The notes beneath the pieces were generated by a model, which was given only the letters and a program-made list of their open reading frames with translations, was not told the origin of the DNA and searched no databases. Made by a program: the position numbers and the translations under genes. This document shows, piece after piece, positions 1-64,000 of a DNA stretch of 64,000 bases. Origin of the DNA: Flexivirga endophytica (GTDB lineage: Bacteria > Actinomycetota > Actinomycetes > Actinomycetales > Dermatophilaceae); the NCBI RefSeq assembly GCF_014640635.1, contig NZ_BMHI01000004.1, forward strand, positions 124,001 to 188,000. The letters are read 5' to 3'. Position 1 is the stretch's first letter; each line of letters starts with the position of its first letter.

Positions 1-1
1 T

Positions 2-145
2 TATGCGCCGTACTTCGACACCTACTGGCCGAAGCGCGAGGACGATGCCTATCGACGGATCGATCGCGCGCCGGCCGACGCGGTGGCGGTCACCATCCGG
101 GACGACCACTCGCCGCTCGTCACCATGCCGTCCGGGCGGGGCTGA
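2..145 (+). CDS. C-terminal fragment of an unrecognised protein (5' end outside the window)
   Basis: The frame is open from the first complete codon of the window and ends at the TGA at 143-145, giving 47 residues. The start reads YAPYFDTYWPKRED and the end is polar (VTIRDDHSPLVTMPSGRG). Third positions are mostly G or C, as in the real genes of the window, which argues for a coding tail. I do not recognise the family and too little is visible for a function. Positions 146-311 downstream contain no gene I can support. Confidence 0.5.
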   Translation, partial: YAPYFDTYWPKREDDAYRRIDRAPADAVAVTIRDDHSPLVTMPSGRG

Positions 146-311
146 GTCTGCGCTCGGTTGGTGTGGTCGGGAGGGCGACCAAGTCTTCGTTGGGATGCCG
201 GAGGCGGTCAACGCGGCTTGCAGCGGATGCTGTCGAAACCGTCTACGAGTCAGGTTTGATGGCCGTCCAGCCTACGGAATACCCGAAATATGTTCGATGA
301 TTCCCTAGTCA

Positions 312-359
312 TTGACGGTGCTTCCAGGTATCCTGTAAGTAGGCGAAAATGCTTACAGG
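312..359 (+). promoter_or_regulatory. Putative promoter with overlapping 8-bp inverted repeat, upstream of the HNH gene
   Basis: A TTGACG (312-317) and a TGTAAG (334-339) are 16 bp apart and could be -35 and -10 boxes. The -10 box lies in the left arm of a perfect inverted repeat, CCTGTAAG (332-339) and CTTACAGG (352-359), with a 12-bp spacer. The right arm ends 17 bp before the gene start at 377. This could be an operator or an mRNA hairpin; which one is inference. Confidence 0.35.
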
Positions 360-376
360 GGAAGGGGATTCACGTC

Positions 377-1690
377 ATGATCGGTGATCAATCCGTGCTG
401 GATGGTGTCCCGGTCGCGGAGCCGGGGCGGGGGCCGGAAGTGCTTGCCGGGTTGCAGGCGGCGGAGCAGGTGTTGGACGAGGTCCCCGGTGCGGTGCATC
501 AACTGGGGCAGGGCCAGGAAGCCGAGCTGGTGACAACGCTTTTGCGGTTGCTGGGCCGGTCCGCGCAGGTCGTGACGTTGGTGGCTTCGGATGCGGTGAC
601 TCGTGGCGTGCTGGTTGGTTCCGATGCTGCGACCACGGCGCAGTGGTTGGGCGGGCAGGTCCGCGATGTCCCGGTGGAACCGCGGACGGTGCGGGTGGTG
701 GCGTCGGTGGCTGATGCGTGCCGGGACCGGAAGAACACTGTCATCACGGCCGCGTTGCGGGAGGGTTCGTGTTCGGTGGAGTCGGCGCGGACTGCGTTGA
801 CGCAGGCCGACAAGGTGGCACCGGTGATTCCGACCGCGGAGCGTGAGGAGATTCTGGGTTGGTACCTGCAGCTGGACCCGGCCCTCGGGTGTGCGGGGTT
901 GACGCAGTTGACGCGGCAGATCATCGCCCGGTTCGACCCGGACAAACTCTCTAAGGGCGACGAGAAGCTGGAGCGGACTGAGTCGTTGACCTGGTCGACG
1001 ACCCCGACGGGGATGACGCGGTTGGTGGCGGAGTTGTCGCCGGCGAACGCGGCGATCCTCAAGGACGCGATCAACGCCAAGTCCGCACCCGACCCCGCGA
1101 AACCCGCCGATGGTGGTCCAGTAGCGGCGGAGGTGCGGGACGAGCGGTCCCCGGGCAAACGACGCCCGGACGCGCTCCTCGACCTCATCGGTGCCGGCGC
1201 CCGGGCCGCGACCGGGGAAGGCACCCAATCCAGTGCGGCAACAGTGCTGTTGACGATGGGGTTGGAGGCCCTCGCCCAGGGTGTGGGTGCGGCGTCCACG
1301 ACCACCGGTGACACGGTCGACGCGGGTGCTGCTCGCCGGTTCGCGTGCACCGCGGACCTGATCCCGGCCGTGCTCGGCGGACCCAGCGCACCGTTGGATG
1401 TGGGCCGGCGAGAACGGTTGGCCACTAAGGCGATCCGGGCCGCGGTGATCCTGCGCGATGGCGGGTGCAGCTTCCCCGGTTGTGACCGGCCACCGGGTTT
1501 CTGCGAAGTGCACCATGTCCGGCCGTGGTGGGCCGGCGGCGAAACCTCCCTGGCCAACTCGGCCATGCTGTGCGGCCGGCATCATCAGACCGTGCACCGC
1601 AAGGGCTACACCGCCGACATACAACCCGACCGCGTGCACTGGGACCTCACACCCGGCCTGATGCCCGGCCACCGGACCGCAGCGGCCTGA
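377..1690 (+). CDS. DUF222 / HNH endonuclease domain protein (13E12-repeat family)
   Basis: Predicted 437-aa protein of the large actinobacterial family that joins an N-terminal DUF222 region to a C-terminal HNH nuclease domain. The HNH part lies at about residues 355-415: CSFPGC, then the first His pair in EVHHVRPW, then LCGRHHQTVH, matching the Cys/His pattern of HNH nucleases. I chose the ATG at 377 because GGGGAAGGGG precedes it at good spacing; the frame is open further upstream to an ATG at 290. Members occur in many copies per genome in this phylum and their role is unclear. I see no flanking repeat or insertion boundary, so mobility cannot be claimed from the window. Confidence 0.85.
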   Translation: MIGDQSVLDGVPVAEPGRGPEVLAGLQAAEQVLDEVPGAVHQLGQGQEAELVTTLLRLLGRSAQVVTLVASDAVTRGVLVGSDAATTAQWLGGQVRDVPVEPRTVRVVASVADACRDRKNTVITAALREGSCSVESARTALTQADKVAPVIPTAEREEILGWYLQLDPALGCAGLTQLTRQIIARFDPDKLSKGDEKLERTESLTWSTTPTGMTRLVAELSPANAAILKDAINAKSAPDPAKPADGGPVAAEVRDERSPGKRRPDALLDLIGAGARAATGEGTQSSAATVLLTMGLEALAQGVGAASTTTGDTVDAGAARRFACTADLIPAVLGGPSAPLDVGRRERLATKAIRAAVILRDGGCSFPGCDRPPGFCEVHHVRPWWAGGETSLANSAMLCGRHHQTVHRKGYTADIQPDRVHWDLTPGLMPGHRTAAA

Positions 1691-1795
1691 ACCTGCGAAT
1701 CGGCAACTCCGCGAACAGGATTCGCGTGCTTAGGTCAATCTCCTTGTCGCGATAGAGGATTCGCCATGGACGCGGTCGTGTGGCCGCTGGGCAAT

Positions 1796-2446
1796 TCACC
1801 GCGTCGCCACTGCCGTGTTGATAGCTGGCAGGAGAGTTCGGTAACCGGCGCCACTGACGTGCACGCCGTCCCGAGCGAATGCTTTCTCGCCAAGGGGCTC
1901 CAGGAGCTGGTCCGCCTGATGACCCGGACACAGCAAGCCCGACAGACGTCGAGGGCAGTGGCGCGGTACTGGTCGATGGTCGCGTTCGCCCAGGTCGTGC
2001 CCGGCGGCACGCGAGCCTCGACCACTCCCGGCGGCGCGACGTAGGTCACGGCGGCGGCGTTCAGCCGGCCCAGGACGCGCGCCAACTCGTCAGTGAAGCC
2101 CTCGAGGTCGACGCTTCGCCACGGCGCGGCGTCGTTCGTCCCGATCGACAGCACGATGCTCGTCGGGTCTTCGACGTCGATACCGGTCAGTTGAGCCGAC
2201 AGGTCGAAGACTGTCGAACCGCCAACGGCCAGGTTGCAGACGGCCGCGTCGATGGCACGGAGCGACCGTCGCACGCGGGCGAGGTGACTGTCCCCGACGA
2301 AGAGGACGTCTGCTGCGGCAACAGTGGAAAGTGCTCGAGTTGATGTCTCTCGCGGTCTCTTCGGCACGGACACGCTGCCACGATCCCAGAGACCAGTTGC
2401 CGTCGCCCGGAAAGAGATCGTTGTCGAGCGCCTTGCTCGCAGCCAC
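1796..2446 (-). pseudogene. SGNH/GDSL-family hydrolase, apparently frameshifted
   Basis: Three blocks of an SGNH hydrolase are present on the minus strand: block I GDSH near 2295, a GTND block near 2140, and the catalytic D-x-x-H block as DGVHVSGAGY near 1850-1875. The last block is not in the frame of the first two. The frame carrying GDSH and GTND runs past about 1917-1926 into a poor, Ser/Arg-rich sequence, while the adjacent frame supplies a canonical ending (EKAFARDGVHVSGAGY...TAVATR, stop at 1796-1798). A second shift is likely near 2340-2350, because the frame with good third-position GC upstream (starting GTG 2446) differs from the GDSH frame. Either the gene is decayed or the assembly has indels here. 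The function would be a small esterase or lipase-like enzyme. Confidence 0.75.
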
Positions 2447-2506
2447 ATCGGAGCATCCGACCGCAATCGGGACGAGTCAGGAACACGCTTTGCCAGGATG
2501 TCCACC

Positions 2507-2842
2507 ATGACGACCCTCCGCTCCCTGGCTCTGTTCGTTGTGGCGGCTTTCGCTGAGATCGGCGGAGCGTGGCTGATCTGGCAAGGAGTACGTGAACACC
2601 GAGGCTGGGTCTGGATCGGAGCCGGTGTCGCGGCACTAGGAATCTACGGCTTCGTTGCGACCCTGCAACCCGATGCGACATTCGGACGCATCCTCGCTGC
2701 CTACGGCGGCGTCTTCGTCGCAGGTTCGCTTGCCTGGGGCATGGTCGCCGATGGTTACCGCCCCGACCGGTGGGACGTCGCGGGCGCTCTCATCTGTATT
2801 TGCGGGATGGCCCTCATCATGTACGCACCACGCGGGACGTGA
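2507..2842 (+). CDS. YnfA/UPF0060 family small membrane protein
   Basis: Predicted 111-aa integral membrane protein with about four hydrophobic segments. It begins [20 protein letters not shown] and contains the conserved [11 protein letters not shown] and AAYGGVF-type stretches of the UPF0060 (YnfA) family, whose usual length is 107-112 aa. The ATG at 2507 was preferred over 2498 because AGGA lies about 9 nt upstream and the length then fits the family. YnfA proteins resemble small multidrug-resistance transporters; the substrate here is unknown. The gene is followed after 27 bp by the M20 peptidase gene on the same strand. Confidence 0.85.
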
Positions 2843-2869
2843 GCGGCTCCGAAGTGGGAACCTTCCAAG

Positions 2870-4156
2870 GTGAGCGAACTGACCGACGACGAGCGCCGCG
2901 TGCTGGACCTGGTGGACGAGGAGGCGATGCTGGCCGATCTGTCGGCGCTGGTCGGCATACCGTCCGTCGGCGGAACGCCCGGTGAGGTCGCGGCACAGCG
3001 CTGGTGCGCCGACCGACTGCGTGTCCTGGGCCTCGAGGTCGATGAGTGGGAGATCCACCTTGCGGAGTTGAGTGCCGATCCCGACTTCCCCGGAGTGGAG
3101 GTCGATCGTGCGCGAGCGGTCGGTGTCGTCGCAGTCCTTCCGCCGTCAGACGACGTGGCACCGAGCACGCCGGCGCTCGCGTTCTGCGGACACACGGACG
3201 TGGTGCCGCCCGGCAATCTCGACGCATGGACCAGCGACCCGTTCGTGTTGCGCGTCCAGGACGGCCGTGCCCACGGCCGCGGCGTCTGCGACATGAAGGC
3301 GGGCGTCATCGCGATGATGAGTGCCGTGGACGCGTTGCGCCGTGCCGGCGTGCGACGGACGCGGCCGATCGCCATACATTGCGTGAGCGGTGAGGAGGAC
3401 GGTGGTCTCGGCAGCTTCGCCACCCTGCGCAGGGGACACCGGGCCGAGGCGTGCGTCATCGCCGAGCCGACCGCCGAGAGCGTGATCCCCACCAACGCCG
3501 GTTCGCTCACCTTCCGGCTCGAGGTGCCCGGTCTGGCCGTCCATGGCTCGCGTCGCGACCACGGTGTCAGCGCCATCGACAAGCTGGCCGTGGTGCAGGA
3601 CGCGCTACGCATCCTGGAGATCGACCGAAACACAGATGTACCAAGCGAATTCGCTCATCTGGACCTGCCGTGGCCGCTGTCGATCGGCATGGTGCACGCC
3701 GGCGACTGGGCCAGCACCGTGCCCGACCTCCTGGTCGCCGAAGGCCGCTACGGCGTGCGACCCGGAGAGACGACCGCCGAAGCGCGCGCCGCGTTCGAGC
3801 ACGCCGTGGCCGAGTGCGTCGAGCAGGACCCGTGGTTGCGCGATCATCCGGTCCGGATCAGCTGGCCGGGCGGCGAGTTCGCGCCGGGCAGCCTCCCGAG
3901 CGGCCATGCGCTGTTGGCCGACGTCACCGAGGCAGCGACACAGGTGCGGGGGAGCGCACCGGCGGTGACGGGTGCGCCATACGGTTCCGATCTGCGGTTG
4001 TATGCCGCCGCCGGCGTGCCGACGCTGCAGTACGGACCGGGGCGGGTCGAGGACGCCCACGCGGTCGACGAATCGGCCGAACTCGCCGACCTGCTGGCCT
4101 GTGCACGGGTGTTCGCGATCCTCGCGACACGCGCGTGCAAGAAAAGAAGTGACTGA
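2870..4156 (+). CDS. M20 family metallopeptidase (ArgE/DapE-type deacylase)
   Basis: 428-aa zinc-dependent amidohydrolase of the M20 family. Visible motifs are GHTDVV (about residue 106, first metal His/Asp), GRGVCDMKAG (about 136-145, bridging Asp), SGEEDGG (about 173, catalytic Glu), AEPT (about 199) and a late DAH near 398 that fits the last metal ligand. These enzymes remove acyl groups or cleave dipeptides; ArgE, DapE and carboxypeptidase G2 types share this layout, so the substrate cannot be named. It starts with GTG at 2870 with only a weak ribosome-binding site. The upstream neighbour is a small membrane protein, giving no pathway hint. Confidence 0.85.
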   Translation: MSELTDDERRVLDLVDEEAMLADLSALVGIPSVGGTPGEVAAQRWCADRLRVLGLEVDEWEIHLAELSADPDFPGVEVDRARAVGVVAVLPPSDDVAPSTPALAFCGHTDVVPPGNLDAWTSDPFVLRVQDGRAHGRGVCDMKAGVIAMMSAVDALRRAGVRRTRPIAIHCVSGEEDGGLGSFATLRRGHRAEACVIAEPTAESVIPTNAGSLTFRLEVPGLAVHGSRRDHGVSAIDKLAVVQDALRILEIDRNTDVPSEFAHLDLPWPLSIGMVHAGDWASTVPDLLVAEGRYGVRPGETTAEARAAFEHAVAECVEQDPWLRDHPVRISWPGGEFAPGSLPSGHALLADVTEAATQVRGSAPAVTGAPYGSDLRLYAAAGVPTLQYGPGRVEDAHAVDESAELADLLACARVFAILATRACKKRSD

Positions 4157-4182
4157 CGGGTAACAAACGCGGGAAGAGCCGC

Positions 4183-4188
4183 TATTCT
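4183..4188 (+). promoter_or_regulatory. -10 hexamer TATTCT, leaderless-type promoter
   Basis: TATTCT ends 8 nt before the ATG at 4197 and no Shine-Dalgarno sequence is present, so the transcript probably starts at or next to the start codon. A GGTAAC (4159-4164) lies just upstream in the same 40-bp gap. Confidence 0.4.
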
Positions 4189-4196
4189 CTGCGGCC

Positions 4197-5036
4197 ATGC
4201 AGACATCGCGCTTGTTCGACGCGCTTCCGGACGCTTTCCACGGCGACCCGCACACGGGCGACCCGGTCGACCCCCGTTGGCACGACATCGCCGAGCACGT
4301 CAGCGGTTTCACCAGCCCGAACGAGCTCGCCGTGCTCAACCTGGCAGCCGCCGTCCTGCCGGCCGACGAGGCGTACCTGGAGGTCGGGACCTTCAAGGGC
4401 CGATCGCTCGTGGCGGCCGTCCAGGACAACGCGGACAAGACGTTCTACGCGATGGAGAACTTCGTGGAGTTCGGTATGGCGGGCCAGGAGGCCCACGCCG
4501 AGCTGAAGGACAACCTGAAGCGCTTTGCCGGCGAGACCGACGTCCATCTGTTGGAGGGCGACGCCTTCACGCTGATGGCCAAGCCGGGCCTGATCGACCG
4601 ACCGGTGGGTGTCTACTTCTACGACGGTGAGCACACCCTGCTGTCGCACTACCTGGCGCTCGCGGTCGTCGAGCCGCTGCTCGCCGACGAGGCACTGGTC
4701 CTCGTCGACGACGCCACCTGGCCGGTCGTGCAGCGGGCGCACCGCCTCTTCCTCAAGCGCCATCCGGGCTGGCGGATCGAGGCGACCTGGGACGCCGAGC
4801 GCGCCGACGACCCGCGCTGGGCCAACGGACTGCACGCGCTGGTGTTCCGCCGGGTCCCGGGTCGGCGCCGGGGGATGTCCCGCACCGACGAGGCGCTGCG
4901 CGGTTACCAGACGACGGTCCAGGACCGGGTCAACAAGGTGGCGTGGGCCGCTGCCCACCGTTTCCCGGGACCGGTCAAGAAGGCGGCGTCCGTGCTGTTG
5001 TCACGCTCGCGGGCTATCGGCGGTGACGATCACTGA
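4197..5036 (+). CDS. Class I SAM-dependent methyltransferase (Methyltransf_24-like)
   Basis: 279-aa protein with a Rossmann methyltransferase core. Motif I is YLEVGTFKGRSL at about residues 59-70, and the acidic stretch LVLVDDATW at about 168-176 fits the strand-5 region seen in macrocin-type O-methyltransferases. There is no signal peptide, so it acts in the cytoplasm. It opens the envelope-glycan locus and faces a flippase gene, which suggests that it methylates a sugar or a polysaccharide precursor; this is inference from context. Its last 36 bp overlap the convergent flippase gene. The start ATG has no Shine-Dalgarno but a -10-like box 8 nt upstream. Confidence 0.8.
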   Translation: MQTSRLFDALPDAFHGDPHTGDPVDPRWHDIAEHVSGFTSPNELAVLNLAAAVLPADEAYLEVGTFKGRSLVAAVQDNADKTFYAMENFVEFGMAGQEAHAELKDNLKRFAGETDVHLLEGDAFTLMAKPGLIDRPVGVYFYDGEHTLLSHYLALAVVEPLLADEALVLVDDATWPVVQRAHRLFLKRHPGWRIEATWDAERADDPRWANGLHALVFRRVPGRRRGMSRTDEALRGYQTTVQDRVNKVAWAAAHRFPGPVKKAASVLLSRSRAIGGDDH

Positions 5037-6260
5037 GTCGTCCGCAATGGCGGTCGCCTGATGGCGCAACACCACGCGCAGCAGCCCGGACATCGCGACG
5101 ATGAGCGCGCCGACCAGGCAGACGCAGACGATCTCGGTCGGGGAGTGGTGCCACTGGACGGCGATCGCGATCAGCTCGACGACGATGACCGCCCACGTCA
5201 GGGCACCGAGCAGGCCGGTGTCGCTGCCCATCTCGGAGAACAGCCACACCTGCGCCAGCGCCCACGCGACACCGAGCACCACACACAACAGCGCGAGGCT
5301 GCCGAACTCGCCGTAGTCGGCGCCGCCCGCGACGGTGATCCAGGTCCGCGGTGAGATCGCGACGATCCCGAAGCCGACGAGGCCGATGATGCCGACGACC
5401 CCGCTGGCCCGCAGCAGCGTCCGGGTCGGCCGCGACCCCTGCATCCGCGGCACGATGATCAGCGCGACGAACTGCGTGCCCCAGCACATCGCCCGCGCGA
5501 AGGTAGTGGCCAGCGCGTAACCGCCGGAATCGTGCGGGGTCAGGAAGTGCCGGGCGAGCAACATGTCCACGTTGGTGAGTGCCACGTATGCCGCCAGGGT
5601 GCTGTTGGACCGGATCAGCTCGCGAGCCAGGCGGGCGGTGCGCGGCAGCCGGGCCAGGTCGGCTCGGCAGAGCCACGCGCCGTACAGGCCGGCGGCGACC
5701 CCGGCGATGAGCATGGCCGCGAAGACACCGGTGACATCGGCGCCCAGGAAGGCGCACGCGGCGGCCGCGAACACCCGGGTGACGGCGTTGGACAGGTAGA
5801 GCAGTGACAGCGCCCGCAGTCGCCCCCGACCCAGCAGGATGCCCTGGAAACACCCGGTCACCATCATCGGCACGAGCATCCCGCCGAGCAGCACGGCGGC
5901 CCAGGACGACGGCAGGTGGAACCAGTGCGCCAGCGCGGGGGAGAGAGCGGCGGTGACCGCGAAGCAGACCAGGCCGGTCAGCAACGCCGGTCGTATGGCG
6001 CTGGTCGGCCCCTCCGGATCATCCCCGGACAGCCGCCGCGCCACCACGACCTGGAACACCCCGGCCGGTATGGCGAGCAGCACGCCATACGTGGAAAGTG
6101 CTGTGTAGCCACCGAATTCGCCCGGTCCGAGGGGACGCGAGAGCAGCACGACCACGAGATAACCGAGCGCGTTCGCCATACCCATGGCAACGCCGAGCAA
6201 AGCACCCATCGCGGTCCTCGATGAGGGAGAGCGAAGAGCGCTACGTGAGGTCACGACCAT
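5001..6260 (-). CDS. Polysaccharide/oligosaccharide flippase-like membrane protein (Wzx/MATE fold)
   Basis: 419-aa polytopic membrane protein with roughly 12-14 hydrophobic segments. It has the N-terminal signature of polysaccharide exporters: MANALGYLVVVLLSRPLGPGEFGGY, a long helix followed by a conserved Gly-Pro-x-x-Phe/Tyr-Gly turn. This family flips lipid-linked oligosaccharides or transports polysaccharide across the membrane. The start at 6260 (ATG) was chosen because it directly precedes the hydrophobic region; an open frame continues upstream to 6329 but would run into the divergent gene's control region. It is divergent from the first AftD-like gene (86-bp gap) and convergent with the methyltransferase gene. 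Confidence 0.8.
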   Translation of the reverse strand: MVVTSRSALRSPSSRTAMGALLGVAMGMANALGYLVVVLLSRPLGPGEFGGYTALSTYGVLLAIPAGVFQVVVARRLSGDDPEGPTSAIRPALLTGLVCFAVTAALSPALAHWFHLPSSWAAVLLGGMLVPMMVTGCFQGILLGRGRLRALSLLYLSNAVTRVFAAAACAFLGADVTGVFAAMLIAGVAAGLYGAWLCRADLARLPRTARLARELIRSNSTLAAYVALTNVDMLLARHFLTPHDSGGYALATTFARAMCWGTQFVALIIVPRMQGSRPTRTLLRASGVVGIIGLVGFGIVAISPRTWITVAGGADYGEFGSLALLCVVLGVAWALAQVWLFSEMGSDTGLLGALTWAVIVVELIAIAVQWHHSPTEIVCVCLVGALIVAMSGLLRVVLRHQATAIADDSVIVTADSPRA

Positions 6261-6346
6261 TGAGGTTACCCGCGAGTTATATTTGGGTGCTCGCAACCGT
6301 AAGGACACCGCGACGACAGCCGACCTCAACCCCGGGAGCCGACCAC

Positions 6347-9300
6347 GTGCGCCGACTGATGACGGGCTATCGGCTCACCGTCCTCGGACTGACCCTGCTG
6401 CTCGCGCTGATCGTGGCGCTGAACGGATTCGGGCACTTCTACACCGACATCAAGCCTGAGGTCTATCTCGCGCCCGGCCGGATGATCGGTCAGTACCTCT
6501 CCGCCTGGACCGACACGCCCTATCTCGGCTCACCCAACTTCAACGTCGGCCTCGTGCCGGTGCTGCTGGTGACAGGGGCGCTACGCGGTATCGGTCTGTC
6601 GCCGGAGTGGACCTTCAAGGTCTTGCACTTCGCTCTGTGGCTGGCGACCGCTTGGGGAACTGCCCGGCTGACCCGTCGGATCGTGCCGAAGGCAGGTCAG
6701 TGGGCTGGGCTCGCGGCAGGCGTGCTGATCCTGGCCAACCCCTACACCATCCAGGCCGGCAGCACCCTCGCGATCGCGCTGCCGATGGCGCTGCTGCCCT
6801 GGTCGTTGCTCGCCTTCATCAACGCGCTGTGGAACCCGGGCCGGCGATGGTTCTCTCCGCAAGGATGGCTGTGGCCGGCAGTCTTCGGGCTGGTCTTCTT
6901 CGCGATGAGCGGCATGAACGTCGCCATCGTGCCGATCTTCCAACTGCTCGCACTGCTGCCGATCCTGTATGTCGCCCGCCACGCCTGGCGACTCCGCTGG
7001 TCCGTGGTGCTCGGCGCACTCGGGAAGTGCGCGGCGTTCGCCGTCGGCGTCTCGATCTACTGGCTCATCCCGGGCTTCGGCGCCGTGGCGACCGGCAATC
7101 AGATCGTCGACGAGTCCGAGTCCCTGACCGGTATCGCCAAGGTCGCGTCCTTCCCCGAGGTGCTGCGCGGCATGGGGTTGTGGTCGCTGTACGGCCAGGA
7201 CAACCACGGCGCCTGGGTGCCGCAGGACGCGGTCTTCCTCACCAGCTCCGTCGTGATGGTGCTGACGATGCTGTGGCCGGCACTCGCGCTGCTCGCGATG
7301 CGCTGGCTGCACGGCGCCGCGCGGATCATCGTCGCAGGGACGGTCGCGATCTCGGCGGTGCTGATGGTCGGCATGTTCCCGGCCGCGGGCCATCCGGCAT
7401 CACCGTTCGGCGTCGCGTTCCACTGGTTCGTCGACCTACCGGGCATGGCCGCCTTCCGAACCTCCAACAAGGTCGGCGCCCTGCTCGCGCTGTCCTTCGC
7501 CATCGCCCTCGGCGCAGCGGCCGCGAAGGTCGTCCCCAAGATCATGCGACGCGACGGCCTGGCGCCGATCGCCGCCGTGGCCGTCGCCATGCTGCTGCTG
7601 TCCTGGACGCTGCCGGCGCTGACCAACCGGCTCTACACGTCGCCGATGGACGTCCCCGCCTACTGGAAGCACGCGGCGTCCGCGATCGACAAGGGCGACC
7701 CCGACTCCGCGGTGCTCTTCCTGCCCGGTCAGACGCGGCCGGCCTACCGCTGGACCGTCGACCGCCCCGACGACGTGGCCAACTCCCTGTTCAGCCGGCG
7801 GGTCATCCTGCCCGAGACAAGCCCTAACGCCTCCCCGCCGGGCGGCAACTTCCTCGCCTCGCTCGACTCGACCCTGGAGAACGGCGTGGTGCCGGCCGGG
7901 ACGCTGTCGACATACGCGCGCTACCTGGGTGCCGACACCGTGCTGATGCGGCACGACATCAACTGGGAGGACGCCGGCGGGGTGCGTCCCGGCCTGGTGT
8001 CCGCGCTTGCCGCGCAGGACAAGGGACTGCACGGCGTCGCCAACTACGGCTATCCCGGTGAGTATGTCGGCAGCACGACCGCCGACAGTTCTGCCGACGA
8101 GCAGCAGCTGCCACCGTTGCAGCAGTACTCCGTCAAGGGCGCCGGCAACAGCGTGCGAGTCGAACCCACCGACAACTCGGTCGTCGTCGCGGGTGACGGC
8201 TGGGCGGTGCCGTCGATGGTGGACGCCGGTCTGCTCAAAGGCAATCCGAGCTTCCGCTATGCGCAGGACTTGTCGACACGCCAGTTGGCCGGCAGCCTCG
8301 GCGGCGACCACACCCTGGTGCTGACCGACACCAACGCACGTCGTGACGCCATACCCAACCGGCTGTCGAACAACCAGGGACCGCTGCTCGCGGCCGACCA
8401 GTCACTCGGGGTCACCCGCACGCTCGGCGACGATCCCAAGGATCAGACGGTGCTGCAACGCTCCGGTGCCCGGGTGACGGCGACCTCGCAAGGCGGTGCG
8501 TTCTTCGATCTGCCGTATGCCGTGCCGGAGAACGCCGCCGACGGTGACCCGTCGACCGCATGGTTGTTCGGTGACTTCGGCCGGGCGACGGCCAACCGGC
8601 TCACGATCACCGAACCGAAGACCACCAGCGTCGGCACCCTGCGCATCGCGCAGGCCCAGATCGGCGGCGTGCGGCTGGACAAGGTCACCGTCCGGGCCGG
8701 CGGGAAGACCGTCACCCGCAAGCTGCCGACCAGTGGCTACGCCGACTTCCCGATGGGGAACGTCTCGGCGAAGCAGATCACGATCACGATCGACTCGACG
8801 CGCGGCAAGGGCTACAACCTGGTCGGCATCCGCGACATACAGGGCCTGGACACCCCCGCGATCCGGTCGGCGCGCACCCCGCTGACGTTCACGACGGCGT
8901 ACCAGAAGTTGAGCGCAGCCCAACGGGCGAAGTTCGACCGCACCCCACTGGACGTCGTGCTGACCCGCGAGCAGGGCACCGCGGAGAGCGGGGACGACTC
9001 CGAGCGCGGGCTGCGGCGAGTCATCAGCCTGCCGGACGGGCGCTCCTTCGACGCGACCGCCGCCGTCCGTGTCGACGGGTCCTTCGAGACCGTCTACGAC
9101 CGGACCGCCGGGATCTCGGACAAGGTCACCGCGACGTCGTCGGGGTTCTACTTCGGGCTGGCCGGCGCGCGGGCGTCGATGGCCGCCGACGAGGACACCT
9201 CGACGGGCTGGCAACCCGGCGGGAAGCTGCGCGGCGCCTGGTGGCAGCTGTCCGGTCCGGAGCGCGCGATCCGTTCGGTGTCGGTCACCCAGGAGGCGGG

Positions 9301-10642
9301 CAGCAACGGCGACTCCAACAATGCGTTCGCGCGCACGGTGACGATCAGCGTCGACGGCGAGGACGTCGCCTCCGCGAAGCTGCGCAAGGAGGGGACGACC
9401 CGGATCGTCATACCCGAGGTCGACGGGCAGGCCGTCCGCGGCAAGGACGTCCGGATGACCATCGACTCGATCGACGGCACCGAGCGCAACGTGCCGCCGC
9501 GCTTCACCTCCATCGAGACCGGCCGGCACGTGCAGAAGCTGCAGGACCTCGGACCGATCAAGCAGGCCGACGGCACCGATCCGCGGTGCACGACGGTGGC
9601 GACCGTGGACGGCTCGCCGCTGCGGATGCGTCCGACCGGCGATCTGCAGGGTTCGACGACGCAGGGCAGCAAGTGGCTCTCGTGCGGGACGGTCGATCTG
9701 AACGGCGGGACGCACCGGATCGTGCCGGCCGACGGGTTCACCCTGGACAACCTGCACCTGGCGGACACCCAGGACCGCACCGGCAGCGCCGCGAAGGCGC
9801 CGAAGACCTGGCTGTCGAAGAACACCAGCACCGACAAGCAGGTGCACGTCACGACCAAGGGCGCGACCGCGGTCGTGCTGGGTCAGAGCATCGCGGACGG
9901 CTGGCACGCCACCGCGAACGGTAAGGACCTGGGCTCCCCGCAGACGCTCGACGGTTACTCGTCCGGATGGATCCTGCCGAAGGCTGGCAAATACACCGTC
10001 GACATCACCTACTCGCCGCAGTTGCGTTCCAACATCGCGCTGGGCGTCAGCGTCGTCGTCATCCTGCTGGCCGTGGCGCTCGCGGTGTTCCCGTTCTTCG
10101 GCAGGCTGGGCGCGGCTGCGAAGAAGAAGCGTGGTGCGGATGGTGAGGCCGACGAGGATGACACCGAGGACCTGGACCTCTTCCATCGGAGGCTTGCGGA
10201 GATCCTTCCGGCCGAGGGCGACGAGCCCTCTGCCGAGCGGGAGGCGGAGCTCCCGTCCGGCCGAGGGCTGGCCGAGCACGCACCACGCCTCACCACCCGG
10301 ATCGCACCGATGCGTATGTCGCGGGTGGCGCTCGAGGTCGGGCTGGTGCTGATGGCGGGCTTCTTCGTCGGTTGGGCGGGTCTGGTTGCCGGCGCAGCCG
10401 TCGTCGCGGTGCTGCGCTGGCGCCGTTCGATCCCGGCGTGGTGGCTGCAGGTGGCCGGCGCCGCGCTGCTGCTGATCGCGATGGGCGTTTATCTGCTGGC
10501 CCTGGGGGACATTCGAGGCACACTGAGCGCCGACGGGGTCGCCCGCAGCATGTGGCCGCACTGGCTCGCAGGTGCCGGTCTGGTCGTCGGGCTGGCCGGA
10601 GCGCTGCGGGATGCCGGACGTGACGAGGATGAGGGCAACTGA
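6347..10642 (+). CDS. AftD-like alpha-(1->3)-arabinofuranosyltransferase domain protein (GT-C, DUF3367)
   Basis: About 1431 aa. The N-terminal half has about 11-13 membrane spans typical of GT-C glycosyltransferases, with an acidic start of the first loop (FYTDIKPEVY, where GT-C enzymes keep catalytic Asp/Glu). The middle is a long extracytoplasmic part with repeated carbohydrate-binding-like beta modules (for example DGDPSTAWLFGDFG near residue 730 and DEDTSTGWQPGG near 945, discoidin-type). Two or three C-terminal spans follow, one after a charged loop rich in Glu/Asp. Length and order match mycobacterial AftD (about 1400 aa), which adds arabinofuranose to cell-wall polymers using a polyprenyl-phosphate donor. 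GTG 6347 was chosen because GGGAG precedes it by about 9 nt. It heads an operon of overlapping genes to 14281. The sugar transferred here is unknown. Confidence 0.8.
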   Translation: MRRLMTGYRLTVLGLTLLLALIVALNGFGHFYTDIKPEVYLAPGRMIGQYLSAWTDTPYLGSPNFNVGLVPVLLVTGALRGIGLSPEWTFKVLHFALWLATAWGTARLTRRIVPKAGQWAGLAAGVLILANPYTIQAGSTLAIALPMALLPWSLLAFINALWNPGRRWFSPQGWLWPAVFGLVFFAMSGMNVAIVPIFQLLALLPILYVARHAWRLRWSVVLGALGKCAAFAVGVSIYWLIPGFGAVATGNQIVDESESLTGIAKVASFPEVLRGMGLWSLYGQDNHGAWVPQDAVFLTSSVVMVLTMLWPALALLAMRWLHGAARIIVAGTVAISAVLMVGMFPAAGHPASPFGVAFHWFVDLPGMAAFRTSNKVGALLALSFAIALGAAAAKVVPKIMRRDGLAPIAAVAVAMLLLSWTLPALTNRLYTSPMDVPAYWKHAASAIDKGDPDSAVLFLPGQTRPAYRWTVDRPDDVANSLFSRRVILPETSPNASPPGGNFLASLDSTLENGVVPAGTLSTYARYLGADTVLMRHDINWEDAGGVRPGLVSALAAQDKGLHGVANYGYPGEYVGSTTADSSADEQQLPPLQQYSVKGAGNSVRVEPTDNSVVVAGDGWAVPSMVDAGLLKGNPSFRYAQDLSTRQLAGSLGGDHTLVLTDTNARRDAIPNRLSNNQGPLLAADQSLGVTRTLGDDPKDQTVLQRSGARVTATSQGGAFFDLPYAVPENAADGDPSTAWLFGDFGRATANRLTITEPKTTSVGTLRIAQAQIGGVRLDKVTVRAGGKTVTRKLPTSGYADFPMGNVSAKQITITIDSTRGKGYNLVGIRDIQGLDTPAIRSARTPLTFTTAYQKLSAAQRAKFDRTPLDVVLTREQGTAESGDDSERGLRRVISLPDGRSFDATAAVRVDGSFETVYDRTAGISDKVTATSSGFYFGLAGARASMAADEDTSTGWQPGGKLRGAWWQLSGPERAIRSVSVTQEAGSNGDSNNAFARTVTISVDGEDVASAKLRKEGTTRIVIPEVDGQAVRGKDVRMTIDSIDGTERNVPPRFTSIETGRHVQKLQDLGPIKQADGTDPRCTTVATVDGSPLRMRPTGDLQGSTTQGSKWLSCGTVDLNGGTHRIVPADGFTLDNLHLADTQDRTGSAAKAPKTWLSKNTSTDKQVHVTTKGATAVVLGQSIADGWHATANGKDLGSPQTLDGYSSGWILPKAGKYTVDITYSPQLRSNIALGVSVVVILLAVALAVFPFFGRLGAAAKKKRGADGEADEDDTEDLDLFHRRLAEILPAEGDEPSAEREAELPSGRGLAEHAPRLTTRIAPMRMSRVALEVGLVLMAGFFVGWAGLVAGAAVVAVLRWRRSIPAWWLQVAGAALLLIAMGVYLLALGDIRGTLSADGVARSMWPHWLAGAGLVVGLAGALRDAGRDEDEGN

Positions 10643-11478
10643 TGAATGAGCACGCTCTGGTCTCGGTCGTCGTGCCGACCCGCAACAACGCACGCACCAT
10701 CCGCGCGTGCCTGCAGTCGGTGCGCGACCAGACCTATCCGCGCGTCGAGCTGATCGTGGTCGACAATCACAGCACCGACGAAACCCTCGCCGTCGCAGCC
10801 GAACTCGCGGACGTCGCGGTGACCGGTGGCCCCGAACGCTCGGCGCAACGCAACCTCGGCATCAGCAAGGCCGAGGGGGTGTGGGTGCTGTGGCTGGACA
10901 GCGACATGGTGCTCCCGCCGCGCAGCATCGAGCTCGCCGTGCGCACCGCGCAGCAGAGCGGTGCGACCGGCGTCGCGCTGCCCGAGCGGACCATCGGGGA
11001 CGGCTTCTGGACGGCCTGTCGTGCGCTGGAGCGGGAGTGCTATCTCAACCAGCCGTGGCTGCACAACCCGCGCCTCGTGCAACGCGACTATCTGCTCGGT
11101 GAGGGCGGTTTCCACCTGGCGATGTCCGGCCCCGAGGACGCCGACCTGCGACTGCGGATGCGTGCCGAGGGCAGGCGCATCGAACTCGCGCCGATCGTGG
11201 TCGATCACGACGAAGGGCGGCTGACCGTCGCGGACGTGCTGCGCAAGCGCTACTACTACGGCCGCAGCATCCCGGAGTTCGCCGGCCGGCATCAGGGCGC
11301 CGTCGGTGCGCAGGGCCGTGCCGTGCTCACCTCGTATGCCGTCAACTGGCGCCTGCTCGCCCGCGACCCGGGACACGCGGCCGGCATGGTCGCGCTGCGC
11401 AGTCTGGAAGCCGTCGGGTATGCCGCGGGCGCGCGCCGAGGCAAGCGGGACCGAGCCCGGTCCGGGGCGACACCGTGA
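10642..11478 (+). CDS. Family 2 glycosyltransferase (GT-A)
   Basis: 278-aa cytoplasmic glycosyltransferase. The N-terminus VSVVVPTRNNARTI is the nucleotide-binding start of GT2 enzymes, VDNHSTDET follows at about residue 38, and the DxD metal motif is present as DSD (about residues 86-88, in WLDSDMVLP). A C-terminal VDHDEGRLTVADVL fits the GT2 acceptor region. The ATG at 10642 overlaps the stop of the AftD-like gene (ATGA), indicating translational coupling. It most likely makes a lipid-linked sugar or extends the glycan used by its membrane neighbours. Confidence 0.85.
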   Translation: MNEHALVSVVVPTRNNARTIRACLQSVRDQTYPRVELIVVDNHSTDETLAVAAELADVAVTGGPERSAQRNLGISKAEGVWVLWLDSDMVLPPRSIELAVRTAQQSGATGVALPERTIGDGFWTACRALERECYLNQPWLHNPRLVQRDYLLGEGGFHLAMSGPEDADLRLRMRAEGRRIELAPIVVDHDEGRLTVADVLRKRYYYGRSIPEFAGRHQGAVGAQGRAVLTSYAVNWRLLARDPGHAAGMVALRSLEAVGYAAGARRGKRDRARSGATP

Positions 11479-12554
11479 GTCGAAGACTTCTGTGGGTGTC
11501 GTTGCCGGACCAGCGGACGCGGCGCGAGCTCTACTGGATGAGTCGGATGCCGGACACCGACGTGACCGCACTGGCGGCACAGGAGCCGTATGGCGATCTG
11601 ACCTGGGTGCCGAGCACCTACCGGCGGCCGGTCAAACGTTTCGTCGAGGCCGGTGCCCTTGCCTGGGTGCGTGACTTGGAGCGGCAGGAGCCGGCGGCAT
11701 ACGACTGGGTGGCGACACTCGAGTTGTGCTCGCTGGTGACCGGCCAGGCGAGCAAGTGGCGGCGCGACAGCAGGGTGCGGCAGGTGGTCGTCACCTGGGA
11801 GAACCTCCCGCACCAGCCGCTCTACAAGGTGCCGCCCTACAAGCAGGCGCTGGGCTCGGCACGTGACGCGGATTTGTTCCTGTGCATGATCGACGCCGCG
11901 CGGGACCACTTGATCGACAACGGTTTTCCCGATCACCGCATTCGAGTGGTCAAACCGGGCGTCGACACGGCCGTCTTCACTCCGGCGGCCGAACCTACGC
12001 ACGAACCGGTCGTCGTGTTCTGCTCACCGCTGGCCCCCAACAAGGGGATCGACCGGGTGCTCGACGCGATGCGGATCGTCCGCCGGCAGGTGCCCGAGGC
12101 GCGACTCGTGGTGGCCGGCAACGGCCCGCTGCGTGGCCTGGTCGAGCGGGCGGCGGCCGACCCTCGCACCGGTGTGCACCTGGCCGGACAACTCGACGCG
12201 CACGGCGTCGCGGACCTGCTCGCGAACGCCGCCGTGTTCTGCACCGCGCCCCGCCCGAACTGGAAGTGGACCGAGCAGTTCGGTCTCGCTTACCTGGAGG
12301 CGCAGGCCTGCGGCATACCCGTGGTGACCACGCGGTGCGGCACCAACGACGAGGCCGTACAACCTCCCAACACCCTGGTCGACGACGACGTGGAGGCGAT
12401 CGCCGCAGCTCTGGTGACGCACCTGACCGACCGTGACCGACGGGCCCGGGTGGGGGCCGCGAACCGTGCGCGGATGATCGCCGACCACGACCTGGCCACC
12501 CAATGTGCCCGCATGGGAGCGGCATTCGCCGACATCGAGGCGCAAGGCCGCTGA
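11475..12554 (+). CDS. Family 4 glycosyltransferase (GT-B)
   Basis: 359-aa retaining glycosyltransferase of GT-B fold. The C-terminal domain carries VVFCSPLAPNKGIDRVLDA (about residue 178), VVAGNGPLRG (about 213) and the E-x7-E-like motif in EQFGLAYLEAQACG (about 265-279), which binds the nucleotide-sugar. A GTG at 11475 overlaps the end of the GT2 gene, so it belongs to the same operon. The N-terminal acceptor domain (VSLPDQRTRRELYW) is not diagnostic. Its place between the GT2 and the GT-C membrane protein implies consecutive sugar additions on one acceptor. Confidence 0.85.
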   Translation: MSRRLLWVSLPDQRTRRELYWMSRMPDTDVTALAAQEPYGDLTWVPSTYRRPVKRFVEAGALAWVRDLERQEPAAYDWVATLELCSLVTGQASKWRRDSRVRQVVVTWENLPHQPLYKVPPYKQALGSARDADLFLCMIDAARDHLIDNGFPDHRIRVVKPGVDTAVFTPAAEPTHEPVVVFCSPLAPNKGIDRVLDAMRIVRRQVPEARLVVAGNGPLRGLVERAAADPRTGVHLAGQLDAHGVADLLANAAVFCTAPRPNWKWTEQFGLAYLEAQACGIPVVTTRCGTNDEAVQPPNTLVDDDVEAIAAALVTHLTDRDRRARVGAANRARMIADHDLATQCARMGAAFADIEAQGR

Positions 12555-14281
12555 TGCTGGGGCGACGTGGCACGGGGGCACTCGTCGGCCTGGTCTGTGG
12601 CCTCATCGCGCTCGGCCCCTCTCTCGCGCCGGGTTACCTGCTGCACTACGACCTCGTCTTCGTGCCTCGGTTGGCACTCAGCGACCGGACGATGGGAGTC
12701 GACGGGTCGGTGCCCCGTGCGGTGCCGAACGATTTCGTCGTGGCGTTGCTGTCCCATGTCGCACCGGGTTGGGTCGTCGAGAAGGCCTTGCTGCTGGCGG
12801 TTTTCGTCCTGGTCGGCGCCGGGGTGGGGGCGCTGGCCCGGAGTCGGACCGGTGCGGCCGCGGCGGCCCTGGTCGCCGCCTGGAACCCGTATGTCGCCGA
12901 ACGCCTCGCGATCGGCCACTGGGGTTACCTGCTGGGTTACGCGTGCCTGCCCTTCCTGGTCGCCGCTGCTGCGGCCGTGCGGACGGGGGACCAGCACCGG
13001 CGGACCCGGCTCGGCGTGTGGCTACTGGTGAGTGCCGCGACCGGCTCGACAGGGGCGGTGCTGGGTCTGATCGCGGTGCTGGCCGTGCTCGTGATGCCGT
13101 CGGAGGAGCGCGTGTCGCCCGGGCGTCGGATCGGCGAATTGGGTTGGGCCGTGGGCGTCTTCGTGCTCGCCAACGCGACGTGGTGGTTCGCCTACCTGTT
13201 CCTGGCGCCGTCCCAATCGACGTCCGAGACCGGTGTCGAGGCGTTCATGTCGCGGGCCGACACCCCATGGGGTGTCATCGGCTCACTGCTGACCGGCGGC
13301 GGGATCTGGAACGAAGGAGTCTGGTTCTCCGAGCGGGATTCGCTGGTGGTGTCCGGTCTGGCGGTGCTGGTCGTGCTGGTGACGCTCGCGTTCGCCGTGC
13401 GTGATCGGGTATGGCGCCTCGGGCCTGCGTTGTCCGGGTTGTCCGGGGCGGGAGCCGTCGGTCTCGTGCTCGCCGCGGCCAGTGCGGTGCCCGGGGGCCG
13501 GCAGCTGATGACGACAGTGATCACCGACCTGCCCGGTGGTGGTCTGCTGCGGGACGCGCAGAAGTTCCTCGGGCTCTGGGTCGTGCTCGTCGCGGTGCTG
13601 GCCGGGCGCCTGGTGGAGCGGGTGCGAGCGGCCGGAATGGCTGCCGGCGCCGAGCGCGCTGCTGCTCTCGCGATCGCCGCAGTCGTCGCGTCCTGGCCGG
13701 TGGTGACGCTGACCGGGCTGGCCTGGGGCGCCGGGGGCGAGTGGCGGGCGGTCGACTACCCCGCGTCATACAGCCGGATGGCGGACCGGGTGGACGCCTT
13801 GCCGTCCGGTGCGGTCGCGGTCCTGCCCTGGGCGCCGTACCGGCAGTACGCCTTCGATCACGATGTGGTGTTGCTCGACCCGTGGCAGCGCTTGCTCGAC
13901 CGCGACGTGCTGGTCGACGACAGCCTTCCGCTGGTCGGCGGCACGGTGGTGCCGGGGGAGAGCCCCGATGCAGCCCGGATCGGTGCCGCGGTCACGGCGA
14001 AGTCCGGCCTCGCGTCCGCCATGCGAGACGTGGGTGTCCGGTATGTGCTCGTGCAGACCGACCAGCCCGCCGCGGGCGGCATACCGCAATTGGCGGCGAA
14101 GCGACCGCTCGCGACCGACGGGACGCTGCGCCTCTACAACCTGGACGGTGCGGTCGAGCGTCCCGACGACACCACCGGGCCGGCGCGCTACACCGGTTGG
14201 GCACTGGCCGGACTCGCCGTCATCGGGGTTGCCGGAAACTTCCTCGTTGATAAGCTGCGCGCCAAGCACAATGGCTACTGA
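12554..14281 (+). CDS. Polytopic membrane protein, GT-C glycosyltransferase-like
   Basis: 575-aa protein with about 11-12 hydrophobic segments and a C-terminal extracytoplasmic portion (residues about 415-545) before a last span. The stretch AAWNPYVAERLAIGHWGYL parallels NPYTIQAGSTLAIALPMALL of the large AftD-like protein upstream, so it is probably a shorter relative of the same fold lacking the carbohydrate-binding modules. The first loop is acidic-poor but contains HYDLVFVPR, which could supply the catalytic Asp. Start ATG 12554 overlaps the previous stop. It ends 47 bp before the DUF2613-like gene. A transferase role is inferred from fold and operon, not from a diagnostic motif. Confidence 0.65.
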   Translation: MLGRRGTGALVGLVCGLIALGPSLAPGYLLHYDLVFVPRLALSDRTMGVDGSVPRAVPNDFVVALLSHVAPGWVVEKALLLAVFVLVGAGVGALARSRTGAAAAALVAAWNPYVAERLAIGHWGYLLGYACLPFLVAAAAAVRTGDQHRRTRLGVWLLVSAATGSTGAVLGLIAVLAVLVMPSEERVSPGRRIGELGWAVGVFVLANATWWFAYLFLAPSQSTSETGVEAFMSRADTPWGVIGSLLTGGGIWNEGVWFSERDSLVVSGLAVLVVLVTLAFAVRDRVWRLGPALSGLSGAGAVGLVLAAASAVPGGRQLMTTVITDLPGGGLLRDAQKFLGLWVVLVAVLAGRLVERVRAAGMAAGAERAAALAIAAVVASWPVVTLTGLAWGAGGEWRAVDYPASYSRMADRVDALPSGAVAVLPWAPYRQYAFDHDVVLLDPWQRLLDRDVLVDDSLPLVGGTVVPGESPDAARIGAAVTAKSGLASAMRDVGVRYVLVQTDQPAAGGIPQLAAKRPLATDGTLRLYNLDGAVERPDDTTGPARYTGWALAGLAVIGVAGNFLVDKLRAKHNGY

Positions 14282-14328
14282 CTCTCCGGTAACATGGAGA
14301 CAACCCGCGTCGAACCGAGAGGGAAGCA

Positions 14329-14481
14329 ATGGGCTCCTCCAACATGAAGTTGCTCTACAACATCGGCGGAGCTGTCGCCGGTGTCGTGCTGGCCACCGTG
14401 GCGATCTTCGGCCTGATCGCTCAACAGGGTTCGGTCACGCAGCCGCAGAAGTTCTCCTCGACGATCAACTACAACCAGTAG
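14329..14481 (+). CDS. DUF2613-like small membrane protein
   Basis: 50-aa protein starting MGSSNMKLLYNIGGAVAGVV, with one hydrophobic helix (about residues 9-31) followed by a short polar tail ending in STINYNQ. It has a strong ribosome-binding site (GAGAGGGAAG) and an own terminator. In mycobacteria a similar-sized single-span protein (Rv0236A, DUF2613) lies beside aftD (Rv0236c). The same pairing here, next to GT-C genes, supports the family call. From this context it may be an accessory subunit or stabiliser of an AftD-type enzyme; that is inference. Confidence 0.7.
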   Translation: MGSSNMKLLYNIGGAVAGVVLATVAIFGLIAQQGSVTQPQKFSSTINYNQ

Positions 14482-14533
14482 GTCGTCGATAGGTCCGTCC
14501 GCAGGACGGCCAGCAAAGTCAACAGCAACGTCG

Positions 14534-14567
14534 AAGGCGGTCATCCTCGCTCGAGGGTGACCGCCTT
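14534..14567. terminator. Intrinsic terminator between convergent genes
   Basis: A 16-bp stem with one mismatch (AAGGCGGTCATCCTCG pairs with CGAGGGTGACCGCCTT) and almost no loop lies between the DUF2613-like gene (ends 14481) and the convergent GT4 gene (ends 14603). It can serve both directions, with a short T run on the plus strand. Confidence 0.8.
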
Positions 14568-14602
14568 TCGCGTGCGTGTCTGGGGGTTGCGGGACTCCTG
14601 GC

Positions 14603-15862
14603 TCAGAAGTTCGCGGCGACGGGTGCTTCGGCGTCGTCGGTGGTCGCGCCGCGTCGGGACGCCAGGATCTCGTGCACCGACCGGAGCCGGGGCGCGCGGG
14701 CCGTCGGCTGCTCCGGGCGGACGGCACGGCCCAGCACCGACTGCAGCGTCAGCTCCAGCGCCTTGCCACTGCTTGCCCAGTCGAAGCTCAGCGCGTGTTC
14801 GCGAGCCGCGCGACCGAACGCGGTCCGCAGGTCGTCGTCGCGCAGCAGGACGTCGACCTGCTCGCGCATCTCCTCGGGCGTGTGAGCCAGCAGGCCGGTC
14901 TCGCCGTGCAGCACCGACTCGGTCGGGCCGCCGGCATGGGCGAACGCCAGCGCCGGTGTCTCGTGCAGTCCCGCCTCGACGATCGTCAGCCCCCAGCCCT
15001 CCTTGTGCGAAGGCATCAGCATCAGCCAGGAGCGGCCGAGCAGCCTGTGCTTGGTCGCGTCGTCGACAAAACCGTGGAAGTCGACCCGGTCCAGCACGCC
15101 GCGCGCGGTCGCGTGCCGCACGAGTTCTTCATGCCAGTAACCGGCGCCGATGATGTCCAGCCGAAGCTGCGGGTGCTCGTCCTGCAGGTCAGCGAGGATG
15201 TCGATCGCCGTCTCGACCTGCTTGTGCGGAACCAACCGGCCGAGCACGGTCATCACCGGGTGGGGGCTGTGCGGATGCATCGTGCCGTGCTCCAGCTGGG
15301 CAGGGCGGTCGTTGCCGGAGTAGACGATGTCGATGCGCTCACGATCGATGCCGAGCTCCACCAGGTCGTCGCGACTGGCCTGGGACACCGTCACGTAGCG
15401 GCAGTTGCGGTAGACCTTCGGCGCGACCTTGGACTCCAGGAACCAGCCGAACCGCGCCAGTTTCGGACCGAAGATCACATGCCACTGGTCGCGGTGCACG
15501 TGGTGCGTGACGTTGACGACCGGCAGGCGGGCAAGCAGCGGCGCCCAGAACGGCACGCCGTTCTGGACATCGATGACGATGTCGAAGTCCTGGCGGTGGC
15601 GGGCGGCATACAGCAACCCGGCCGCATAACAGGTGAATCGTCCGCCCCTGCGGACCACGCCGACCGCGCCGTGCTGGTCCCTGGGCTGCGCGCCGGGGAA
15701 GCGGCTGGTGACGATGGTGACCTGGTGGCCCAGCTCGGTCAGCACCTCGGCGGTGCGCTCGGTGAAGGTCTCGGCGCCGCCGGCTTCCGGGTTGTCCCGG
15801 TCCCGCCACGAGAGATAGAGCACCCGCAAAGGTGGTCCTGCCTCGTCGGAACGAGAGCGCAC
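14603..15862 (-). CDS. Family 4 glycosyltransferase (GT-B)
   Basis: 419-aa GT-B glycosyltransferase. The N-terminal RVLYLSWRDRDNPEAGGAE contains the Gly-Gly-Ala-Glu loop of GT4 enzymes. The C-terminal donor domain has VLGRLVPHKQVETAID, IIGAGYWHEELV and the E-x7-E motif EGWGLTIVEAG followed by a Gly-Gly-Pro loop. The GTG at 15862 is preceded by GGAGG at short spacing; a start closer to RVLYLSW is possible. The gene is divergent from the methyltransferase gene at 15959, with a 96-bp shared control region. A GT4 gene of this type next to a methyltransferase and an AftD gene resembles the mycobacterial Rv0224c-Rv0228 region, recalled from general knowledge. Confidence 0.85.
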   Translation of the reverse strand: MRSRSDEAGPPLRVLYLSWRDRDNPEAGGAETFTERTAEVLTELGHQVTIVTSRFPGAQPRDQHGAVGVVRRGGRFTCYAAGLLYAARHRQDFDIVIDVQNGVPFWAPLLARLPVVNVTHHVHRDQWHVIFGPKLARFGWFLESKVAPKVYRNCRYVTVSQASRDDLVELGIDRERIDIVYSGNDRPAQLEHGTMHPHSPHPVMTVLGRLVPHKQVETAIDILADLQDEHPQLRLDIIGAGYWHEELVRHATARGVLDRVDFHGFVDDATKHRLLGRSWLMLMPSHKEGWGLTIVEAGLHETPALAFAHAGGPTESVLHGETGLLAHTPEEMREQVDVLLRDDDLRTAFGRAAREHALSFDWASSGKALELTLQSVLGRAVRPEQPTARAPRLRSVHEILASRRGATTDDAEAPVAANF

Positions 15863-15958
15863 GTGGCCTCCAGTCGGTGTGTGTGGCGCCGGACACATGC
15901 GAACCGGCACCGGTAGAGTAGCGCCGAATGCTACCCGTTGGTAACTGGAGGTTCGTGC

Positions 15959-16825
15959 GTGTCCGACGAGGTGGCCCATCGAATGTGTGAAATCTGCGGA
16001 AATCGCACGGCGCGACTGCCGCTGCGTGGCGGCGGCTCGCTCACGCAGTGCCTCGACTGCGGGCACCTGACCCGGGATCTGGCCGCCGCGCCCGCCGCGC
16101 ATCGCGATCATGCGTATGGCGGAGAGCCGACCCTGGACGTCTGGCGGCTCGCCCTGACCCATCGTCTGCTGACGAAGGGCGGCACGCCGCCGCGGTCGGT
16201 CTTCGAGGTCGGATACGGCTCGGGTGCGTTGTTGCGTCGATTCCTGAACGACGGTGCGCGGGCCGCCGGCACCGACCCGGACCAGCTCGAGGTCGACGTC
16301 GACCCGGTCGTCCGCGAGCGCGCCGAGCTGTATGACGTGCCGATCGAGCAACTGGCCGCGACCGTCGACCCGGTCCAACTCGTCTACGGCATTCACGTGC
16401 TGGAACACGTGCTCGATCCGATGCGCACGCTCCGACACTCAGCCGACCTGCTGGCGCCCGGCGGAGTTGTGCAGTTCCTGACCCCGGCCGGGGACAGCGA
16501 CGGCCTGCGCGCCTACGGCGGGGCCTGGTGGATGCTCGAGGACCCGACCCACGTCCGGTTCTTCAGCGCCGAGAGCCTGCGTCGCGCGGCAGCGTCCGTA
16601 GGGTTGGTCGATGTGCGCGTGACTCGACCTGCCCTGGACAGTCTGGTGACCGATGTCGCCAGCCTGGCCCGGCTCACCCGACCGAGGAAGCGACCGCACG
16701 GCGTGCTCGCCCAGCGCTCGGTGCTGGCCGCCGGGCTGGCGTCCGCACCGGTGGTGCTCGCGGCGCGTGCCCTCCGCCCCACACTGCGGCCGACGCTGCA
16801 CCTGACCGCTCGAAGGCCCGGCTGA
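15959..16825 (+). CDS. Class I SAM methyltransferase with N-terminal Cys4 zinc-binding segment
   Basis: 288-aa protein. Residues about 9-35 carry two CxxC pairs (CEIC and CLDC), the zinc-ribbon start seen in sugar C- or O-methyltransferases. A Methyltransf_23-like core follows, with FEVGYGSGALLRRF as motif I (about residue 81) and HVLEHVLDPMRTLRH after it. The GTG at 15959 was chosen because GGAGG lies 7 nt upstream; an in-frame TTG at 15938 would place the ribosome-binding site inside the gene. It overlaps the next methyltransferase gene by one base. The target is probably a nucleotide-sugar or glycan, judged only from the locus. Confidence 0.8.
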   Translation: MSDEVAHRMCEICGNRTARLPLRGGGSLTQCLDCGHLTRDLAAAPAAHRDHAYGGEPTLDVWRLALTHRLLTKGGTPPRSVFEVGYGSGALLRRFLNDGARAAGTDPDQLEVDVDPVVRERAELYDVPIEQLAATVDPVQLVYGIHVLEHVLDPMRTLRHSADLLAPGGVVQFLTPAGDSDGLRAYGGAWWMLEDPTHVRFFSAESLRRAAASVGLVDVRVTRPALDSLVTDVASLARLTRPRKRPHGVLAQRSVLAAGLASAPVVLAARALRPTLRPTLHLTARRPG

Positions 16826-17532
16826 TGGAGCGTGGCATCGGACGGTCCGTCCGCCTCTTCCGCGCTTTCCTCGTCGAGCAGACCGAGCCGGAGGTCTTCT
16901 ACGGCACCCTCGCCCGTGACTCGTGCGAGCTGCTCGCCGAGCTGACCACTCTCGACGGCGCCCGGGTGCTGGACGTCGGGGCCGGACCTGCCGAGTTCGC
17001 ACACGAGTTCCGCGCGGCGGGGGCGACATACGTCCCGATCGACCACGACCCGTCGGTGTCGTCGGTGCGCGACGGCGGCGTCGTCGCGACCGCGGAGGCG
17101 CTGCCTTTCGCCGACGGATCCGTCGACGTGGTCTTCAGCAGCAATCTCTGGGAGCACGTCCGCGCGCCCGAGCATGCGGCCGACGAGATGGTGCGCGTCG
17201 TGCGACCCGGCGGTCTGGTCTTCCTCTCCTACACCAACTGGCTGTCGCCATGGGGTGGCCATGAGACCTCGCCGTGGCACTGGCTCGGCGGAGAGCGCGC
17301 GGTCCGGCGTTACACCCGCAAGCAGGGCCACCCTCCGAAGAACACCGTCGACCGGACCCTCTTCCGGGTCAGCGTGGCGCAGGGCCTGCGGTGGGCCGAG
17401 AACAACCCCGACGTCGAGGTGCTGGCCGCTCGGCCGCGCTACCTGCCGGATGTCGCGCGTCATGTGCTGCGGGTGCCGGGGCTGCGCGAGATCGTCACCT
17501 GGAACCTGTTGCTGATCCTGCGTCGCCGATGA
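16825..17532 (+). CDS. Class I SAM methyltransferase (Methyltransf_11)
   Basis: 235-aa methyltransferase. Motif I is VLDVGAGPAEFAHEF (about residues 48-62), the acidic loop is VPIDHDPS, motif post-I is ALPFADGSVDVVFSSNLWEHV and motif III is VRVVRPGGLVFLS, all in normal order and spacing. The ATG at 16825 overlaps the preceding stop and the gene overlaps the following AftD-like gene by 4 bp, so the three are co-transcribed. A similar protein is encoded beside AftD/GT genes in mycobacteria (Rv0224c type). I infer a role in modifying the polymer or its lipid carrier. Confidence 0.85.
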   Translation: MERGIGRSVRLFRAFLVEQTEPEVFYGTLARDSCELLAELTTLDGARVLDVGAGPAEFAHEFRAAGATYVPIDHDPSVSSVRDGGVVATAEALPFADGSVDVVFSSNLWEHVRAPEHAADEMVRVVRPGGLVFLSYTNWLSPWGGHETSPWHWLGGERAVRRYTRKQGHPPKNTVDRTLFRVSVAQGLRWAENNPDVEVLAARPRYLPDVARHVLRVPGLREIVTWNLLLILRRR

Positions 17533-20500
17533 CGGACGCCGACACGCAGCCGAGGGAGCGCGCGCCGCTGGGCCGTGCCGCCGTCGAGCGGCTGCAGTTG
17601 TGGCTGGTCCTCGCGGTGCTGGTCGTGTTGCCGTGGCTGATCTCGCCCGGGCGGACCCAGCCGGACACGAAGATCGACCTCACCCTGTCACCGTGGCGTT
17701 ACCTCGGGCGCTCGCTGGACGCCTGGAACACCCATGCCGGGCTCGGCGAGTTGCAGAATCAGGCCTACGGCTACCTCTTCCCGATGGGGCCGATCTTCGG
17801 CGTATGCCGGTCCCTGGACGTCCCCGCCTGGGCGACTCAGCGGGTCTGGTGGACAGTGTTGCTGGTCGTGTCGTTCCTCGGCGCCCAGCAGCTGCTGCGC
17901 CGGCTCGGGGTGGCGGGAGCGGTGCCCGCGCTGGTCGGCGGGGCGGCATACGCGCTGGCTCCGCGGATGCTCACCGTGCTACCGGTCATCTCGGTCGAGG
18001 CCTGGCCGATGGCGCTCGCTCCCTGGCTCGTGATCGCGGTGCTGCCGCTGGTGCGCCGTGAGTTGCCCCGTGCCGAGCTGATCCGGGCCCTGTCGCTCGC
18101 CGGGGTGTTGACGGCCGCGCTCGGCGGGGTCAACGCGACCGCGTCGGGGATCGTGCTGGCACTGCCCTTCGCGTTCCTGCTGACGCACCCGATCGGACGA
18201 CGCCGGCTGCTGCCCTGGCTGGGTGCGGTGCTGCTCGGCGCACTGTGGTGGCTGCTGCCACTGCTGGTGCTGGGCAAGTACGCCTACCCGTTCCTGGACT
18301 ACATCGAGACGTCGTCGATCACGACCGCCGTCACGTCTGTGCCGAACGTGCTGCGCGGCGCCGACGACTGGATCGCCTACATCCTGGACAGCGCGGATCA
18401 CCCCGTCTGGCAAGGCGGTTGGGTGCTTGCGCAGTCCGTCACGGCGATCCTTGCGACCGGGCTCGTTGCTGCGATCGGCTGTTGGGGCCTGCTACGGCAG
18501 CGCGGGCACCTGGGGCGCTGGACGCTGCTGTGCGCGGTCGGCGCCACGCTCTTCATGGTGCTCGGTCACGGTGGAACGGTCGGCAGCCCGTTGTCGGAGA
18601 CGGTCCGCGGACTGCTCGACGGCTCACTCGCACCGTTGCGCAACATCCACAAGGCAGACCCCGTGCTGCGCCTGCCGCTGGTGATCGGCTTCACCGCGGT
18701 CCTGCAACGGGTCACCGTGTCGCGGCGGGAGCGTGACCGCTTCGTGCCGGTGCTGCTCGCCCTCTCGGTCGCGCTCGCGGCAACACCGATCTGGCAGGGG
18801 CGCGTCGGTGCGTCGGACGCGTATGGCGCCATACCCACGCAATGGACGCAGGTGGCGCACGAGATCGACCGAGCGGCAAAGGAGTCCGGCGGCTCGACGA
18901 TGCTGCTGCCCAACTCCCGCACCCCCACCTACACCTGGGGCAGCACCACCGACGAACCGCTGTCGGCTCTGGCCACCTCATCGGTGGTGACCCGGGAGGC
19001 GGCACCACTGGGGATCCCGGGGTCGACGCGGATCCTGGACGTCGCGGACGAGCTGGCGGCGTCGGGGGAGTCGCAGCCGAGCCTGGCCGCCGGACTGGCG
19101 CGACTGGGGATCACCAGGGTCGTGCTCCGCCGCGACCTGGCGACCTCGGTGAAGGCCCAGCCGTGGCGCAAGGTGCAGCAGACGCTGAGTCGGTCGCCCG
19201 GCTTCCGGGTCGCCGCCACCTACGGCACCGGTCGCTCCGCGCTCACCGTGTATGACGTGACGGTCGCGTCGGACACGGGAGCATCCCTCTACGGTGCGAC
19301 ACCGGTCACCGTCGCGGGCGGTCCGGAGTCGCTCTTCGACCTGTACACCGCCGGGCTGCTGTCCGCGCAGCAGTGGATGCGACTGGATCCGAGGCCGTCC
19401 GGCGACGCGGCTGTTGTCACCGACACAATGCCCTGGCGCGCCTACAACAACGGCGTACCGACGGCCTTCGCCTACGGCCCGGTGCTGACCCGTGGCGACG
19501 ACACCCCGACGCACATCGGAGCGAAGGACCTGCTGCCGGCGGGTGACCCGGCACAGCAACCCGCGCGTGAGTGGATCGGCTGGAGTGGCCTCGCCGTGTC
19601 CTCATCGGCGGCGGATCCGTTCGCGCAGCACTACCTCGGCGTGCACGACGGGCCGGCGTCGGCCTTCGACGGCGACGTCACCACGGCCTGGCTGGCCGGC
19701 GACCACGAAGCGACGGCATCGCTCACCGGGGTGTTGCCCGGCCGAGAGGTCTCGACACTTCGACTGCACCTCGCCGGCCGCAAGCAGCACGCCACGCTGC
19801 CGTCCCACGTGCGGGTGCAGGTGGGGGACCGCAGCATCTCGATTGCCGTGCGTGGACGCACCGAGCTGACGCTGCCGGTGCCGGCGACTCGTGCGGGCAC
19901 GGTGTCCGTGCAGCTGACCGCACCGCCCGATGCGGTCGACCCGGTGTTGGGCATCGTCGAATTGCGTGTCGACGGAACCAAACTGGGATCGGTCATCGAC
20001 GTGCCACAGCAGGTCGACCTCACACACCAGGCACTGCTGCTGCACCGGCTCCCCGAGGACGGCGCAACCATCACCCGGCAGGTGCACATCACCGCGAGTG
20101 GGTCGATGCCGGCGACCGTGTGGCTGCGCTCCTCCGGTGGCTCGGTGTCGGCTTCGTGCGGTGCTGCCGGTGAGATCACCGTGCGTGCAACCGATGGCAA
20201 GACTCAGCGGATTCCGTTGCGGCTCAAGGACTCCGGACCGGCCGCCGAGGGCGAGCTCGTCGAAGCGACCACCTGCAAAGCACGCTGGTCGAGTAGGGCG
20301 AGGAACGAGCCCGTATCGAGACCGAGTGCGGCTGTCATCAGCATCGCCGGAAAGCCGGGCCTCACACCGCAACTCGCGACGTTCGGCACGCGCCCGACAG
20401 TGTCCGCCGCCGAACGCGCTGTCACGTCCGTCAGCGGCGACTCCGGCGAGCGCGTCGTCCGGATCGGCGCCGGTGCCCCAGGGGTCGTCGCGTTGAGCGA

Positions 20501-21167
20501 AGGCTTCAACGCCGGCTGGCACGCGACCGCCGGTTCCGGCCGTTCACTGCAACCGGTCGAGGTCGACGGCTGGCGGCAGGGCTTCCGCGTGACCAGCAAG
20601 GACGCCGACACGATCACGCTGCGCTTCATTCCGACCACACCGCAGCGGCTCGGACTGCTGGGCGGCGGGCTCGTCGCAATCGCACTGCTGCTGACGTTCC
20701 TGGCAGCGGCATACGTATGCCGAAGAACTGGGCACACTTCGACTTCCCGAATGACGGCTCTCTCGGCGAATGACGGTGCAATCAAGCCGTCACTCGCCGA
20801 GAGAGCCGTCATTCGGCCAAGAAGGGCGATGCCTGGCCCGGGCAGCGGAGCGGTGGGAGCCGCTGCAGCGGTGCTCGTCGGGTTCCTGGCCGCCGGACCG
20901 GCAGGGCTGATCGCGGGTCTCGTCGTCGCGGCGGTGCCGGTGCGCTGGTTGCGCCATACAGCCGGCGGCGCAATGGTCGCCGCTGCGATCGCGCTGGCGT
21001 TCTTCGGGGTGGTCGACGCGCAGTCGACCGGAGCCGTCGCGGGTCAGCTGCTCGGCACGGTCACACTGAGCGCGCTGGCACGCGCGGGGTGTGTGTTCGG
21101 CGGTGCGCCCAGCGCAGCACCGGACGCTCCAGCAGCGACGCCGACGCCCACGCGAGCAGCACGCTGA
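17529..21167 (+). CDS. AftD-like alpha-(1->3)-arabinofuranosyltransferase
   Basis: 1212 aa. The first periplasmic loop has DTKIDLTLSPWRYLGRSLD and then NQAYGYLFPMGP, close to the conserved start of mycobacterial AftD. About 11-13 spans form the GT-C core. The extracytoplasmic region follows, with a discoidin-like module (FDGDVTTAWLAGDHE near residue 715), and then C-terminal spans. It is clearly closer to AftD than the gene at 6347. Two short palindromic elements lie in frame: 20287-20323 adds an Arg/Ser-rich loop near residues 920-932, and 20747-20816 adds about 25 residues near 1075-1097. Both stretches look unlike the surrounding protein. The 3' end overlaps the convergent acyltransferase gene by 107 bp. 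Start ATG 17529 overlaps the methyltransferase stop. Confidence 0.85.
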   Translation: MTDADTQPRERAPLGRAAVERLQLWLVLAVLVVLPWLISPGRTQPDTKIDLTLSPWRYLGRSLDAWNTHAGLGELQNQAYGYLFPMGPIFGVCRSLDVPAWATQRVWWTVLLVVSFLGAQQLLRRLGVAGAVPALVGGAAYALAPRMLTVLPVISVEAWPMALAPWLVIAVLPLVRRELPRAELIRALSLAGVLTAALGGVNATASGIVLALPFAFLLTHPIGRRRLLPWLGAVLLGALWWLLPLLVLGKYAYPFLDYIETSSITTAVTSVPNVLRGADDWIAYILDSADHPVWQGGWVLAQSVTAILATGLVAAIGCWGLLRQRGHLGRWTLLCAVGATLFMVLGHGGTVGSPLSETVRGLLDGSLAPLRNIHKADPVLRLPLVIGFTAVLQRVTVSRRERDRFVPVLLALSVALAATPIWQGRVGASDAYGAIPTQWTQVAHEIDRAAKESGGSTMLLPNSRTPTYTWGSTTDEPLSALATSSVVTREAAPLGIPGSTRILDVADELAASGESQPSLAAGLARLGITRVVLRRDLATSVKAQPWRKVQQTLSRSPGFRVAATYGTGRSALTVYDVTVASDTGASLYGATPVTVAGGPESLFDLYTAGLLSAQQWMRLDPRPSGDAAVVTDTMPWRAYNNGVPTAFAYGPVLTRGDDTPTHIGAKDLLPAGDPAQQPAREWIGWSGLAVSSSAADPFAQHYLGVHDGPASAFDGDVTTAWLAGDHEATASLTGVLPGREVSTLRLHLAGRKQHATLPSHVRVQVGDRSISIAVRGRTELTLPVPATRAGTVSVQLTAPPDAVDPVLGIVELRVDGTKLGSVIDVPQQVDLTHQALLLHRLPEDGATITRQVHITASGSMPATVWLRSSGGSVSASCGAAGEITVRATDGKTQRIPLRLKDSGPAAEGELVEATTCKARWSSRARNEPVSRPSAAVISIAGKPGLTPQLATFGTRPTVSAAERAVTSVSGDSGERVVRIGAGAPGVVALSEGFNAGWHATAGSGRSLQPVEVDGWRQGFRVTSKDADTITLRFIPTTPQRLGLLGGGLVAIALLLTFLAAAYVCRRTGHTSTSRMTALSANDGAIKPSLAERAVIRPRRAMPGPGSGAVGAAAAVLVGFLAAGPAGLIAGLVVAAVPVRWLRHTAGGAMVAAAIALAFFGVVDAQSTGAVAGQLLGTVTLSALARAGCVFGGAPSAAPDAPAATPTPTRAAR
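20287..20323. repeat. Short interspersed element GGTCGAGTAG...TATCGAGACC inside the AftD-like gene
   Basis: A 37-bp block beginning GGTCGAGTAG and ending GTATCGAGACC, with a GAGGAACGAGC centre. It resembles the GGTCTCGATA...CTACTCGACC repeats scattered through many actinobacterial genomes. It keeps the reading frame and encodes a run of Arg, Ser and Pro. A diverged relative lies at 38914-38959. Confidence 0.7.
20747..20816. repeat. 30-bp-arm palindrome inside the AftD-like gene
   Basis: Arms at 20747-20776 and 20787-20816 are exact reverse complements except at one position, with a 10-base loop (TGCAATCAAG). Each arm contains TGACGG twice and a CTCTCGGCGA core. The element is in frame and codes for a polar stretch between hydrophobic segments. 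A related copy lies at 25753-25820. Confidence 0.85.
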
Positions 21168-22209
21168 AGACCAGCACTGCGAAGAGCACCGCGCTGAACG
21201 GGCCGGTGAAGAGCGCCCAACCCGACGCCAGGTAGATCACCTGCAGCACGAGCACGTGCCAGAGGAAGACGCCGTAAGAGATGTCGCCGAGGAACCGGTT
21301 GACGGGGGAGTCCGCGATTGCGGTCCACCGCTCGTCCGACGGTCCCCGGACCGCAGCGAGCAGCAGCAACAACGCGAGCAGCGTGTAGAGGATCTCCTTT
21401 GCTGCCGCCTGCCCGACGGTCGGCGCGTGCAGGTCGCGCGGTCCGGCGATGTCGCTCGAGGCGATGAGGTAGACCACGGCCGCGGCGCCCAGCCAGGTGC
21501 CGACACCGATCTCCTGCAGCCGATGAAGGTCTCCGCGCCGCACCGCGACGGCCAGTGCCGCACCGGCCGCGAACCAGGCAGCGTGTCCCAGCACGCTGGT
21601 GCCCAACACTCCCGCGTGCGTGGTCGGGCCGGCCTGCGTCCACACCGCAACCAGTGCCTGTATGGCGACACCGGCGACTCCGACGCCACCGAGCACGCCG
21701 TAGACGGACCGGCCGGACCGCCGCAGCAGCCGGCCGAGTGCGGTCCCGATGACCGGCACGAGGAGATAGAACGTCGCTTCGGTCGTCAGGCTCCAGGTCT
21801 GGCTGAACGACTGGTACGACGTGTCGGCATACCCCTGGACCAGCAGCAGGTGCGCCACGATCTTGCCGATGCCGCCGAGTCCGCCGCCGCCGACCGCACC
21901 CCAGGTGCCGGCCACCAGCAGTACGGCGATGAGCGCGACCAGATAGGCGGGCATGATGCGGGCGGCACGGCGCACGGCATACACGCCGGTCGACTGTCGC
22001 TCGGCGACGCCGGAGCCGACCTCGATCCACGGACGCAGCAGCAGGAAAGCACTGATCCCGAAGAAGACCGCGACGCCGCTGTCGCCGCGTGCGAGCAGTC
22101 CGCCGGACAGGTCGAGGCCGTCGGCGCCGGTCCAGAAGCCGACGTGCGAGAGCAGCACCAAGAGCGCGGCCAGCCCGCGCAAGCCGTCGATCAGCCGGTA
22201 GCGCGCCAT
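21061..22209 (-). CDS. OafA-type membrane acyltransferase (acyltransferase 3 family)
   Basis: 382-aa protein with about 10 membrane spans. It starts MARYRLIDGLRGLAALLVLL followed by SHVGFW, which contains the family's catalytic His. Further family features are FFGISAFLLLRPW, a GLRG turn, and SYGVFLWHVLVL near the C-terminus. Such enzymes transfer acetyl or other acyl groups onto surface polysaccharides. The start has an excellent ribosome-binding site (GGAGGGAGGAAGC before ATG). The gene is convergent with the AftD-like gene (107-bp overlap) and divergent from the heptose kinase gene. A membrane acyltransferase in an AftD region also occurs in mycobacteria (Rv0228). Confidence 0.85.
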   Translation of the reverse strand: MARYRLIDGLRGLAALLVLLSHVGFWTGADGLDLSGGLLARGDSGVAVFFGISAFLLLRPWIEVGSGVAERQSTGVYAVRRAARIMPAYLVALIAVLLVAGTWGAVGGGGLGGIGKIVAHLLLVQGYADTSYQSFSQTWSLTTEATFYLLVPVIGTALGRLLRRSGRSVYGVLGGVGVAGVAIQALVAVWTQAGPTTHAGVLGTSVLGHAAWFAAGAALAVAVRRGDLHRLQEIGVGTWLGAAAVVYLIASSDIAGPRDLHAPTVGQAAAKEILYTLLALLLLLAAVRGPSDERWTAIADSPVNRFLGDISYGVFLWHVLVLQVIYLASGWALFTGPFSAVLFAVLVFSVLLAWASASLLERPVLRWAHRRTHTPRVPARSV

Positions 22210-22291
22210 GCTTCCTCCCTCCGCGGGTCGTCGGTGGCTACTCTGCAGTAGATTTCACCAGCACGCACCTTCCGAAGGCCCCGAGGATTCC

Positions 22292-23383
22292 ATGACCGCA
22301 CGCGAGACCGCACGCGACCCGCTGCCGGCCGACACGTCGATCGATCACAGCCGACCGGTGCTTCGTGCCCGGGCGCCGCTGCGGATCTCGTTCGCCGGCG
22401 GCGGCACCGACGTGACGCCCTTCCCGCAACGTGAGGGCGGTGCCGTGCTCTCGGCGACGATCTCCGCATTCGCGTTCAGCACGCTGCGCCCCCGCACCGA
22501 CGGTCAGGTCACCGTGCGATCACTGGACTACGGCACTTCGATCGGCTTCGGCATCGACGAGCCGGTCGAGTATGACGGCAAGCTCGACCTGCCGAAGGCC
22601 GCCATCAACCGGGTCCGCGACATCGAGGGAGCTCGCCCGTCCGGCGGCTTCGACCTGTTCCTGCACACGCAGGCCCCTCCTGGCTCGGGTCTCGGGTCGT
22701 CCAGCGCGGTGATGGTCTCGGTGATCGGGCTGGTCGCCCAGCACTGCGGTCTCGACCTGACGCCATACGACGTGGCAGAGCTGGCCTACCGGCTCGAGCG
22801 CGAGGACCTCGCGATCCCGGGCGGGTCCCAGGACCAGTACGCCGCCGCCTTCGGCGGTTTCAACTACATCGAGTTCAAGCGCGACCAGGTGATCGTCAAC
22901 CCGTTGCGCGTGCGGGACGACACGGTGCACGAGCTGGAGCACAACATGCTGCTGGCGTTCACCGGCAACACCCGGGTGAGCGATCACATCATCGAGGACC
23001 AGCGATCGCGCTACGAGACCGGCAACGCCGAGGCGTTGGAGGGGCTGCGCGCCCAGAAGGAACTCGCCGAGCAGATGAAGGTCGCGCTGGTCCGCGGCGA
23101 GGTCGACGGCTTCGGCCGTCTGCTCGGGCAGGCGTGGGCACAGAAACGCAAGATGTCCGACCGCATCTCGACACCGCTGATCGATCAGGCCGTGGCGACG
23201 GCGCTCGACTCCGGTGCGCTCGGCGGCAAGGTCACCGGTGCCGGCGGCGGTGGTCACCTGGTCTTCGTGTGCGAGTTCGAGCGCCGGCACATCGTCGCCC
23301 AGAAACTCTTGGAGCTCGGACTGACACTGTCCGAGATCACCTTCAGCCAGCACGGTGTCACCACCTGGAGAGGACAGCACTGA
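22292..23383 (+). CDS. hddA: GHMP kinase, D-glycero-alpha-D-manno-heptose-7-phosphate kinase
   Basis: 363-aa cytoplasmic GHMP-superfamily kinase. Motif 1 is RAPLRISFAGGGTDVTPF (about residues 28-45), motif 2 (ATP loop) is PPGSGLGSSSA (about 129-139), and motif 3 is KVTGAGGGGHLVF near the C-terminus. The AGGGTD start is typical of the HddA branch. It phosphorylates C1 of heptose-7-phosphate. The neighbours encode the sedoheptulose-7-phosphate isomerase and the bisphosphatase of the same route, which strongly supports the call. Start ATG 22292 follows GAGGA, and the gene overlaps the next by one base. Confidence 0.85.
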   Translation: MTARETARDPLPADTSIDHSRPVLRARAPLRISFAGGGTDVTPFPQREGGAVLSATISAFAFSTLRPRTDGQVTVRSLDYGTSIGFGIDEPVEYDGKLDLPKAAINRVRDIEGARPSGGFDLFLHTQAPPGSGLGSSSAVMVSVIGLVAQHCGLDLTPYDVAELAYRLEREDLAIPGGSQDQYAAAFGGFNYIEFKRDQVIVNPLRVRDDTVHELEHNMLLAFTGNTRVSDHIIEDQRSRYETGNAEALEGLRAQKELAEQMKVALVRGEVDGFGRLLGQAWAQKRKMSDRISTPLIDQAVATALDSGALGGKVTGAGGGGHLVFVCEFERRHIVAQKLLELGLTLSEITFSQHGVTTWRGQH

Positions 23384-24006
23384 TGCCCACCGGACACGCG
23401 CTGCACGATGTCGCGCCCGAACGCCGCGGACCGGCGGTCGCCCAGCGTCAGCAGCAAGGACTGGCCGCCTGGGCGCAGCTGTCCCGCTCGCTGGCCGAGC
23501 CCGAGCTGGTCGCGCAGGTGGACGCCGCCGGCACAGCCCTGCTCGACGCCCTCGTCGACGGTGGCACGCTGCTGGTCGCCGGCAACGGCGGTAGCGCCGC
23601 CATCGCCAGCCACGTGGCCGCGGAGTTCATCGGCAAGTGCATCCTCGACCGGGCGCCGCTGCCCGCGGTCAACCTCGCCGAGTCGCTCAGCTCCATCACC
23701 GCGGTGGCCAACGATTACGCGTATGACGAGACGTTCGCCCGCGGGATCGGCGCGCTCGGACGGCCCGGCGACGTGCTGCTCGCGATGAGCACGAGCGGCG
23801 CGAGCCGCAACATCCTGCGCGCACTCGAGGTGGCCAAGGAGCAGGACATGCTGACGATCGTGCTGACCGGCAGCCAGGGGAGTGGGCTGGCCGGCCGGGC
23901 TGATCACGTACTGGTCGTGCCGTCGACGGAGACACCGCGCATCCAGGAGGCACACATGCTGTGGACGCACGTGTGGTGCGAAGCGGTCGACGTCGTCTGC
24001 CAATGA
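23383..24006 (+). CDS. gmhA: D-sedoheptulose-7-phosphate isomerase (SIS domain)
   Basis: 207-aa SIS-domain protein. It carries AGNGGSAAIASHVAAEF (about residues 66-82), LSSITAVANDYAYDETFARGI and AMSTSGASRNILRAL, the sugar-phosphate-binding signatures of GmhA, plus a C-terminal helix with AHMLWTHVWCEAVD. It converts sedoheptulose 7-phosphate to D-glycero-D-manno-heptose 7-phosphate, the first step of nucleotide-heptose synthesis. It is translationally coupled on both sides (overlaps with hddA and gmhB). Confidence 0.9.
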   Translation: MPTGHALHDVAPERRGPAVAQRQQQGLAAWAQLSRSLAEPELVAQVDAAGTALLDALVDGGTLLVAGNGGSAAIASHVAAEFIGKCILDRAPLPAVNLAESLSSITAVANDYAYDETFARGIGALGRPGDVLLAMSTSGASRNILRALEVAKEQDMLTIVLTGSQGSGLAGRADHVLVVPSTETPRIQEAHMLWTHVWCEAVDVVCQ

Positions 24007-24596
24007 GGTCGGAGGCGACGGTGTTGTCGGATGCCGAGTTGCTCGGCGAGTGCCGTGCGCCGATCGCCCGACCTGCCGGGTCCGCGCACGCGCCGTACGA
24101 CGTGCTGCTGCTGGACCGGGACGGCACCGTCAATGTGCACCGGCCGGGGTACGTCGACGACCCCGCCGACCTGGTGCTGCTGCCGGGTGCGGCGGACGCG
24201 ATCGCGACGGCGAACCGCGCCGGGACCGCGGTCGTGCTGGTCACCAACCAGCGCGGCGTCGCGACCGGCGCGCTGACTCGTGTCCAACTACTGCGGGTGC
24301 ACCGGCGCCTGGTCGCCGAGCTGGCACGCGCGGGTGCGTCCCTGGACGCCATACAGGTGTGTCCGCATGGGCACGGCGGGTGTGATTGCCGTAAACCGCG
24401 CGGCGGCCTCGTCCGGGAGGCATTGCGGCGCGCCCCGTGGGCGACCCGCACGCGGTGTGTGCTGCTCGGTGACCAGCCCGGCGATCTCGATGCTGCGGCC
24501 GCGGCGGGCGTTACCGCAGTCCGTGTCGACGACGCAGAATCGTCTCTGCAGGTGGTCGTGCAAAAAATGTTTCGAGGTCACGGATCGTCGGTGTGA
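24003..24596 (+). CDS. gmhB: D-glycero-D-manno-heptose-1,7-bisphosphate phosphatase (HAD, GmhB-like)
   Basis: 197-aa HAD phosphatase. Motif I is LLLDRDGTVN (Asp38/Asp40), motif II is VVLVTNQRGVA, and the family-specific zinc loop is CPHGHGGCDCRKPRGG (about 119-134). Motif III/IV is VLLGDQPGDLDAA. GmhB removes the C7 phosphate to give heptose 1-phosphate. No nucleotidyltransferase (HddC or HldE type) is present in the window, so the activated sugar needs a gene elsewhere. Start ATG 24003 overlaps the gmhA stop. Confidence 0.85.
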   Translation: MRSEATVLSDAELLGECRAPIARPAGSAHAPYDVLLLDRDGTVNVHRPGYVDDPADLVLLPGAADAIATANRAGTAVVLVTNQRGVATGALTRVQLLRVHRRLVAELARAGASLDAIQVCPHGHGGCDCRKPRGGLVREALRRAPWATRTRCVLLGDQPGDLDAAAAAGVTAVRVDDAESSLQVVVQKMFRGHGSSV

Positions 24597-24659
24597 CACA
24601 ACTCGCACGGTTACTGCTACTGTCCGGTAAGTTCCAGCTCACAACCGGAGGTCAGACCA

Positions 24660-25733
24660 GTGCGGAAATCCGCGATCGTGATCGGATTTGGCGCGTTCTT
24701 CGTGACCATGGCGCTCCTGCTGAAGTTCTATGCGTTCGACAGGTTGGCCGTCATTCCGGCAGACCAGAACACCAAGCAGGTTGCCGTTGACAAGAACGCC
24801 TACATCTTCGACGCCGGCACCTTGAAGTTCCACCACACGACGCTCACCACCACGGTCGGCGCGGTGGCGCAGAAGGACGCGAGCGACAAGTTCGGCCACA
24901 ACTCGGTCATCTTCAGCAAGTGGCAGTACTCCACGATCCCGCAGACCAAGACGCCGCAGACCGCGTCGACGGAGAAGTTCGCGGTCGACCGGCACACCGG
25001 CAAGATCATCAAGTGGAGCGGTGACGAGGAGAACGGCAAGGCCATCGAGCACAAGGGCTACACCGTCAAGTTCCCGTTCGGCGCCAAGAAGACGACGTAT
25101 CCCTACTGGGACGCGAACATCAAGAAGACCATGAACATGAAGTACGCCGGGACCGACAAGCTCGACGGCCTCGAGGTCTACCGCTACGAAGGCACTGTCC
25201 CGCGGCAGACGCTGGCGACCCAGCCGACGAAGGACACCCCCGGCTTCCTGTTCGGCGGCGCCAAGAGCAGCCCCGGCGTCAAGGCCGACTACACCTACTC
25301 CAACGACCGCAAGATCTGGGTCGAGCCGAAGACCGGTGCGTTCATCAAGGTGAGCGAGGGTCAGAAGCAGTGGTTGACCGACCCGAAGACCGACAAGTCG
25401 GTGCAGGTGCTGCAGACGACCTCGGTGTTCGACAAGGCGACCGTGAAGGCCAACGTCGACGAATACAAGGGCAAGGCGTCGCAGCTAAAGGCTCTGAAGA
25501 TCGCTCCCTGGGCGCTGGGCATCCTCGGCGTTCTGCTGCTCGTCGGCGGCGCCGTGATGGCCGCGCTGATCGCTCGCCGCAACAGCGGCGACGAGCAGTA
25601 CGACGGTGACGACTACTACGAGGACGACAACCGGGACGACGAGACCCAGGCCGGCGTCGCCGGGCTGCTGGGCGACGACGACTCGACCCAGCCGACCTCG
25701 CGCAGTGCGAGGCGCCTGGACAACGAGTCCTGA
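24660..25733 (+). CDS. DUF3068 domain protein (porin PorA-like family), membrane anchored
   Basis: 357-aa protein with an N-terminal membrane segment (residues about 4-22, AIVIGFGAFFVTMALLLKF), a large exported domain rich in Lys/Thr/Asp (about 30-275), a second span (about 280-302) and a very acidic cytoplasmic tail. DUF3068 proteins are widespread in Actinobacteria and of unknown function. The GTG start at 24660 has GGAGG about 8 nt upstream. The gene follows the heptose module after a 63-bp gap containing GGTTAC (24609-24614), so it has its own promoter. It contains no GTATGNC site, unlike most neighbours. Confidence 0.75.
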   Translation: MRKSAIVIGFGAFFVTMALLLKFYAFDRLAVIPADQNTKQVAVDKNAYIFDAGTLKFHHTTLTTTVGAVAQKDASDKFGHNSVIFSKWQYSTIPQTKTPQTASTEKFAVDRHTGKIIKWSGDEENGKAIEHKGYTVKFPFGAKKTTYPYWDANIKKTMNMKYAGTDKLDGLEVYRYEGTVPRQTLATQPTKDTPGFLFGGAKSSPGVKADYTYSNDRKIWVEPKTGAFIKVSEGQKQWLTDPKTDKSVQVLQTTSVFDKATVKANVDEYKGKASQLKALKIAPWALGILGVLLLVGGAVMAALIARRNSGDEQYDGDDYYEDDNRDDETQAGVAGLLGDDDSTQPTSRSARRLDNES

Positions 25734-25752
25734 CGCCTGACCTCCAGATACA

Positions 25753-25820
25753 TCTCGGCGGCTTCTTCGCCGAGTGACGGTCCTGACCGGCCCGGCACTC
25801 GGCGAGGGAGCCGTCAGTCG
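25753..25820. repeat. Diverged copy of the AftD-gene palindrome, between convergent genes
   Basis: The right arm (25796-25820) matches 22 of 25 positions of the right arm of the 20747-20816 element. The left side carries TCTCGGCG and CGCCGAGTGACGG. Internal inverted repeats (TCGCCGAGTG and CACTCGGCGA) can fold. It lies at the shared 3' end of the DUF3068 and methyltransferase genes and may act as a terminator. Confidence 0.65.
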
Positions 25821-26632
25821 TGTCGGGGTTTCCGGGCGACGAAGATCGCCGTGCCGGGGATGACCCGGCCGCGAGTCGGCGACCAGCCGCCCCAGACCTG
25901 CGCGTTGCGGTCCGGCCACTCGGGTTCGACCAGATCGACGAGCGACAGTCCCGATGCGGCGATCTCGCGGATGCGGTCGCCGAGGGTCCGATGGTGCTCG
26001 ACGTATGTCGCGGTGCCGTCGTCGCCCTCCTCGACATACGGCGTGCGGTCGAAGTACGACCGGTCGGCCACCAGACCCTCCGGTCCCGGTGCGTCCGGGA
26101 ACGCCCAGCGGATCGGGTGCGTGGTGGAGAAGACGAACCGGCCGCCCGGGCGCAGCACGCGCGCCGCCTCGCGCATGATCGCGCCGCTGTCCGCCACGAA
26201 CGGCACTGCGCCGTATGCCGTGAAGGCGACATCGAAGGACGCGTCGGCGAACGGCAACGCCATGGCGTCGCACTGGGCGAGCGGCAGGCGGCGGCCGGAC
26301 CGTTCATCGATCAGCGCGCCCTGCCGCAGCATCCCGGCCGACAGGTCGGTCGCCACGACCCGGGCATGCTGCGCGGCGACATACCGGCCGCCCTGTGCGG
26401 CGCCGGCGCCGATCTCGAGGACGTCCCGACCGGCCAGCGGACCGAGCAGGCCCAGCTCCGACTCGGTCAGTCCCTCCGGGCCCCAGACGAGTTCGCTGTC
26501 ACCGAGGAAATCGCCGTGCTCCGCGTAGTAGGCGACCGCCTCTTCGTCCCACCAGCTGCGATTGGCCGTCCGTGTCTCGCCGGTGCCGGCGGTGCGGCGT
26601 CCGACTCCGAAGCCGTCCATCAGGCTGTCCAT
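25814..26632 (-). CDS. Class I SAM-dependent methyltransferase
   Basis: 272-aa Methyltransf_11-type protein. Motif I is VLEIGAGAAQGGRYV (about residues 70-84), the acidic loop is VVATDLSAGML, motif post-I is AMALPFADASFDVAFTAYGAVPF, and motif III is ARVLRPGGRFVFSTTHP. An N-terminal NRSWWDEEAVAYYAEHG is typical of a subgroup encoded just upstream of rpsA in many actinobacteria, so the context is conserved. The substrate is unknown. The start at 26632 has AAGGAG about 11 nt upstream. Confidence 0.8.
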   Translation of the reverse strand: MDSLMDGFGVGRRTAGTGETRTANRSWWDEEAVAYYAEHGDFLGDSELVWGPEGLTESELGLLGPLAGRDVLEIGAGAAQGGRYVAAQHARVVATDLSAGMLRQGALIDERSGRRLPLAQCDAMALPFADASFDVAFTAYGAVPFVADSGAIMREAARVLRPGGRFVFSTTHPIRWAFPDAPGPEGLVADRSYFDRTPYVEEGDDGTATYVEHHRTLGDRIREIAASGLSLVDLVEPEWPDRNAQVWGGWSPTRGRVIPGTAIFVARKPRHD

Positions 26633-26751
26633 CGATCAGGTCGCTCCTTTTGACCCAGCTGTGGACGGGCCGATAGGATCAATACGCGTACGCATGTGCG
26701 TGTCAGGGGTTTGTCTGCTCGACGCTGGCTCCGGCCAGTGTCGCGACGTCA

Positions 26752-26780
26752 TTCCAACACACATTGTCCACATCTAGAGT
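26752..26780 (+). promoter_or_regulatory. Putative rpsA promoter
   Basis: TTCCAA (26752-26757) and TAGAGT (26775-26780) are 17 bp apart and lie upstream of the ribosome-binding site GAAGG (26786-26790). The -10 hexamer is identical to that of coaE and uvrC in this window. The rest of the 169-bp gap 26633-26801 holds nothing else I can support. Confidence 0.5.
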
Positions 26781-26801
26781 CCACCGAAGGTTTCCTACTA
26801 C

Positions 26802-28298
26802 ATGACTGCCACCACCACCTCCCAGGTCGCGATCAACGACATCGGATCCGAGGAGGAGCTGCTCGCCGCCATCGACGCGACGATCAAGCACTTCAATGAC
26901 GGCGACATCGTTGACGGTGTCATCGTCAAGGTCGACCGGGACGAAGTCCTCCTCGACATCGGCTACAAGACCGAGGGCGTCATCCCCTCGCGAGAGCTGT
27001 CCATCAAGCACGACGTCGACCCGAATGAGGTCGTGGCGGTCGGCGATGAGGTCGAAGCCCTCGTTCTCCAGAAGGAGGACAAGGAAGGCCGCCTCATCCT
27101 GTCCAAGAAGCGCGCACAGTACGAGCGCGCCTGGGGGACCATCGAGACCATCAAGGAAGAGGACGGCGTCGTCACCGGCACCGTCATCGAGGTCGTCAAG
27201 GGCGGCCTCATCCTGGACATCGGCCTGCGCGGCTTCCTGCCGGCATCGCTGGTCGAGATGCGTCGGGTCCGCGACCTCCAGCCGTACGTCGGCAAGGAGA
27301 TCGAGGCCAAGATCATCGAGCTCGACAAGAACCGCAACAACGTGGTCCTGTCGCGTCGCGCGTGGCTCGAGCAGACTCAGTCGGAGGTCCGCACGACCTT
27401 CCTCAAGGAGCTGCAGAAGGGTCAGGTCCGCACGGGTGTCGTCAGCAGCATCGTCAACTTCGGTGCGTTCGTCGACCTCGGTGGCGTCGACGGTCTGGTG
27501 CACGTCTCCGAGCTGTCCTGGAAGCACATCGACCACCCGTCCGAGGTCGTCGAGGTCGGCGACGAGGTCACCGTCGAGGTGCTGGACGTCGACATGGACC
27601 GCGAGCGCGTCTCGCTGTCGCTGAAGGCGACCCAGGAAGACCCGTGGCAGCACTTCGCTCGCACCCACGCCATCGGCCAGGTCGTGCCGGGCAAGGTCAC
27701 CAAGCTGGTGCCGTTCGGTGCGTTCGTCCGTGTCGAGGACGGCATCGAGGGTCTGGTCCACATCTCCGAGTTGGCCGAGCGCCACGTGGAGCTGCCGGAG
27801 CAGGTTGTCCAGGTCGGCCAGGAGATCTTCGTCAAGGTCATCGACATCGACCTCGAGCGTCGCCGCATCTCGCTGAGCCTCAAGCAGGCCAACGACGAGG
27901 CCGCAGCCGCGACCGAGTTCGACCCGACGCTCTACGGCATGGCCGCGGAGTACGACGAGCAGGGCAACTACAAGTACCCCGAGGGCTTCGACCCCGAGTC
28001 GGGCGAGTGGCTCGAGGGCTACGAGACCCAGCGCGAGGTCTGGGAGAAGCAGTACGCCGAGGCGCACTCCCGCTACGAGGCGCACCAGGCGCAGATCGAG
28101 CAGGCACGCAAGGACGACGCGGAGGCTGCCGCCACCGCTGCGACCTCCGGTTCGACCTCCTACTCCTCGGAGTCGTCGGACAACGCTCCGGCCTCGTCGC
28201 CCGCTCAGTCGGCTTCGCCGGCTGCAGCACCGGCCGAGGGCACGCTCGCCTCGGACGAGGCGCTCGCCGCCCTGCGCGAGAAGCTCACCGGCAACTGA
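26802..28298 (+). CDS. rpsA: 30S ribosomal protein S1
   Basis: 498-aa protein with four S1 RNA-binding repeats, at about residues 35-105, 122-190, 207-277 and 294-363. Repeats 3 and 4 are near-canonical (VVSSIVNFGAFVDLGGVDGL and VTKLVPFGAFVRVEDGIEGL). The C-terminal tail is acidic then Ser/Ala-rich, as in other actinobacterial S1 proteins. S1 binds mRNA at the 30S platform and helps initiate translation. Codon use is strongly biased to C-ending codons, as expected for high expression, and no GTATGNC site occurs in the gene. It ends at a strong terminator. Confidence 0.95.
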   Translation: MTATTTSQVAINDIGSEEELLAAIDATIKHFNDGDIVDGVIVKVDRDEVLLDIGYKTEGVIPSRELSIKHDVDPNEVVAVGDEVEALVLQKEDKEGRLILSKKRAQYERAWGTIETIKEEDGVVTGTVIEVVKGGLILDIGLRGFLPASLVEMRRVRDLQPYVGKEIEAKIIELDKNRNNVVLSRRAWLEQTQSEVRTTFLKELQKGQVRTGVVSSIVNFGAFVDLGGVDGLVHVSELSWKHIDHPSEVVEVGDEVTVEVLDVDMDRERVSLSLKATQEDPWQHFARTHAIGQVVPGKVTKLVPFGAFVRVEDGIEGLVHISELAERHVELPEQVVQVGQEIFVKVIDIDLERRRISLSLKQANDEAAAATEFDPTLYGMAAEYDEQGNYKYPEGFDPESGEWLEGYETQREVWEKQYAEAHSRYEAHQAQIEQARKDDAEAAATAATSGSTSYSSESSDNAPASSPAQSASPAAAPAEGTLASDEALAALREKLTGN

Positions 28299-28325
28299 GC
28301 TGACCGCCAGCAGTAGCTGAGCAAC

Positions 28326-28363
28326 CGAAAGCCCCTGGAACCATGTGGTTCCGGGGGCTTTCG
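28326..28363 (+). terminator. rpsA rho-independent terminator
   Basis: CGAAAGCCCC-T-GGAACC pairs with GGTTCC-G-GGGGCTTTCG around the tetraloop ATGT: a 16-bp stem with one mismatch, 28 bp after the rpsA stop. The symmetric ends could also stop transcripts of the convergent gene at 28408. Confidence 0.85.
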
Positions 28364-28407
28364 TCATACCAGGACATGCGGCGTGCACAACCGGCAACGG
28401 TCGGTGG

Positions 28408-28953
28408 TTAGGCTCGCGCGCTCGGAGCCTTCTTCGGGAAGAACGTGTAGCTGAACGAGATGACGGCGTCGATCGCGAGCACGAGCGTCCACAGCTGCAA
28501 CGTGTTCAGTAGCGCCTCGGTGCGCGACGCGTCGTGTATGGCGACGATCGCCAGTCCCAGCAGCGCCGCACCGACGGCATACGCGCGCAGGTGCGCGTAC
28601 CAACCGGAGCGCTCGAAAGCGGCTCGCGCCGCGCCATACTTCGGCTTCGGTGCCGGGGGAGGCCCGCCTGCGAAACGGTGCGCGAAGCGCACGTCCGCCC
28701 ACTGCAGCATGCGATGTCCGAAGCCGACGGACACACCGATGTAGATGGCAGCCAGTCCGTGCGCTGCGGTGGCTTCGCCTCCCTGCTGGAGGTCCAGCAC
28801 GGTGGCGATCAGGAGGACCAGATCGACTGCGGGTGCGAGTGCGAGGAGCACATTCGAAAGACGTTGTCGCCGCAGGAGATACCGGCAGCTGAGGCCGGCC
28901 AGGAGGAACAGCCAGAAACCGATCTCGCACGCGACGATGACCCCGATGAGCAC
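28408..28953 (-). CDS. Conserved integral membrane protein, unknown function
   Basis: 181-aa protein with about five hydrophobic segments (at about residues 1-20, 33-52, 60-80, 115-135 and 150-170). The middle cytoplasmic loop contains FAHRFAGGPPPAPKPKYG. I do not recognise the family with certainty. The GTG at 28953 was chosen because AAGGGG precedes it at about 6 nt; an open frame continues upstream but runs through the TetR control region. The gene is divergent from a TetR regulator gene with two palindromes between them, so it is the likely target of that regulator. Confidence 0.6.
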   Translation of the reverse strand: MLIGVIVACEIGFWLFLLAGLSCRYLLRRQRLSNVLLALAPAVDLVLLIATVLDLQQGGEATAAHGLAAIYIGVSVGFGHRMLQWADVRFAHRFAGGPPPAPKPKYGAARAAFERSGWYAHLRAYAVGAALLGLAIVAIHDASRTEALLNTLQLWTLVLAIDAVISFSYTFFPKKAPSARA

Positions 28954-28972
28954 CGCGAACCCCTTGATATCG

Positions 28973-29007
28973 CACGGTCGTGACAAATACAAAATAGCAC
29001 GATCGTG
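28973..29007. promoter_or_regulatory. Twin palindromes, probable TetR operator
   Basis: CACGGTCGTG (28973-28982) and the perfect palindrome CACGATCGTG (28998-29007) are 25 bp apart in the 69-bp gap between the divergent TetR and membrane-protein genes. The AT-rich DNA between them (TACAAAATA) probably carries promoter elements. Binding at both sites would repress both genes. Confidence 0.6.
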
Positions 29008-29022
29008 TGATAAAACCAGAGC

Positions 29023-29610
29023 ATGCCGAAGGTCGTGGATCACGACGCGCGTCGCAGTGAGATTGTCGACGCCGTGATCGGCGTGGTGCATCGCGACGGT
29101 TACGGGGGAGTGTCGGTGCGAGCGGTCGCCGAGGAGGCCGGCTGGTCCACCGGCGCGATCCGGCACTACTTCGCCAGTCAGCCGGAGCTGATCGCGTTCG
29201 CGATGGCCGACCTGGCCGAGCGCGCCCGGGTGCGCATCGACCGTCGCGGGCAGCACGCCACCGATCTGGATGGTCTCGTCGCCCTGCTCGAGGAGGTGCT
29301 GCCGCTCGACGCGACGCGGCGTGCCGAGTCCGAGATGTGGCTAGCCCTGGCCATCGCCGCGCGCACCGAGCCCGAGCTCGCAACCGTATGGCGGGACGTC
29401 CAGGGTCAGTTGCGCGGCTTGATGGAGTCGTGCGTGCTGATGCTCGCGGAGGTGAGTGGCCGAGCGCTCGACATACGCACCGAGACCCAGCGACTGCACG
29501 CCCTGATCGACGGTCTGGCGCTGCACGGCACGCTCTCACCACGGCTGTCCGCAGCGCGGATGCGAGCCACGTTGCGCGCGCATCTCACCCAGCTGGCCGG
29601 CTGCCGGTAG
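29023..29610 (+). CDS. TetR/AcrR family transcriptional regulator
   Basis: 195-aa regulator. The N-terminal helix-turn-helix spans about residues 10-55 (RRSEIVDAVIGVVHRDGY, then VRAVAEEAGWSTGAIRHYF, with the usual Tyr-Phe end of the recognition helix). The C-terminal two thirds form an all-helical ligand domain resembling the BetI/TetR_C_6 group. No Shine-Dalgarno is visible; TGATAA (29008-29013) lies 9 nt before the ATG. It probably controls itself and the divergent membrane-protein gene through the palindromes at 28973-29007. Confidence 0.85.
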   Translation: MPKVVDHDARRSEIVDAVIGVVHRDGYGGVSVRAVAEEAGWSTGAIRHYFASQPELIAFAMADLAERARVRIDRRGQHATDLDGLVALLEEVLPLDATRRAESEMWLALAIAARTEPELATVWRDVQGQLRGLMESCVLMLAEVSGRALDIRTETQRLHALIDGLALHGTLSPRLSAARMRATLRAHLTQLAGCR

Positions 29611-29625
29611 CTCTGGCCGGTCGGT

Positions 29626-29970
29626 TCAGTGTTGGTGCGGCTCCGTCTCGCCGAGCGCACGCAGCGCCAGGGTCGAGTGCGCGTAGGCGCCCCCGGCCCG
29701 CATCTCCGCGGCCACCCAGATCGACTCCATGATCTCTTCCGGGGTGGCGCCCTTGCGCTTGGCCAGCTTGGTGTGGCCGTCGATGCAGTAAGGGCACTGG
29801 GTCGTGTGTGCCACGGCCACCGCGATCAGCTGCTTGGTCTTCTCGTCGAGCGCGCCCTCGGCGAACACCGCTTTGCTGAAGGCCGTGAACGCCTCGTACG
29901 GACCGGGCGCGAGTTCCTTGCGTCGCTGGTCGATCTCGCGGGTGGCGGGTTCGTAGAGGCTCTCGGCCAT
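29626..29970 (-). CDS. Carboxymuconolactone decarboxylase / AhpD-like family protein
   Basis: 114-aa protein with the CxxC-type redox motif CPYCIDGHTKLAKRKG (Cys pair near residue 60), followed by ATPEEIMESIWVAAEMRAGG, the AhpD/CMD fold signature. Such proteins act as alkylhydroperoxidase-like thiol reductases or as decarboxylases; the CxxC with a nearby His favours the peroxidase type. ATG 29970 was preferred over 29979 because GAAGGG then lies 9 nt upstream. It is convergent with the TetR gene (15-bp gap). Confidence 0.8.
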   Translation of the reverse strand: MAESLYEPATREIDQRRKELAPGPYEAFTAFSKAVFAEGALDEKTKQLIAVAVAHTTQCPYCIDGHTKLAKRKGATPEEIMESIWVAAEMRAGGAYAHSTLALRALGETEPHQH

Positions 29971-30058
29971 GGCAGGCATCCCTTCGGACGGATCGGGCTG
30001 GTCCTTTCACGTTAGACCGCGGCGATCGGTCGCGCGCTGGACCCCCGTTCCACTGCAT

Positions 30059-30064
30059 TAGAGT
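30059..30064 (+). promoter_or_regulatory. -10 hexamer TAGAGT, leaderless-type promoter of coaE
   Basis: TAGAGT ends 7 nt before the GTG at 30072 and there is no Shine-Dalgarno, so the mRNA probably begins at the start codon. Confidence 0.5.
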
Positions 30065-30071
30065 CTGGCGC

Positions 30072-31298
30072 GTGCTCTACGTGGGACTCAGCGGAGGGAT
30101 CGGCTCCGGCAAGTCGACGGTGTCGGCGCGCTTCGCCGAACTCGGCGCGGTCGTCATCGACGCCGACCAGCTCGCCCGCGAGGTGGTGGACAGGGGCAGT
30201 GACGGACTGGCAGAGATCGCAACACGTTTCGGCCAGGAGGTGCTTCTGCCCGACGGGTCACTGAACCGTCCGGCGCTCGGCGCGATCGTGTTCGCCGACG
30301 AGCGAGCACGTCGAGACCTCGAGGCCATCACCCATCCACGGGTCCGCGATCTCACCGAGCGTCGCCGCGAGTCGGCACCGCGCGACGCGATCGTCGTGCA
30401 TGACGTGCCGCTGCTCGTCGAAGCGGGCCTCGCCCCCGATCATCATCTGTCCCTCATCGTCGACACCACGGCCGAACGTCGCGCGGGACGTCTGATCCGG
30501 GACCGCGGTATGACGCAGCAGGAGGCCTCGAACCGGATCGCTGCACAGGCCACGGACGAGCAACGGTATGCCGTCGCCGATGCGCTCCTGGACAACAACG
30601 GCACCCGTGAGGAAGTGCTGCAACAGGTGGAAACGCTGTGGCGGGAACGCCTTTCGCCATACAACGACAACCTGCTGGCTGATCGCGGCGTACGCCGACC
30701 ACTGCCGACACGGCTCGCCGAACCGAACCCCGCGTGGCCGCTCGTCGCGGAACGTGCGACAGCGCGGCTCTCGCGCCACCTCGACACCGCCGGGCTGGGC
30801 GAGCGAGTGGCCGGCATCGAGCACATCGGCTCCACGAGCGTTCCCGGGCTGGTCGCCAAGGACGTGATCGACCTGCAGGTCCGGGTCGACGACCTCGAGC
30901 TCGCCCCGACGACCGGGTTCCGCGATGCGTTGCGCGCCGCCGGCTTCGTCGAGGGCCGTCGCAACCGGGACACCGTGCATGCCTGGGCGCCCGACCCGCT
31001 GCAGTGGGAGAAGTACTACTTCAACGGTGCCGACCCGGAGGTCGTCCATCACCTGCACGTGCGGCAGACGGATGGTCCCGGCGCGGACACCGCACTGCTC
31101 TTTCGTGACTGGTTGCGCGCGAACCCAGTCGAACGCGACGCGTATGCCGCCGAAAAACGACGACTGGCCGGGTTGCACCCGGGCGGCACGGAAGCGACCC
31201 GTGGCGATTACCCGCAAGCGAAGGAGCCATGGATCGCGGCGGCACTGCTGCGCGCGCGATCCTGGCGGGAGACCACGGGCGGCCAGGTAACGAAGTAA
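30072..31298 (+). CDS. coaE: Dephospho-CoA kinase fused to a C-terminal GrpB/UPF0157 domain
   Basis: 408 aa. The N-terminal 200 residues are dephospho-CoA kinase: P-loop GLSGGIGSGKSTV (residues 5-17), VIDADQLAREVV, HDVPLLVEAGL and a DNNGTREEV end. It phosphorylates the 3' OH of dephospho-CoA, the last step of CoA synthesis. Residues about 210-395 are a GrpB-like domain (WPLVAERATARLSRHL, GIEHIGSTSVPGLVAKDVIDLQV), a nucleotidyltransferase-fold domain of unknown role. The same fusion is known in mycobacterial CoaE. Its location downstream of rpsA is conserved in actinobacteria. Confidence 0.93.
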   Translation: MLYVGLSGGIGSGKSTVSARFAELGAVVIDADQLAREVVDRGSDGLAEIATRFGQEVLLPDGSLNRPALGAIVFADERARRDLEAITHPRVRDLTERRRESAPRDAIVVHDVPLLVEAGLAPDHHLSLIVDTTAERRAGRLIRDRGMTQQEASNRIAAQATDEQRYAVADALLDNNGTREEVLQQVETLWRERLSPYNDNLLADRGVRRPLPTRLAEPNPAWPLVAERATARLSRHLDTAGLGERVAGIEHIGSTSVPGLVAKDVIDLQVRVDDLELAPTTGFRDALRAAGFVEGRRNRDTVHAWAPDPLQWEKYYFNGADPEVVHHLHVRQTDGPGADTALLFRDWLRANPVERDAYAAEKRRLAGLHPGGTEATRGDYPQAKEPWIAAALLRARSWRETTGGQVTK

Positions 31299-31396
31299 CA
31301 CACTTCGGTCGTGTCCCGCGATTGTTACCCCCGCGTCGACGATCGGCGCACTAATGTTCAGGCCGTGTTGTGCATCGTCGATGAAGCTGTGCGCTC

Positions 31397-32356
31397 GTGA
31401 CCGCATCTTCCGACGCCTCCTCGGTGGCGCCGCGATCCGGTCCGTCGGCTCCGGTGGGGCCGCCACCACGGCGCAGTGGCCGTCCGTACGGCGAGTGGCT
31501 GCTCGCCGCGGGCCTGTTGCTGCCCAACCTGGTGCTGCTGGTGATCTTCACCTACCGGCCGCTCGTGGACAACTTCCGCCTCTCGTTCACCGACTGGAAC
31601 ATCGCAGCCCCCGTCGCGCACTACATCGGTTTCGAGAACTACAAGACGTGGTGGCACGACCCCAACTCGCACGAGGTACTGCGCAACACCCTCATCTTCA
31701 CCGTGTGCGCGGTCGGCATCTCGATGGTGCTCGGTCTGGCGCTGGCGATCCTCCTGGACCAGAAGCTGCGCGGCCGCAACCTGGTGCGGTCGGCGATCTT
31801 CGCGCCGTTCGTGATCTCCGGTGCGGCGGTCGGCATCGCGTTCCAGTTCGTCTTCGATCCCAACTTCGGCATGCTGCGCGACCTGTTCCATCGCATCGGG
31901 ATCCAGGTGCCGGACTTCTATCAGCGGCCGGGATGGGCACTGGTGATGGTGACCACGACCTACGTCTGGAAGAACCTCGGCTACACCTTCGTGATCTATC
32001 TGGCCGCCCTGCAGGGACGCCGGGCCGACCTCGACGAGGCTGCGGAGATCGACGGTGCGTCCGCGTGGCGGCGGTTCCACAAGGTGCTGCTTCCGCAGCT
32101 GCGGCCGACGACGTTCTTCCTGTCGATCACCGTGCTGCTCAACTCGGTCCAGGTCTTCGACATCATCAACGTGGAGACCAGGGGAGGCCCGCAGGGGTAT
32201 GGCACGACGACACTCGTCTATCAGGTCTACCGGGAGACCTTTGTCAACAGCAAGGCCGGGTATGGCGCGACGATCGCCACCATCATGTTCGTGATCCTGT
32301 TGATCATCACGGTGATCCAGGTCCGGGTCATGGATCGAGGGATGCACCGTGACTGA
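31397..32356 (+). CDS. Carbohydrate ABC transporter permease (MalF/UgpA type)
   Basis: 319-aa inner-membrane permease with six spans. It has the family EAA loop EAAEIDGASAWRRFHKVLLPQL (about residues 212-233), which docks on the ATPase. The N-terminus is a Pro/Ser-rich cytoplasmic stretch before the first span. The GTG at 31397 is the first good start. It overlaps the second permease gene by 8 bp. Upstream (31287-31328) are two GTAAC and one GTTAC pentamers. Together with the next three genes it forms a binding-protein-dependent sugar importer; the sugar is not identifiable. Confidence 0.88.
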   Translation: MTASSDASSVAPRSGPSAPVGPPPRRSGRPYGEWLLAAGLLLPNLVLLVIFTYRPLVDNFRLSFTDWNIAAPVAHYIGFENYKTWWHDPNSHEVLRNTLIFTVCAVGISMVLGLALAILLDQKLRGRNLVRSAIFAPFVISGAAVGIAFQFVFDPNFGMLRDLFHRIGIQVPDFYQRPGWALVMVTTTYVWKNLGYTFVIYLAALQGRRADLDEAAEIDGASAWRRFHKVLLPQLRPTTFFLSITVLLNSVQVFDIINVETRGGPQGYGTTTLVYQVYRETFVNSKAGYGATIATIMFVILLIITVIQVRVMDRGMHRD

Positions 32357-33251
32357 CACAGCAGCGGTGACCGGGTTCGACTCGGACGAGAAACCGACCG
32401 GCGCGCACAACGCGGAGGCCGCCAGTTTCGGTGGCACCGGGATGAAGATCGCCGGCTACGTGGGCATGGTGCTGGTCTTCCTGGTGGTGGCGGGTCCACT
32501 TTTCTGGATCGTGGTGACCTCCGTCAAGGAGCGACCGGACATCTACACCCAGCCCGCTCAGTGGTGGCCGGCACACCCGACGTCGGACGGCTACCACTCG
32601 GCCACGACCGCGATCCCGTTCTGGGACTACTTCCGCAACTCGGTGATCATCACCGCGATCCTGTCGATCGCCAAGATCGTGCTGGGCGTGATGAGCGCCT
32701 ATGCGCTGTCGCTGATGCGTTTCCCGGGGCGGAACCTGCTGTTCGTGGTCATCATCGCCGCGTTGATGGTGCCGAACCAGATCACCGTCATCTCCAACTA
32801 CGCGCTGGTCAGCCAACTCGGCTGGCGCAACACCTATCAGGGCATCATCATCCCGCTGGCCGGTGTCGCCTTCGGGACATTCCTGATGCGCAACCAGTTC
32901 CTCTCGGTGCCGGGCGAGATCATCGAAGCGGCTCGCCTGGACGGAGCCGGGCCGCTGAAACTGCTCTGGCGGGTCGTGCTGCCGATGTCCTGGCCGACCT
33001 TGATCGCGTTCTCGATCATCACCGTCGTCAACGAATGGAACGAGTACCTCTGGCCGTTCCTGATGTCCGACGACAGTCGCAGTGGCACCTTGCCGATCGG
33101 GTTGACCCACCTGCAGAACAACGACGGCATCACCAACTGGGGTCCGGTGATGGCGGCCACCGTGCTGGCGATGTTGCCGGTGCTCATCGTGTTCCTCGCA
33201 CTGCAACGTCACATGATCAAGGGCCTGACCGCCGGTGCGGTCAAGGGCTGA
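32349..33251 (+). CDS. Carbohydrate ABC transporter permease (MalG/UgpE type)
   Basis: 300-aa permease with six spans after a roughly 30-residue polar start. The EAA loop is IIEAARLDGAGPLKLLWRVVLPM (about residues 193-215). NEWNEYLWPFL near residue 223 and the closing QRHMIKGLTAGAVKG are typical of MalG-type sugar permeases. It partners with the MalF-type permease to form the channel. Translation is probably coupled to the upstream gene (8-bp overlap) and it is followed after 22 bp by the binding-protein gene. Confidence 0.88.
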   Translation: MTDTAAVTGFDSDEKPTGAHNAEAASFGGTGMKIAGYVGMVLVFLVVAGPLFWIVVTSVKERPDIYTQPAQWWPAHPTSDGYHSATTAIPFWDYFRNSVIITAILSIAKIVLGVMSAYALSLMRFPGRNLLFVVIIAALMVPNQITVISNYALVSQLGWRNTYQGIIIPLAGVAFGTFLMRNQFLSVPGEIIEAARLDGAGPLKLLWRVVLPMSWPTLIAFSIITVVNEWNEYLWPFLMSDDSRSGTLPIGLTHLQNNDGITNWGPVMAATVLAMLPVLIVFLALQRHMIKGLTAGAVKG

Positions 33252-33273
33252 ACTTCGAAGAAGGAGCAATCAC

Positions 33274-34590
33274 ATGTCTGGTTTGACTCGCCGCGGGTTC
33301 CTCGGCGCAGCAGGAGGCGCCGTGGCCGCGACCGGCCTGGCAGCCTGCGCCGGGACCGGCTCGGACTCGTCCGGCAAGGGCGGTAAGGGCGGCGGTGAAT
33401 CAAACACCATCGACTTCTGGAGCAACCACCCGGGCACGTCGACCGCCACCGAGAAGAAGATCATCGCGGAGTTCGAGAAGAAGTACCCCGACCTGAAGGT
33501 GAAGCTCACCGACGCGGGCAAGGACTACGAAGAGGTCGGGCAGAAGTTCAACGCGGCCCTGGCCGGTGGCAACCTGCCGGACGTGATCGTGGCCTCCGAC
33601 GTGACGTGGTTCAACTTCGCGCTGAACAACCGGTTCACGGACATCGACGCGCTCTTCAAGAAGGAGGGCCTGTCGACGGACGACTACGTCGAGGGCCTGT
33701 ACGGCGACTATGAGTACCAGGGCAAGCACTACGCGATTCCCTACGCCCGCTCGACGGTCCTCTTCTACTACAACAAGGACGCCTTCAAGAAGGCCGGCCT
33801 GCCGGACCGCTCGCCGAAGTCCTGGGACGAGTTCACCCAGTGGGCACCGAAGCTGCAGGCGGCCATGGGCGGCGGCAAGCACGCACTGATCCTGGACGAC
33901 GGTGCGGATTACCTGGACTGGACCTTCCAGTCCATCGCGTGGTCGTACGGCGGAGGCTATTCCAAGGGTTGGAAGACAACGTTCAGCGACCCGAAGACGA
34001 TCAAGGCCGCCACGGTGCTGTCGGACTGGGGCAAGAAGGGCTGGGTGAAGACGTCCGCCGATTCCGCGAGCGACTTCGGTGCGGGTCTCGGTGGAGTTCT
34101 GCTGGAGTCGACCGGTGACCTCGGCGGCTTCAAGGAGCTGCCGTTCGAGTTGGGCGTCGGTTTCGTGCCTGCTCCGGGTGGCGTGAAGTGCTGCCCGACG
34201 GGTGGCGCGGGTCTGGCGATTCCGGAGGGGCTCTCGGCGAAGCGGAAGGCGAATGCCGCGAAGTTCCTGGAGTTCCTGACCAATGCCCAGAGCACGGTGA
34301 CCTTCACCCAGGCGACCGGTTACATGCCGGTGCGCAAGTCGGCACTGAAACTCCCCGCCGAGGTGGCATACCTGAAGAAGAACCCGAACTTCAAGGTCGC
34401 CGTCGATCAACTCCCCAAGACACGGCCGCAGGACAACGCCCGCGTCTTCGTGCCCGGTGGCGGCGCGACGATCGGCCAGGCCCTGGACAAGATCATCGCC
34501 GGCGCGAACGTCGAGTCGACGATGAAGGGACTCGACAAGACCATCACCAAGGCGTACGAGTCGCAGGTGAAGCCGAAGCTCAAGGCCTGA
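33274..34590 (+). CDS. ABC transporter sugar-binding lipoprotein
   Basis: 438-aa extracellular solute-binding protein (family 1). The N-terminus MSGLTRRGFLGAAGGAVAAT has a twin-arginine motif followed by the lipobox LAAC (Cys about residue 28), so it is probably Tat-exported and lipid-anchored. The mature part starts with a Gly/Ser/Lys linker and then NTIDFWSNHPGTSTATEKKI, typical of maltose/glycerol-3-phosphate-type binding proteins. RBS GAAGGAG lies 7 nt before the ATG. A hairpin follows the gene and may keep its mRNA level above that of the ATPase. Confidence 0.9.
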   Translation: MSGLTRRGFLGAAGGAVAATGLAACAGTGSDSSGKGGKGGGESNTIDFWSNHPGTSTATEKKIIAEFEKKYPDLKVKLTDAGKDYEEVGQKFNAALAGGNLPDVIVASDVTWFNFALNNRFTDIDALFKKEGLSTDDYVEGLYGDYEYQGKHYAIPYARSTVLFYYNKDAFKKAGLPDRSPKSWDEFTQWAPKLQAAMGGGKHALILDDGADYLDWTFQSIAWSYGGGYSKGWKTTFSDPKTIKAATVLSDWGKKGWVKTSADSASDFGAGLGGVLLESTGDLGGFKELPFELGVGFVPAPGGVKCCPTGGAGLAIPEGLSAKRKANAAKFLEFLTNAQSTVTFTQATGYMPVRKSALKLPAEVAYLKKNPNFKVAVDQLPKTRPQDNARVFVPGGGATIGQALDKIIAGANVESTMKGLDKTITKAYESQVKPKLKA

Positions 34591-34629
34591 CCATGAAGTG
34601 TGATTTCGAACGGACACAGCGAGCTGAGG

Positions 34630-34674
34630 CTGCGTTGGTAGGGCGGCAGCTTGCTGACGCGCCTGCCAACGCAG
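34630..34674 (+). promoter_or_regulatory. Intergenic hairpin between binding-protein and ATPase genes
   Basis: CTGCGTTGGTAGG (34630-34642) pairs with CCTGCCAACGCAG (34662-34674), with one mismatch and a 19-base loop. There is no T run, so it is more likely an mRNA-stabilising or attenuating structure than a full terminator, as in other binding-protein operons. Confidence 0.55.
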
Positions 34675-34683
34675 AATAAGCCG

Positions 34684-35763
34684 ATGGCATCGGTGTATTT
34701 CGACGCCGCGACCCGGCGGCACAAGGGAAACTCGGAGCCCTCGGTGGACAGCGTCACGCTGGACATCGAGGACGGCGAATTCCTCGTGCTCGTCGGGCCG
34801 TCGGGCTGCGGGAAGTCGACGACGCTGCGCATGCTGGCCGGTCTGGAGCCGGTCGACGAGGGCCGGATCCTGATCAATGGACACGATCAGAAGGGCGTGC
34901 GCCCGCGCGACCGTGACGTGGCGATGGTGTTCCAGAGCTACGCGCTCTACCCCAACATGTCGGCGGAGGAGAACATGGCGTTCGCCCTGCGCAACGCGGG
35001 GGTGAGCAAGGCCGACGCCCATGCACGGGTGATGGAGGCGGCGCAGATCCTCGAGTTGGAGAAGCTGCTCAAGCGCAAGCCGGGTCAGCTCTCCGGTGGC
35101 CAGCGGCAACGCGTGGCCATGGGGCGCGCCATCGTGCGCAATCCGAAGGTCTTCTGCATGGACGAACCGTTGTCCAACTTGGACGCCAAACTGCGTGTGT
35201 CGACCCGCGCCCAGATCGCGGCGCTCCAGCGACGGCTCGGTGTGACGACGGTCTACGTCACGCACGACCAGACCGAGGCAATGACGATGGGACACCGGGT
35301 CGCAGTGTTGCGGGACGGCGTCCTGCAACAGGTGGACACTCCGGAGGCGCTCTACGACCACCCGGTCAACACCTTCGTCGCGGGTTTCATCGGCTCGCCG
35401 GCGATCAACCTCATCGACGCGACGGTGCAGGACGGACGGGCCGAGTTCTTCGGTGCCGCAATACCGTTGGAGCGCGACAAGCTCGGAGCGGCGGAGCGGG
35501 TGACGGTCGGCATACGACCCGAGTCCTGGACGATCGGCGACTCACTCGCCAAGAACGGCGTGGCGCTCAAGGTGGAGTTGGTCGAGTCCCTCGGCGCAGA
35601 GGTGTTCGTCTATGGCAAGCCGGAGGCTGCCGGCGAGGACGGTCCGCGGCTGACCGTGCGCACGGACAAGAAGCATCGGCCGCGCGATGGTGAGATCGTG
35701 CGGGTGACGCCGGCAACGGAGGAGGTCCACGTCTTCGACGCGGGCTCCGGCGCCCGGCTCTGA
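34684..35763 (+). CDS. Carbohydrate ABC transporter ATP-binding protein (UgpC/MsmK type)
   Basis: 359-aa ATPase. Walker A is GPSGCGKST (about residues 38-46), the Q-loop is VFQSYALYPNMS, the signature is LSGGQRQRVAMGRA (about 136-149), Walker B is CMDEPLSNLD, and the switch His is in VTHDQTEAM. A C-terminal TOBE-type regulatory domain follows (about 240-359). These ATPases energise MalFG-type permeases. The ATG at 34684 gives the usual MASVYFD start. The gene lies 93 bp after the binding-protein gene behind a hairpin. Confidence 0.92.
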   Translation: MASVYFDAATRRHKGNSEPSVDSVTLDIEDGEFLVLVGPSGCGKSTTLRMLAGLEPVDEGRILINGHDQKGVRPRDRDVAMVFQSYALYPNMSAEENMAFALRNAGVSKADAHARVMEAAQILELEKLLKRKPGQLSGGQRQRVAMGRAIVRNPKVFCMDEPLSNLDAKLRVSTRAQIAALQRRLGVTTVYVTHDQTEAMTMGHRVAVLRDGVLQQVDTPEALYDHPVNTFVAGFIGSPAINLIDATVQDGRAEFFGAAIPLERDKLGAAERVTVGIRPESWTIGDSLAKNGVALKVELVESLGAEVFVYGKPEAAGEDGPRLTVRTDKKHRPRDGEIVRVTPATEEVHVFDAGSGARL

Positions 35764-35798
35764 CGCTCCGCACGGACCTGCGGGTCACGGGGCGGTTC

Positions 35799-37019
35799 GT
35801 GCTCGCGGTCGTCGTGGTCGGCGTGCTGACCGGCATCGTCGGTGCGTTGCTGACGCTGCTGCTTCACGCTGCTCAGCACCTGGTCTTCGGTGCGGACGGC
35901 ACGTCGTTCGCCCAAGACGTGCGCCTCGCCTCTCCACCTCGTCGGTTGATCGGCATGACGATAGCCGGCGCCATGATCGGACTCGCCTGGTGGCAACTGC
36001 GTCGCCGGATGCGGGTGGTGCGGGTGCGCGAGGCTATGGCCGACCCGTCGCAGCGGCTGCCGTTCCGATCCAGCGCCCTGGACGCGATCACGCAGATCGT
36101 CGCAGTCGGTGCCGGGGCATCGCTCGGGCGTGAGGGCGCGCCCCGGCAGGTGGCGGCAGCTGTGGCCGAGTCGGTCGCAACGCGTCTCGGATTCGACGCG
36201 CCGCATCGTCGTGTGCTGCTCGGTTGTGCGGCCGGTGCGGGTCTCGCGGCCGTCTACAACGCGCCTGTCGCAGGTGTCCTCTTTGCCGTCGAAATCGTAT
36301 TGGTCTCAGTCGATTACGTGGCGATCGCCAGTGCTGCGCTGATGTCCTGCATCGCGGTGGTCGTGGCGTGGCCGGTGGTCGGCTGGAACGCCGTCTACCA
36401 GCTCGGCACCCATCGGACCGCGTCGGACGTGTGGGTCTGGGCGCTGGTCGCCGGACCGGTGTGCGCGGTCGCTGGACTGGGTTTCAACCGATTGATGGAC
36501 GCGGCGCGGTGGAATGCGCCGACGCGTCCCGATCGCCTGCTGCCGGTGCGGGTGACCGTAGCGATGGCGCTGGTCGGTCTCGTCGCGATGTCCCTGCCAG
36601 GAGTGACCGGGAACGGCAAGAGCGTCCTGGAGGCACTGGTCGGCCGTGGCGGTCTGTCGGCAGGGGTGCTGGTGGCGTTGCTGCTCGGGAAACCGCTGTT
36701 GACGGCGGTCTGCCTGCGCGGAGGACTGGTGGGCGGACTGATCACACCGTCGATGGCGACCGGCGGTGCTCTCGGCGCGCTTGTCGCGCTCGCGCTCGGC
36801 CATGACCAGGGCGGCACTTCGATGATCGTCTGCGCGATGGTGGGCGCCGCCGCGATGCTGGCGACGACGCAGCATGCACCGATCATGGCCGGCGTCTTCA
36901 TGCTCGAGGTCTCCCAGGCGCCACCGACCCTGTGGGGTCCGGTGGTGCTGGCCGTTGCCGGAGCATGGCTGACCTCGAGATTGATCGCCCGATGGAAAGT
37001 AGTTGGTTCAAACCAATAG
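35799..37019 (+). CDS. ClC-family chloride channel/transporter
   Basis: 406-aa membrane protein with about 10-12 helices. The selectivity motif GREGAPRQ is present in ASLGREGAPRQVAAAVAES (about residues 108-126), and the second ClC signature is GVLFAVEIVL (about 157-166) with the gating-Glu region. No C-terminal CBS domains are present, so it is the short form. The GTG at 35799 is the first start in frame after the upstream stop. The end of the gene overlaps the MarR control region. Whether it is a channel or an H+/Cl- antiporter cannot be told by eye. Confidence 0.85.
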   Translation: MLAVVVVGVLTGIVGALLTLLLHAAQHLVFGADGTSFAQDVRLASPPRRLIGMTIAGAMIGLAWWQLRRRMRVVRVREAMADPSQRLPFRSSALDAITQIVAVGAGASLGREGAPRQVAAAVAESVATRLGFDAPHRRVLLGCAAGAGLAAVYNAPVAGVLFAVEIVLVSVDYVAIASAALMSCIAVVVAWPVVGWNAVYQLGTHRTASDVWVWALVAGPVCAVAGLGFNRLMDAARWNAPTRPDRLLPVRVTVAMALVGLVAMSLPGVTGNGKSVLEALVGRGGLSAGVLVALLLGKPLLTAVCLRGGLVGGLITPSMATGGALGALVALALGHDQGGTSMIVCAMVGAAAMLATTQHAPIMAGVFMLEVSQAPPTLWGPVVLAVAGAWLTSRLIARWKVVGSNQ

Positions 37020-37054
37020 TTGTGTGTATACAATGGTTGTATGAAACCAACTAC
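36999..37054. promoter_or_regulatory. MarR control region: nested palindromes and leaderless -10 box
   Basis: A perfect 10-bp inverted repeat, GTAGTTGGTT (36999-37008) and AACCAACTAC (37045-37054), encloses a second palindrome TTGGTT-CA-AACCAA (37003-37016). A -10 hexamer TACAAT (37029-37034) lies 6 nt before the ATG at 37041. The outer right arm covers the first MarR codons, so binding would block transcription start: probable autorepression of the MarR-MFS pair. Confidence 0.65.
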
Positions 37055-37475
37055 AACGACTCCAGTGGCAGTGTGGCTGAACCTGCACGCCCTGGTGATG
37101 GACCACAAGTGGCTGTCTCGCGATCTCCTTCACGACCGGACGGACGGGATGCCCTGGAACGGCTACCGGGTGCTCCGCCGCGTCGAGGACGGCCCGATGC
37201 CCCAGGGCGAGATCGCGGAACGGATGGGCGTCGACGCACCGGCGGTGTCCGGGATCGTCGCCGATCTGATGGCACGGGGCTACGTGCTGCGCACCACCGA
37301 TCCCACGGACGGACGGCGCAAGCTGGTGCAGATCAGTGACAGCGGCCGGGACATCCTGGAGAAGTTGCGCTCGGTGGGCGACGTCGTGCCACCACCCGTC
37401 GCCACGTTGACCGCGGCCGAGCGGCGCGAGCTCACCCGGTTGATCGACAAGATGCGCGAAGCCGCGGACGTATGA
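37041..37475 (+). CDS. MarR family transcriptional regulator
   Basis: 144-aa winged-helix regulator. GPMPQGEIAERMGVDAPAVSGIVADLMARGYV (about residues 51-82, in two parts) is the MarR helix-turn-helix, followed by the wing TTDPTDGRRKLVQISDSGR with the conserved Asp-x-Arg-x-x. It overlaps the start of the MFS exporter gene, a standard drug-efflux arrangement. The transcript is probably leaderless (see the control region at 36999-37054). The inducing ligand is unknown. Confidence 0.88.
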   Translation: MKPTTTTPVAVWLNLHALVMDHKWLSRDLLHDRTDGMPWNGYRVLRRVEDGPMPQGEIAERMGVDAPAVSGIVADLMARGYVLRTTDPTDGRRKLVQISDSGRDILEKLRSVGDVVPPPVATLTAAERRELTRLIDKMREAADV

Positions 37476-38902
37476 GCGCCGCACCGGACACACTCACTCG
37501 TGCGCGCCGCCTCGGTGTGCTGGCCATCTGCTGCATGAGCTTGTTCATCGTCGGGATCGACGCGACCGCGGTCAATCTCGCCATACCGTCGATCGGCCGT
37601 GACTTGGACGCCAGTGGGTCGCAGCTGCAATGGGTCATGGACGCCTACACGCTGGTCCTGGCGAGCCTGCTGATGCTCGCCGGATCGATGGGTGACCGGA
37701 TCGGCCGGCGCCGGGTCTTCCAGGTCGGGCTGGTGCTCTTCGGAATAGGTTCGGTCTGCTGCTCCTTGGCCGCGGACCCGGCTCTGCTGATCGGCGCCCG
37801 CGGTTTGCAAGCGGTCGGTGGATCGATGCTGAATCCGGTCGCGATGTCCATCATCACCAACACTTTTCGAGAGCCGCGCGAACGTGCCCAGGCCATCGGC
37901 ATGTGGGGCGGAGTCATCGGTGTGAGCATGGCTCTCGGTCCGGTGATCGGCGGCGCCCTGGTCGCCGGCGTCGGCTGGCGGGCGATCTTCTGGATCAACG
38001 TGCCGGTGGTGGTGGCTGCCGTCATACTCACGCAGTTGTACGTGCCGGAGTCACGGGCCGAGCGGGTGCGGCGGCTCGACGCCGTCGCGCAGGCACTGGT
38101 CATCGTCATGCTGACCGCCGTGACCTACGCGATCATCGAAGGCGGCACACTCGGCTGGGGCTCGCTCACCGTGTCGAGTTGCTTCGCCGCCACGCTGATC
38201 GCCATGATCGCGCTCGTCGGATGGGAATTGCGCCGCAAGGAGCCGCTGCTGGACCCGCGCTTCTTCCGCAGCATTCCGTTCAGTGGTGCCGTCGTGGCGG
38301 CGGTCGTCGGATTCTGTGCAATGGCCGGCTTCCTCTTCCTGAACACCCTGTATTTGCAGGATGTTCGGGGTATGTCGGCACTGCACGCAGGGTTGATGAC
38401 CTTGCCGATGGCAGTGTCCGTCGCGGTCTTCGGACCGGTGTCCGGGCGGATCGTCGGCGATCGCGGGGTGCGCCTACCGATGTGCATCGCCGGCATCGGC
38501 ATCGGACTGAGCGCCCTCTTGCTGCTGCGGATCGACAACCACACCAGCCTGGTCTACCTCGGCCTTGCCTACCTGTTGTTCGGCGTCGGCTTCGGGATGC
38601 TCAACGCGCCGATCACCAACTCCGCGATGTCGGGGATGCCACGGGAGCAGGCCGGCGTCGCGGCGGCCATCGCGTCCACCAGCCGGCAGGTCGGCGGATC
38701 CCTGGGCGTCGCAGTGCTCCCGGCGATCGCGTTCGGACACCTGCAGGGCGGTATGGCGACCGGCTTCGCCTCCGCGACGCATCCGGCGTGGTTCGTCATG
38801 CTCGGTTGTGCTGGCATCCTGCTCGTGCTCGCTTTCGTGCTGACCGGAGGCATTGCGGTGCGCTCCGGACAACGGGTCGCGGCCGAGCTAGGAGCGTCCT
38901 GA
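37472..38902 (+). CDS. MFS transporter, DHA2 (14-TM drug efflux) family
   Basis: 476-aa transporter with about 14 hydrophobic segments. It has FIVGIDATAVNLAIPSIGRDL in TM1, typical of EmrB/QacA proteins, then LQWVMDAYTLVLASLLMLAGSMGDRIGRRR with motif A (GDRIGRRR), and the motif C-like MALGPVIGGAL. Coupled to the MarR gene (4-bp overlap), it probably exports a toxic compound that the MarR protein senses. It is followed by a short interspersed repeat in the intergenic space. Confidence 0.88.
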   Translation: MSAAPDTLTRARRLGVLAICCMSLFIVGIDATAVNLAIPSIGRDLDASGSQLQWVMDAYTLVLASLLMLAGSMGDRIGRRRVFQVGLVLFGIGSVCCSLAADPALLIGARGLQAVGGSMLNPVAMSIITNTFREPRERAQAIGMWGGVIGVSMALGPVIGGALVAGVGWRAIFWINVPVVVAAVILTQLYVPESRAERVRRLDAVAQALVIVMLTAVTYAIIEGGTLGWGSLTVSSCFAATLIAMIALVGWELRRKEPLLDPRFFRSIPFSGAVVAAVVGFCAMAGFLFLNTLYLQDVRGMSALHAGLMTLPMAVSVAVFGPVSGRIVGDRGVRLPMCIAGIGIGLSALLLLRIDNHTSLVYLGLAYLLFGVGFGMLNAPITNSAMSGMPREQAGVAAAIASTSRQVGGSLGVAVLPAIAFGHLQGGMATGFASATHPAWFVMLGCAGILLVLAFVLTGGIAVRSGQRVAAELGAS

Positions 38903-38913
38903 GCGCTCAAGCG

Positions 38914-38959
38914 GGTCGAGTGCCCGGGGGAGCGCAGCGGCGGAGGGTGTATCGAGACC
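38914..38959. repeat. Short interspersed element GGTCGAGT...TATCGAGACC, intergenic copy
   Basis: A 46-bp block that begins GGTCGAGTG and ends GTATCGAGACC, with a GGAGCGCAGCGG centre. It shares both ends with the element inside the AftD-like gene (20287-20323) but has a longer centre. It lies 11 bp after the MFS stop codon. Confidence 0.65.
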
Positions 38960-38969
38960 AACTGCGCCT

Positions 38970-38975
38970 TACTGT
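38970..38975 (+). promoter_or_regulatory. -10 hexamer TACTGT, leaderless-type promoter
   Basis: TACTGT ends 6 nt before the ATG at 38982. A GGAG sits between box and start, too close to act as a normal ribosome-binding site. Confidence 0.4.
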
Positions 38976-38981
38976 GGAGTC

Positions 38982-40031
38982 ATGCGCGGTGAATACAAGG
39001 TTCCTGGCGGCAAGCTCGTCGCTGTTGACGTCGAGGTCGAATCGGGCCGGTTGGCAAGGGTTTCGGTGTCCGGCGACTTCTTCCTCGAGCCGGACGACGC
39101 GCTGGAGGACATCAACGCGGCGCTGACCGGCATGCCCGCCGCCGCATCCGTTGACCAGCTGGCGGGTGCGATCACCGGAGCGCTCGACCCGCAGGCCAGG
39201 CTCATCGGGTTCGACGCCGACTCGGTCGGCGTCGCTGTGCGTCGCGCACTCGGCAAGGCGACCGGATGGGACGATCACACGTTCGACGTCATACCCCCTA
39301 CCGTGCTGCCGCCGGTCGAGCACGTCGCGCTGGACGAGGTGATCGCGCACGAGGTGGCCGCCGGCACCCGGCCGCCGACGCTGCGCTTCTGGGACTGGGA
39401 CTCGCCGCTGGTCGTCATCGGTTCGTTCCAGAGCTACCGCAACGAGATCGACGCCGACGGCGCTGCGAAGCACGGCATCGACGTGGTGCGCCGGATCTCC
39501 GGTGGCGGTGCGATGTTCATGGAGCCCGGCAACTGCATCACCTACTCCCTGGTCGTGCCGACGTCGATGGTCGAAGGGCTGAGTTTCGAGCGGTCCTACG
39601 CGTTCCTGGACGAGTGGGTGATGGGGGCGCTGGCCGAGGTCGGCATCAACGCCCACTACGTGCCGCTCAACGACATCGCCTCCGACAAGGGGAAGATCGC
39701 CGGTGCCGCACAGAAGCGGTTCGCTGACGGGGCGGTCCTGCACCACGTGACGATGGCTTACGACATCGACGCCGACAAGATGCTCGAGGTGCTGCGCATC
39801 GGCCGGGAGAAGATGTCGGACAAGGGCACCAAGAGCGCGAACAAGCGCGTCGATCCGATGCGTTCGCAGACCGGCCTGCCACGGGAGCGGATCCTGGAGA
39901 CCTTCACGAAGTCGTTCCTCGCGCGTTACCGGAGTCAGGTGTCGGCATACACCGATGCAGAGCTGACCGAGGCACAGCGATTGGTCGACGAGAAGTTCGA
40001 CACCCAGGAGTGGACACACCGCGTGCCCTGA
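38982..40031 (+). CDS. Lipoate-protein ligase family protein with the accessory domain at the N-terminus
   Basis: 349 aa. Residues 1-90 (GEYKVPGGKLVAVDVEVESG) look like the lipoate-ligase accessory domain that in Escherichia coli LplA sits at the C-terminus. The catalytic BPL/LplA domain spans about 115-330, with VVRRISGGGAMFMEPGN (RR-x-SGGGA lipoate/AMP loop, about 168-184) and DKGKIAGAAQKR (catalytic Lys, about 226-237). It attaches lipoate, octanoate or biotin to carrier proteins, most likely lipoyl domains of 2-oxoacid dehydrogenases. The rearranged domain order is reported in actinobacteria but is worth confirming. Confidence 0.82.
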   Translation: MRGEYKVPGGKLVAVDVEVESGRLARVSVSGDFFLEPDDALEDINAALTGMPAAASVDQLAGAITGALDPQARLIGFDADSVGVAVRRALGKATGWDDHTFDVIPPTVLPPVEHVALDEVIAHEVAAGTRPPTLRFWDWDSPLVVIGSFQSYRNEIDADGAAKHGIDVVRRISGGGAMFMEPGNCITYSLVVPTSMVEGLSFERSYAFLDEWVMGALAEVGINAHYVPLNDIASDKGKIAGAAQKRFADGAVLHHVTMAYDIDADKMLEVLRIGREKMSDKGTKSANKRVDPMRSQTGLPRERILETFTKSFLARYRSQVSAYTDAELTEAQRLVDEKFDTQEWTHRVP

Positions 40032-40036
40032 CCGGG

Positions 40037-40789
40037 TCAGCCGCGGCCGAGCAACGTGCCACCGTTGACCTGCAGGATCTGTCCGGTGGTCCAGCCCGCG
40101 TCGGGCGATGCCAGGTAGGCCACAGCCTCCGCGACCTCGTCGGGTGTGCCGGGCCGGCCCGCCGGGATGACAGCCGTACGTGCAGTCGCGAGCGAGGGGT
40201 TGGCGGCCAGTCGGTCGGCCCAGAACTCCGTGTCCGGGACGAAACCGGGCGCCACCGTGTTGACCGTGACCCCTTCCGCAGCAACGGAACTCGCCAGATC
40301 GAGCGCCCACGCGTTCACGGCCGCCTTGGCCGCGCCATACGAACCGGAGCCGCGCAGCGCGGCGATCGAACTCATCGCGACGATGCGTCCGCCGGGGCGC
40401 GAGACGTGAGGGAGCAACGCGTGCGTCAGGAGCACGGTCGTCAGGACGTTGCCCTCGAAGTCCGCGCGCCAGGACCGCGCGACGTCCGCGAGGCCGTCTC
40501 CACCACCGACGCCGTAGTTGCCGCCCGCGTTGGCGACCAGCACGTCGATCGGACCGCCTTGCACGACCTGAGCGGCGAGAGCGTCGACCGCGCCCGGGTC
40601 GGTCAGGTCACAGCTGCATGTCGTGACGTTCGCCAGCTCGTCGACCTCGCGCAGCTCCTCCGCCGCTGCTTCGAGCACCTCTCGCCGGCGGCCGACGAGG
40701 ACCAGTTCGGGTTCCTCGGCGAGCAGTCGGTGCGCGATGGCCTTGCCGATGCCGGTGCCACCACCGGTGATGAGTATGCGTCGTGTCAT
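40037..40789 (-). CDS. Short-chain dehydrogenase/reductase (SDR)
   Basis: 250-aa classical SDR. The cofactor motif is TGGGTGIG (residues 7-14), followed by a basic pair in VGRRREVL that favours NADP(H). NAG is present in LVANAGGN, and the active site is Ser in MSSIAAL plus YGAAK. The C-terminus GQILQVNGGTLLG is typical. The substrate cannot be named; fatty-acyl (FabG-like) and sugar reductases share this profile. ATG 40789 was chosen over a GTG three codons upstream. It is convergent with the lipoate-ligase gene, 5 bp apart. Confidence 0.85.
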   Translation of the reverse strand: MTRRILITGGGTGIGKAIAHRLLAEEPELVLVGRRREVLEAAAEELREVDELANVTTCSCDLTDPGAVDALAAQVVQGGPIDVLVANAGGNYGVGGGDGLADVARSWRADFEGNVLTTVLLTHALLPHVSRPGGRIVAMSSIAALRGSGSYGAAKAAVNAWALDLASSVAAEGVTVNTVAPGFVPDTEFWADRLAANPSLATARTAVIPAGRPGTPDEVAEAVAYLASPDAGWTTGQILQVNGGTLLGRG

Positions 40790-40849
40790 GAATGCCACGC
40801 TAATGCGTTGTGCAAGCGCGCTACTCGCGTGGTTCGTGGAGCCAGGTGC

Positions 40850-42115
40850 CTACAACCGCTCGACGTCCGTGAGGTCGATGTTCTCGATGTCGGGTGTCTC
40901 CGCGGGGTCCAGGAAACGGTCGACCGCCCGGCCCGCCGCGCTGCCGATCAGGGTGCCGGCGGCGACCGCGACCACCGAGCCGATCGCGACGGTGACCGCG
41001 TCGAGACCTCCGTGGCCGGCCGCGATCTCGGTGGTGCTGAGCAGACCGAGGCTGCCGGGCACCAGCAGCCAGAACGCAGGTAGGAACACGACGAGCCGCA
41101 GCGGCCGCCCCGACAACCGATGGACCACCGCGGCCGCGAGCCCGGCGACGGTCGCACCTGCAAGGGCGCCGAGGACCAGACCGGAGAGGGCCTGCACGGC
41201 CGACTGCGTGGCGAAGGTCAGCGCGAGCACCAGCAGGATCCACGGTATGGCGGCGCGGGACGCCGCCACGTTGATCACGATGCCGCACCCGATCACCAGC
41301 ACGCCGATGTATGGCGCCAGCGGCCCCAGGTCCTGCGCACGCACGTTGGTCAGAGCATCAAGTTGTTCGCCGGTGACGGACACGGCCGAGAAGAGTCCGA
41401 CCGCGAACAGGACCAGCTGCATCACGCCCGAGACGAGTCGCGAACTGCCCGCGACCGCCGCACCGGAGGCGATCTCCGACATACCCGTGACGATCACCGA
41501 CCCGGGCAGCAACACGGCGAACGACGCGACCATCGTGCGCAGCGTGCCGTGCAACGGCCAGTGCTGTGCGACCAGCAACACCAGCACCGCGACCGCGAAC
41601 GACGCCAGCAGCGGCAGCAGGGTGCGCACGAGCGCGAAGCGCCGGCTCAGGATCATCAGGGTCATCACGACCAGCGAGCTGGCGGCGGCGGTGACCAGAT
41701 CGCGCCAGGTGGGTTGCAGGATCGCGCAGATGCCGGTGCCGATCGGCACCAGTGCCAGGTCCGACAGCCACGCCGGCCGGGACGAAGGCATCACCTCGAT
41801 GTCGTCGAGTTCGCGCAGCGCCGCCGCATCGCCGATGCCACCGCGCATCAGCTGCTCGTAGACGTCCTGGACCCGCGTCACCTGCTCGAGCCGCAGTGAG
41901 CCGGTCACCGGCTCGAAGCCGACCGCGTCGTCGCTGCTGAGGCCGGCGAAGATCCCGGTCGGTGTGGCCGCGACCCGCACACCCGGCGCGTCCATCCGGC
42001 GTGCGAGAAGGGTGATCTGCCACTCCACATCCGGCACCGGCGCGCCTCCGGCGAGCAGTGCGCTGCCCATCCGGAGCAGTACTTCGCGTGTCGCGGCCAA
42101 CGTCATACGGACCAT
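40850..42115 (-). CDS. Threonine/serine exporter family protein (ThrE type)
   Basis: 421-aa protein. A cytoplasmic N-terminal domain (about residues 1-125) has LRMGSALLAGGAPVPDVEWQ and the later Arg-x-Gln-Asp segment of DUF1212/ThrE proteins. About ten spans follow in two groups of five. This is the fused form of the ThrP-ThrB split exporter, known from Corynebacterium ThrE, which exports Thr and Ser with proton exchange. The ATG at 42115 starts directly before the conserved N-terminus. It is divergent from the acylphosphatase gene (45-bp gap). Confidence 0.82.
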   Translation of the reverse strand: MVRMTLAATREVLLRMGSALLAGGAPVPDVEWQITLLARRMDAPGVRVAATPTGIFAGLSSDDAVGFEPVTGSLRLEQVTRVQDVYEQLMRGGIGDAAALRELDDIEVMPSSRPAWLSDLALVPIGTGICAILQPTWRDLVTAAASSLVVMTLMILSRRFALVRTLLPLLASFAVAVLVLLVAQHWPLHGTLRTMVASFAVLLPGSVIVTGMSEIASGAAVAGSSRLVSGVMQLVLFAVGLFSAVSVTGEQLDALTNVRAQDLGPLAPYIGVLVIGCGIVINVAASRAAIPWILLVLALTFATQSAVQALSGLVLGALAGATVAGLAAAVVHRLSGRPLRLVVFLPAFWLLVPGSLGLLSTTEIAAGHGGLDAVTVAIGSVVAVAAGTLIGSAAGRAVDRFLDPAETPDIENIDLTDVERL

Positions 42116-42160
42116 GATGCCGGGCTGTTCTCGACCGTGCTGCGTGCCATGGTGGAGGAC

Positions 42161-42433
42161 ATGACTGCACGAGCCGTCGACGTGATCGTCACCGGTCGGG
42201 TTCAAGGGGTCTTCTTCCGCGCATCGAGCGCGCGTGAAGCGGAGCGGCTCGCGGTGACCGGCTGGGTCAGCAACGCTCCGGACGGGTCGGTCACCGGACA
42301 CTTCGAAGGCGAGCCCGGTGCCGTGGCCGCACTGGTGGACTGGTGCCACCACGGCCCCGGACACGCCAGCGTCGATCACGTCGACGTCCGGGCGGTCGAC
42401 GTGGAGGGGTGTGCCGGGTTCGCGGTCCGCTGA
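42161..42433 (+). CDS. acyP: Acylphosphatase
   Basis: 90-aa enzyme with both family signatures. VTGRVQGVFFRASSA contains the phosphate-binding loop and catalytic Arg, and GWVSNAPDGSVTGHFEGE contains the catalytic Asn. It hydrolyses carboxyl-phosphate bonds such as acetyl phosphate. The ATG at 42161 follows a strong GGTGGAGG ribosome-binding site. Length is normal (about 90 aa). Confidence 0.92.
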   Translation: MTARAVDVIVTGRVQGVFFRASSAREAERLAVTGWVSNAPDGSVTGHFEGEPGAVAALVDWCHHGPGHASVDHVDVRAVDVEGCAGFAVR

Positions 42434-42484
42434 CCAGGACCCTCCGGATCGAGCACGGGAACAATGTCTGTCGGTGAGGGCGTT

Positions 42485-42490
42485 TACCGT
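42485..42490 (+). promoter_or_regulatory. -10 hexamer TACCGT, leaderless-type promoter of uvrB
   Basis: TACCGT ends 6 nt before the ATG at 42497, with no Shine-Dalgarno. A GGAACAATGTC upstream (near 42459) only weakly resembles an actinobacterial SOS box (GAAC-N4-GTTC), so LexA control is not supported by eye. Confidence 0.45.
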
Positions 42491-42496
42491 TGCAGT

Positions 42497-44617
<2,121 letters not shown>

Positions 44618-44681
44618 GGCGCTGACGACGCCGGTGTCGCGTCGGGACGATGCGGTGCGCCGGCGCGTCTACTACGTCACG

Positions 44682-44687
44682 TAGCAT
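44682..44687 (+). promoter_or_regulatory. -10 hexamer TAGCAT, leaderless-type promoter
   Basis: TAGCAT ends 7 nt before the ATG at 44695; no Shine-Dalgarno is seen. The same hexamer and spacing precede uvrA. Confidence 0.45.
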
Positions 44688-44694
44688 GTGCGTC

Positions 44695-45048
44695 ATGGTC
44701 ACCACTCTCGACGAGAACGCCGCCGCCGCGAGCGTCACCACCAGCAAGCCCGCGTTGGCCTTCAAGATCACCGCGTTCGCCGAGGCCGTTTCCTGGATCG
44801 GTCTGCTGATCGGCATGTTCTTCAAGTGGGTCGTGCAGTCCGGCGACTTCGGAGTGCGGCTCTTCGGGCCTATCCACGGCACCGTCTTCATCTTGTATGT
44901 CGTCAGCCTGATCTGGGTCTCGGTCTCGCACAAGTGGACCACCAAGGAATCGCTGCTCGGTCTGATCAGCAGCATCCCGCCGCTGATGACGGTGTGGTTC
45001 GAGCGGCGCGCCGAGCGGCGTGGCGCGCTCGTTCGGCATACCGCCTGA
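44695..45048 (+). CDS. DUF3817 small membrane protein
   Basis: 117-aa protein with three hydrophobic helices (about residues 19-36, 49-66 and 80-98). It contains AFKITAFAEAVSWIGLLIGM and FGPIHGTVFILYVVSLI, the core of the DUF3817 family of actinobacterial membrane proteins of unknown function. ATG 44695 was chosen because a leaderless-type promoter precedes it; an in-frame ATG three codons earlier lies between the box and this start. It follows uvrB on the same strand but has its own promoter. Confidence 0.78.
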   Translation: MVTTLDENAAAASVTTSKPALAFKITAFAEAVSWIGLLIGMFFKWVVQSGDFGVRLFGPIHGTVFILYVVSLIWVSVSHKWTTKESLLGLISSIPPLMTVWFERRAERRGALVRHTA

Positions 45049-45060
45049 GCACCTGTAGAT

Positions 45061-45186
45061 AACCGGCGACTGTCGTTACTTCCTCGCCAGTTTCGGGCTG
45101 GTGTGGGCGAACAACCGGCGACTGTCGTTACCTCCTCGCCAGTTTCGGGCTGGTATGGGCGAACAACCGGCGACTGTCGTCACTTT
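45061..45186. repeat. 52-bp tandem direct repeat, about 2.4 units
   Basis: Units begin AACCGGCGACTGTCGTTAC at 45061 and at 45113; a partial third begins at 45165. The first two full units differ at only two positions. The third decays after about 22 bases, and a further similar core (CGACGGTCGCTAC) occurs at about 45199-45211, touching the stop codon of the next gene. The array fills the gap between DUF3817 and the dehydratase gene. The CGACNGTCGT core also recurs with 52-bp spacing at 63360-63433. Confidence 0.85.
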
Positions 45187-45207
45187 GTCGCGGCGGTGCG
45201 ACGGTCG

Positions 45208-46179
45208 CTACTTCGGGACGTCGGATCGGGTGCCGGGATCGACCGCGTTCCCGGTGATCAGCGCGGCGACCCGCTTACCGTGCCAGCGATCCGCGGTCGC
45301 GCGCAGCAACGCCACGGACGCGGCGGCCGCGCCTTCCACCGCGAGCCCGTCCTCCGTCGACAGGAGGTCCAGCGCCTCCTGCATCTGTTCCTCGCTGACG
45401 GTGCCGATCTCGTCCACGACCTGCGATGCGATCCGGAACGTGTAGTCGTTGTCCGAGCCGAGATCGCCCAGCAGCGACGTCGCGATGGTCTCGACCTCCG
45501 GCACAGGCACCGGGTGCCCTGCCCGCAGTGACCGCAACATGGCGTCGGCACGATCCGCGCACACCCCGATCACCAGAGTCTCCGGTCGGATCGCCTTGAC
45601 TGCCAGGCCGATTCCACTGATCAGACCGCCACCGGAAACCGGCACGACGACCGCATCCAGGGCGTCCAGGTCGTCGCACAGCTCGACGCCGATCGTGCCC
45701 TGGCCGCTGATGACGTCCGGATGGTCGAAGGGCGGCACGAACGCATAGCCGCGCTCGGCGGCGAGTTGTCGGGCGGCATCGATCGCCTCGCCCTGGTCCT
45801 TGCTGGAGACGTCGACGGTGGCGCCGAGCTCCTCCAGGGCACGAACCCGATAGGCGGGCAACGACGCCGCGACGTAAGCCGTGACCGGCACGTCGAACCG
45901 CCGGCCCAGGTAGGCAACCGCCCGCGCATGGTTGCCGGTCGACGCGGTGGTGACACCCGGAAGATAGCCACTCTCCCGCGCGGCGAGGATCGCATTGCAC
46001 GCCCCTCGCACCTTGAAACTGCCGGTGGGTTGCTCGATCTCGAGTTTGAGGTGGACGTCGCCACCGGTCACCTCGCTCAGCCACGCAGTGCGTGAGGTCG
46101 ACGTGTGGCGCACGTGCGGTGCGACGCGCTGCTGTGCAGCACGGATCGACTGCAGCCCGGGTAGTACCGGCTCATCCAT
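45208..46179 (-). CDS. eutB: PLP-dependent threonine dehydratase-like enzyme (EutB-like)
   Basis: 323-aa fold-type II PLP enzyme. EQPTGSFKVRGACNAI holds the Schiff-base Lys (about residue 48), STGNHARAVAY is the substrate loop, and VPVSGGGLISGIGLAVKA is the phosphate-binding Gly loop. It is of catabolic (short) length, without the regulatory ACT domain of biosynthetic IlvA. Beside an ectoine-hydrolase-like gene it matches the EutB type, proposed to act on hydroxyectoine-derived hydroxy-diaminobutyrate; a plain serine/threonine dehydratase remains possible. It is the second gene of a two-gene operon with the dehydrogenase at 46184 (4-bp gap). ATG 46179 begins the conserved region. Confidence 0.6.
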   Translation of the reverse strand: MDEPVLPGLQSIRAAQQRVAPHVRHTSTSRTAWLSEVTGGDVHLKLEIEQPTGSFKVRGACNAILAARESGYLPGVTTASTGNHARAVAYLGRRFDVPVTAYVAASLPAYRVRALEELGATVDVSSKDQGEAIDAARQLAAERGYAFVPPFDHPDVISGQGTIGVELCDDLDALDAVVVPVSGGGLISGIGLAVKAIRPETLVIGVCADRADAMLRSLRAGHPVPVPEVETIATSLLGDLGSDNDYTFRIASQVVDEIGTVSEEQMQEALDLLSTEDGLAVEGAAAASVALLRATADRWHGKRVAALITGNAVDPGTRSDVPK

Positions 46180-46183
46180 CACG

Positions 46184-47167
46184 TTACGCACCCGCTGTCG
46201 GCACGAAACCGAGTTGCTTGTCGACCGGATGCGGCAGCTCCTCACCGGCCAGCCAGAGGTCGGCCAGCCGGACGAACTGCGCGGCGAGCGCATCGAGCCA
46301 ACCGGCCGAGTCGCCGGACAGGTGCGGGGAGATCGCCAGCGTCGGCACGTCCCACAGTGGTGAGTTCTCCGGCAGCGGCTCGGTCCGGAAGACGTCCAGC
46401 GCCGCTCCCGCCAACTCGCCCGCGGTCAGCGCATCGACCAGGTCGGCCTCCACGACGCTCTGACCACGCCCCACATTGACGAAGTATGCCGAGGGCCTCA
46501 TCGCCCCGAAAACCTTGCGGTCGAACAGGTTCCGCGTCGCATCAGTCAGCGGCGTCACGTTGACCACGATGTCGAAATCGCCCACCGCGTCGGCCAGCCC
46601 GGAACTCGCGATGATCGTCCCGAAGTCCGGATCACCGGACCGTGCCGTCCGTCCTGCTCCGGTCACCTCGACGTCGACCGCGCGCAGCAGGCGGCCGATG
46701 TCCCGGCCGATGGAACCGGTCCCGACCACCAGCGCGCGGCGCCCACGCAACGGGTCGGTCTCGCGGTGTCGCCATACGTGCTCACGCTGCAGGTCGTAGC
46801 CCTCGCGCAACAGCTTCAGGTGCGCCAGCACCGCCGCCAGCACGTATTCCGCGATCGGCCGGTCGAAGATGCCGCGTGCGTTCGTCACCACGACCCGTGA
46901 GTCGCGCAGCTCGGGGAAGAGCAACTTGTCCACGCCCGCGGCGGCGACGTGGACCCAGCGCAGTGCGTCGCACTGTGCCCACACACCCTCCAACGCGGAG
47001 GAGAAGAAGTCCCACAGGAAGAGCGCGTCGGCGCCCCGGACCGCGTCGCCGAGTCCCGCCGCGTCGGTGAAACGGAAGGTCACGCGATCCGCAAGCGAGG
47101 CCAGTCCCGGTGGGCGATCCGCGGAATCGGCGACGAGGACCGTGATGACAGGCAGGGATGAAGTCAC
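46184..47167 (-). CDS. D-isomer-specific 2-hydroxyacid dehydrogenase
   Basis: 327-aa NAD(P)-dependent oxidoreductase. The Rossmann loop is VVGTGSIGRDIGRLL (about residues 141-155). Catalytic residues are Arg in NVGRGQSVVE, Glu in DVFRTEPLPE and His in SPHLSGDSAG. It reduces a 2-keto acid or oxidises a D-2-hydroxy acid. It takes the position beside eutB where ectoine clusters usually have the ornithine-cyclodeaminase-like EutC, so it may supply an alternative reductase step; that is inference. The start is a GTG at 47167, and the shared GntR-type operator lies 22 bp upstream. Confidence 0.82.
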   Translation of the reverse strand: MTSSLPVITVLVADSADRPPGLASLADRVTFRFTDAAGLGDAVRGADALFLWDFFSSALEGVWAQCDALRWVHVAAAGVDKLLFPELRDSRVVVTNARGIFDRPIAEYVLAAVLAHLKLLREGYDLQREHVWRHRETDPLRGRRALVVGTGSIGRDIGRLLRAVDVEVTGAGRTARSGDPDFGTIIASSGLADAVGDFDIVVNVTPLTDATRNLFDRKVFGAMRPSAYFVNVGRGQSVVEADLVDALTAGELAGAALDVFRTEPLPENSPLWDVPTLAISPHLSGDSAGWLDALAAQFVRLADLWLAGEELPHPVDKQLGFVPTAGA

Positions 47168-47189
47168 TCCGCCACTAAAAAGGTGCCGT

Positions 47190-47207
47190 GTCTGATTGTC
47201 AACAATC
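47190..47207. promoter_or_regulatory. GntR-type operator, copy 1
   Basis: GTCTGATTGTCAACAATC, in which GATTGT-CA-ACAATC is an inverted repeat with perfect 6-bp arms. The block lies between the divergent dehydrogenase (start 47167) and hydrolase (start 47217) genes and differs from copy 2 (53105-53122) at one position. TTGTC-N-ACAA-like palindromes are typical of FadR/FCD-group GntR regulators. Confidence 0.75.
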
Positions 47208-47216
47208 GATTCTGGG

Positions 47217-48455
47217 ATGCACCATGATCACGTGACACAGACTGCCCCCGACGCCACTCTCAGTGGCCTTCGCTCCCGGCCCTTCCCGGAGCAGGAATAC
47301 CTGACGCGACTCGTTGCGGTTCAGGAGAGCATGGCGGAGCGATCGATCAGCTCGCTGATCGTCGCGGACCCCGCGAACATCTACTATCTGACCGGCTACA
47401 ACGCATGGTCCTTCTACATGCCGCAGTGCCTCATCGTTCCGGTGGAGGGTGACTGCCACCTCTTCACCCGGACCATGGACGCAGCCGGAGCGCACTACAC
47501 CGCGTTCCTGCCGTTCGATCGAATACACGGCTACCCGGATTATCTGGTCAATCGGCCGGACGCGCATCCCTTCGATTGGGTCGTCGAGCGCGCGTTGGAG
47601 ATCGGGGTCCTCGTCGACGAGGTGGGCGCGTATGTCGCCGCCGAGCTCGACGCGCACTTCTTCTCGGTGCGCAGCTACCTCGCCATCCAGTCCGGGCTGA
47701 AGACGTCGGCGTTGGTCGACAGCAACGAGCTGGTCAACTGGGTCCGGGTGATCAAGTCACCGTTGGAGCGGGAGAAACTCCACACCGCCGGCCGGATCGC
47801 CCAACGGGTGATGGAGACCGCGCTTCGTGAGTTGGAGCCCGGGCGTCGGCAGTGCGACGTCGTCGCCGAGATCCAGTACGCACAGGCGCTCGGCGCGCAC
47901 AAGCTGGGTGGCGACTATCCGGCGATCGTGCCGATGCTGCCGACCGGTGAGACCGCGGGCACCCCACACCTGACCTGGAGTGATCTGCCCCTGCAGCGCG
48001 GTGAGGCGACGACCATCGAGCTCGCCGGCGTGTTCCACCGCTACCACGCACCGCTGGCCCGGACCGTCGTGCTCGGCAAGCCACCGCACAAGCTGGTGGA
48101 GGTCGCCGACGCCACCAACGAGGCGATGGAGGCGTTGCTGCAGAAGATGCGACCCGGCACACGCACCTGTGATGTGCACCGGGAGTTCGCCCAGACGATC
48201 GGCCGGTACGGGCTGACGAAGGAATCGCGGATCGGTTACTCGATCGGCATCGGTTACCCGCCCGACTGGGGCGAGCGCACCATGAGCGTCCGACCCGAGG
48301 ACGAGACGGTGATCGAGGAGAACATGGCCTTCCACGTGATCCTCGGTATGTGGATGGACGGGTGGGGGTACGAAACCTCGGAGTCCATGCTGATCGGCCC
48401 GACCGGGCCGGACCTGCTGACCGATGTTCCCCGCGGACTGACAGCGAAGGAGTGA
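47217..48455 (+). CDS. doeA: M24-family hydrolase, ectoine hydrolase-like (DoeA/EutD)
   Basis: 412-aa pita-bread-fold protein. NIYYLTGYNAWSFYMPQC near the N-terminus and YSIGIGYPPDWGERTMS near residue 345 are hallmarks of ectoine hydrolase. The usual M24 metal ligands are replaced: TTIELAGVFHRYHAPLAR stands where metallopeptidases have Asp in D-x-G and D-x-x-R, so it is probably metal-independent like creatinase and EutD. It would open ectoine to N-acetyl-diaminobutyrate. ATG 47217 was used; GTG 47232 is an alternative, and a TTG at 47196 inside the operator was rejected. First gene of a four-gene operon. Confidence 0.78.
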   Translation: MHHDHVTQTAPDATLSGLRSRPFPEQEYLTRLVAVQESMAERSISSLIVADPANIYYLTGYNAWSFYMPQCLIVPVEGDCHLFTRTMDAAGAHYTAFLPFDRIHGYPDYLVNRPDAHPFDWVVERALEIGVLVDEVGAYVAAELDAHFFSVRSYLAIQSGLKTSALVDSNELVNWVRVIKSPLEREKLHTAGRIAQRVMETALRELEPGRRQCDVVAEIQYAQALGAHKLGGDYPAIVPMLPTGETAGTPHLTWSDLPLQRGEATTIELAGVFHRYHAPLARTVVLGKPPHKLVEVADATNEAMEALLQKMRPGTRTCDVHREFAQTIGRYGLTKESRIGYSIGIGYPPDWGERTMSVRPEDETVIEENMAFHVILGMWMDGWGYETSESMLIGPTGPDLLTDVPRGLTAKE

Positions 48456-48461
48456 CGATCT

Positions 48462-49664
48462 GTGACAACGGCCCGGCTACCTCTGGCCTCCCGGACCACC
48501 GACCTGGTGGGGTCGGTGATCGACTCGAGCACGTCGCTGCTGGCGAAGCAGCAACATGACATCGTCCGCTTCGCGATGGGCAGTCCCGCGCCCGACGCGG
48601 TCCCGGCGCACGTGCTGCGTGAGCTTGCGGCGACCGAACTCGACCGACCTGACGCCTACGACTACGGAGCGAGCGAGGGCGACCCGCGGCTGCGGGAAGC
48701 GTTGCTCGCTGAACTCCGTGGGACCACCGACGAGACCAGTCCCGAGAGGGTGCTGATCACCGCCGGCGGGATGCAAGGGCTCGATCTGGCGTTCAAGCTC
48801 TTCGTCGATCCGGGTGATCTCGTGGTCGTCGAGTCGCCGACCTACACCAACGGGTCCGCGACCGCGATGTCCTACCAGGCGCAGTTGCTGGAGGTCCCGG
48901 TCGACGACGAGGGCATGCAGGTCGACCGGATGGAGGAGATGGTCGAGCAGGCCGGTCGTGCGCCGAAGGCGATCTACGCCATACCGACCTTCCAGAACCC
49001 GTCCGGGGCATCGATGTCGCTCGAGCGGCGACGCCGGCTGATCGAACTCACCCAGCGGTGGGGCAGCCTCCTCATCGACGACGACCCCTACGGTCGGCTG
49101 CGCTTCGCAGGGGAGGACGTCCCGTCGCTGCACGAGCTGGCCGACGGCGACCCGCTGGTCCTCTCCGTGCGCACGTTCTCGAAGATCATGGCGCCCGGCC
49201 TGCGGGTCGGGTGGGTCGACGCTGATCCGTCGCTCCAGCAACTGCTGATCAACGCCAAGCAGGCGATGGACACCTGCACCAACCTGCCGCTGCAACGACT
49301 GATCGCCGCCTTCCTCGAGGGCGGCCACCTGCGCGAGCACCTGGCGACGCAGCGGGCGGCATACCGCGAGCGCAAGGTGGCGATGCAGGAGGCGCTCACC
49401 GAGCACTTCAGCGGCGAGGCGCGCTGGACCGACCCGGAGGGCGGCTTCTTCCTCTGGGTCACCTTCGGCGACGAGGTCGACACCGAAGCGCTGTTCGAGC
49501 AGGCGTTGGCCGACGGTGTCGCCTTCATTCCCGGCAACGCGTTCTCACCCAGCAAGTTCTTCCCGAACGCGTTGCGCCTGTGCTTCGCGTCGAGCGAACC
49601 GGATCGCATCCGGGAAGGCGTCGCCAGGCTGCGCACCGCTGTCGATAACATGGGAAAGCTGTGA
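48462..49664 (+). CDS. PLP-dependent aminotransferase (class I, LysN/MocR-like without DNA-binding domain)
   Basis: 400-aa fold-type I enzyme. GSPAPDAVPAHVL, YGASEGDPRLREALL, TAGGMQGLDLAFKLF, PTFQNPSGASMS and the Schiff-base segment RTFSKIMAPGLRVGW are present in normal order. It lacks the N-terminal winged helix of MocR regulators, so it is a catalytic 2-aminoadipate/kynurenine-type aminotransferase. It sits between the hydrolase and deacetylase genes (6-bp gap upstream, 4-bp overlap downstream), so it acts in the same pathway, probably on diaminobutyrate or a later amino acid. It is not part of the standard doe/eut gene set. Confidence 0.82.
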   Translation: MTTARLPLASRTTDLVGSVIDSSTSLLAKQQHDIVRFAMGSPAPDAVPAHVLRELAATELDRPDAYDYGASEGDPRLREALLAELRGTTDETSPERVLITAGGMQGLDLAFKLFVDPGDLVVVESPTYTNGSATAMSYQAQLLEVPVDDEGMQVDRMEEMVEQAGRAPKAIYAIPTFQNPSGASMSLERRRRLIELTQRWGSLLIDDDPYGRLRFAGEDVPSLHELADGDPLVLSVRTFSKIMAPGLRVGWVDADPSLQQLLINAKQAMDTCTNLPLQRLIAAFLEGGHLREHLATQRAAYRERKVAMQEALTEHFSGEARWTDPEGGFFLWVTFGDEVDTEALFEQALADGVAFIPGNAFSPSKFFPNALRLCFASSEPDRIREGVARLRTAVDNMGKL

Positions 49665-50899
49665 CTACTGAATCCGCTGAGAGACAACAGGTTTCGCAAC
49701 TCGAGGCGCGCGCGCTCGAGCTGATCGAGGAGGCGGACCTCGTCGGACTGACGCAGACACTGGTCCGCATCCCCGGTGAGAACCCACCCGGTGAGGAGGC
49801 CGCGCGGGTCGAGGCGCTGGTGTCAGCCTGCCGTGGTCGCGACCTGTCCGTGGTGCGCACCACTGCGGCGCAGGACCGGGACAACGTCAGCGCTACGACA
49901 CTCGGTGGCGACGGCCCGCGGCTCCTGCTGCTCGGACACACGGACGTCGTGCCGGTGGGCGACGGGTGGACCGTCGAGCCGTTCGGTGGTCTGGTCCGCG
50001 ACGGGCGGATCTTCGGGCGGGGGAGCACCGACATGCTCGGCGGCCTCGCTGCGAGCGTGGTCGCCATGCACGCGGTGCAGCGTGCAGCCGGCGACGTGGG
50101 GGAGCAGTTGTCCGGTCGGATCGAGCTCGTCGCCACCGTCGACGAGGAGGAGGGCGGCATCGGCATCCGCCGGTTCATGGCGGACGACCCGCCGACGTAC
50201 CTCGGCTGCATCACCGCCGAGCCGACCGACCTGCAGACGATCGTGGCCGCGCGCGGCGACTGTTACCTGGACATCACCGTGCACGGAGTGGCCGCACATG
50301 CCGGGCGTCCGTCCGACGGTCGCAACGCGATCTACGGTGCCGCGCGGGTGATCGAATCACTGCGCGGATGGAACGACGAGCTGGCCGCGTCGCCTCACCC
50401 ACTGGTGGGACCGGCGACCTGGAGCGTCGGCATCGTGACCGGCGGACAGGGCACCGCCATCGTGCCGGCGACCTGCCGCGTGCAGGCCGACCGGAGGCTG
50501 CTGCCGGGGGAGGACCCGGAGGCGGTGCGTCGTGCGGTCATCGCCCGGATCGACTCGCTGGACCTCGGGCGCGACGACCTGCGCGTCGAGGTGGCGCTGC
50601 CGATGAGCATGCCCGGTTTCGAGACCCCGGCCGACGCCGGGTTCGTCCAGGAGGTCGACCGCGCACTGGCCGACTCCGGCGGACCCGGTCTGCCGTTGGG
50701 TGGCTGGACGGCGGCCTGCGACGGCGGCTACGTCAGCCGTGACTTCGGTGTGCCCACCGTCGTGCTCGGCCCGGGCTCGGTCAACGACCAGGCTCACCGG
50801 CCGGACGAGTCGGTGTCGATCGCGGAGCTGGTGACCGCGGCCCGCACCTATGCGCGGACGGCTGCACGACTGCTTGCTCCCCGAGGCGGTCGGGTATGA
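49661..50899 (+). CDS. M20 family deacylase (ArgE/DapE type), candidate N-acetyl-diaminobutyrate deacetylase
   Basis: 412-aa zinc hydrolase. GHTDVVPVGDGW (about residues 91-102), GRGSTDMLGG (about 120), DEEEGGIGI with the catalytic Glu (about 163), AEPTDLQ (about 187) and the late metal His in AHRPDESV (about 384) are all present. In canonical ectoine catabolism the deacetylase (DoeB/EutE) is an AstE-like protein. Here an M20 enzyme occupies the operon position after the ectoine-hydrolase-like gene, so it may do the same chemistry by a different family. Start GTG overlaps the upstream gene by 4 bp. Confidence 0.82.
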   Translation: MTTESAERQQVSQLEARALELIEEADLVGLTQTLVRIPGENPPGEEAARVEALVSACRGRDLSVVRTTAAQDRDNVSATTLGGDGPRLLLLGHTDVVPVGDGWTVEPFGGLVRDGRIFGRGSTDMLGGLAASVVAMHAVQRAAGDVGEQLSGRIELVATVDEEEGGIGIRRFMADDPPTYLGCITAEPTDLQTIVAARGDCYLDITVHGVAAHAGRPSDGRNAIYGAARVIESLRGWNDELAASPHPLVGPATWSVGIVTGGQGTAIVPATCRVQADRRLLPGEDPEAVRRAVIARIDSLDLGRDDLRVEVALPMSMPGFETPADAGFVQEVDRALADSGGPGLPLGGWTAACDGGYVSRDFGVPTVVLGPGSVNDQAHRPDESVSIAELVTAARTYARTAARLLAPRGGRV

Positions 50900-51588
50900 C
50901 GAAGGCACCCGCGAAACCACGCGCCCTCAAACCCGTCGTGCGCCAGTCGACTGCCGCGATGATCGCGGACAGCGTGCGCGGCGCGCTGGAGCGGGGCGAT
51001 TTGCCGCCGGGTAGTCAGCTCGGCGAGGCCGATCTCGCCAAGCAACTCGGTGTCAGTCGTGGTCCGCTGCGCGAGGGCCTGCAACGCCTCACCCAGGAAG
51101 GGTTGCTGCTGTCGATCCGCAATCGCGGACTGTTCGTGATCGAGATGACGCCGGACCGGGTGCGGGACATGTATGTCGCCCGGCAGGCCGTCGAACGAGC
51201 CGCGGCCGAGCAGATCCACCTCCTCGATGCACCGGAACAGGCCGGTGCCGAGTTGATGGAGATCACCGATGCCATGACCGTCACCGCTGAGGCGGAGGAC
51301 GCGACCGGTGTCGGCGAGGCGGACATCGCTTTCCACGACCTGCTCGTGCGACTGGCCGGGAGCACGCGCTTGTCGCTGATGCACCGCACGTTGCTCACCG
51401 AGACCCGGATGGGCATCCACGCGCTCGATCCGACATACGAGGGCAACGACTCCCGGGCCGCCGAGCACCGTGCCATCGCGCAGTCGTTCATCGACCACGA
51501 CCCCGCAACGACCGACCGGCTGCTGCAGTTGCACATGGCCGACGCGGTCGAGCGGCTGGTCCCCGGGGATGGGGCGCCCGAGGACTGA
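50896..51588 (+). CDS. GntR family regulator, FCD (FadR) subgroup
   Basis: 230-aa regulator. The winged helix occupies about residues 18-80 (ADSVRGALERGDLPPGSQLGE, then LAKQLGVSRGPLREGLQRL, the GntR recognition helix). A helical FCD ligand domain spans about 90-220 with metal-type His/Asp positions (DIAFHDLLVRLAG, then AEHRAIAQSF). As the last gene of the hydrolase operon, it is the natural candidate to bind the two GTCTGATTGTC-R-ACAATC operators at 47190 and 53105. A pathway intermediate is the likely inducer. Confidence 0.88.
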   Translation: MTKAPAKPRALKPVVRQSTAAMIADSVRGALERGDLPPGSQLGEADLAKQLGVSRGPLREGLQRLTQEGLLLSIRNRGLFVIEMTPDRVRDMYVARQAVERAAAEQIHLLDAPEQAGAELMEITDAMTVTAEAEDATGVGEADIAFHDLLVRLAGSTRLSLMHRTLLTETRMGIHALDPTYEGNDSRAAEHRAIAQSFIDHDPATTDRLLQLHMADAVERLVPGDGAPED

Positions 51589-51604
51589 TCCCCGGGCGCC
51601 GTGC

Positions 51605-53083
51605 TCACACGCTGATCCCGATGTATTTCACCTCGAGGAACTCGTCGATGCCGACGCTGCCGCCTTCGCGGCCGAGACCGGACTCCTTGATGCCTCCGAA
51701 CGGCGCCGCCGGGTTGGACACCACGCCCTGGTTGAGCCCGACCATGCCGGACTCCAGCCTCTCGGCCACGCGCAGCGCCCGCCGCAGGTCGTTGGTGAAG
51801 ACGTAGGAGACCAGGCCGTACGGCGTGTCGTTCGCCGCCTCGACCACGGCGTCCTCCTCGTCGAACGGGATGATCGACGCCACCGGGCCGAAGATCTCCT
51901 CCTGCGCCATCCGTGCGTCACCCGGCACATCGAGCAGAACTGTTGGGGGATAGAAGAATCCGTCGCCGTCGGGCACCTGACCGCCGGTCAGCACGCGCGC
52001 CCCTCGCTCGGTCGCGTCAGCCACCAGATCGACGACCTTGCTCCGGCCGGCGTCATCGATCAGCGGGCCGACCTGAGTGCCGTCCGCGGTGCCCGGACCG
52101 ACCTGCAACGCCTTCATCTTCTCGGCCAGCCGACCGGCGAAGTCCTCGGCCACACCGCGCTGTACGTAGATGCGGTTGGCCGCGGTGCACGCCTCGCCCA
52201 TGTTGCGCATCTTGGCGGCCATGGCACCGGCGACCGCCTCGTCGAGGTCAGCGTCGTCGAAGACGAGGAAGGGTGCGTTGCCACCCAGCTCCATCGAGGT
52301 CCGCAGCACCTTGTCCGCGCACTGCTCGAGCAGCACCTTGCCGATCTTGGTCGATCCGGTGAACGACAGCTTCCGCGCCTTGCCTGACTTGATGAGTGGC
52401 TCCATGACCCCGCCCGCATCCGTGGTGGTCACGATGTTGACGACGCCATCGGGGACGCCGGCGTCGATCAGGATCTGACCGAGCGCGAGCATCGACAGCG
52501 GGGTCTGCGCGGCGGGCTTGATGACGCTGGTGCAGCCGGCCGCGATGGCGGGTCCGATCTTGCGGGTGCCCATCGCCATCGGGAAGTTCCACGGCGTGAT
52601 CAACAGGCACGGTCCGACCGGTTGCTTGGTCACCAGGAAGCGCGCACCGCCCGCCGGCGCCGTCTGGTAGCCACCGTCGATGCGCAACGCCTCACCGGCG
52701 AAGTGCCGGAAGAACTCTGCGGCATACGTGATCTCACCGCGGGACTCGGCCAGCGGCTTACCCATCTCGAGGGTCATCAGCAGCGCCAGGTCGTCGATCC
52801 GCTCGGTGAGCAGGCCGAAGGCCTTCATCAACATGTCGTAGCGCTCGCGAGGAGAGGTCGCGGCGAAGTCGCGCTGTGCGGCAACGGCGGCGTCGAGTGC
52901 CCGCAGGCCGTCCGCGGGCGAGGCGTCCGCGACCTGGCTCAGCTCCTTGCCGGTGGCCGGATCATTGACCGGGAACGTCGCGTGCTCGGCTGCTGCGGAC
53001 CACGACCCGCCGATCAGCAGGTCGGTCGGGACGGCGTCGAGGACGCGTGCCTGGTCGCTGGTTGCGGCGTTCGAGTTAGCCAT
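51605..53083 (-). CDS. NAD(P)-dependent aldehyde dehydrogenase, succinate-semialdehyde dehydrogenase-like
   Basis: 492-aa aldehyde dehydrogenase. ITPWNFPMAMGTRK is the cofactor region, SFTGSTKIGKVL the Gly loop, MELGGNAPFLVF holds the general-base Glu, and GEACTAANRIYV holds the nucleophile Cys. It ends with APFGGIKESGLGREGG. In GABA breakdown the substrate is succinate semialdehyde; in ectoine breakdown (DoeC) it is aspartate semialdehyde, and the sequence cannot separate these by eye. It is divergent from the class III aminotransferase gene, with operator copy 2 in the gap, so both are controlled together. Confidence 0.88.
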   Translation of the reverse strand: MANSNAATSDQARVLDAVPTDLLIGGSWSAAAEHATFPVNDPATGKELSQVADASPADGLRALDAAVAAQRDFAATSPRERYDMLMKAFGLLTERIDDLALLMTLEMGKPLAESRGEITYAAEFFRHFAGEALRIDGGYQTAPAGGARFLVTKQPVGPCLLITPWNFPMAMGTRKIGPAIAAGCTSVIKPAAQTPLSMLALGQILIDAGVPDGVVNIVTTTDAGGVMEPLIKSGKARKLSFTGSTKIGKVLLEQCADKVLRTSMELGGNAPFLVFDDADLDEAVAGAMAAKMRNMGEACTAANRIYVQRGVAEDFAGRLAEKMKALQVGPGTADGTQVGPLIDDAGRSKVVDLVADATERGARVLTGGQVPDGDGFFYPPTVLLDVPGDARMAQEEIFGPVASIIPFDEEDAVVEAANDTPYGLVSYVFTNDLRRALRVAERLESGMVGLNQGVVSNPAAPFGGIKESGLGREGGSVGIDEFLEVKYIGISV

Positions 53084-53104
53084 ATCTGCACTCCCATCGC
53101 GTTA

Positions 53105-53122
53105 GTCTGATTGTCGACAATC
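53105..53122. promoter_or_regulatory. GntR-type operator, copy 2
   Basis: GTCTGATTGTCGACAATC; the inner GATTGTCGACAATC (53109-53122) is a perfect 14-bp palindrome. It lies in the 88-bp gap between the divergent aldehyde dehydrogenase (start 53083) and aminotransferase (start 53172) genes and matches 17 of 18 positions of copy 1. Confidence 0.78.
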
Positions 53123-53171
53123 TAGCAAAAAGGCTTGTGCTTGTTCCGAATCAACCTCAGGAGAAAGTGTC

Positions 53172-54437
53172 ATGACTCAGCTTTCCGGTGCGCTCAAGCA
53201 GGCGACCCCCGTGCTCGCGACGCACGGCAAGGGCGTCAATCTGTATGACGAAGCCGGCCGCCGCTATCTGGATTTCACCGCGGGGATCGGCGTGACCAGC
53301 ACAGGCCACTGCCATCCGAAGGTCGTCGCGGCGGCTCAGGAGCAGGTCGGCAAACTGATCCACGCGCAATACACGACGGTGATGCATCAGCCGCTGCTGA
53401 CCTTGACCGAGCGGCTCGGCGAGGTGCTGCCGAGCGGCCTGGACCGGCTCTTCTTCGCAAACTCCGGCTCCGAAGCGGTCGAGGCGGCACTGCGGCTGGC
53501 CCGGCAGGCGACGGGGCGACCCAACATCGTGGTCTTCCACGGCGGCTTCCACGGGCGGACGGTGGCGACCGCGTCGCTGACGACCTCGCACACCCGCTAC
53601 AGCGCTGGTTTCGCGCCGTTGATGGCCGGGGTGCACGTCTCGCCGTTCCCCAACCCGACCTACTACGGCTGGAGCGTGGAGCAGGCGACCGAGTTCGCGC
53701 TCAAGGAGCTCGACCACACGTTGCAGACGCTCAGCCAACCCAACGAGACCGCGGCGTTCCTGGTCGAACCCGTCCTCGGCGAGGGCGGTTACGTGCCCGG
53801 CAACACCGAGTTCTTCGCCGGCCTGCGCGATCGCGCCGACAAGTACGGCATCCTGCTCGTCTTCGACGAGGTGCAGACCGGTTGGGGCCGGACCGGCAAG
53901 TTCTGGGCGCAGGAGCACTTCGCGGTCACTCCGGACATCCTGGTCACCGCCAAGGGCATCGGCTCCGGTTTCCCGCTCTCGGGCATCGCCGCACCGGCGG
54001 CCCTGATGGAGAAGGTCTGGCCCGGTTCACAGGGCGGAACGTATGGCGCCAACGCCGTGGCATGCGCCGCGGCCATCGCGACACTCGACGTCATACAGGA
54101 GGAGAAACTGGTCGACAACGCGGCCGAGCGTGGTGCCCAGTTGACCGACGCGCTACGCGCCACCGCGAGCAAGTATGACGCCATACACGACGTCCGCGGC
54201 CTCGGTCTCATGATCGGAAACGAATTCAGAGACGCCGACGGTAATCCCGATGGGGCGACGGCCGGCGCGGTACAAAGGGAAGCGGCCGACCGCGGCCTGC
54301 TGCTGCTCAACTGTGGTCCGTGGGGCGAGGTCGTGAGGTTCATTCCCGCGCTCGTGGTGAACGACAAGGAGGTGGACGAGGCAGCTGCGCTGTGGGCGGA
54401 GTCGGTGAACGCCGTGCTGCAGGGTGGGACGAGCTAA
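53172..54437 (+). CDS. Class III aminotransferase (4-aminobutyrate/diaminobutyrate type)
   Basis: 421-aa PLP enzyme. FTAGIGVTSTGHCHPKVV, NSGSEAVEAALRLARQATG (about residues 97-115), VFDEVQTGWGRTGKFWA (PLP Asp) and VTAKGIGSGFPLSGI (Schiff-base Lys, about 260) are standard for GabT and related enzymes. Paired with the divergent aldehyde dehydrogenase it can convert GABA to succinate, or diaminobutyrate to aspartate (the DoeD/DoeC step). Shared operator control with the ectoine-hydrolase-like operon favours the second. RBS AGGAGAAAG lies about 6 nt before the ATG. Confidence 0.88.
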   Translation: MTQLSGALKQATPVLATHGKGVNLYDEAGRRYLDFTAGIGVTSTGHCHPKVVAAAQEQVGKLIHAQYTTVMHQPLLTLTERLGEVLPSGLDRLFFANSGSEAVEAALRLARQATGRPNIVVFHGGFHGRTVATASLTTSHTRYSAGFAPLMAGVHVSPFPNPTYYGWSVEQATEFALKELDHTLQTLSQPNETAAFLVEPVLGEGGYVPGNTEFFAGLRDRADKYGILLVFDEVQTGWGRTGKFWAQEHFAVTPDILVTAKGIGSGFPLSGIAAPAALMEKVWPGSQGGTYGANAVACAAAIATLDVIQEEKLVDNAAERGAQLTDALRATASKYDAIHDVRGLGLMIGNEFRDADGNPDGATAGAVQREAADRGLLLLNCGPWGEVVRFIPALVVNDKEVDEAAALWAESVNAVLQGGTS

Positions 54438-54502
54438 CAGCGGCGTCCGACGTGGCGGGCGACGAATACCCAGGAAATGCAGATCCATCTAGGAGGACCC
54501 GC

Positions 54503-55936
54503 ATGTCAGTGGATATGAGCAAGTCCGACGAGGTCGAACCGCCCGAGGTCGACGAGAAGACATTGAGGCGCGCGGTCGGCGCCTCGATGATCGGTAACGC
54601 CACCGAGTGGTACGACTACGGCGTCTACGCCTACCTGACCGCCGAGATCACCCACAACTTCTTCCCGAACGCCGGGAATGCCGCCACCTTGCTGGTCTAC
54701 GCGGTCTCCTTCATCCTGCGCCCGCTGGGCGGCATCGTGTGGGGCCCGATCGGTGACCGGCTCGGTCGCAACAAGGTGATGGCGATGACCATCATCCTGA
54801 TGTCCGTCGGCACCGCCCTGGTGGGCCTCATCCCCAATTACCAGTCGATCGGGATCTGGGCGCCGATCTTCCTGGTGTTGCTGCGCATCGTGCAGGGCTT
54901 CTCCACCGGTGGTGAATACGGCGGCGCCGCCACCTTCATGGCGGAGTACTCGCCGGACAAGAAGCGCGGCTTCTGGGGTTCGTTCCTCGAGTGCGGAACC
55001 CTGCTGGGCTTCAGCGGTGGCCTCGCCGTCGTGCTCATCCTGCGCGCGTCGCTCAGCGACGACGCGATGATGTCTTGGGGCTGGCGCATCCCGTTCCTGA
55101 TCGGGCTCCCACTGGGTCTGGTCGGGCTCTATCTGCGAAGCAGGATGGAGGACACTCCCGTCTTCCGCGAGTTGCAGGACAACGACGAAGCGGAGGAGGC
55201 GGCGACCGGAGCGCTCAAGAGCCTGTTCCGCGACTACTGGCAGCCCATCCTGCGTCTCTTCCTGATGGTGGTCGCGCTCAACATCGCCAATTACACGCTG
55301 CTGACCTACATGCCGACCTACATGACCAGCGCGCTCGGCATCTCGGCAACCAAGTCCGACATCGTCCTGCTCATCGGGCAGCTGATCATGGTGGCACTGA
55401 TCTGGATCGCCGGGAGCACCTCCGACCGCGTCGGGCGCAAACCGATGTGGTGGTTCTCGCTGACCGCGATGTTCGTGCTCGCAGTTCCGTGTTTCTGGCT
55501 GATGGGTCAGGGGCTTGGCTGGGCCATCGTCGGATTCACCGTCCTCGGATTGGTCTACCTGCCGCAGCTCGGCACCATCTCGGCGACCTTCCCGGCGATG
55601 TTCCCGGCGCACGTGCGCTACGCGGGTATGGCGATCAGCTACAACATCTCGACCGCCGCCTTCGGTGGCACGGCCTCACTGGTCAACGATTGGATGGTCG
55701 GCTGGGGCGGCCGCTATATGCCGGCCTACTACATGATGCTCGCGATGGTCATCGGCATGATCGGCCTGGTGAAGGTGCCCGAGACCGCGGGTGAGTCGAT
55801 CCGCGGGCGCGGCATACCGGGCACGGATGACGAGGAGGAGCAGCAGCCTCGAGACAAGTCGGGCATCCACAACGTGTCCGGGATCCGTGACGTGTCGAAG
55901 GAGTTCGGCGTCAGGCGCCGCCCGCGAGGCCAGTAG
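54503..55936 (+). CDS. MFS metabolite:H+ symporter (ProP-like compatible-solute transporter)
   Basis: 477-aa transporter with 12 spans. NATEWYDYGVYAYLTAEI in TM1, FILRPLGGIVWGPIGDRLGRNK (motif A) and FSTGGEYGGAATFMAEYSP in TM4 are characteristic of the MHS family that includes ProP (proline, betaine, ectoine) and dicarboxylate carriers. The C-terminal tail is polar and acidic (DDEEEQQPRDKSG), though no clear coiled coil like that of ProP is visible. An ideal AGGAGG ribosome-binding site precedes ATG 54503. It follows the aminotransferase gene by 65 bp and is the likely substrate importer of the catabolic cluster. Confidence 0.85.
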   Translation: MSVDMSKSDEVEPPEVDEKTLRRAVGASMIGNATEWYDYGVYAYLTAEITHNFFPNAGNAATLLVYAVSFILRPLGGIVWGPIGDRLGRNKVMAMTIILMSVGTALVGLIPNYQSIGIWAPIFLVLLRIVQGFSTGGEYGGAATFMAEYSPDKKRGFWGSFLECGTLLGFSGGLAVVLILRASLSDDAMMSWGWRIPFLIGLPLGLVGLYLRSRMEDTPVFRELQDNDEAEEAATGALKSLFRDYWQPILRLFLMVVALNIANYTLLTYMPTYMTSALGISATKSDIVLLIGQLIMVALIWIAGSTSDRVGRKPMWWFSLTAMFVLAVPCFWLMGQGLGWAIVGFTVLGLVYLPQLGTISATFPAMFPAHVRYAGMAISYNISTAAFGGTASLVNDWMVGWGGRYMPAYYMMLAMVIGMIGLVKVPETAGESIRGRGIPGTDDEEEQQPRDKSGIHNVSGIRDVSKEFGVRRRPRGQ

Positions 55937-55952
55937 CTGCCCATGCGCACCT

Positions 55953-55991
55953 GAAGGTGCCCGGCCCCGTGATACGGGTCCGGGCACCTTC
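55953..55991. terminator. Bidirectional intrinsic terminator
   Basis: GAAGGTGCCCGG pairs perfectly with CCGGGCACCTTC, and an inner CCGT/ACGG pair extends the stem. It lies between the convergent transporter (ends 55936) and dehydrogenase (ends 56009) genes. Confidence 0.8.
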
Positions 55992-56008
55992 TCGTATGTC
56001 GGTGTGTG

Positions 56009-57064
56009 CTACTTCCGCAGCCGGGCCAGGACCGCGTCGGTGAAGTCCGTCGTCGACGCGGTGCCGCCGAGGTCGCGGGTGCGGGTGCCCTCCGCCAGCA
56101 CCGCGCCGAACGCCGCCTCCAGGGTGTCCGCCGCCTCGGGTTGACCGAGATGGCGCAGCATCATGCCGCCGGCCCAGATGGCCGCGACCGGGTTGGCCAC
56201 GCCCTTGCCCGCGATGTCCGGGGCGCTGCCGTGCACGGGCTCGAACAGCGACGGATGCTCGCGCTCCGGATTGAGGTTGGCGCTCGGTGCGACACCGAGG
56301 GACCCGGCGACCGCGGCGGCCAGGTCGGACAGGATGTCGCCGAAGAGGTTGGACGCGACGACGACGTCGAGGCTGTCCGGTGCGAGCACGACACGTGCGG
56401 CGAGCGCGTCGACCAGGACCTTCTCCAGCGTGACTCCTGGGAACTCCGCGACGGTCTCGCGGGCCACCTCGTCCCAGAACGGCATCGTGTGGATGATGCC
56501 GTTGGACTTGGTCGCCGACACCAGTCGTCCGCTGCGCTCCGTCGCCAACTGCGCCGCGAAGCGGGTGACCCGGGACACGCCCTTACGGGTGAAAATCGCT
56601 TCCTGCAAAGCCAATTCGTCCGGCTGACCACGGCGGAAGCGACCGCCGATCTCGGAGTATTCGCCCTCGACGTTCTCCCGCACGACGACCACGTCCAGCT
56701 TTTTGTCGCCTGCGAGAGGCGACGGCACACCGGGGAGGGTGCGGCTGGGGCGCAGGTTGATGTACTGGTCGAACTCACGGCGGATCGGGATGAGCAGCCC
56801 CCACAGGGTCACGTCGTCCGGGATGTCCACGTCGCCGACCGCACCGAGGAGTATGGCGTCCGCATCGGCCATCTGCTCCAGCCCGTCGACCGGCAGCATG
56901 CGACCGGTCGAGCGGTAGTGGTCGGATCCCCAGTCCCGGTCGCGCCACTCGATCGTGAAGTCATGACGCTCGGCCAGCGCGTCCACACAGGCGGTCGCCG
57001 CAGGCGTCACTTCCTGTCCGATTCCGTCGCCGGGAATGACATCGACCGTGTAGCTGGCTCCCAT
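56009..57064 (-). CDS. Tartrate/D-malate dehydrogenase-type decarboxylating dehydrogenase
   Basis: 351-aa beta-decarboxylating dehydrogenase of the isocitrate/isopropylmalate family. VIPGDGIGQEV (residues 9-19), LLIPIRREFDQYINLRPSRT, VVRENVEGEYSEIGG and ASNLFGDILSDLAAAVAGSLG with the metal Asp residues are all present. The D-q-Y-I/V-N-L-R-P and E-N-x-E-G-E-Y pattern fits tartrate dehydrogenase/D-malate dehydrogenase rather than LeuB. It oxidises and decarboxylates a C4 hydroxy acid to pyruvate or a similar product. It could take C4 acids from the adjacent catabolic cluster, but no shared operator is seen. Confidence 0.82.
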   Translation of the reverse strand: MGASYTVDVIPGDGIGQEVTPAATACVDALAERHDFTIEWRDRDWGSDHYRSTGRMLPVDGLEQMADADAILLGAVGDVDIPDDVTLWGLLIPIRREFDQYINLRPSRTLPGVPSPLAGDKKLDVVVVRENVEGEYSEIGGRFRRGQPDELALQEAIFTRKGVSRVTRFAAQLATERSGRLVSATKSNGIIHTMPFWDEVARETVAEFPGVTLEKVLVDALAARVVLAPDSLDVVVASNLFGDILSDLAAAVAGSLGVAPSANLNPEREHPSLFEPVHGSAPDIAGKGVANPVAAIWAGGMMLRHLGQPEAADTLEAAFGAVLAEGTRTRDLGGTASTTDFTDAVLARLRK

Positions 57065-57127
57065 GCAGGCGATGCTAGTTGGTCCGCCGAGGCGCAGTGC
57101 GGCGCCTCGACCGACGGAGTCGGGCCG

Positions 57128-58021
57128 TCATACGTCCTGCGGGGGAGGGTCGGCGGCCGCGCCGCGCTGTGCGCCGAGGATGAGCACGCTCGCGCTCACG
57201 ACGAACACCATGCCGAGCAGCTTGATGGCGGACAGGTGCTGGCCGAGCACCAGCAACCCGGCGAGTGCCGCGACCGCGGGCTCGAGGGAGAGCAGGATGC
57301 CGAAGACGTTGGCCGCGATGCGCCGCAGCGCGATCATCTCCAGCGAATAGGGGAGCACCGAGGACAGCACCGCGATGCCGGCACCCTTGAGCAGTGCTTC
57401 GCCGCCGATCAGGTCGCTGCCCGCCTCGAACGCACCGAACGGCAGCACCACGATCGCGGCCAGAGCCATCGCGATCGCCAGTCCGTCCAGGCCGGCGAAG
57501 TGCTGGCCGGTCCGGCGCGAGGTGAGGATGTATGCCGCCCAGCACGCACCGGCGGACAACGCCAGCAGGATGCCGACGCCGTCCAACTCGTGCCAGGGCG
57601 TGTTGACGGCACCCGAGACGAGGACGACGCCGGCGGCCGCGAGCGCCACCGCAGCGGCGTCGCGCAGGTGCCGCGACAGGACCGCCGAGAGCACCAGCGG
57701 CCCGACGAATTCGATGGTCACGGCGACGCCGATCGGCAACCGCTCCAACGAACCGTAGAAGCACCAGTTCATCGCGCCCAGCGCCACGGCGTATGACGCG
57801 ACGGCCACCCAATCGGCACGCGTGCGTCCACGCAGGGACGGTCGTGTCCAGGCCAGCACGACGACGGCGGCGAGCGCCAGCCGCAACGCGACCGACCCCG
57901 GCACTCCGACCAGCGGCAACAGCGTTGCCGCGAGCGCGCCGCCGAACTGGACCGACACGATGCCGCCCAGCACGAGCAGCGGCGCGGGAACAGGTCCCGC
58001 GCCGCGTCGGCGTTGCATCAT
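57128..58021 (-). CDS. EamA/DMT-family transporter (RhtA-like)
   Basis: 297-aa membrane protein with ten spans in two EamA repeats. LGAMNWCFYGSLERLPIGVAVTIEFVGPL in the first repeat and LEMIALRRIAANVFGILLSLEPAVAALAGLLVLGQ in the second (each quoted in pieces) are typical of RhtA-type exporters, which export threonine and homoserine in Escherichia coli. The cargo here is unknown. It starts at 58021 with two successive ATG codons, and lies 63 bp after the dehydrogenase start on the same strand. Confidence 0.8.
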   Translation of the reverse strand: MMQRRRGAGPVPAPLLVLGGIVSVQFGGALAATLLPLVGVPGSVALRLALAAVVVLAWTRPSLRGRTRADWVAVASYAVALGAMNWCFYGSLERLPIGVAVTIEFVGPLVLSAVLSRHLRDAAAVALAAAGVVLVSGAVNTPWHELDGVGILLALSAGACWAAYILTSRRTGQHFAGLDGLAIAMALAAIVVLPFGAFEAGSDLIGGEALLKGAGIAVLSSVLPYSLEMIALRRIAANVFGILLSLEPAVAALAGLLVLGQHLSAIKLLGMVFVVSASVLILGAQRGAAADPPPQDV

Positions 58022-58052
58022 GTGCGGTCCGAAGGACAGCGGACGGTCGGTG

Positions 58053-58865
58053 TCATTGCAGTTGGCGGATCCGGCCGACCTTCGTCAGGGTCTGCAGGCG
58101 CTGGGCCGGCATCTCCTCCTCGACGACGTCCTGGCCGGTCGACGGAGAGTGCAGGATGCGACCCGGTCCGGTGACGATCCCGACGTGGTGGATCTCCTTG
58201 CCGGGCTGTGCGAAGAAGTAGAGGTCGCCCGGCTGCGCCTGGTCGATCGGCACGTCCGCGCAGGCGCGGTACTGGTCACCGCCGTCGCGCGGGAAGACGA
58301 TGCCCAGCCGGCGCAGGCTGAGATGCACCAGGCCGGAGCAGTCCAGCCCCTTCGGCGAGATGCCGCCCCACAGGTAGGGCAGGCCGATGTGGGTGCGGGC
58401 CTCGGCCAGGAAGGTCTCGGTGGTGGGGGCGAGTCCGCTGTCCGGCAACGCGTCGAGCGACGCATCCTCCACCGGCGTCAGGTGCGCCGTCCGGATGTAC
58501 CCCGGGTAGCCGGTGTCGCTGCCGTCATACGGCTGCCAGGGCGAGGTCACCCTGGTCCAGCCGTCGGTGTCGCCGGAAGCGACGATGACCGGCTCGCCCT
58601 CCAGCAGTTCGGAGTCGAAGCGGTCGTAGAGACCCAACCGGCCGTCCTCCAGGGTGGTCCGGTCCATGGCGGTCAGCCACTCCTGGTGGTCGGGACGGTC
58701 GGCGACCAACGGCGCGTCGATCGGACGCGGTGAGTCGGGAGTCGTCCACAAGCCGGTGATGTCGACGTTCACAATTGCCAGTCGGGTGGCAGCCGTGTCA
58801 TTTGTCACCACGCCATCAAACACGCTGTCGCCGGTCCGCGCACTCACCACCCCCGGGTCCGCCAC
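58053..58865 (-). CDS. C40 (NlpC/P60) peptidase without export signal
   Basis: 270 aa. The C-terminal NlpC/P60 domain (about residues 150-265) has the catalytic Cys in GLDCSGLVHLSLRRLG, then QPGDLYFFAQPGKEIHHVGIV with the catalytic His, and ILHSPSTG with the third residue. The N-terminal half (DGWTRVTSPWQPYDG, GYPGYIRTAHL) resembles the SH3b repeats of YkfC-type gamma-D-glutamyl-L-diamino-acid endopeptidases. No signal peptide is seen, so it probably trims imported muropeptides inside the cell. The start overlaps the end of the MBL gene by 22 bp; a GTG a few codons later is possible. Confidence 0.82.
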   Translation of the reverse strand: MADPGVVSARTGDSVFDGVVTNDTAATRLAIVNVDITGLWTTPDSPRPIDAPLVADRPDHQEWLTAMDRTTLEDGRLGLYDRFDSELLEGEPVIVASGDTDGWTRVTSPWQPYDGSDTGYPGYIRTAHLTPVEDASLDALPDSGLAPTTETFLAEARTHIGLPYLWGGISPKGLDCSGLVHLSLRRLGIVFPRDGGDQYRACADVPIDQAQPGDLYFFAQPGKEIHHVGIVTGPGRILHSPSTGQDVVEEEMPAQRLQTLTKVGRIRQLQ

Positions 58866-59509
58866 TCCGTGAGATGGGGGCGCTCGACGGCGAGGGTGGT
58901 GTCGTCACCATGGCCGGGGTAGACCCAGGTGTTGTCGTCATACCGACCGAAGAGCCGTTCCTCGACGTCGTCGATGAGTTGCGGAAATGACTGGTACTCA
59001 TAGCGGTCCGTCGCACCGACACCACCGGGGAAGAGCGAGTCGCCGGTGAACAGGTGCGTCATGCCGTCGCTGCCGCGCAGGGACAACGCGATCGAACCCG
59101 GAGTGTGGCCGCGCAGTGTGACGACGTCGAACGCCAGCTCACCGACCTGCACGGTGTCACCGTCCTGCAGCCGGCGATCCACCTCGACCGGCAGGTCGGC
59201 CGCGTCGTCGGCGCCGGCCAACAGTTGCGCACCGGTCTCCCGTGCGGCCTCGGGCAGCGCACGGACGTGGTCGAAGTGTCGGTGGGTCGTCGCGAGGTGG
59301 GTCACGCGACCGCCGTCCGCGGCGATCATCGCGCTGATCGCGGGCCAGTCGTCGGCGGCGTCGATGAGGAGGGCGTCCCCGCCGGCGGTGTCGGTGATCA
59401 GGTAGACGTTGTTGTGCATGTCCGAGACGCTGATCTTGCTGATCCGGGCGATGCCCACATCACGCGTCGCAGGCGCCTCACCAGGAGTCACCTGTCCGTC
59501 GTAGCCCAT
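58844..59509 (-). CDS. MBL-fold metallohydrolase (glyoxalase II-like)
   Basis: 221-aa metallo-beta-lactamase-fold protein. The metal motif is [14 protein letters not shown] (H-x-H-x-D-H variant with Arg/Phe inserts, about residues 75-88), [11 protein letters not shown] supplies the next His, [10 protein letters not shown] the bridging Asp, and YPGHGDDT the last His. The layout is that of hydroxyacylglutathione hydrolase and related thioester hydrolases, but actinobacteria use mycothiol, so the natural substrate is uncertain. First gene of a short minus-strand run with the NlpC/P60 and EamA genes. Confidence 0.85.
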
Positions 59510-59549
59510 CGGGGTCTCCTCACGATTCGGGGTTGTCGGTGGTGCGACT

Positions 59550-59555
59550 TAGCAT
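59550..59555 (+). promoter_or_regulatory. -10 hexamer TAGCAT, leaderless-type promoter of uvrA
   Basis: TAGCAT ends 7 nt before the GTG at 59563, which I take as the uvrA start. No Shine-Dalgarno and no clear SOS box (CGAAC-N4-GTTCG) is visible in the 53-bp gap. Confidence 0.45.
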
Positions 59556-59562
59556 TGTCGTC

Positions 59563-62500
59563 GTGCCTTCGTCGACGTCATCCACCGTGCCAGCTAGTCG
59601 AGGTCATGACCACCTTCGGGTGCGTGGTGCCCGCGAGCACAACCTCCAGAACATCTCCATCGACATTCCCCGCGATTCGCTCGTGGTCTTCACCGGGCTC
59701 TCAGGGTCCGGCAAGTCGTCGTTGGCCTTCGACACCATCTTCGCCGAGGGTCAGCGTCGGTATGTCGAGTCGCTCTCGGCATACGCCCGGCAGTTCCTGG
59801 GTCAGATGGACAAGCCGGACGTCGACTTCATCGAAGGGTTGTCGCCGGCGGTCTCGATCGACCAGAAGTCGACCAACCGCAACCCTCGGTCGACCGTCGG
59901 CACCATCACCGAGGTCTACGACTACCTGCGACTGCTGTTCGCTCGCGCCGGACGCCCGCACTGCCCGGTCTGCGGTGAGCCGGTCGGCCGGCAGACACCG
60001 CAGCAGATCGTCGACCAGTTGCTGACGTTGCCGGACCGCACCCGCTACCAGGTGTTGGCTCCCGTCGTGCGGTCCCGCAAGGGCGAATACCTCGAGCTGT
60101 TCGCCGAGTTGCAGGCCAAGGGCTACTCCCGTGCCCGGGTCGACGGCGACGTCACGACACTGACCGATCCGCCGAAGCTGGCCAAGCAGAAGAAGCACAC
60201 GATCGAGGTCGTCGTCGACCGGCTGGTCGCCAAGGAGGGCGACACCTCCGGCAAGCAGCGGCTGACCGACTCGGTCGAGACGGCGCTGGGCCTGGCCGGC
60301 GGGGTGCTGCTGGTCGACATGGTCGATCTGGACGCCGACGATCCCGATCGGGAGCGCCGTTTCTCCGAGAAGATGGCGTGCCCCAACGAGCACCCGTTGT
60401 CGATGGACGAGATCGAGCCGCGTTCGTTCTCGTTCAACAGCCCGTTCGGCGCCTGCCCCAAGTGCACCGGCATCGGCACCGAGCTGGAGGTCGACGTCGA
60501 TCTGGTGATCCCCGATCAGGACAAGTCGATCCGCGAGGGTGCGATCCTGCCGTGGGCACAGGGAGCACAGTCCTCCGACTACTTCCTGCGGGTCATCGGC
60601 GCGCTGGCCGAGGAGCAGAAGTTCTCGCTCGACATGCCGTGGCACGCGCTGCCGGAGCGGGCCAAGGAGTCGTTGCTGCACGGCAAGAACCACCAGGTGC
60701 ACGTCAAATATCGCAACCGCTATGGGCGGGAGCGCAGTTACTCGACAGGTTTCGAGGGCGTGATCCCGTTCGTCAAGCGGCGTCACGAGGAGACCGAGTC
60801 CGATTGGAGCCGCGACCGCTACGAGGGCTACATGCGTGAGGTCCCGTGCCCGGTGTGCGGCGGTGCCCGCCTCAAGCCGGAGTCGCTCGCGGTCACGATC
60901 GGAGGCCGCTCCATCGCCGAGGTGTGTGCGCTGCCGATCTCGGACTCGGCCGGTTTCCTCGACACGGTCGACTTCACCCCGCGTGAGCGGCAGATCGCCG
61001 AGCGGGTGATCCGTGAGATCGACGCACGGCTGGGCTTCCTGCTCGACGTCGGCCTCGACTACTTGTCCCTCGATCGGCCGGCTGCGACGCTGTCCGGTGG
61101 TGAGGCGCAGCGCATCCGCCTGGCGACCCAGATCGGGTCCGGGCTGGTCGGCGTCCTCTATGTGCTCGACGAGCCGTCCATCGGCCTGCACCAGCGGGAC
61201 AACCACCGTCTGATCGAGACGCTGACCCGGCTGCGCGACCTCGGCAACACGCTGATCGTCGTCGAGCACGACGAGGACACGATCGCCACCGCCGACTGGG
61301 TGGTCGACATCGGCCCGGGTGCGGGGGAGCACGGCGGCAACGTCGTCTACTCCGGTCCGGTCGAGGGCCTGCGCGACGAAGCGGACTCGATCACCGGCGC
61401 CTACCTGTCCGGCCGCCGCGAGATCCTCACTCCTGCGATTCGGCGTCCGCAGGACGGCAGGCAGATCGTCGTGCGCGGCGCGCGCGAGCACAATCTGCAG
61501 AACGTCGATGTCGCCATACCACTCGGCAATCTGGTTGCTGTCACTGGTGTTTCGGGTTCCGGCAAGTCGACCTTGGTCAACTCCATCCTCTACAACGTGC
61601 TCGCCAACCAGCTCAACGGCGCACGCCACGTGCCCGGGCGGCACCGCACGGTCGAGGGTCTCGAGCAGCTCGACAAGGTCGTGCACGTCGACCAGGGCCC
61701 GATCGGCCGGACGCCGCGGAGCAACCCCGCGACCTACACGGGTGTTTTCGACAACGTCCGCAAGTTGTTCGCCGAGACCACCGAGGCGAAGGTGCGCGGC
61801 TACCAGCCGGGCCGTTTCTCGTTCAACGTCAAGGGCGGTCGCTGCGAGGCGTGCAGCGGCGACGGCACCCTGAAGATCGAAATGAACTTCCTGCCGGACG
61901 TCTACGTCCCGTGCGAGGTGTGTCACGGCGCCCGCTACAACCGCGAGACGCTCGAGGTCCATTTCAAGGGCAAGACCATCGCGGACGTGCTCGACATGCC
62001 GATCGAGGAGGCGAAGGACTTCTTCGCCGCCGTGCCGGCCATCGCGCGACACATGAACACCCTGGTCGATGTCGGCCTCGGCTACGTCCGGCTCGGGCAG
62101 CCGGCACCCACGCTGTCCGGTGGGGAGGCGCAGCGCGTGAAGCTCGCGACCGAGCTGCAGAAGCGATCGACCGGCCGGACGATCTACGTCCTCGACGAGC
62201 CGACCACCGGCCTGCACTTCGACGACATCCGCAAGTTGCTCGGGGTGCTGCAGGGCCTGGTCGACAAGGGCAACTCGGTCATCGTGATCGAGCACAACCT
62301 CGACGTGATCAAGTCCGCCGACTGGGTGATCGACATGGGCCCCGAGGGCGGTCACCGCGGCGGCACCGTGGTGGCGACCGGCACGCCGGAGGAGGTCGCC
62401 GAGGTGCCGGAGAGCTACACCGGGCAGTACCTCGGTGCGCTGCTGGCCAAGTCCAGTCGCGCGGAGCGTCCCTCGCAGGGTGCGCGGGCGACGAGCGCGA

Positions 62501-62718
62501 AGTCGGCTGCGCCGAAGGTCACTACCAAGAGGGCGGCCACGAAGAAGCCCGCCACGAAGAAGGTCGCGGCCACGAAGACGGCCGCGACCACGAAGACGGC
62601 CGCCAAGACGCCGGGGCGGACACGCACGGCCGCTGCGGCGGTCAAGTCGCCGAAGCCGGCCGCGGTCGCCAAGGCCACCCGCAGCGGGACGGTCAAGCGG
62701 GGAGCGGGGTCGAAGTAG
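59563..62718 (+). CDS. uvrA: UvrABC system protein A, excinuclease ATPase, with Lys/Ala-rich C-terminal tail
   Basis: 1051 aa. Two ABC ATPase modules: Walker [15 protein letters not shown] (first) and [14 protein letters not shown] (second), with signatures [14 protein letters not shown] and [14 protein letters not shown]. Zinc-binding Cys pairs are visible (CPVCG and CEACSGDG, then CEVCHG). UvrA dimers find DNA damage and load UvrB. The last 90 or so residues are unusual: Lys-Lys-Pro-Ala-Thr repeats ([19 protein letters not shown]) like the tail of histone H1 or HupB. GTG 59563 was chosen for the leaderless promoter and family N-terminus; TTG 59533 would add 10 residues. Confidence 0.95.
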
Positions 62719-62821
62719 CCGGCCTTCGTTCGATGGGGTGCACTGCGGCCGCGTACGACTGCACAGCATCTGCACAGGTCCTGGTCATCTATTGACCTTT
62801 CAATTACTGCATCCTGGTGGC

Positions 62822-63322
62822 ATGACTACTCCGGACGAGACCGAAGCATCTGACCCGGCAACGCCCAGTGGCACCCAACGGCGGACGGTGTTGCGTTCCG
62901 CGGGCATGGCAGGGGGCGCCGTCGTCGCAGCCGCCGCACTCGCGGCGTGCGGAGGCTCGTCCGGCTCCGCCGGCGCCGCCGCGGCCGATACCGGTGACGC
63001 GTCGGGCGATGCCGCGTCGAGCGGGGCCCCCACCGGCGGACAGGGCATCGCCAAATCCAAAGTGCCGGTCGGCAGCGGCGTCATCGACGACGATCTGAAG
63101 GCTGTCGTCACCCAACCGGCCGAGGGTGAGTTCAAGGCGTTCAGCTACGTCTGCACCCACCAGGGCTGTCCCGTCACCAAGATCAGTGGCGACACGATCA
63201 GCTGCCCCTGTCACGGCAGCCAGTTCAGCACCAAGGACGGCTCGGTCAAGAACGGCCCGGCGACCAAGCCCCTCAGCCCGATGAAGGCCACCGTGAAGGG
63301 CTCGCAGGTCATCGTCAGCTGA
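62822..63322 (+). CDS. Rieske [2Fe-2S] lipoprotein, Tat-exported
   Basis: 166 aa. QRRTVLRSAGMAGGAVVAAA (residues about 19-38) is a twin-arginine signal, followed by the lipobox LAAC, then a low-complexity Gly/Ala/Ser linker (about 43-75). The Rieske domain has CTHQGC and CPCHGS, which supply the two Cys and two His ligands of the cluster. The domain is small and lacks the transmembrane helix of cytochrome bc1 Rieske proteins, so it is a free-standing extracellular electron carrier or ferredoxin-like subunit. No partner oxidoreductase is encoded nearby. Confidence 0.88.
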   Translation: MTTPDETEASDPATPSGTQRRTVLRSAGMAGGAVVAAAALAACGGSSGSAGAAAADTGDASGDAASSGAPTGGQGIAKSKVPVGSGVIDDDLKAVVTQPAEGEFKAFSYVCTHQGCPVTKISGDTISCPCHGSQFSTKDGSVKNGPATKPLSPMKATVKGSQVIVS

Positions 63323-63359
63323 GCGCACCCGCAGCGACCGTAGTCCGGCTCTGCTTGAC

Positions 63360-63433
63360 GTGATTTTGGGACGACGGTCGTTCGGTCCGTGTGGGTTGTG
63401 GCGTCATGCGTGTGATTTAGGGACGACGGTCGT
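63360..63433. repeat. Direct repeat pair with 52-bp period
   Basis: GTGATTTTGGGACGACGGTCGT (63360-63381, first 20 bases diagnostic) recurs with one mismatch at 63412-63433. The repeat period is 52 bp, the same as in the array at 45061-45186, and both contain CGACNGTCGT. The rest of the 181-bp gap 63323-63503 shows no gene. Confidence 0.75.
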
Positions 63434-63491
63434 CACGAAGTGCCGGCGCGGTACGCGACCGGTGCTGTTCGGGACTGTCCGACGCACTCCA

Positions 63492-63497
63492 TAGAGT
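63492..63497 (+). promoter_or_regulatory. -10 hexamer TAGAGT, leaderless-type promoter of uvrC
   Basis: TAGAGT ends 6 nt before the GTG at 63504; the GGAG in between is too close to serve as a ribosome-binding site. Confidence 0.5.
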
Positions 63498-63503
63498 GGA
63501 GTC

Positions 63504-64000
63504 GTGGCTGATCCGTCGACCTACCGCCCGAAGCCGGGGGAGATCCCGGTCGATCCGGGTGTCTACAAATTCCGGGACAAGGACCGCCGGGTCATCTACG
63601 TCGGCAAGGCCAAGTCGCTGCGCAGCCGGTTGTCGTCATACTTCCAGGACATCGCGGCATTGCATCCGCGCACCCGGACGATGGTGACGACCGGCGCGAG
63701 CGTCGAATGGACCGTCGTGCGCAACGAGGTCGAAGCGCTGCAACTCGAATACTCCTGGATCAAGGAGTTCGATCCGCGCTTCAACGTCAAGTACCGCGAC
63801 GACAAGTCCTATCCCTACCTCGCGGTGACGATGGGCGAGGAGTTCCCCCGGGCGCAGGTCATGCGCGGCACCAAGCGCAAGGGCACCCGCTACTTCGGTC
63901 CCTACGCGCACGCCTGGGCCATCCGCGAGACCCTCGACCAGTTGTTGCGGGTCTTTCCGGTGCGCACCTGCAGCAGCGGAGTCTTCAAGCGGGCCGGCCA
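63504..64000 (+). CDS. uvrC: UvrABC system protein C (5' part; runs off the window)
   Basis: 165 residues are visible. [19 protein letters not shown] and [18 protein letters not shown] form the start of the GIY-YIG nuclease domain (residues about 12-46; the motif is GVY...VIYVGKA), which makes the 3' incision. [20 protein letters not shown] and VFPVRTC follow as in all UvrC proteins. The UVR, RNase H-like and HhH domains lie beyond the window. GTG 63504 gives the standard [15 protein letters not shown] start. Confidence 0.95.

What the first reader, a model, noticed from the sequence alone, without database searches (positions are those of the whole stretch)
1615..63643. Strongly over-represented heptamer GTATGNC across the whole window
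Reading both strands I found about 106 GTATGNC/GNCATAC sites in 64 kb, about one per 600 bp. An independent-base model at roughly 72% GC predicts about 16. The NC extension is near-obligatory (about 106 of 114 GTATG). Sites occur in all codon frames and both orientations about equally (51 against 55), so codon preference does not explain them. They account for most ATA isoleucine codons, which are otherwise rare. They avoid rpsA and the DUF3068 gene. This looks like a DNA-level signal, comparable to uptake sequences or HIP1: a candidate for a methylase, a nucleoid protein, an uptake or a repair motif. Counts are by eye and may be off by a few.
Basis: seen in the sequence. Interest (0 to 1): 0.75.

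Follow-up and report, generated by a model that had tools for sequence, protein, structure and literature searches.

The report
Genome-wide strand-read DNA signal, GTAYGNCG
An actinobacterium and many of its relatives carry an eight-letter DNA word thousands of times, written in about half of the places their proteins allow and spaced separately along each DNA strand, as if some unknown machine reads it.

Summary
The true word is the octamer GTATGNCG: 105 copies in the window, 8,019 in the 4.72 Mb genome (reversed word 1,249). The genus is Flexivirga. The word is enriched in all six coding frames (650 seen, 77 after synonymous shuffling) and as dense between genes. In the sampled genes it fills 46% of the places the protein would permit, against 0.6% in sampled relatives lacking it.
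Of 186 family genomes, 107 carry at least 800 copies. Ten others carry 3,371 to 8,819 copies of GTACGNCG instead, a one-base "dialect". Some genera and single species have neither, so the signal was switched and lost repeatedly. The longest motif-free stretches sampled hold integrase, transposase or exopolysaccharide genes.
New here: sites suppress neighbours within about 400 bp only in the same orientation, so consecutive sites alternate (960 opposite, 596 same). One of three C-dialect genomes tested did not show the interference. There is no regional strand skew.
This suggests a polar signal read one strand at a time. I favour a Chi-like DNA-processing signal, weakly. DNA uptake and a one-strand mark remain open. 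comEA and comEC do not track it, nor do three methyltransferase families. The reader protein is unknown.

The parts
1615..63641 (.). Span holding 105 GTATGNCG octamers (51 on +, 54 on -), about one per 610 bp
   Evidence: heptamer list
18821..18834 (.). Two sites overlapping head-to-head, GTATGGCGCCATAC
54173..54186 (.). Two sites overlapping head-to-head, GTATGACGCCATAC
20707..20722 (.). Two sites abutting back-to-back, CGGCATAC then GTATGCCG
26802..28298 (+). Ribosomal protein S1-type gene (rpsA): no site
   Evidence: PF00575, four stretches, E 1.5e-83; 0 sites
24660..25733 (+). PorA-family (PF11271) gene: no site
   Evidence: E 7.1e-70; 0 sites
32260..35508 (+). Longest motif-free stretch of the window (3,248 bp), over ABC transporter genes (permease, solute-binding protein, ATPase)

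Best explanation
GTAYGNCG is a polar, genome-wide self-signal. A sequence-specific DNA-processing protein reads it in one orientation only, so each strand needs its own copy every few hundred bases. Shown: real, restricted to the family among the genomes surveyed for the T form, two one-base dialects, use of about half of the permitted positions in G000, whole-site conservation, rarity in foreign-looking islands, interference mainly between sites of the same orientation, and no regional strand skew. Selection or biased recombination keeps one copy per strand within reach.
For: Interference is orientation-specific. Logit odds ratios for occupancy with a same-orientation site within 400 bp are 0.45 (G000), 0.43 (G307), 0.58 (G244), 0.33 (G251+G192), 0.32 (four Flexivirga relatives) and 0.50 (C-dialect G232+G150). 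Opposite neighbours give 1.42, 1.29, 1.10, 1.56, 0.96 and 1.37. Consecutive sites in 864 kb of G000: 960 opposite, 596 same, p 2.4e-20; G307 254/151. A null that respects coding constraints (300 draws) gives 0.521 opposite (sd 0.014, maximum 0.552) against 0.629 seen in G000, and 0.511 (sd 0.026, maximum 0.592) against 0.588 in G307. 1,222 of 2,648 permitted positions are used in G000, against 5 of 790 in relatives without the motif. No positional skew within genes. Motif-bearing G226 has a RecB and a RecD gene above NCBI cut-offs.
Against: No reader was identified, and no helicase-nuclease gene was compared between dialects or with motif-less species. Known Chi words are G-rich and often skewed along the replichore (recalled); this one is neither. 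Its density, about one per kb on each strand, is far above E. coli Chi (recalled). Loss in single species inside motif-rich genera (G255, G154) is surprising for a core repair signal. In C-dialect G226 the interference is not seen (same OR 0.89, opposite 0.83). Alternation of consecutive sites is not significant in G244 (112/94) or in C-dialect G226 (352/323), G232 (73/64) and G150 (61/49). In G000 occupancy drops again, to 0.36, beyond 2 kb from a same-orientation site (61 positions), and in G244 it does not rise with distance beyond 1 kb.
Confidence: 0.38

Rival explanations
1. DNA uptake sequence: a competence receptor prefers DNA carrying the word, and transformation plus recombination spreads it, as with Neisseria DUS and Pasteurellaceae USS. 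The T and C forms would be uptake dialects.
For: Thousands of copies; dialects following lineages, as in Frye 2013 (PMC3630211, passages); no strand bias; foreign-looking islands poor in it; comEA and comEC present in nearly all genomes. Micrococcus luteus, an actinobacterium, transforms with comEA/comEC and Flp/Tad pili (PMC6370729, passages).
Against: comEC (180 of 186 genomes), comEA (34 of 34; in two or three pieces in G154, G166 and G136) and PF00437 ATPases (185 of 186) occur with and without the motif. The six genomes without a comEC match (G161, G194, G263, G270, G308, G321) all carry the motif, but are fragmented or incomplete assemblies. No one-mismatch form is clearly enriched. Interference depends on orientation, whereas uptake in H. 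influenzae does not (PMC1939737, passages). No enrichment between genes and no gene-end bias, unlike Pasteurellaceae (PMC2346458, first part of three).
Confidence: 0.27
2. One-strand DNA mark: an enzyme modifies one strand at each site and the mark tells strands apart in repair or keeps a heritable state. Because each site marks one strand, both orientations are needed locally. This resembles Elhai's methyl-directed repair model for HIP1.
For: Strand-specific interference and alternation are what a one-strand mark predicts. HIP1 is tied to orphan methylases (PMC4390886, passages).
Against: In a 42-genome panel (18 T, 8 C, 16 motif-less) PF01555 (19), PF00145 (20) and PF07669 (30) do not follow the motif; G251, G256, G309 and G034 have none of the three. 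PF02384, PF02086 and non-methyl modifications were not tested.
Confidence: 0.2
3. Binding site of a nucleoid or chromosome-organising protein.
For: Genome-wide, in coding and intergenic DNA alike; lost and switched as one protein might change.
Against: Spacing is not regular overall (CV 1.13). A double-strand binder gives no reason for interference limited to one orientation.
Confidence: 0.1
4. By-product of codon use, mutation bias or a repair quirk acting at one base.
For: T to C at position 3 is synonymous in the two commonest frames and is the commonest difference between orthologous sites in three of four relatives.
Against: Synonymous shuffles remove it (650 vs 77). Sampled relatives lack it; their G+C is higher (71.5-73.7% against 67.8%), but Metallococcus at 71.3% has it. 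A process at one base cannot raise the sum of both forms five- to tenfold per Mb. Whole coding sites are conserved 4 to 7 times above expectation.
Confidence: 0.02

Closest known systems
DNA uptake sequences (Neisseriaceae DUS, Pasteurellaceae USS)
   Same: Thousands of copies, balanced strands, family-wide, dialects following lineages, foreign DNA poor in them.
   Different: Not enriched between genes, no gene-end bias, mismatched forms not enriched, orientation-specific interference, common competence genes do not track it, and it lies in Actinobacteria.
HIP1 (GCGATCGC) of cyanobacteria
   Same: Extreme over-representation, with other words in place of HIP1 in exceptional genomes (Elhai 2015, passages).
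   Different: Not palindromic, only one base differs between forms, none of three methyltransferase families tested tracks it.
Chi sites of RecBCD/AddAB
   Same: Short asymmetric word that would act in one orientation; a RecB and a RecD gene are present in at least one bearer.
   Different: No strand skew, not G-rich, far denser (recalled), lost in single species; recognition by any enzyme not shown.
KOPS/AIMS chromosome-polarity words
   Same: Short, asymmetric, genome-wide.
   Different: Those are strongly skewed by replichore (recalled); here strand counts in 20 kb pieces show no skew.

Membership tests
DNA uptake sequence (DUS/USS) | Massively over-represented asymmetric word, balanced on both strands | tested here: met
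   8,019 vs 1,249 control; strand heterogeneity chi2 11.0 on 21 df
DNA uptake sequence (DUS/USS) | Raises uptake or transformation by the same species | not testable with these tools
   needs an experiment
DNA uptake sequence (DUS/USS) | Presence follows competence genes | tested here: not met
   comEC 180/186, comEA 34/34, with and without motif; receptor genes are not known, so only the common core was tested
DNA uptake sequence (DUS/USS) | Lineage dialects | tested here: met
   T and C forms; at least 3 changes of the C label on starred branches of a comEA+comEC tree of 30 genomes
DNA uptake sequence (DUS/USS) | Excess outside genes or at gene ends | tested here: not met
   1.90/kb intergenic vs 1.79/kb coding; no bias between gene halves
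HIP1-type word | Palindrome containing the site of an orphan methyltransferase | tested here: not met
   asymmetric; three methyltransferase families do not track; PF02384 and PF02086 untested
Chi site | Acts in one orientation | tested here: inconclusive
   interference mainly in the same orientation, but no activity shown
Chi site | Skewed along the direction of replication | tested here: not met
   no strand heterogeneity among 20 kb pieces of G000 and G226; halves of G226 244/241 and 159/177, p 0.43, origin not located
Chi site | Recognised by RecBCD/AddAB/AdnAB | not testable with these tools
   RecB and RecD genes identified in G226; other genomes were only scanned in fetched pieces with a helicase motif
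KOPS/AIMS | Strong replichore skew | tested here: not met

The most novel reading that the evidence does not exclude
An undescribed class of genome-wide signal: a polar, strand-read word with one-base dialects that flips and disappears within an actinobacterial family. It is driven to about half of all protein-permitted positions in the window's genome, with each strand filled independently at a range of about 400 bp to 1 kb. This would be a strand-wise self-marking system with a dedicated, unknown reader.
Probability: 0.4. Interest if true: 0.92.

Novelty: new variant of a known kind. Interest (0 to 1): 0.8.

Why it matters
Only a few classes of massively repeated short genome words are known (uptake sequences, Chi, HIP, polarity words). 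This one bends thousands of codons across much of an actinobacterial family. It gives natural experiments (dialect switches, clean losses) to find its reader. It also shows strand-specific interference, a measurable property that could separate uptake, Chi and marking models for other genome words.

Tried and rejected
Rejected. Chance and codon use: shuffles. Replication polarity: no strand heterogeneity. CcrM-like, C5 and Eco57I-type methyltransferases as the driver. comEC/comEA/PF00437 ATPase presence as the cause. Type IV pilus ATPase: very strong PF00437 hits (E below 1e-120) in only G193, G228, G320 and G322 (reading these as PilB-like is recalled). Gene-end placement. A repair quirk at one base: the sum of both forms is five- to tenfold per Mb above motif-less species.

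Led nowhere or weak. Overlapping inverted halves in the C dialect looked enriched (120 pairs in G226), but the odds ratio is near 1 (0.79, 1.23 and 0.74 in G226, G150 and G232). A dialect-switch-in-place test for genus g92 has only 20 kb of G228: 7.5 kb aligned, and of four T sites aligned without gaps two read GTACGNCG in G226. The reversed-word control of the genome search is poor for GTACGNCG, since TAC-GNC codons make it common in high-G+C genomes; the unnamed large genomes of family f21 and G524, at about 2 to 4 times the control, were therefore not interpreted. The piece upstream of recB in the G226 locus gave no family match, so recC was not shown. Searches for the motif strings and for related terms found no paper on this motif (0 papers; one search gave 5 papers, one of them opened; one search listed 10 of 112, none on it by title). 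These cover only the open-licence library.

Weak points. Genes were called by a home-made G+C-frame rule, not an annotator. comEA+comEC is a stand-in for a species tree. Family copy-number classes (107 and 10 of 186) were counted by hand from the tables. Genus names other than Flexivirga are not assigned to the handles.
Full report
WHAT WAS CHECKED. The window has 107 GTATGNC against 11.8 expected, and the conserved word is one base longer, GTATGNCG. The window lies in a 4.72 Mb genome. Two members of its genus share contig lengths and coordinates with Flexivirga caeni (403,399 bp) and F. meconopsidis (617,987 bp) loci, so the genus is Flexivirga. The genome has 8,019 octamers, 4,048 and 3,971 on the two strands, against 1,249 of the reversed word.

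NOT CODONS. In 464 kb (348 predicted genes) there are 650 coding sites; 100 synonymous shuffles within genes give 76.6 (sd 7.4). Every frame and orientation is enriched, about 3 to 17 times. Density between genes is 1.90/kb, within genes 1.79/kb. The same test gives ratios of 8.4, 6.0, 4.3 and 4.8 in four other T-form genomes (G307, G244, G251, G192), and 0 to 0.94 (0 to 2 sites each) in four motif-less sets.

WHO HAS IT. In 149 genomes of the order, only members of the own family show the T form: 6 of 10 have more than 1,900 copies, and none of the other 139 has more than 436. In the family, 107 of 186 genomes have at least 800 copies (counted by hand). Ten other genomes, with 68 to 556 T copies, carry 3,371 to 8,819 GTACGNCG instead; codon shuffling confirms excess in the three of them sampled, G226, G150 and G232 (2.7, 3.1, 3.6 times). 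The four other T-form genomes sampled are depleted of the C form (0.09 to 0.53 of shuffles), and G000 is at 0.60. Losses are nested: G255 has 126 T copies while its 30 congeners have over 1,000; G154 has 82 while four congeners have 2,408 to 3,210. In genus g92, G227 is T, G226 is C and G228 is mixed. On a comEA+comEC tree of 30 genomes the C label needs at least 3 changes and the 'none' label at least 4 on starred branches. That tree is a stand-in for a species tree.

HOW STRONGLY IT IS KEPT. In Flexivirga relatives whole coding sites are intact at 37 of 60 (G174), 31 of 74 (G176), 23 of 71 (G175) and 23 of 64 (G173) aligned places; independent bases matched for codon position would give 5.4, 7.5, 5.7 and 5.1. 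A cruder control of 11 similar words, pooled, gives 29-32% against 33-60% for the motif, with no difference in G175. Of all positions in called genes where the amino-acid sequence allows the word, G000 uses 1,222 of 2,648, G307 292 of 659, G244 161 of 478 and G251+G192 89 of 402; motif-less relatives use 5 of 790. No one-mismatch form exceeds 1.8 times expectation in the four other T-form genomes pooled or in G000. There the shuffle expectation for forms that share TAT is inflated by the motif itself.

WHERE IT IS MISSING. The seven longest of 21 gaps over 2.8 kb lie in five fetched pieces, from which 20 ORFs were scanned. In G000: 9.4 kb holding a phage-type integrase, 7.4 kb of 58% G+C with Wzy and glycosyltransferases, and 5.2 kb of exopolysaccharide genes. 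In G226: two pieces with transposases, a resolvase and IstB among other genes. So the word marks resident DNA and seems to be acquired slowly. The other 14 gaps were not examined, except the one in the window (ABC transporter genes).

THE NEW PROPERTY. Consecutive sites tend to have opposite orientation: 960 opposite and 596 same in 864 kb of G000 (p 2.4e-20), 254/151 in G307, 270/161 in four Flexivirga relatives (orthologous to the window, not independent of it). It is not significant in G244 (112/94) or in C-form G226 (352/323), G232 (73/64) and G150 (61/49). Of six control words in 464 kb of G000, none shows an excess of opposite pairs and two show an excess of same pairs. Sampling from protein-permitted positions gives 0.521 opposite (sd 0.014) against 0.629 seen in G000; G307 0.511 (sd 0.026) against 0.588; G244 0.470 (sd 0.038) against 0.531; G251+G192 0.509 (sd 0.051) against 0.575. 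Occupancy of a permitted position in G000 is 0.33-0.40 when a same-orientation site lies within 400 bp and 0.63 when it is 1-2 kb away; beyond 2 kb it is 0.36 (61 positions, possibly islands). Opposite neighbours do not lower it. Same-orientation odds ratios below 0.6 recur in four further T sets and in the C-form set G232+G150, but not in G226 (0.89). Motif-less genomes (GTACGNCG, 1.09) and a control word in G000 (GACTGNCG, 2.0) show no such effect. Strand counts show no heterogeneity among 20 kb pieces and no bias along genes.

MECHANISM. A tag read as double-stranded DNA should saturate regardless of orientation. Independent filling of the two orientations implies a reader that meets one strand or travels in one direction. 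That favours a Chi-like signal or a one-strand mark over a plain uptake tag, although dialects, losses and even strands resemble uptake sequences. G226 carries a RecB and a RecD gene, so a suitable enzyme exists in at least one bearer; nothing ties it to the word. comEC, comEA and PF00437 ATPases occur with and without the motif, and three methyltransferase families do not track it. I commit to a polar, strand-read DNA-processing signal, Chi-like, at 0.38.

LITERATURE. Seen: passages of PMC6370729, PMC3630211, PMC1939737, PMC5217627 and PMC4390886; the first of three parts of PMC2346458; listings otherwise. No paper on this word was found, which cover only the open-licence library. Statements on Chi density, G-richness and skew, and on KOPS, are recalled.

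Noticed in passing
window 6098-10642 and 17274-21167: Two very large AftD-like arabinofuranosyltransferase genes (PF11847), with a PorA/PF11271 gene at 24660-25733.
   Followed up: no
L030:353-9770 (own genome, contig C7): 9.4 kb motif-free island with a phage-type integrase; two of four ORFs scanned have no Pfam match.
   Followed up: partly
Genomes G154 and G255 (L033-L040): Both lack the T form, yet GTACGNCG is still at about half of its shuffle expectation (11/24.5 and 12/21.8), as in T-form relatives; possibly a relic of a lost T-form past.
   Followed up: no
Phylum survey, family f21 and G524: Large genomes (7-10 Mb) show GTAYGNCG at about 2 to 4 times the reversed word; may be codon background or another C-form lineage.
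   Followed up: no
G244 (whole genome; sample L143-L150): This T-form genome has 8 PF01555 and 6 PF07669 matches, the most of the 42 genomes in either panel.
   Followed up: no
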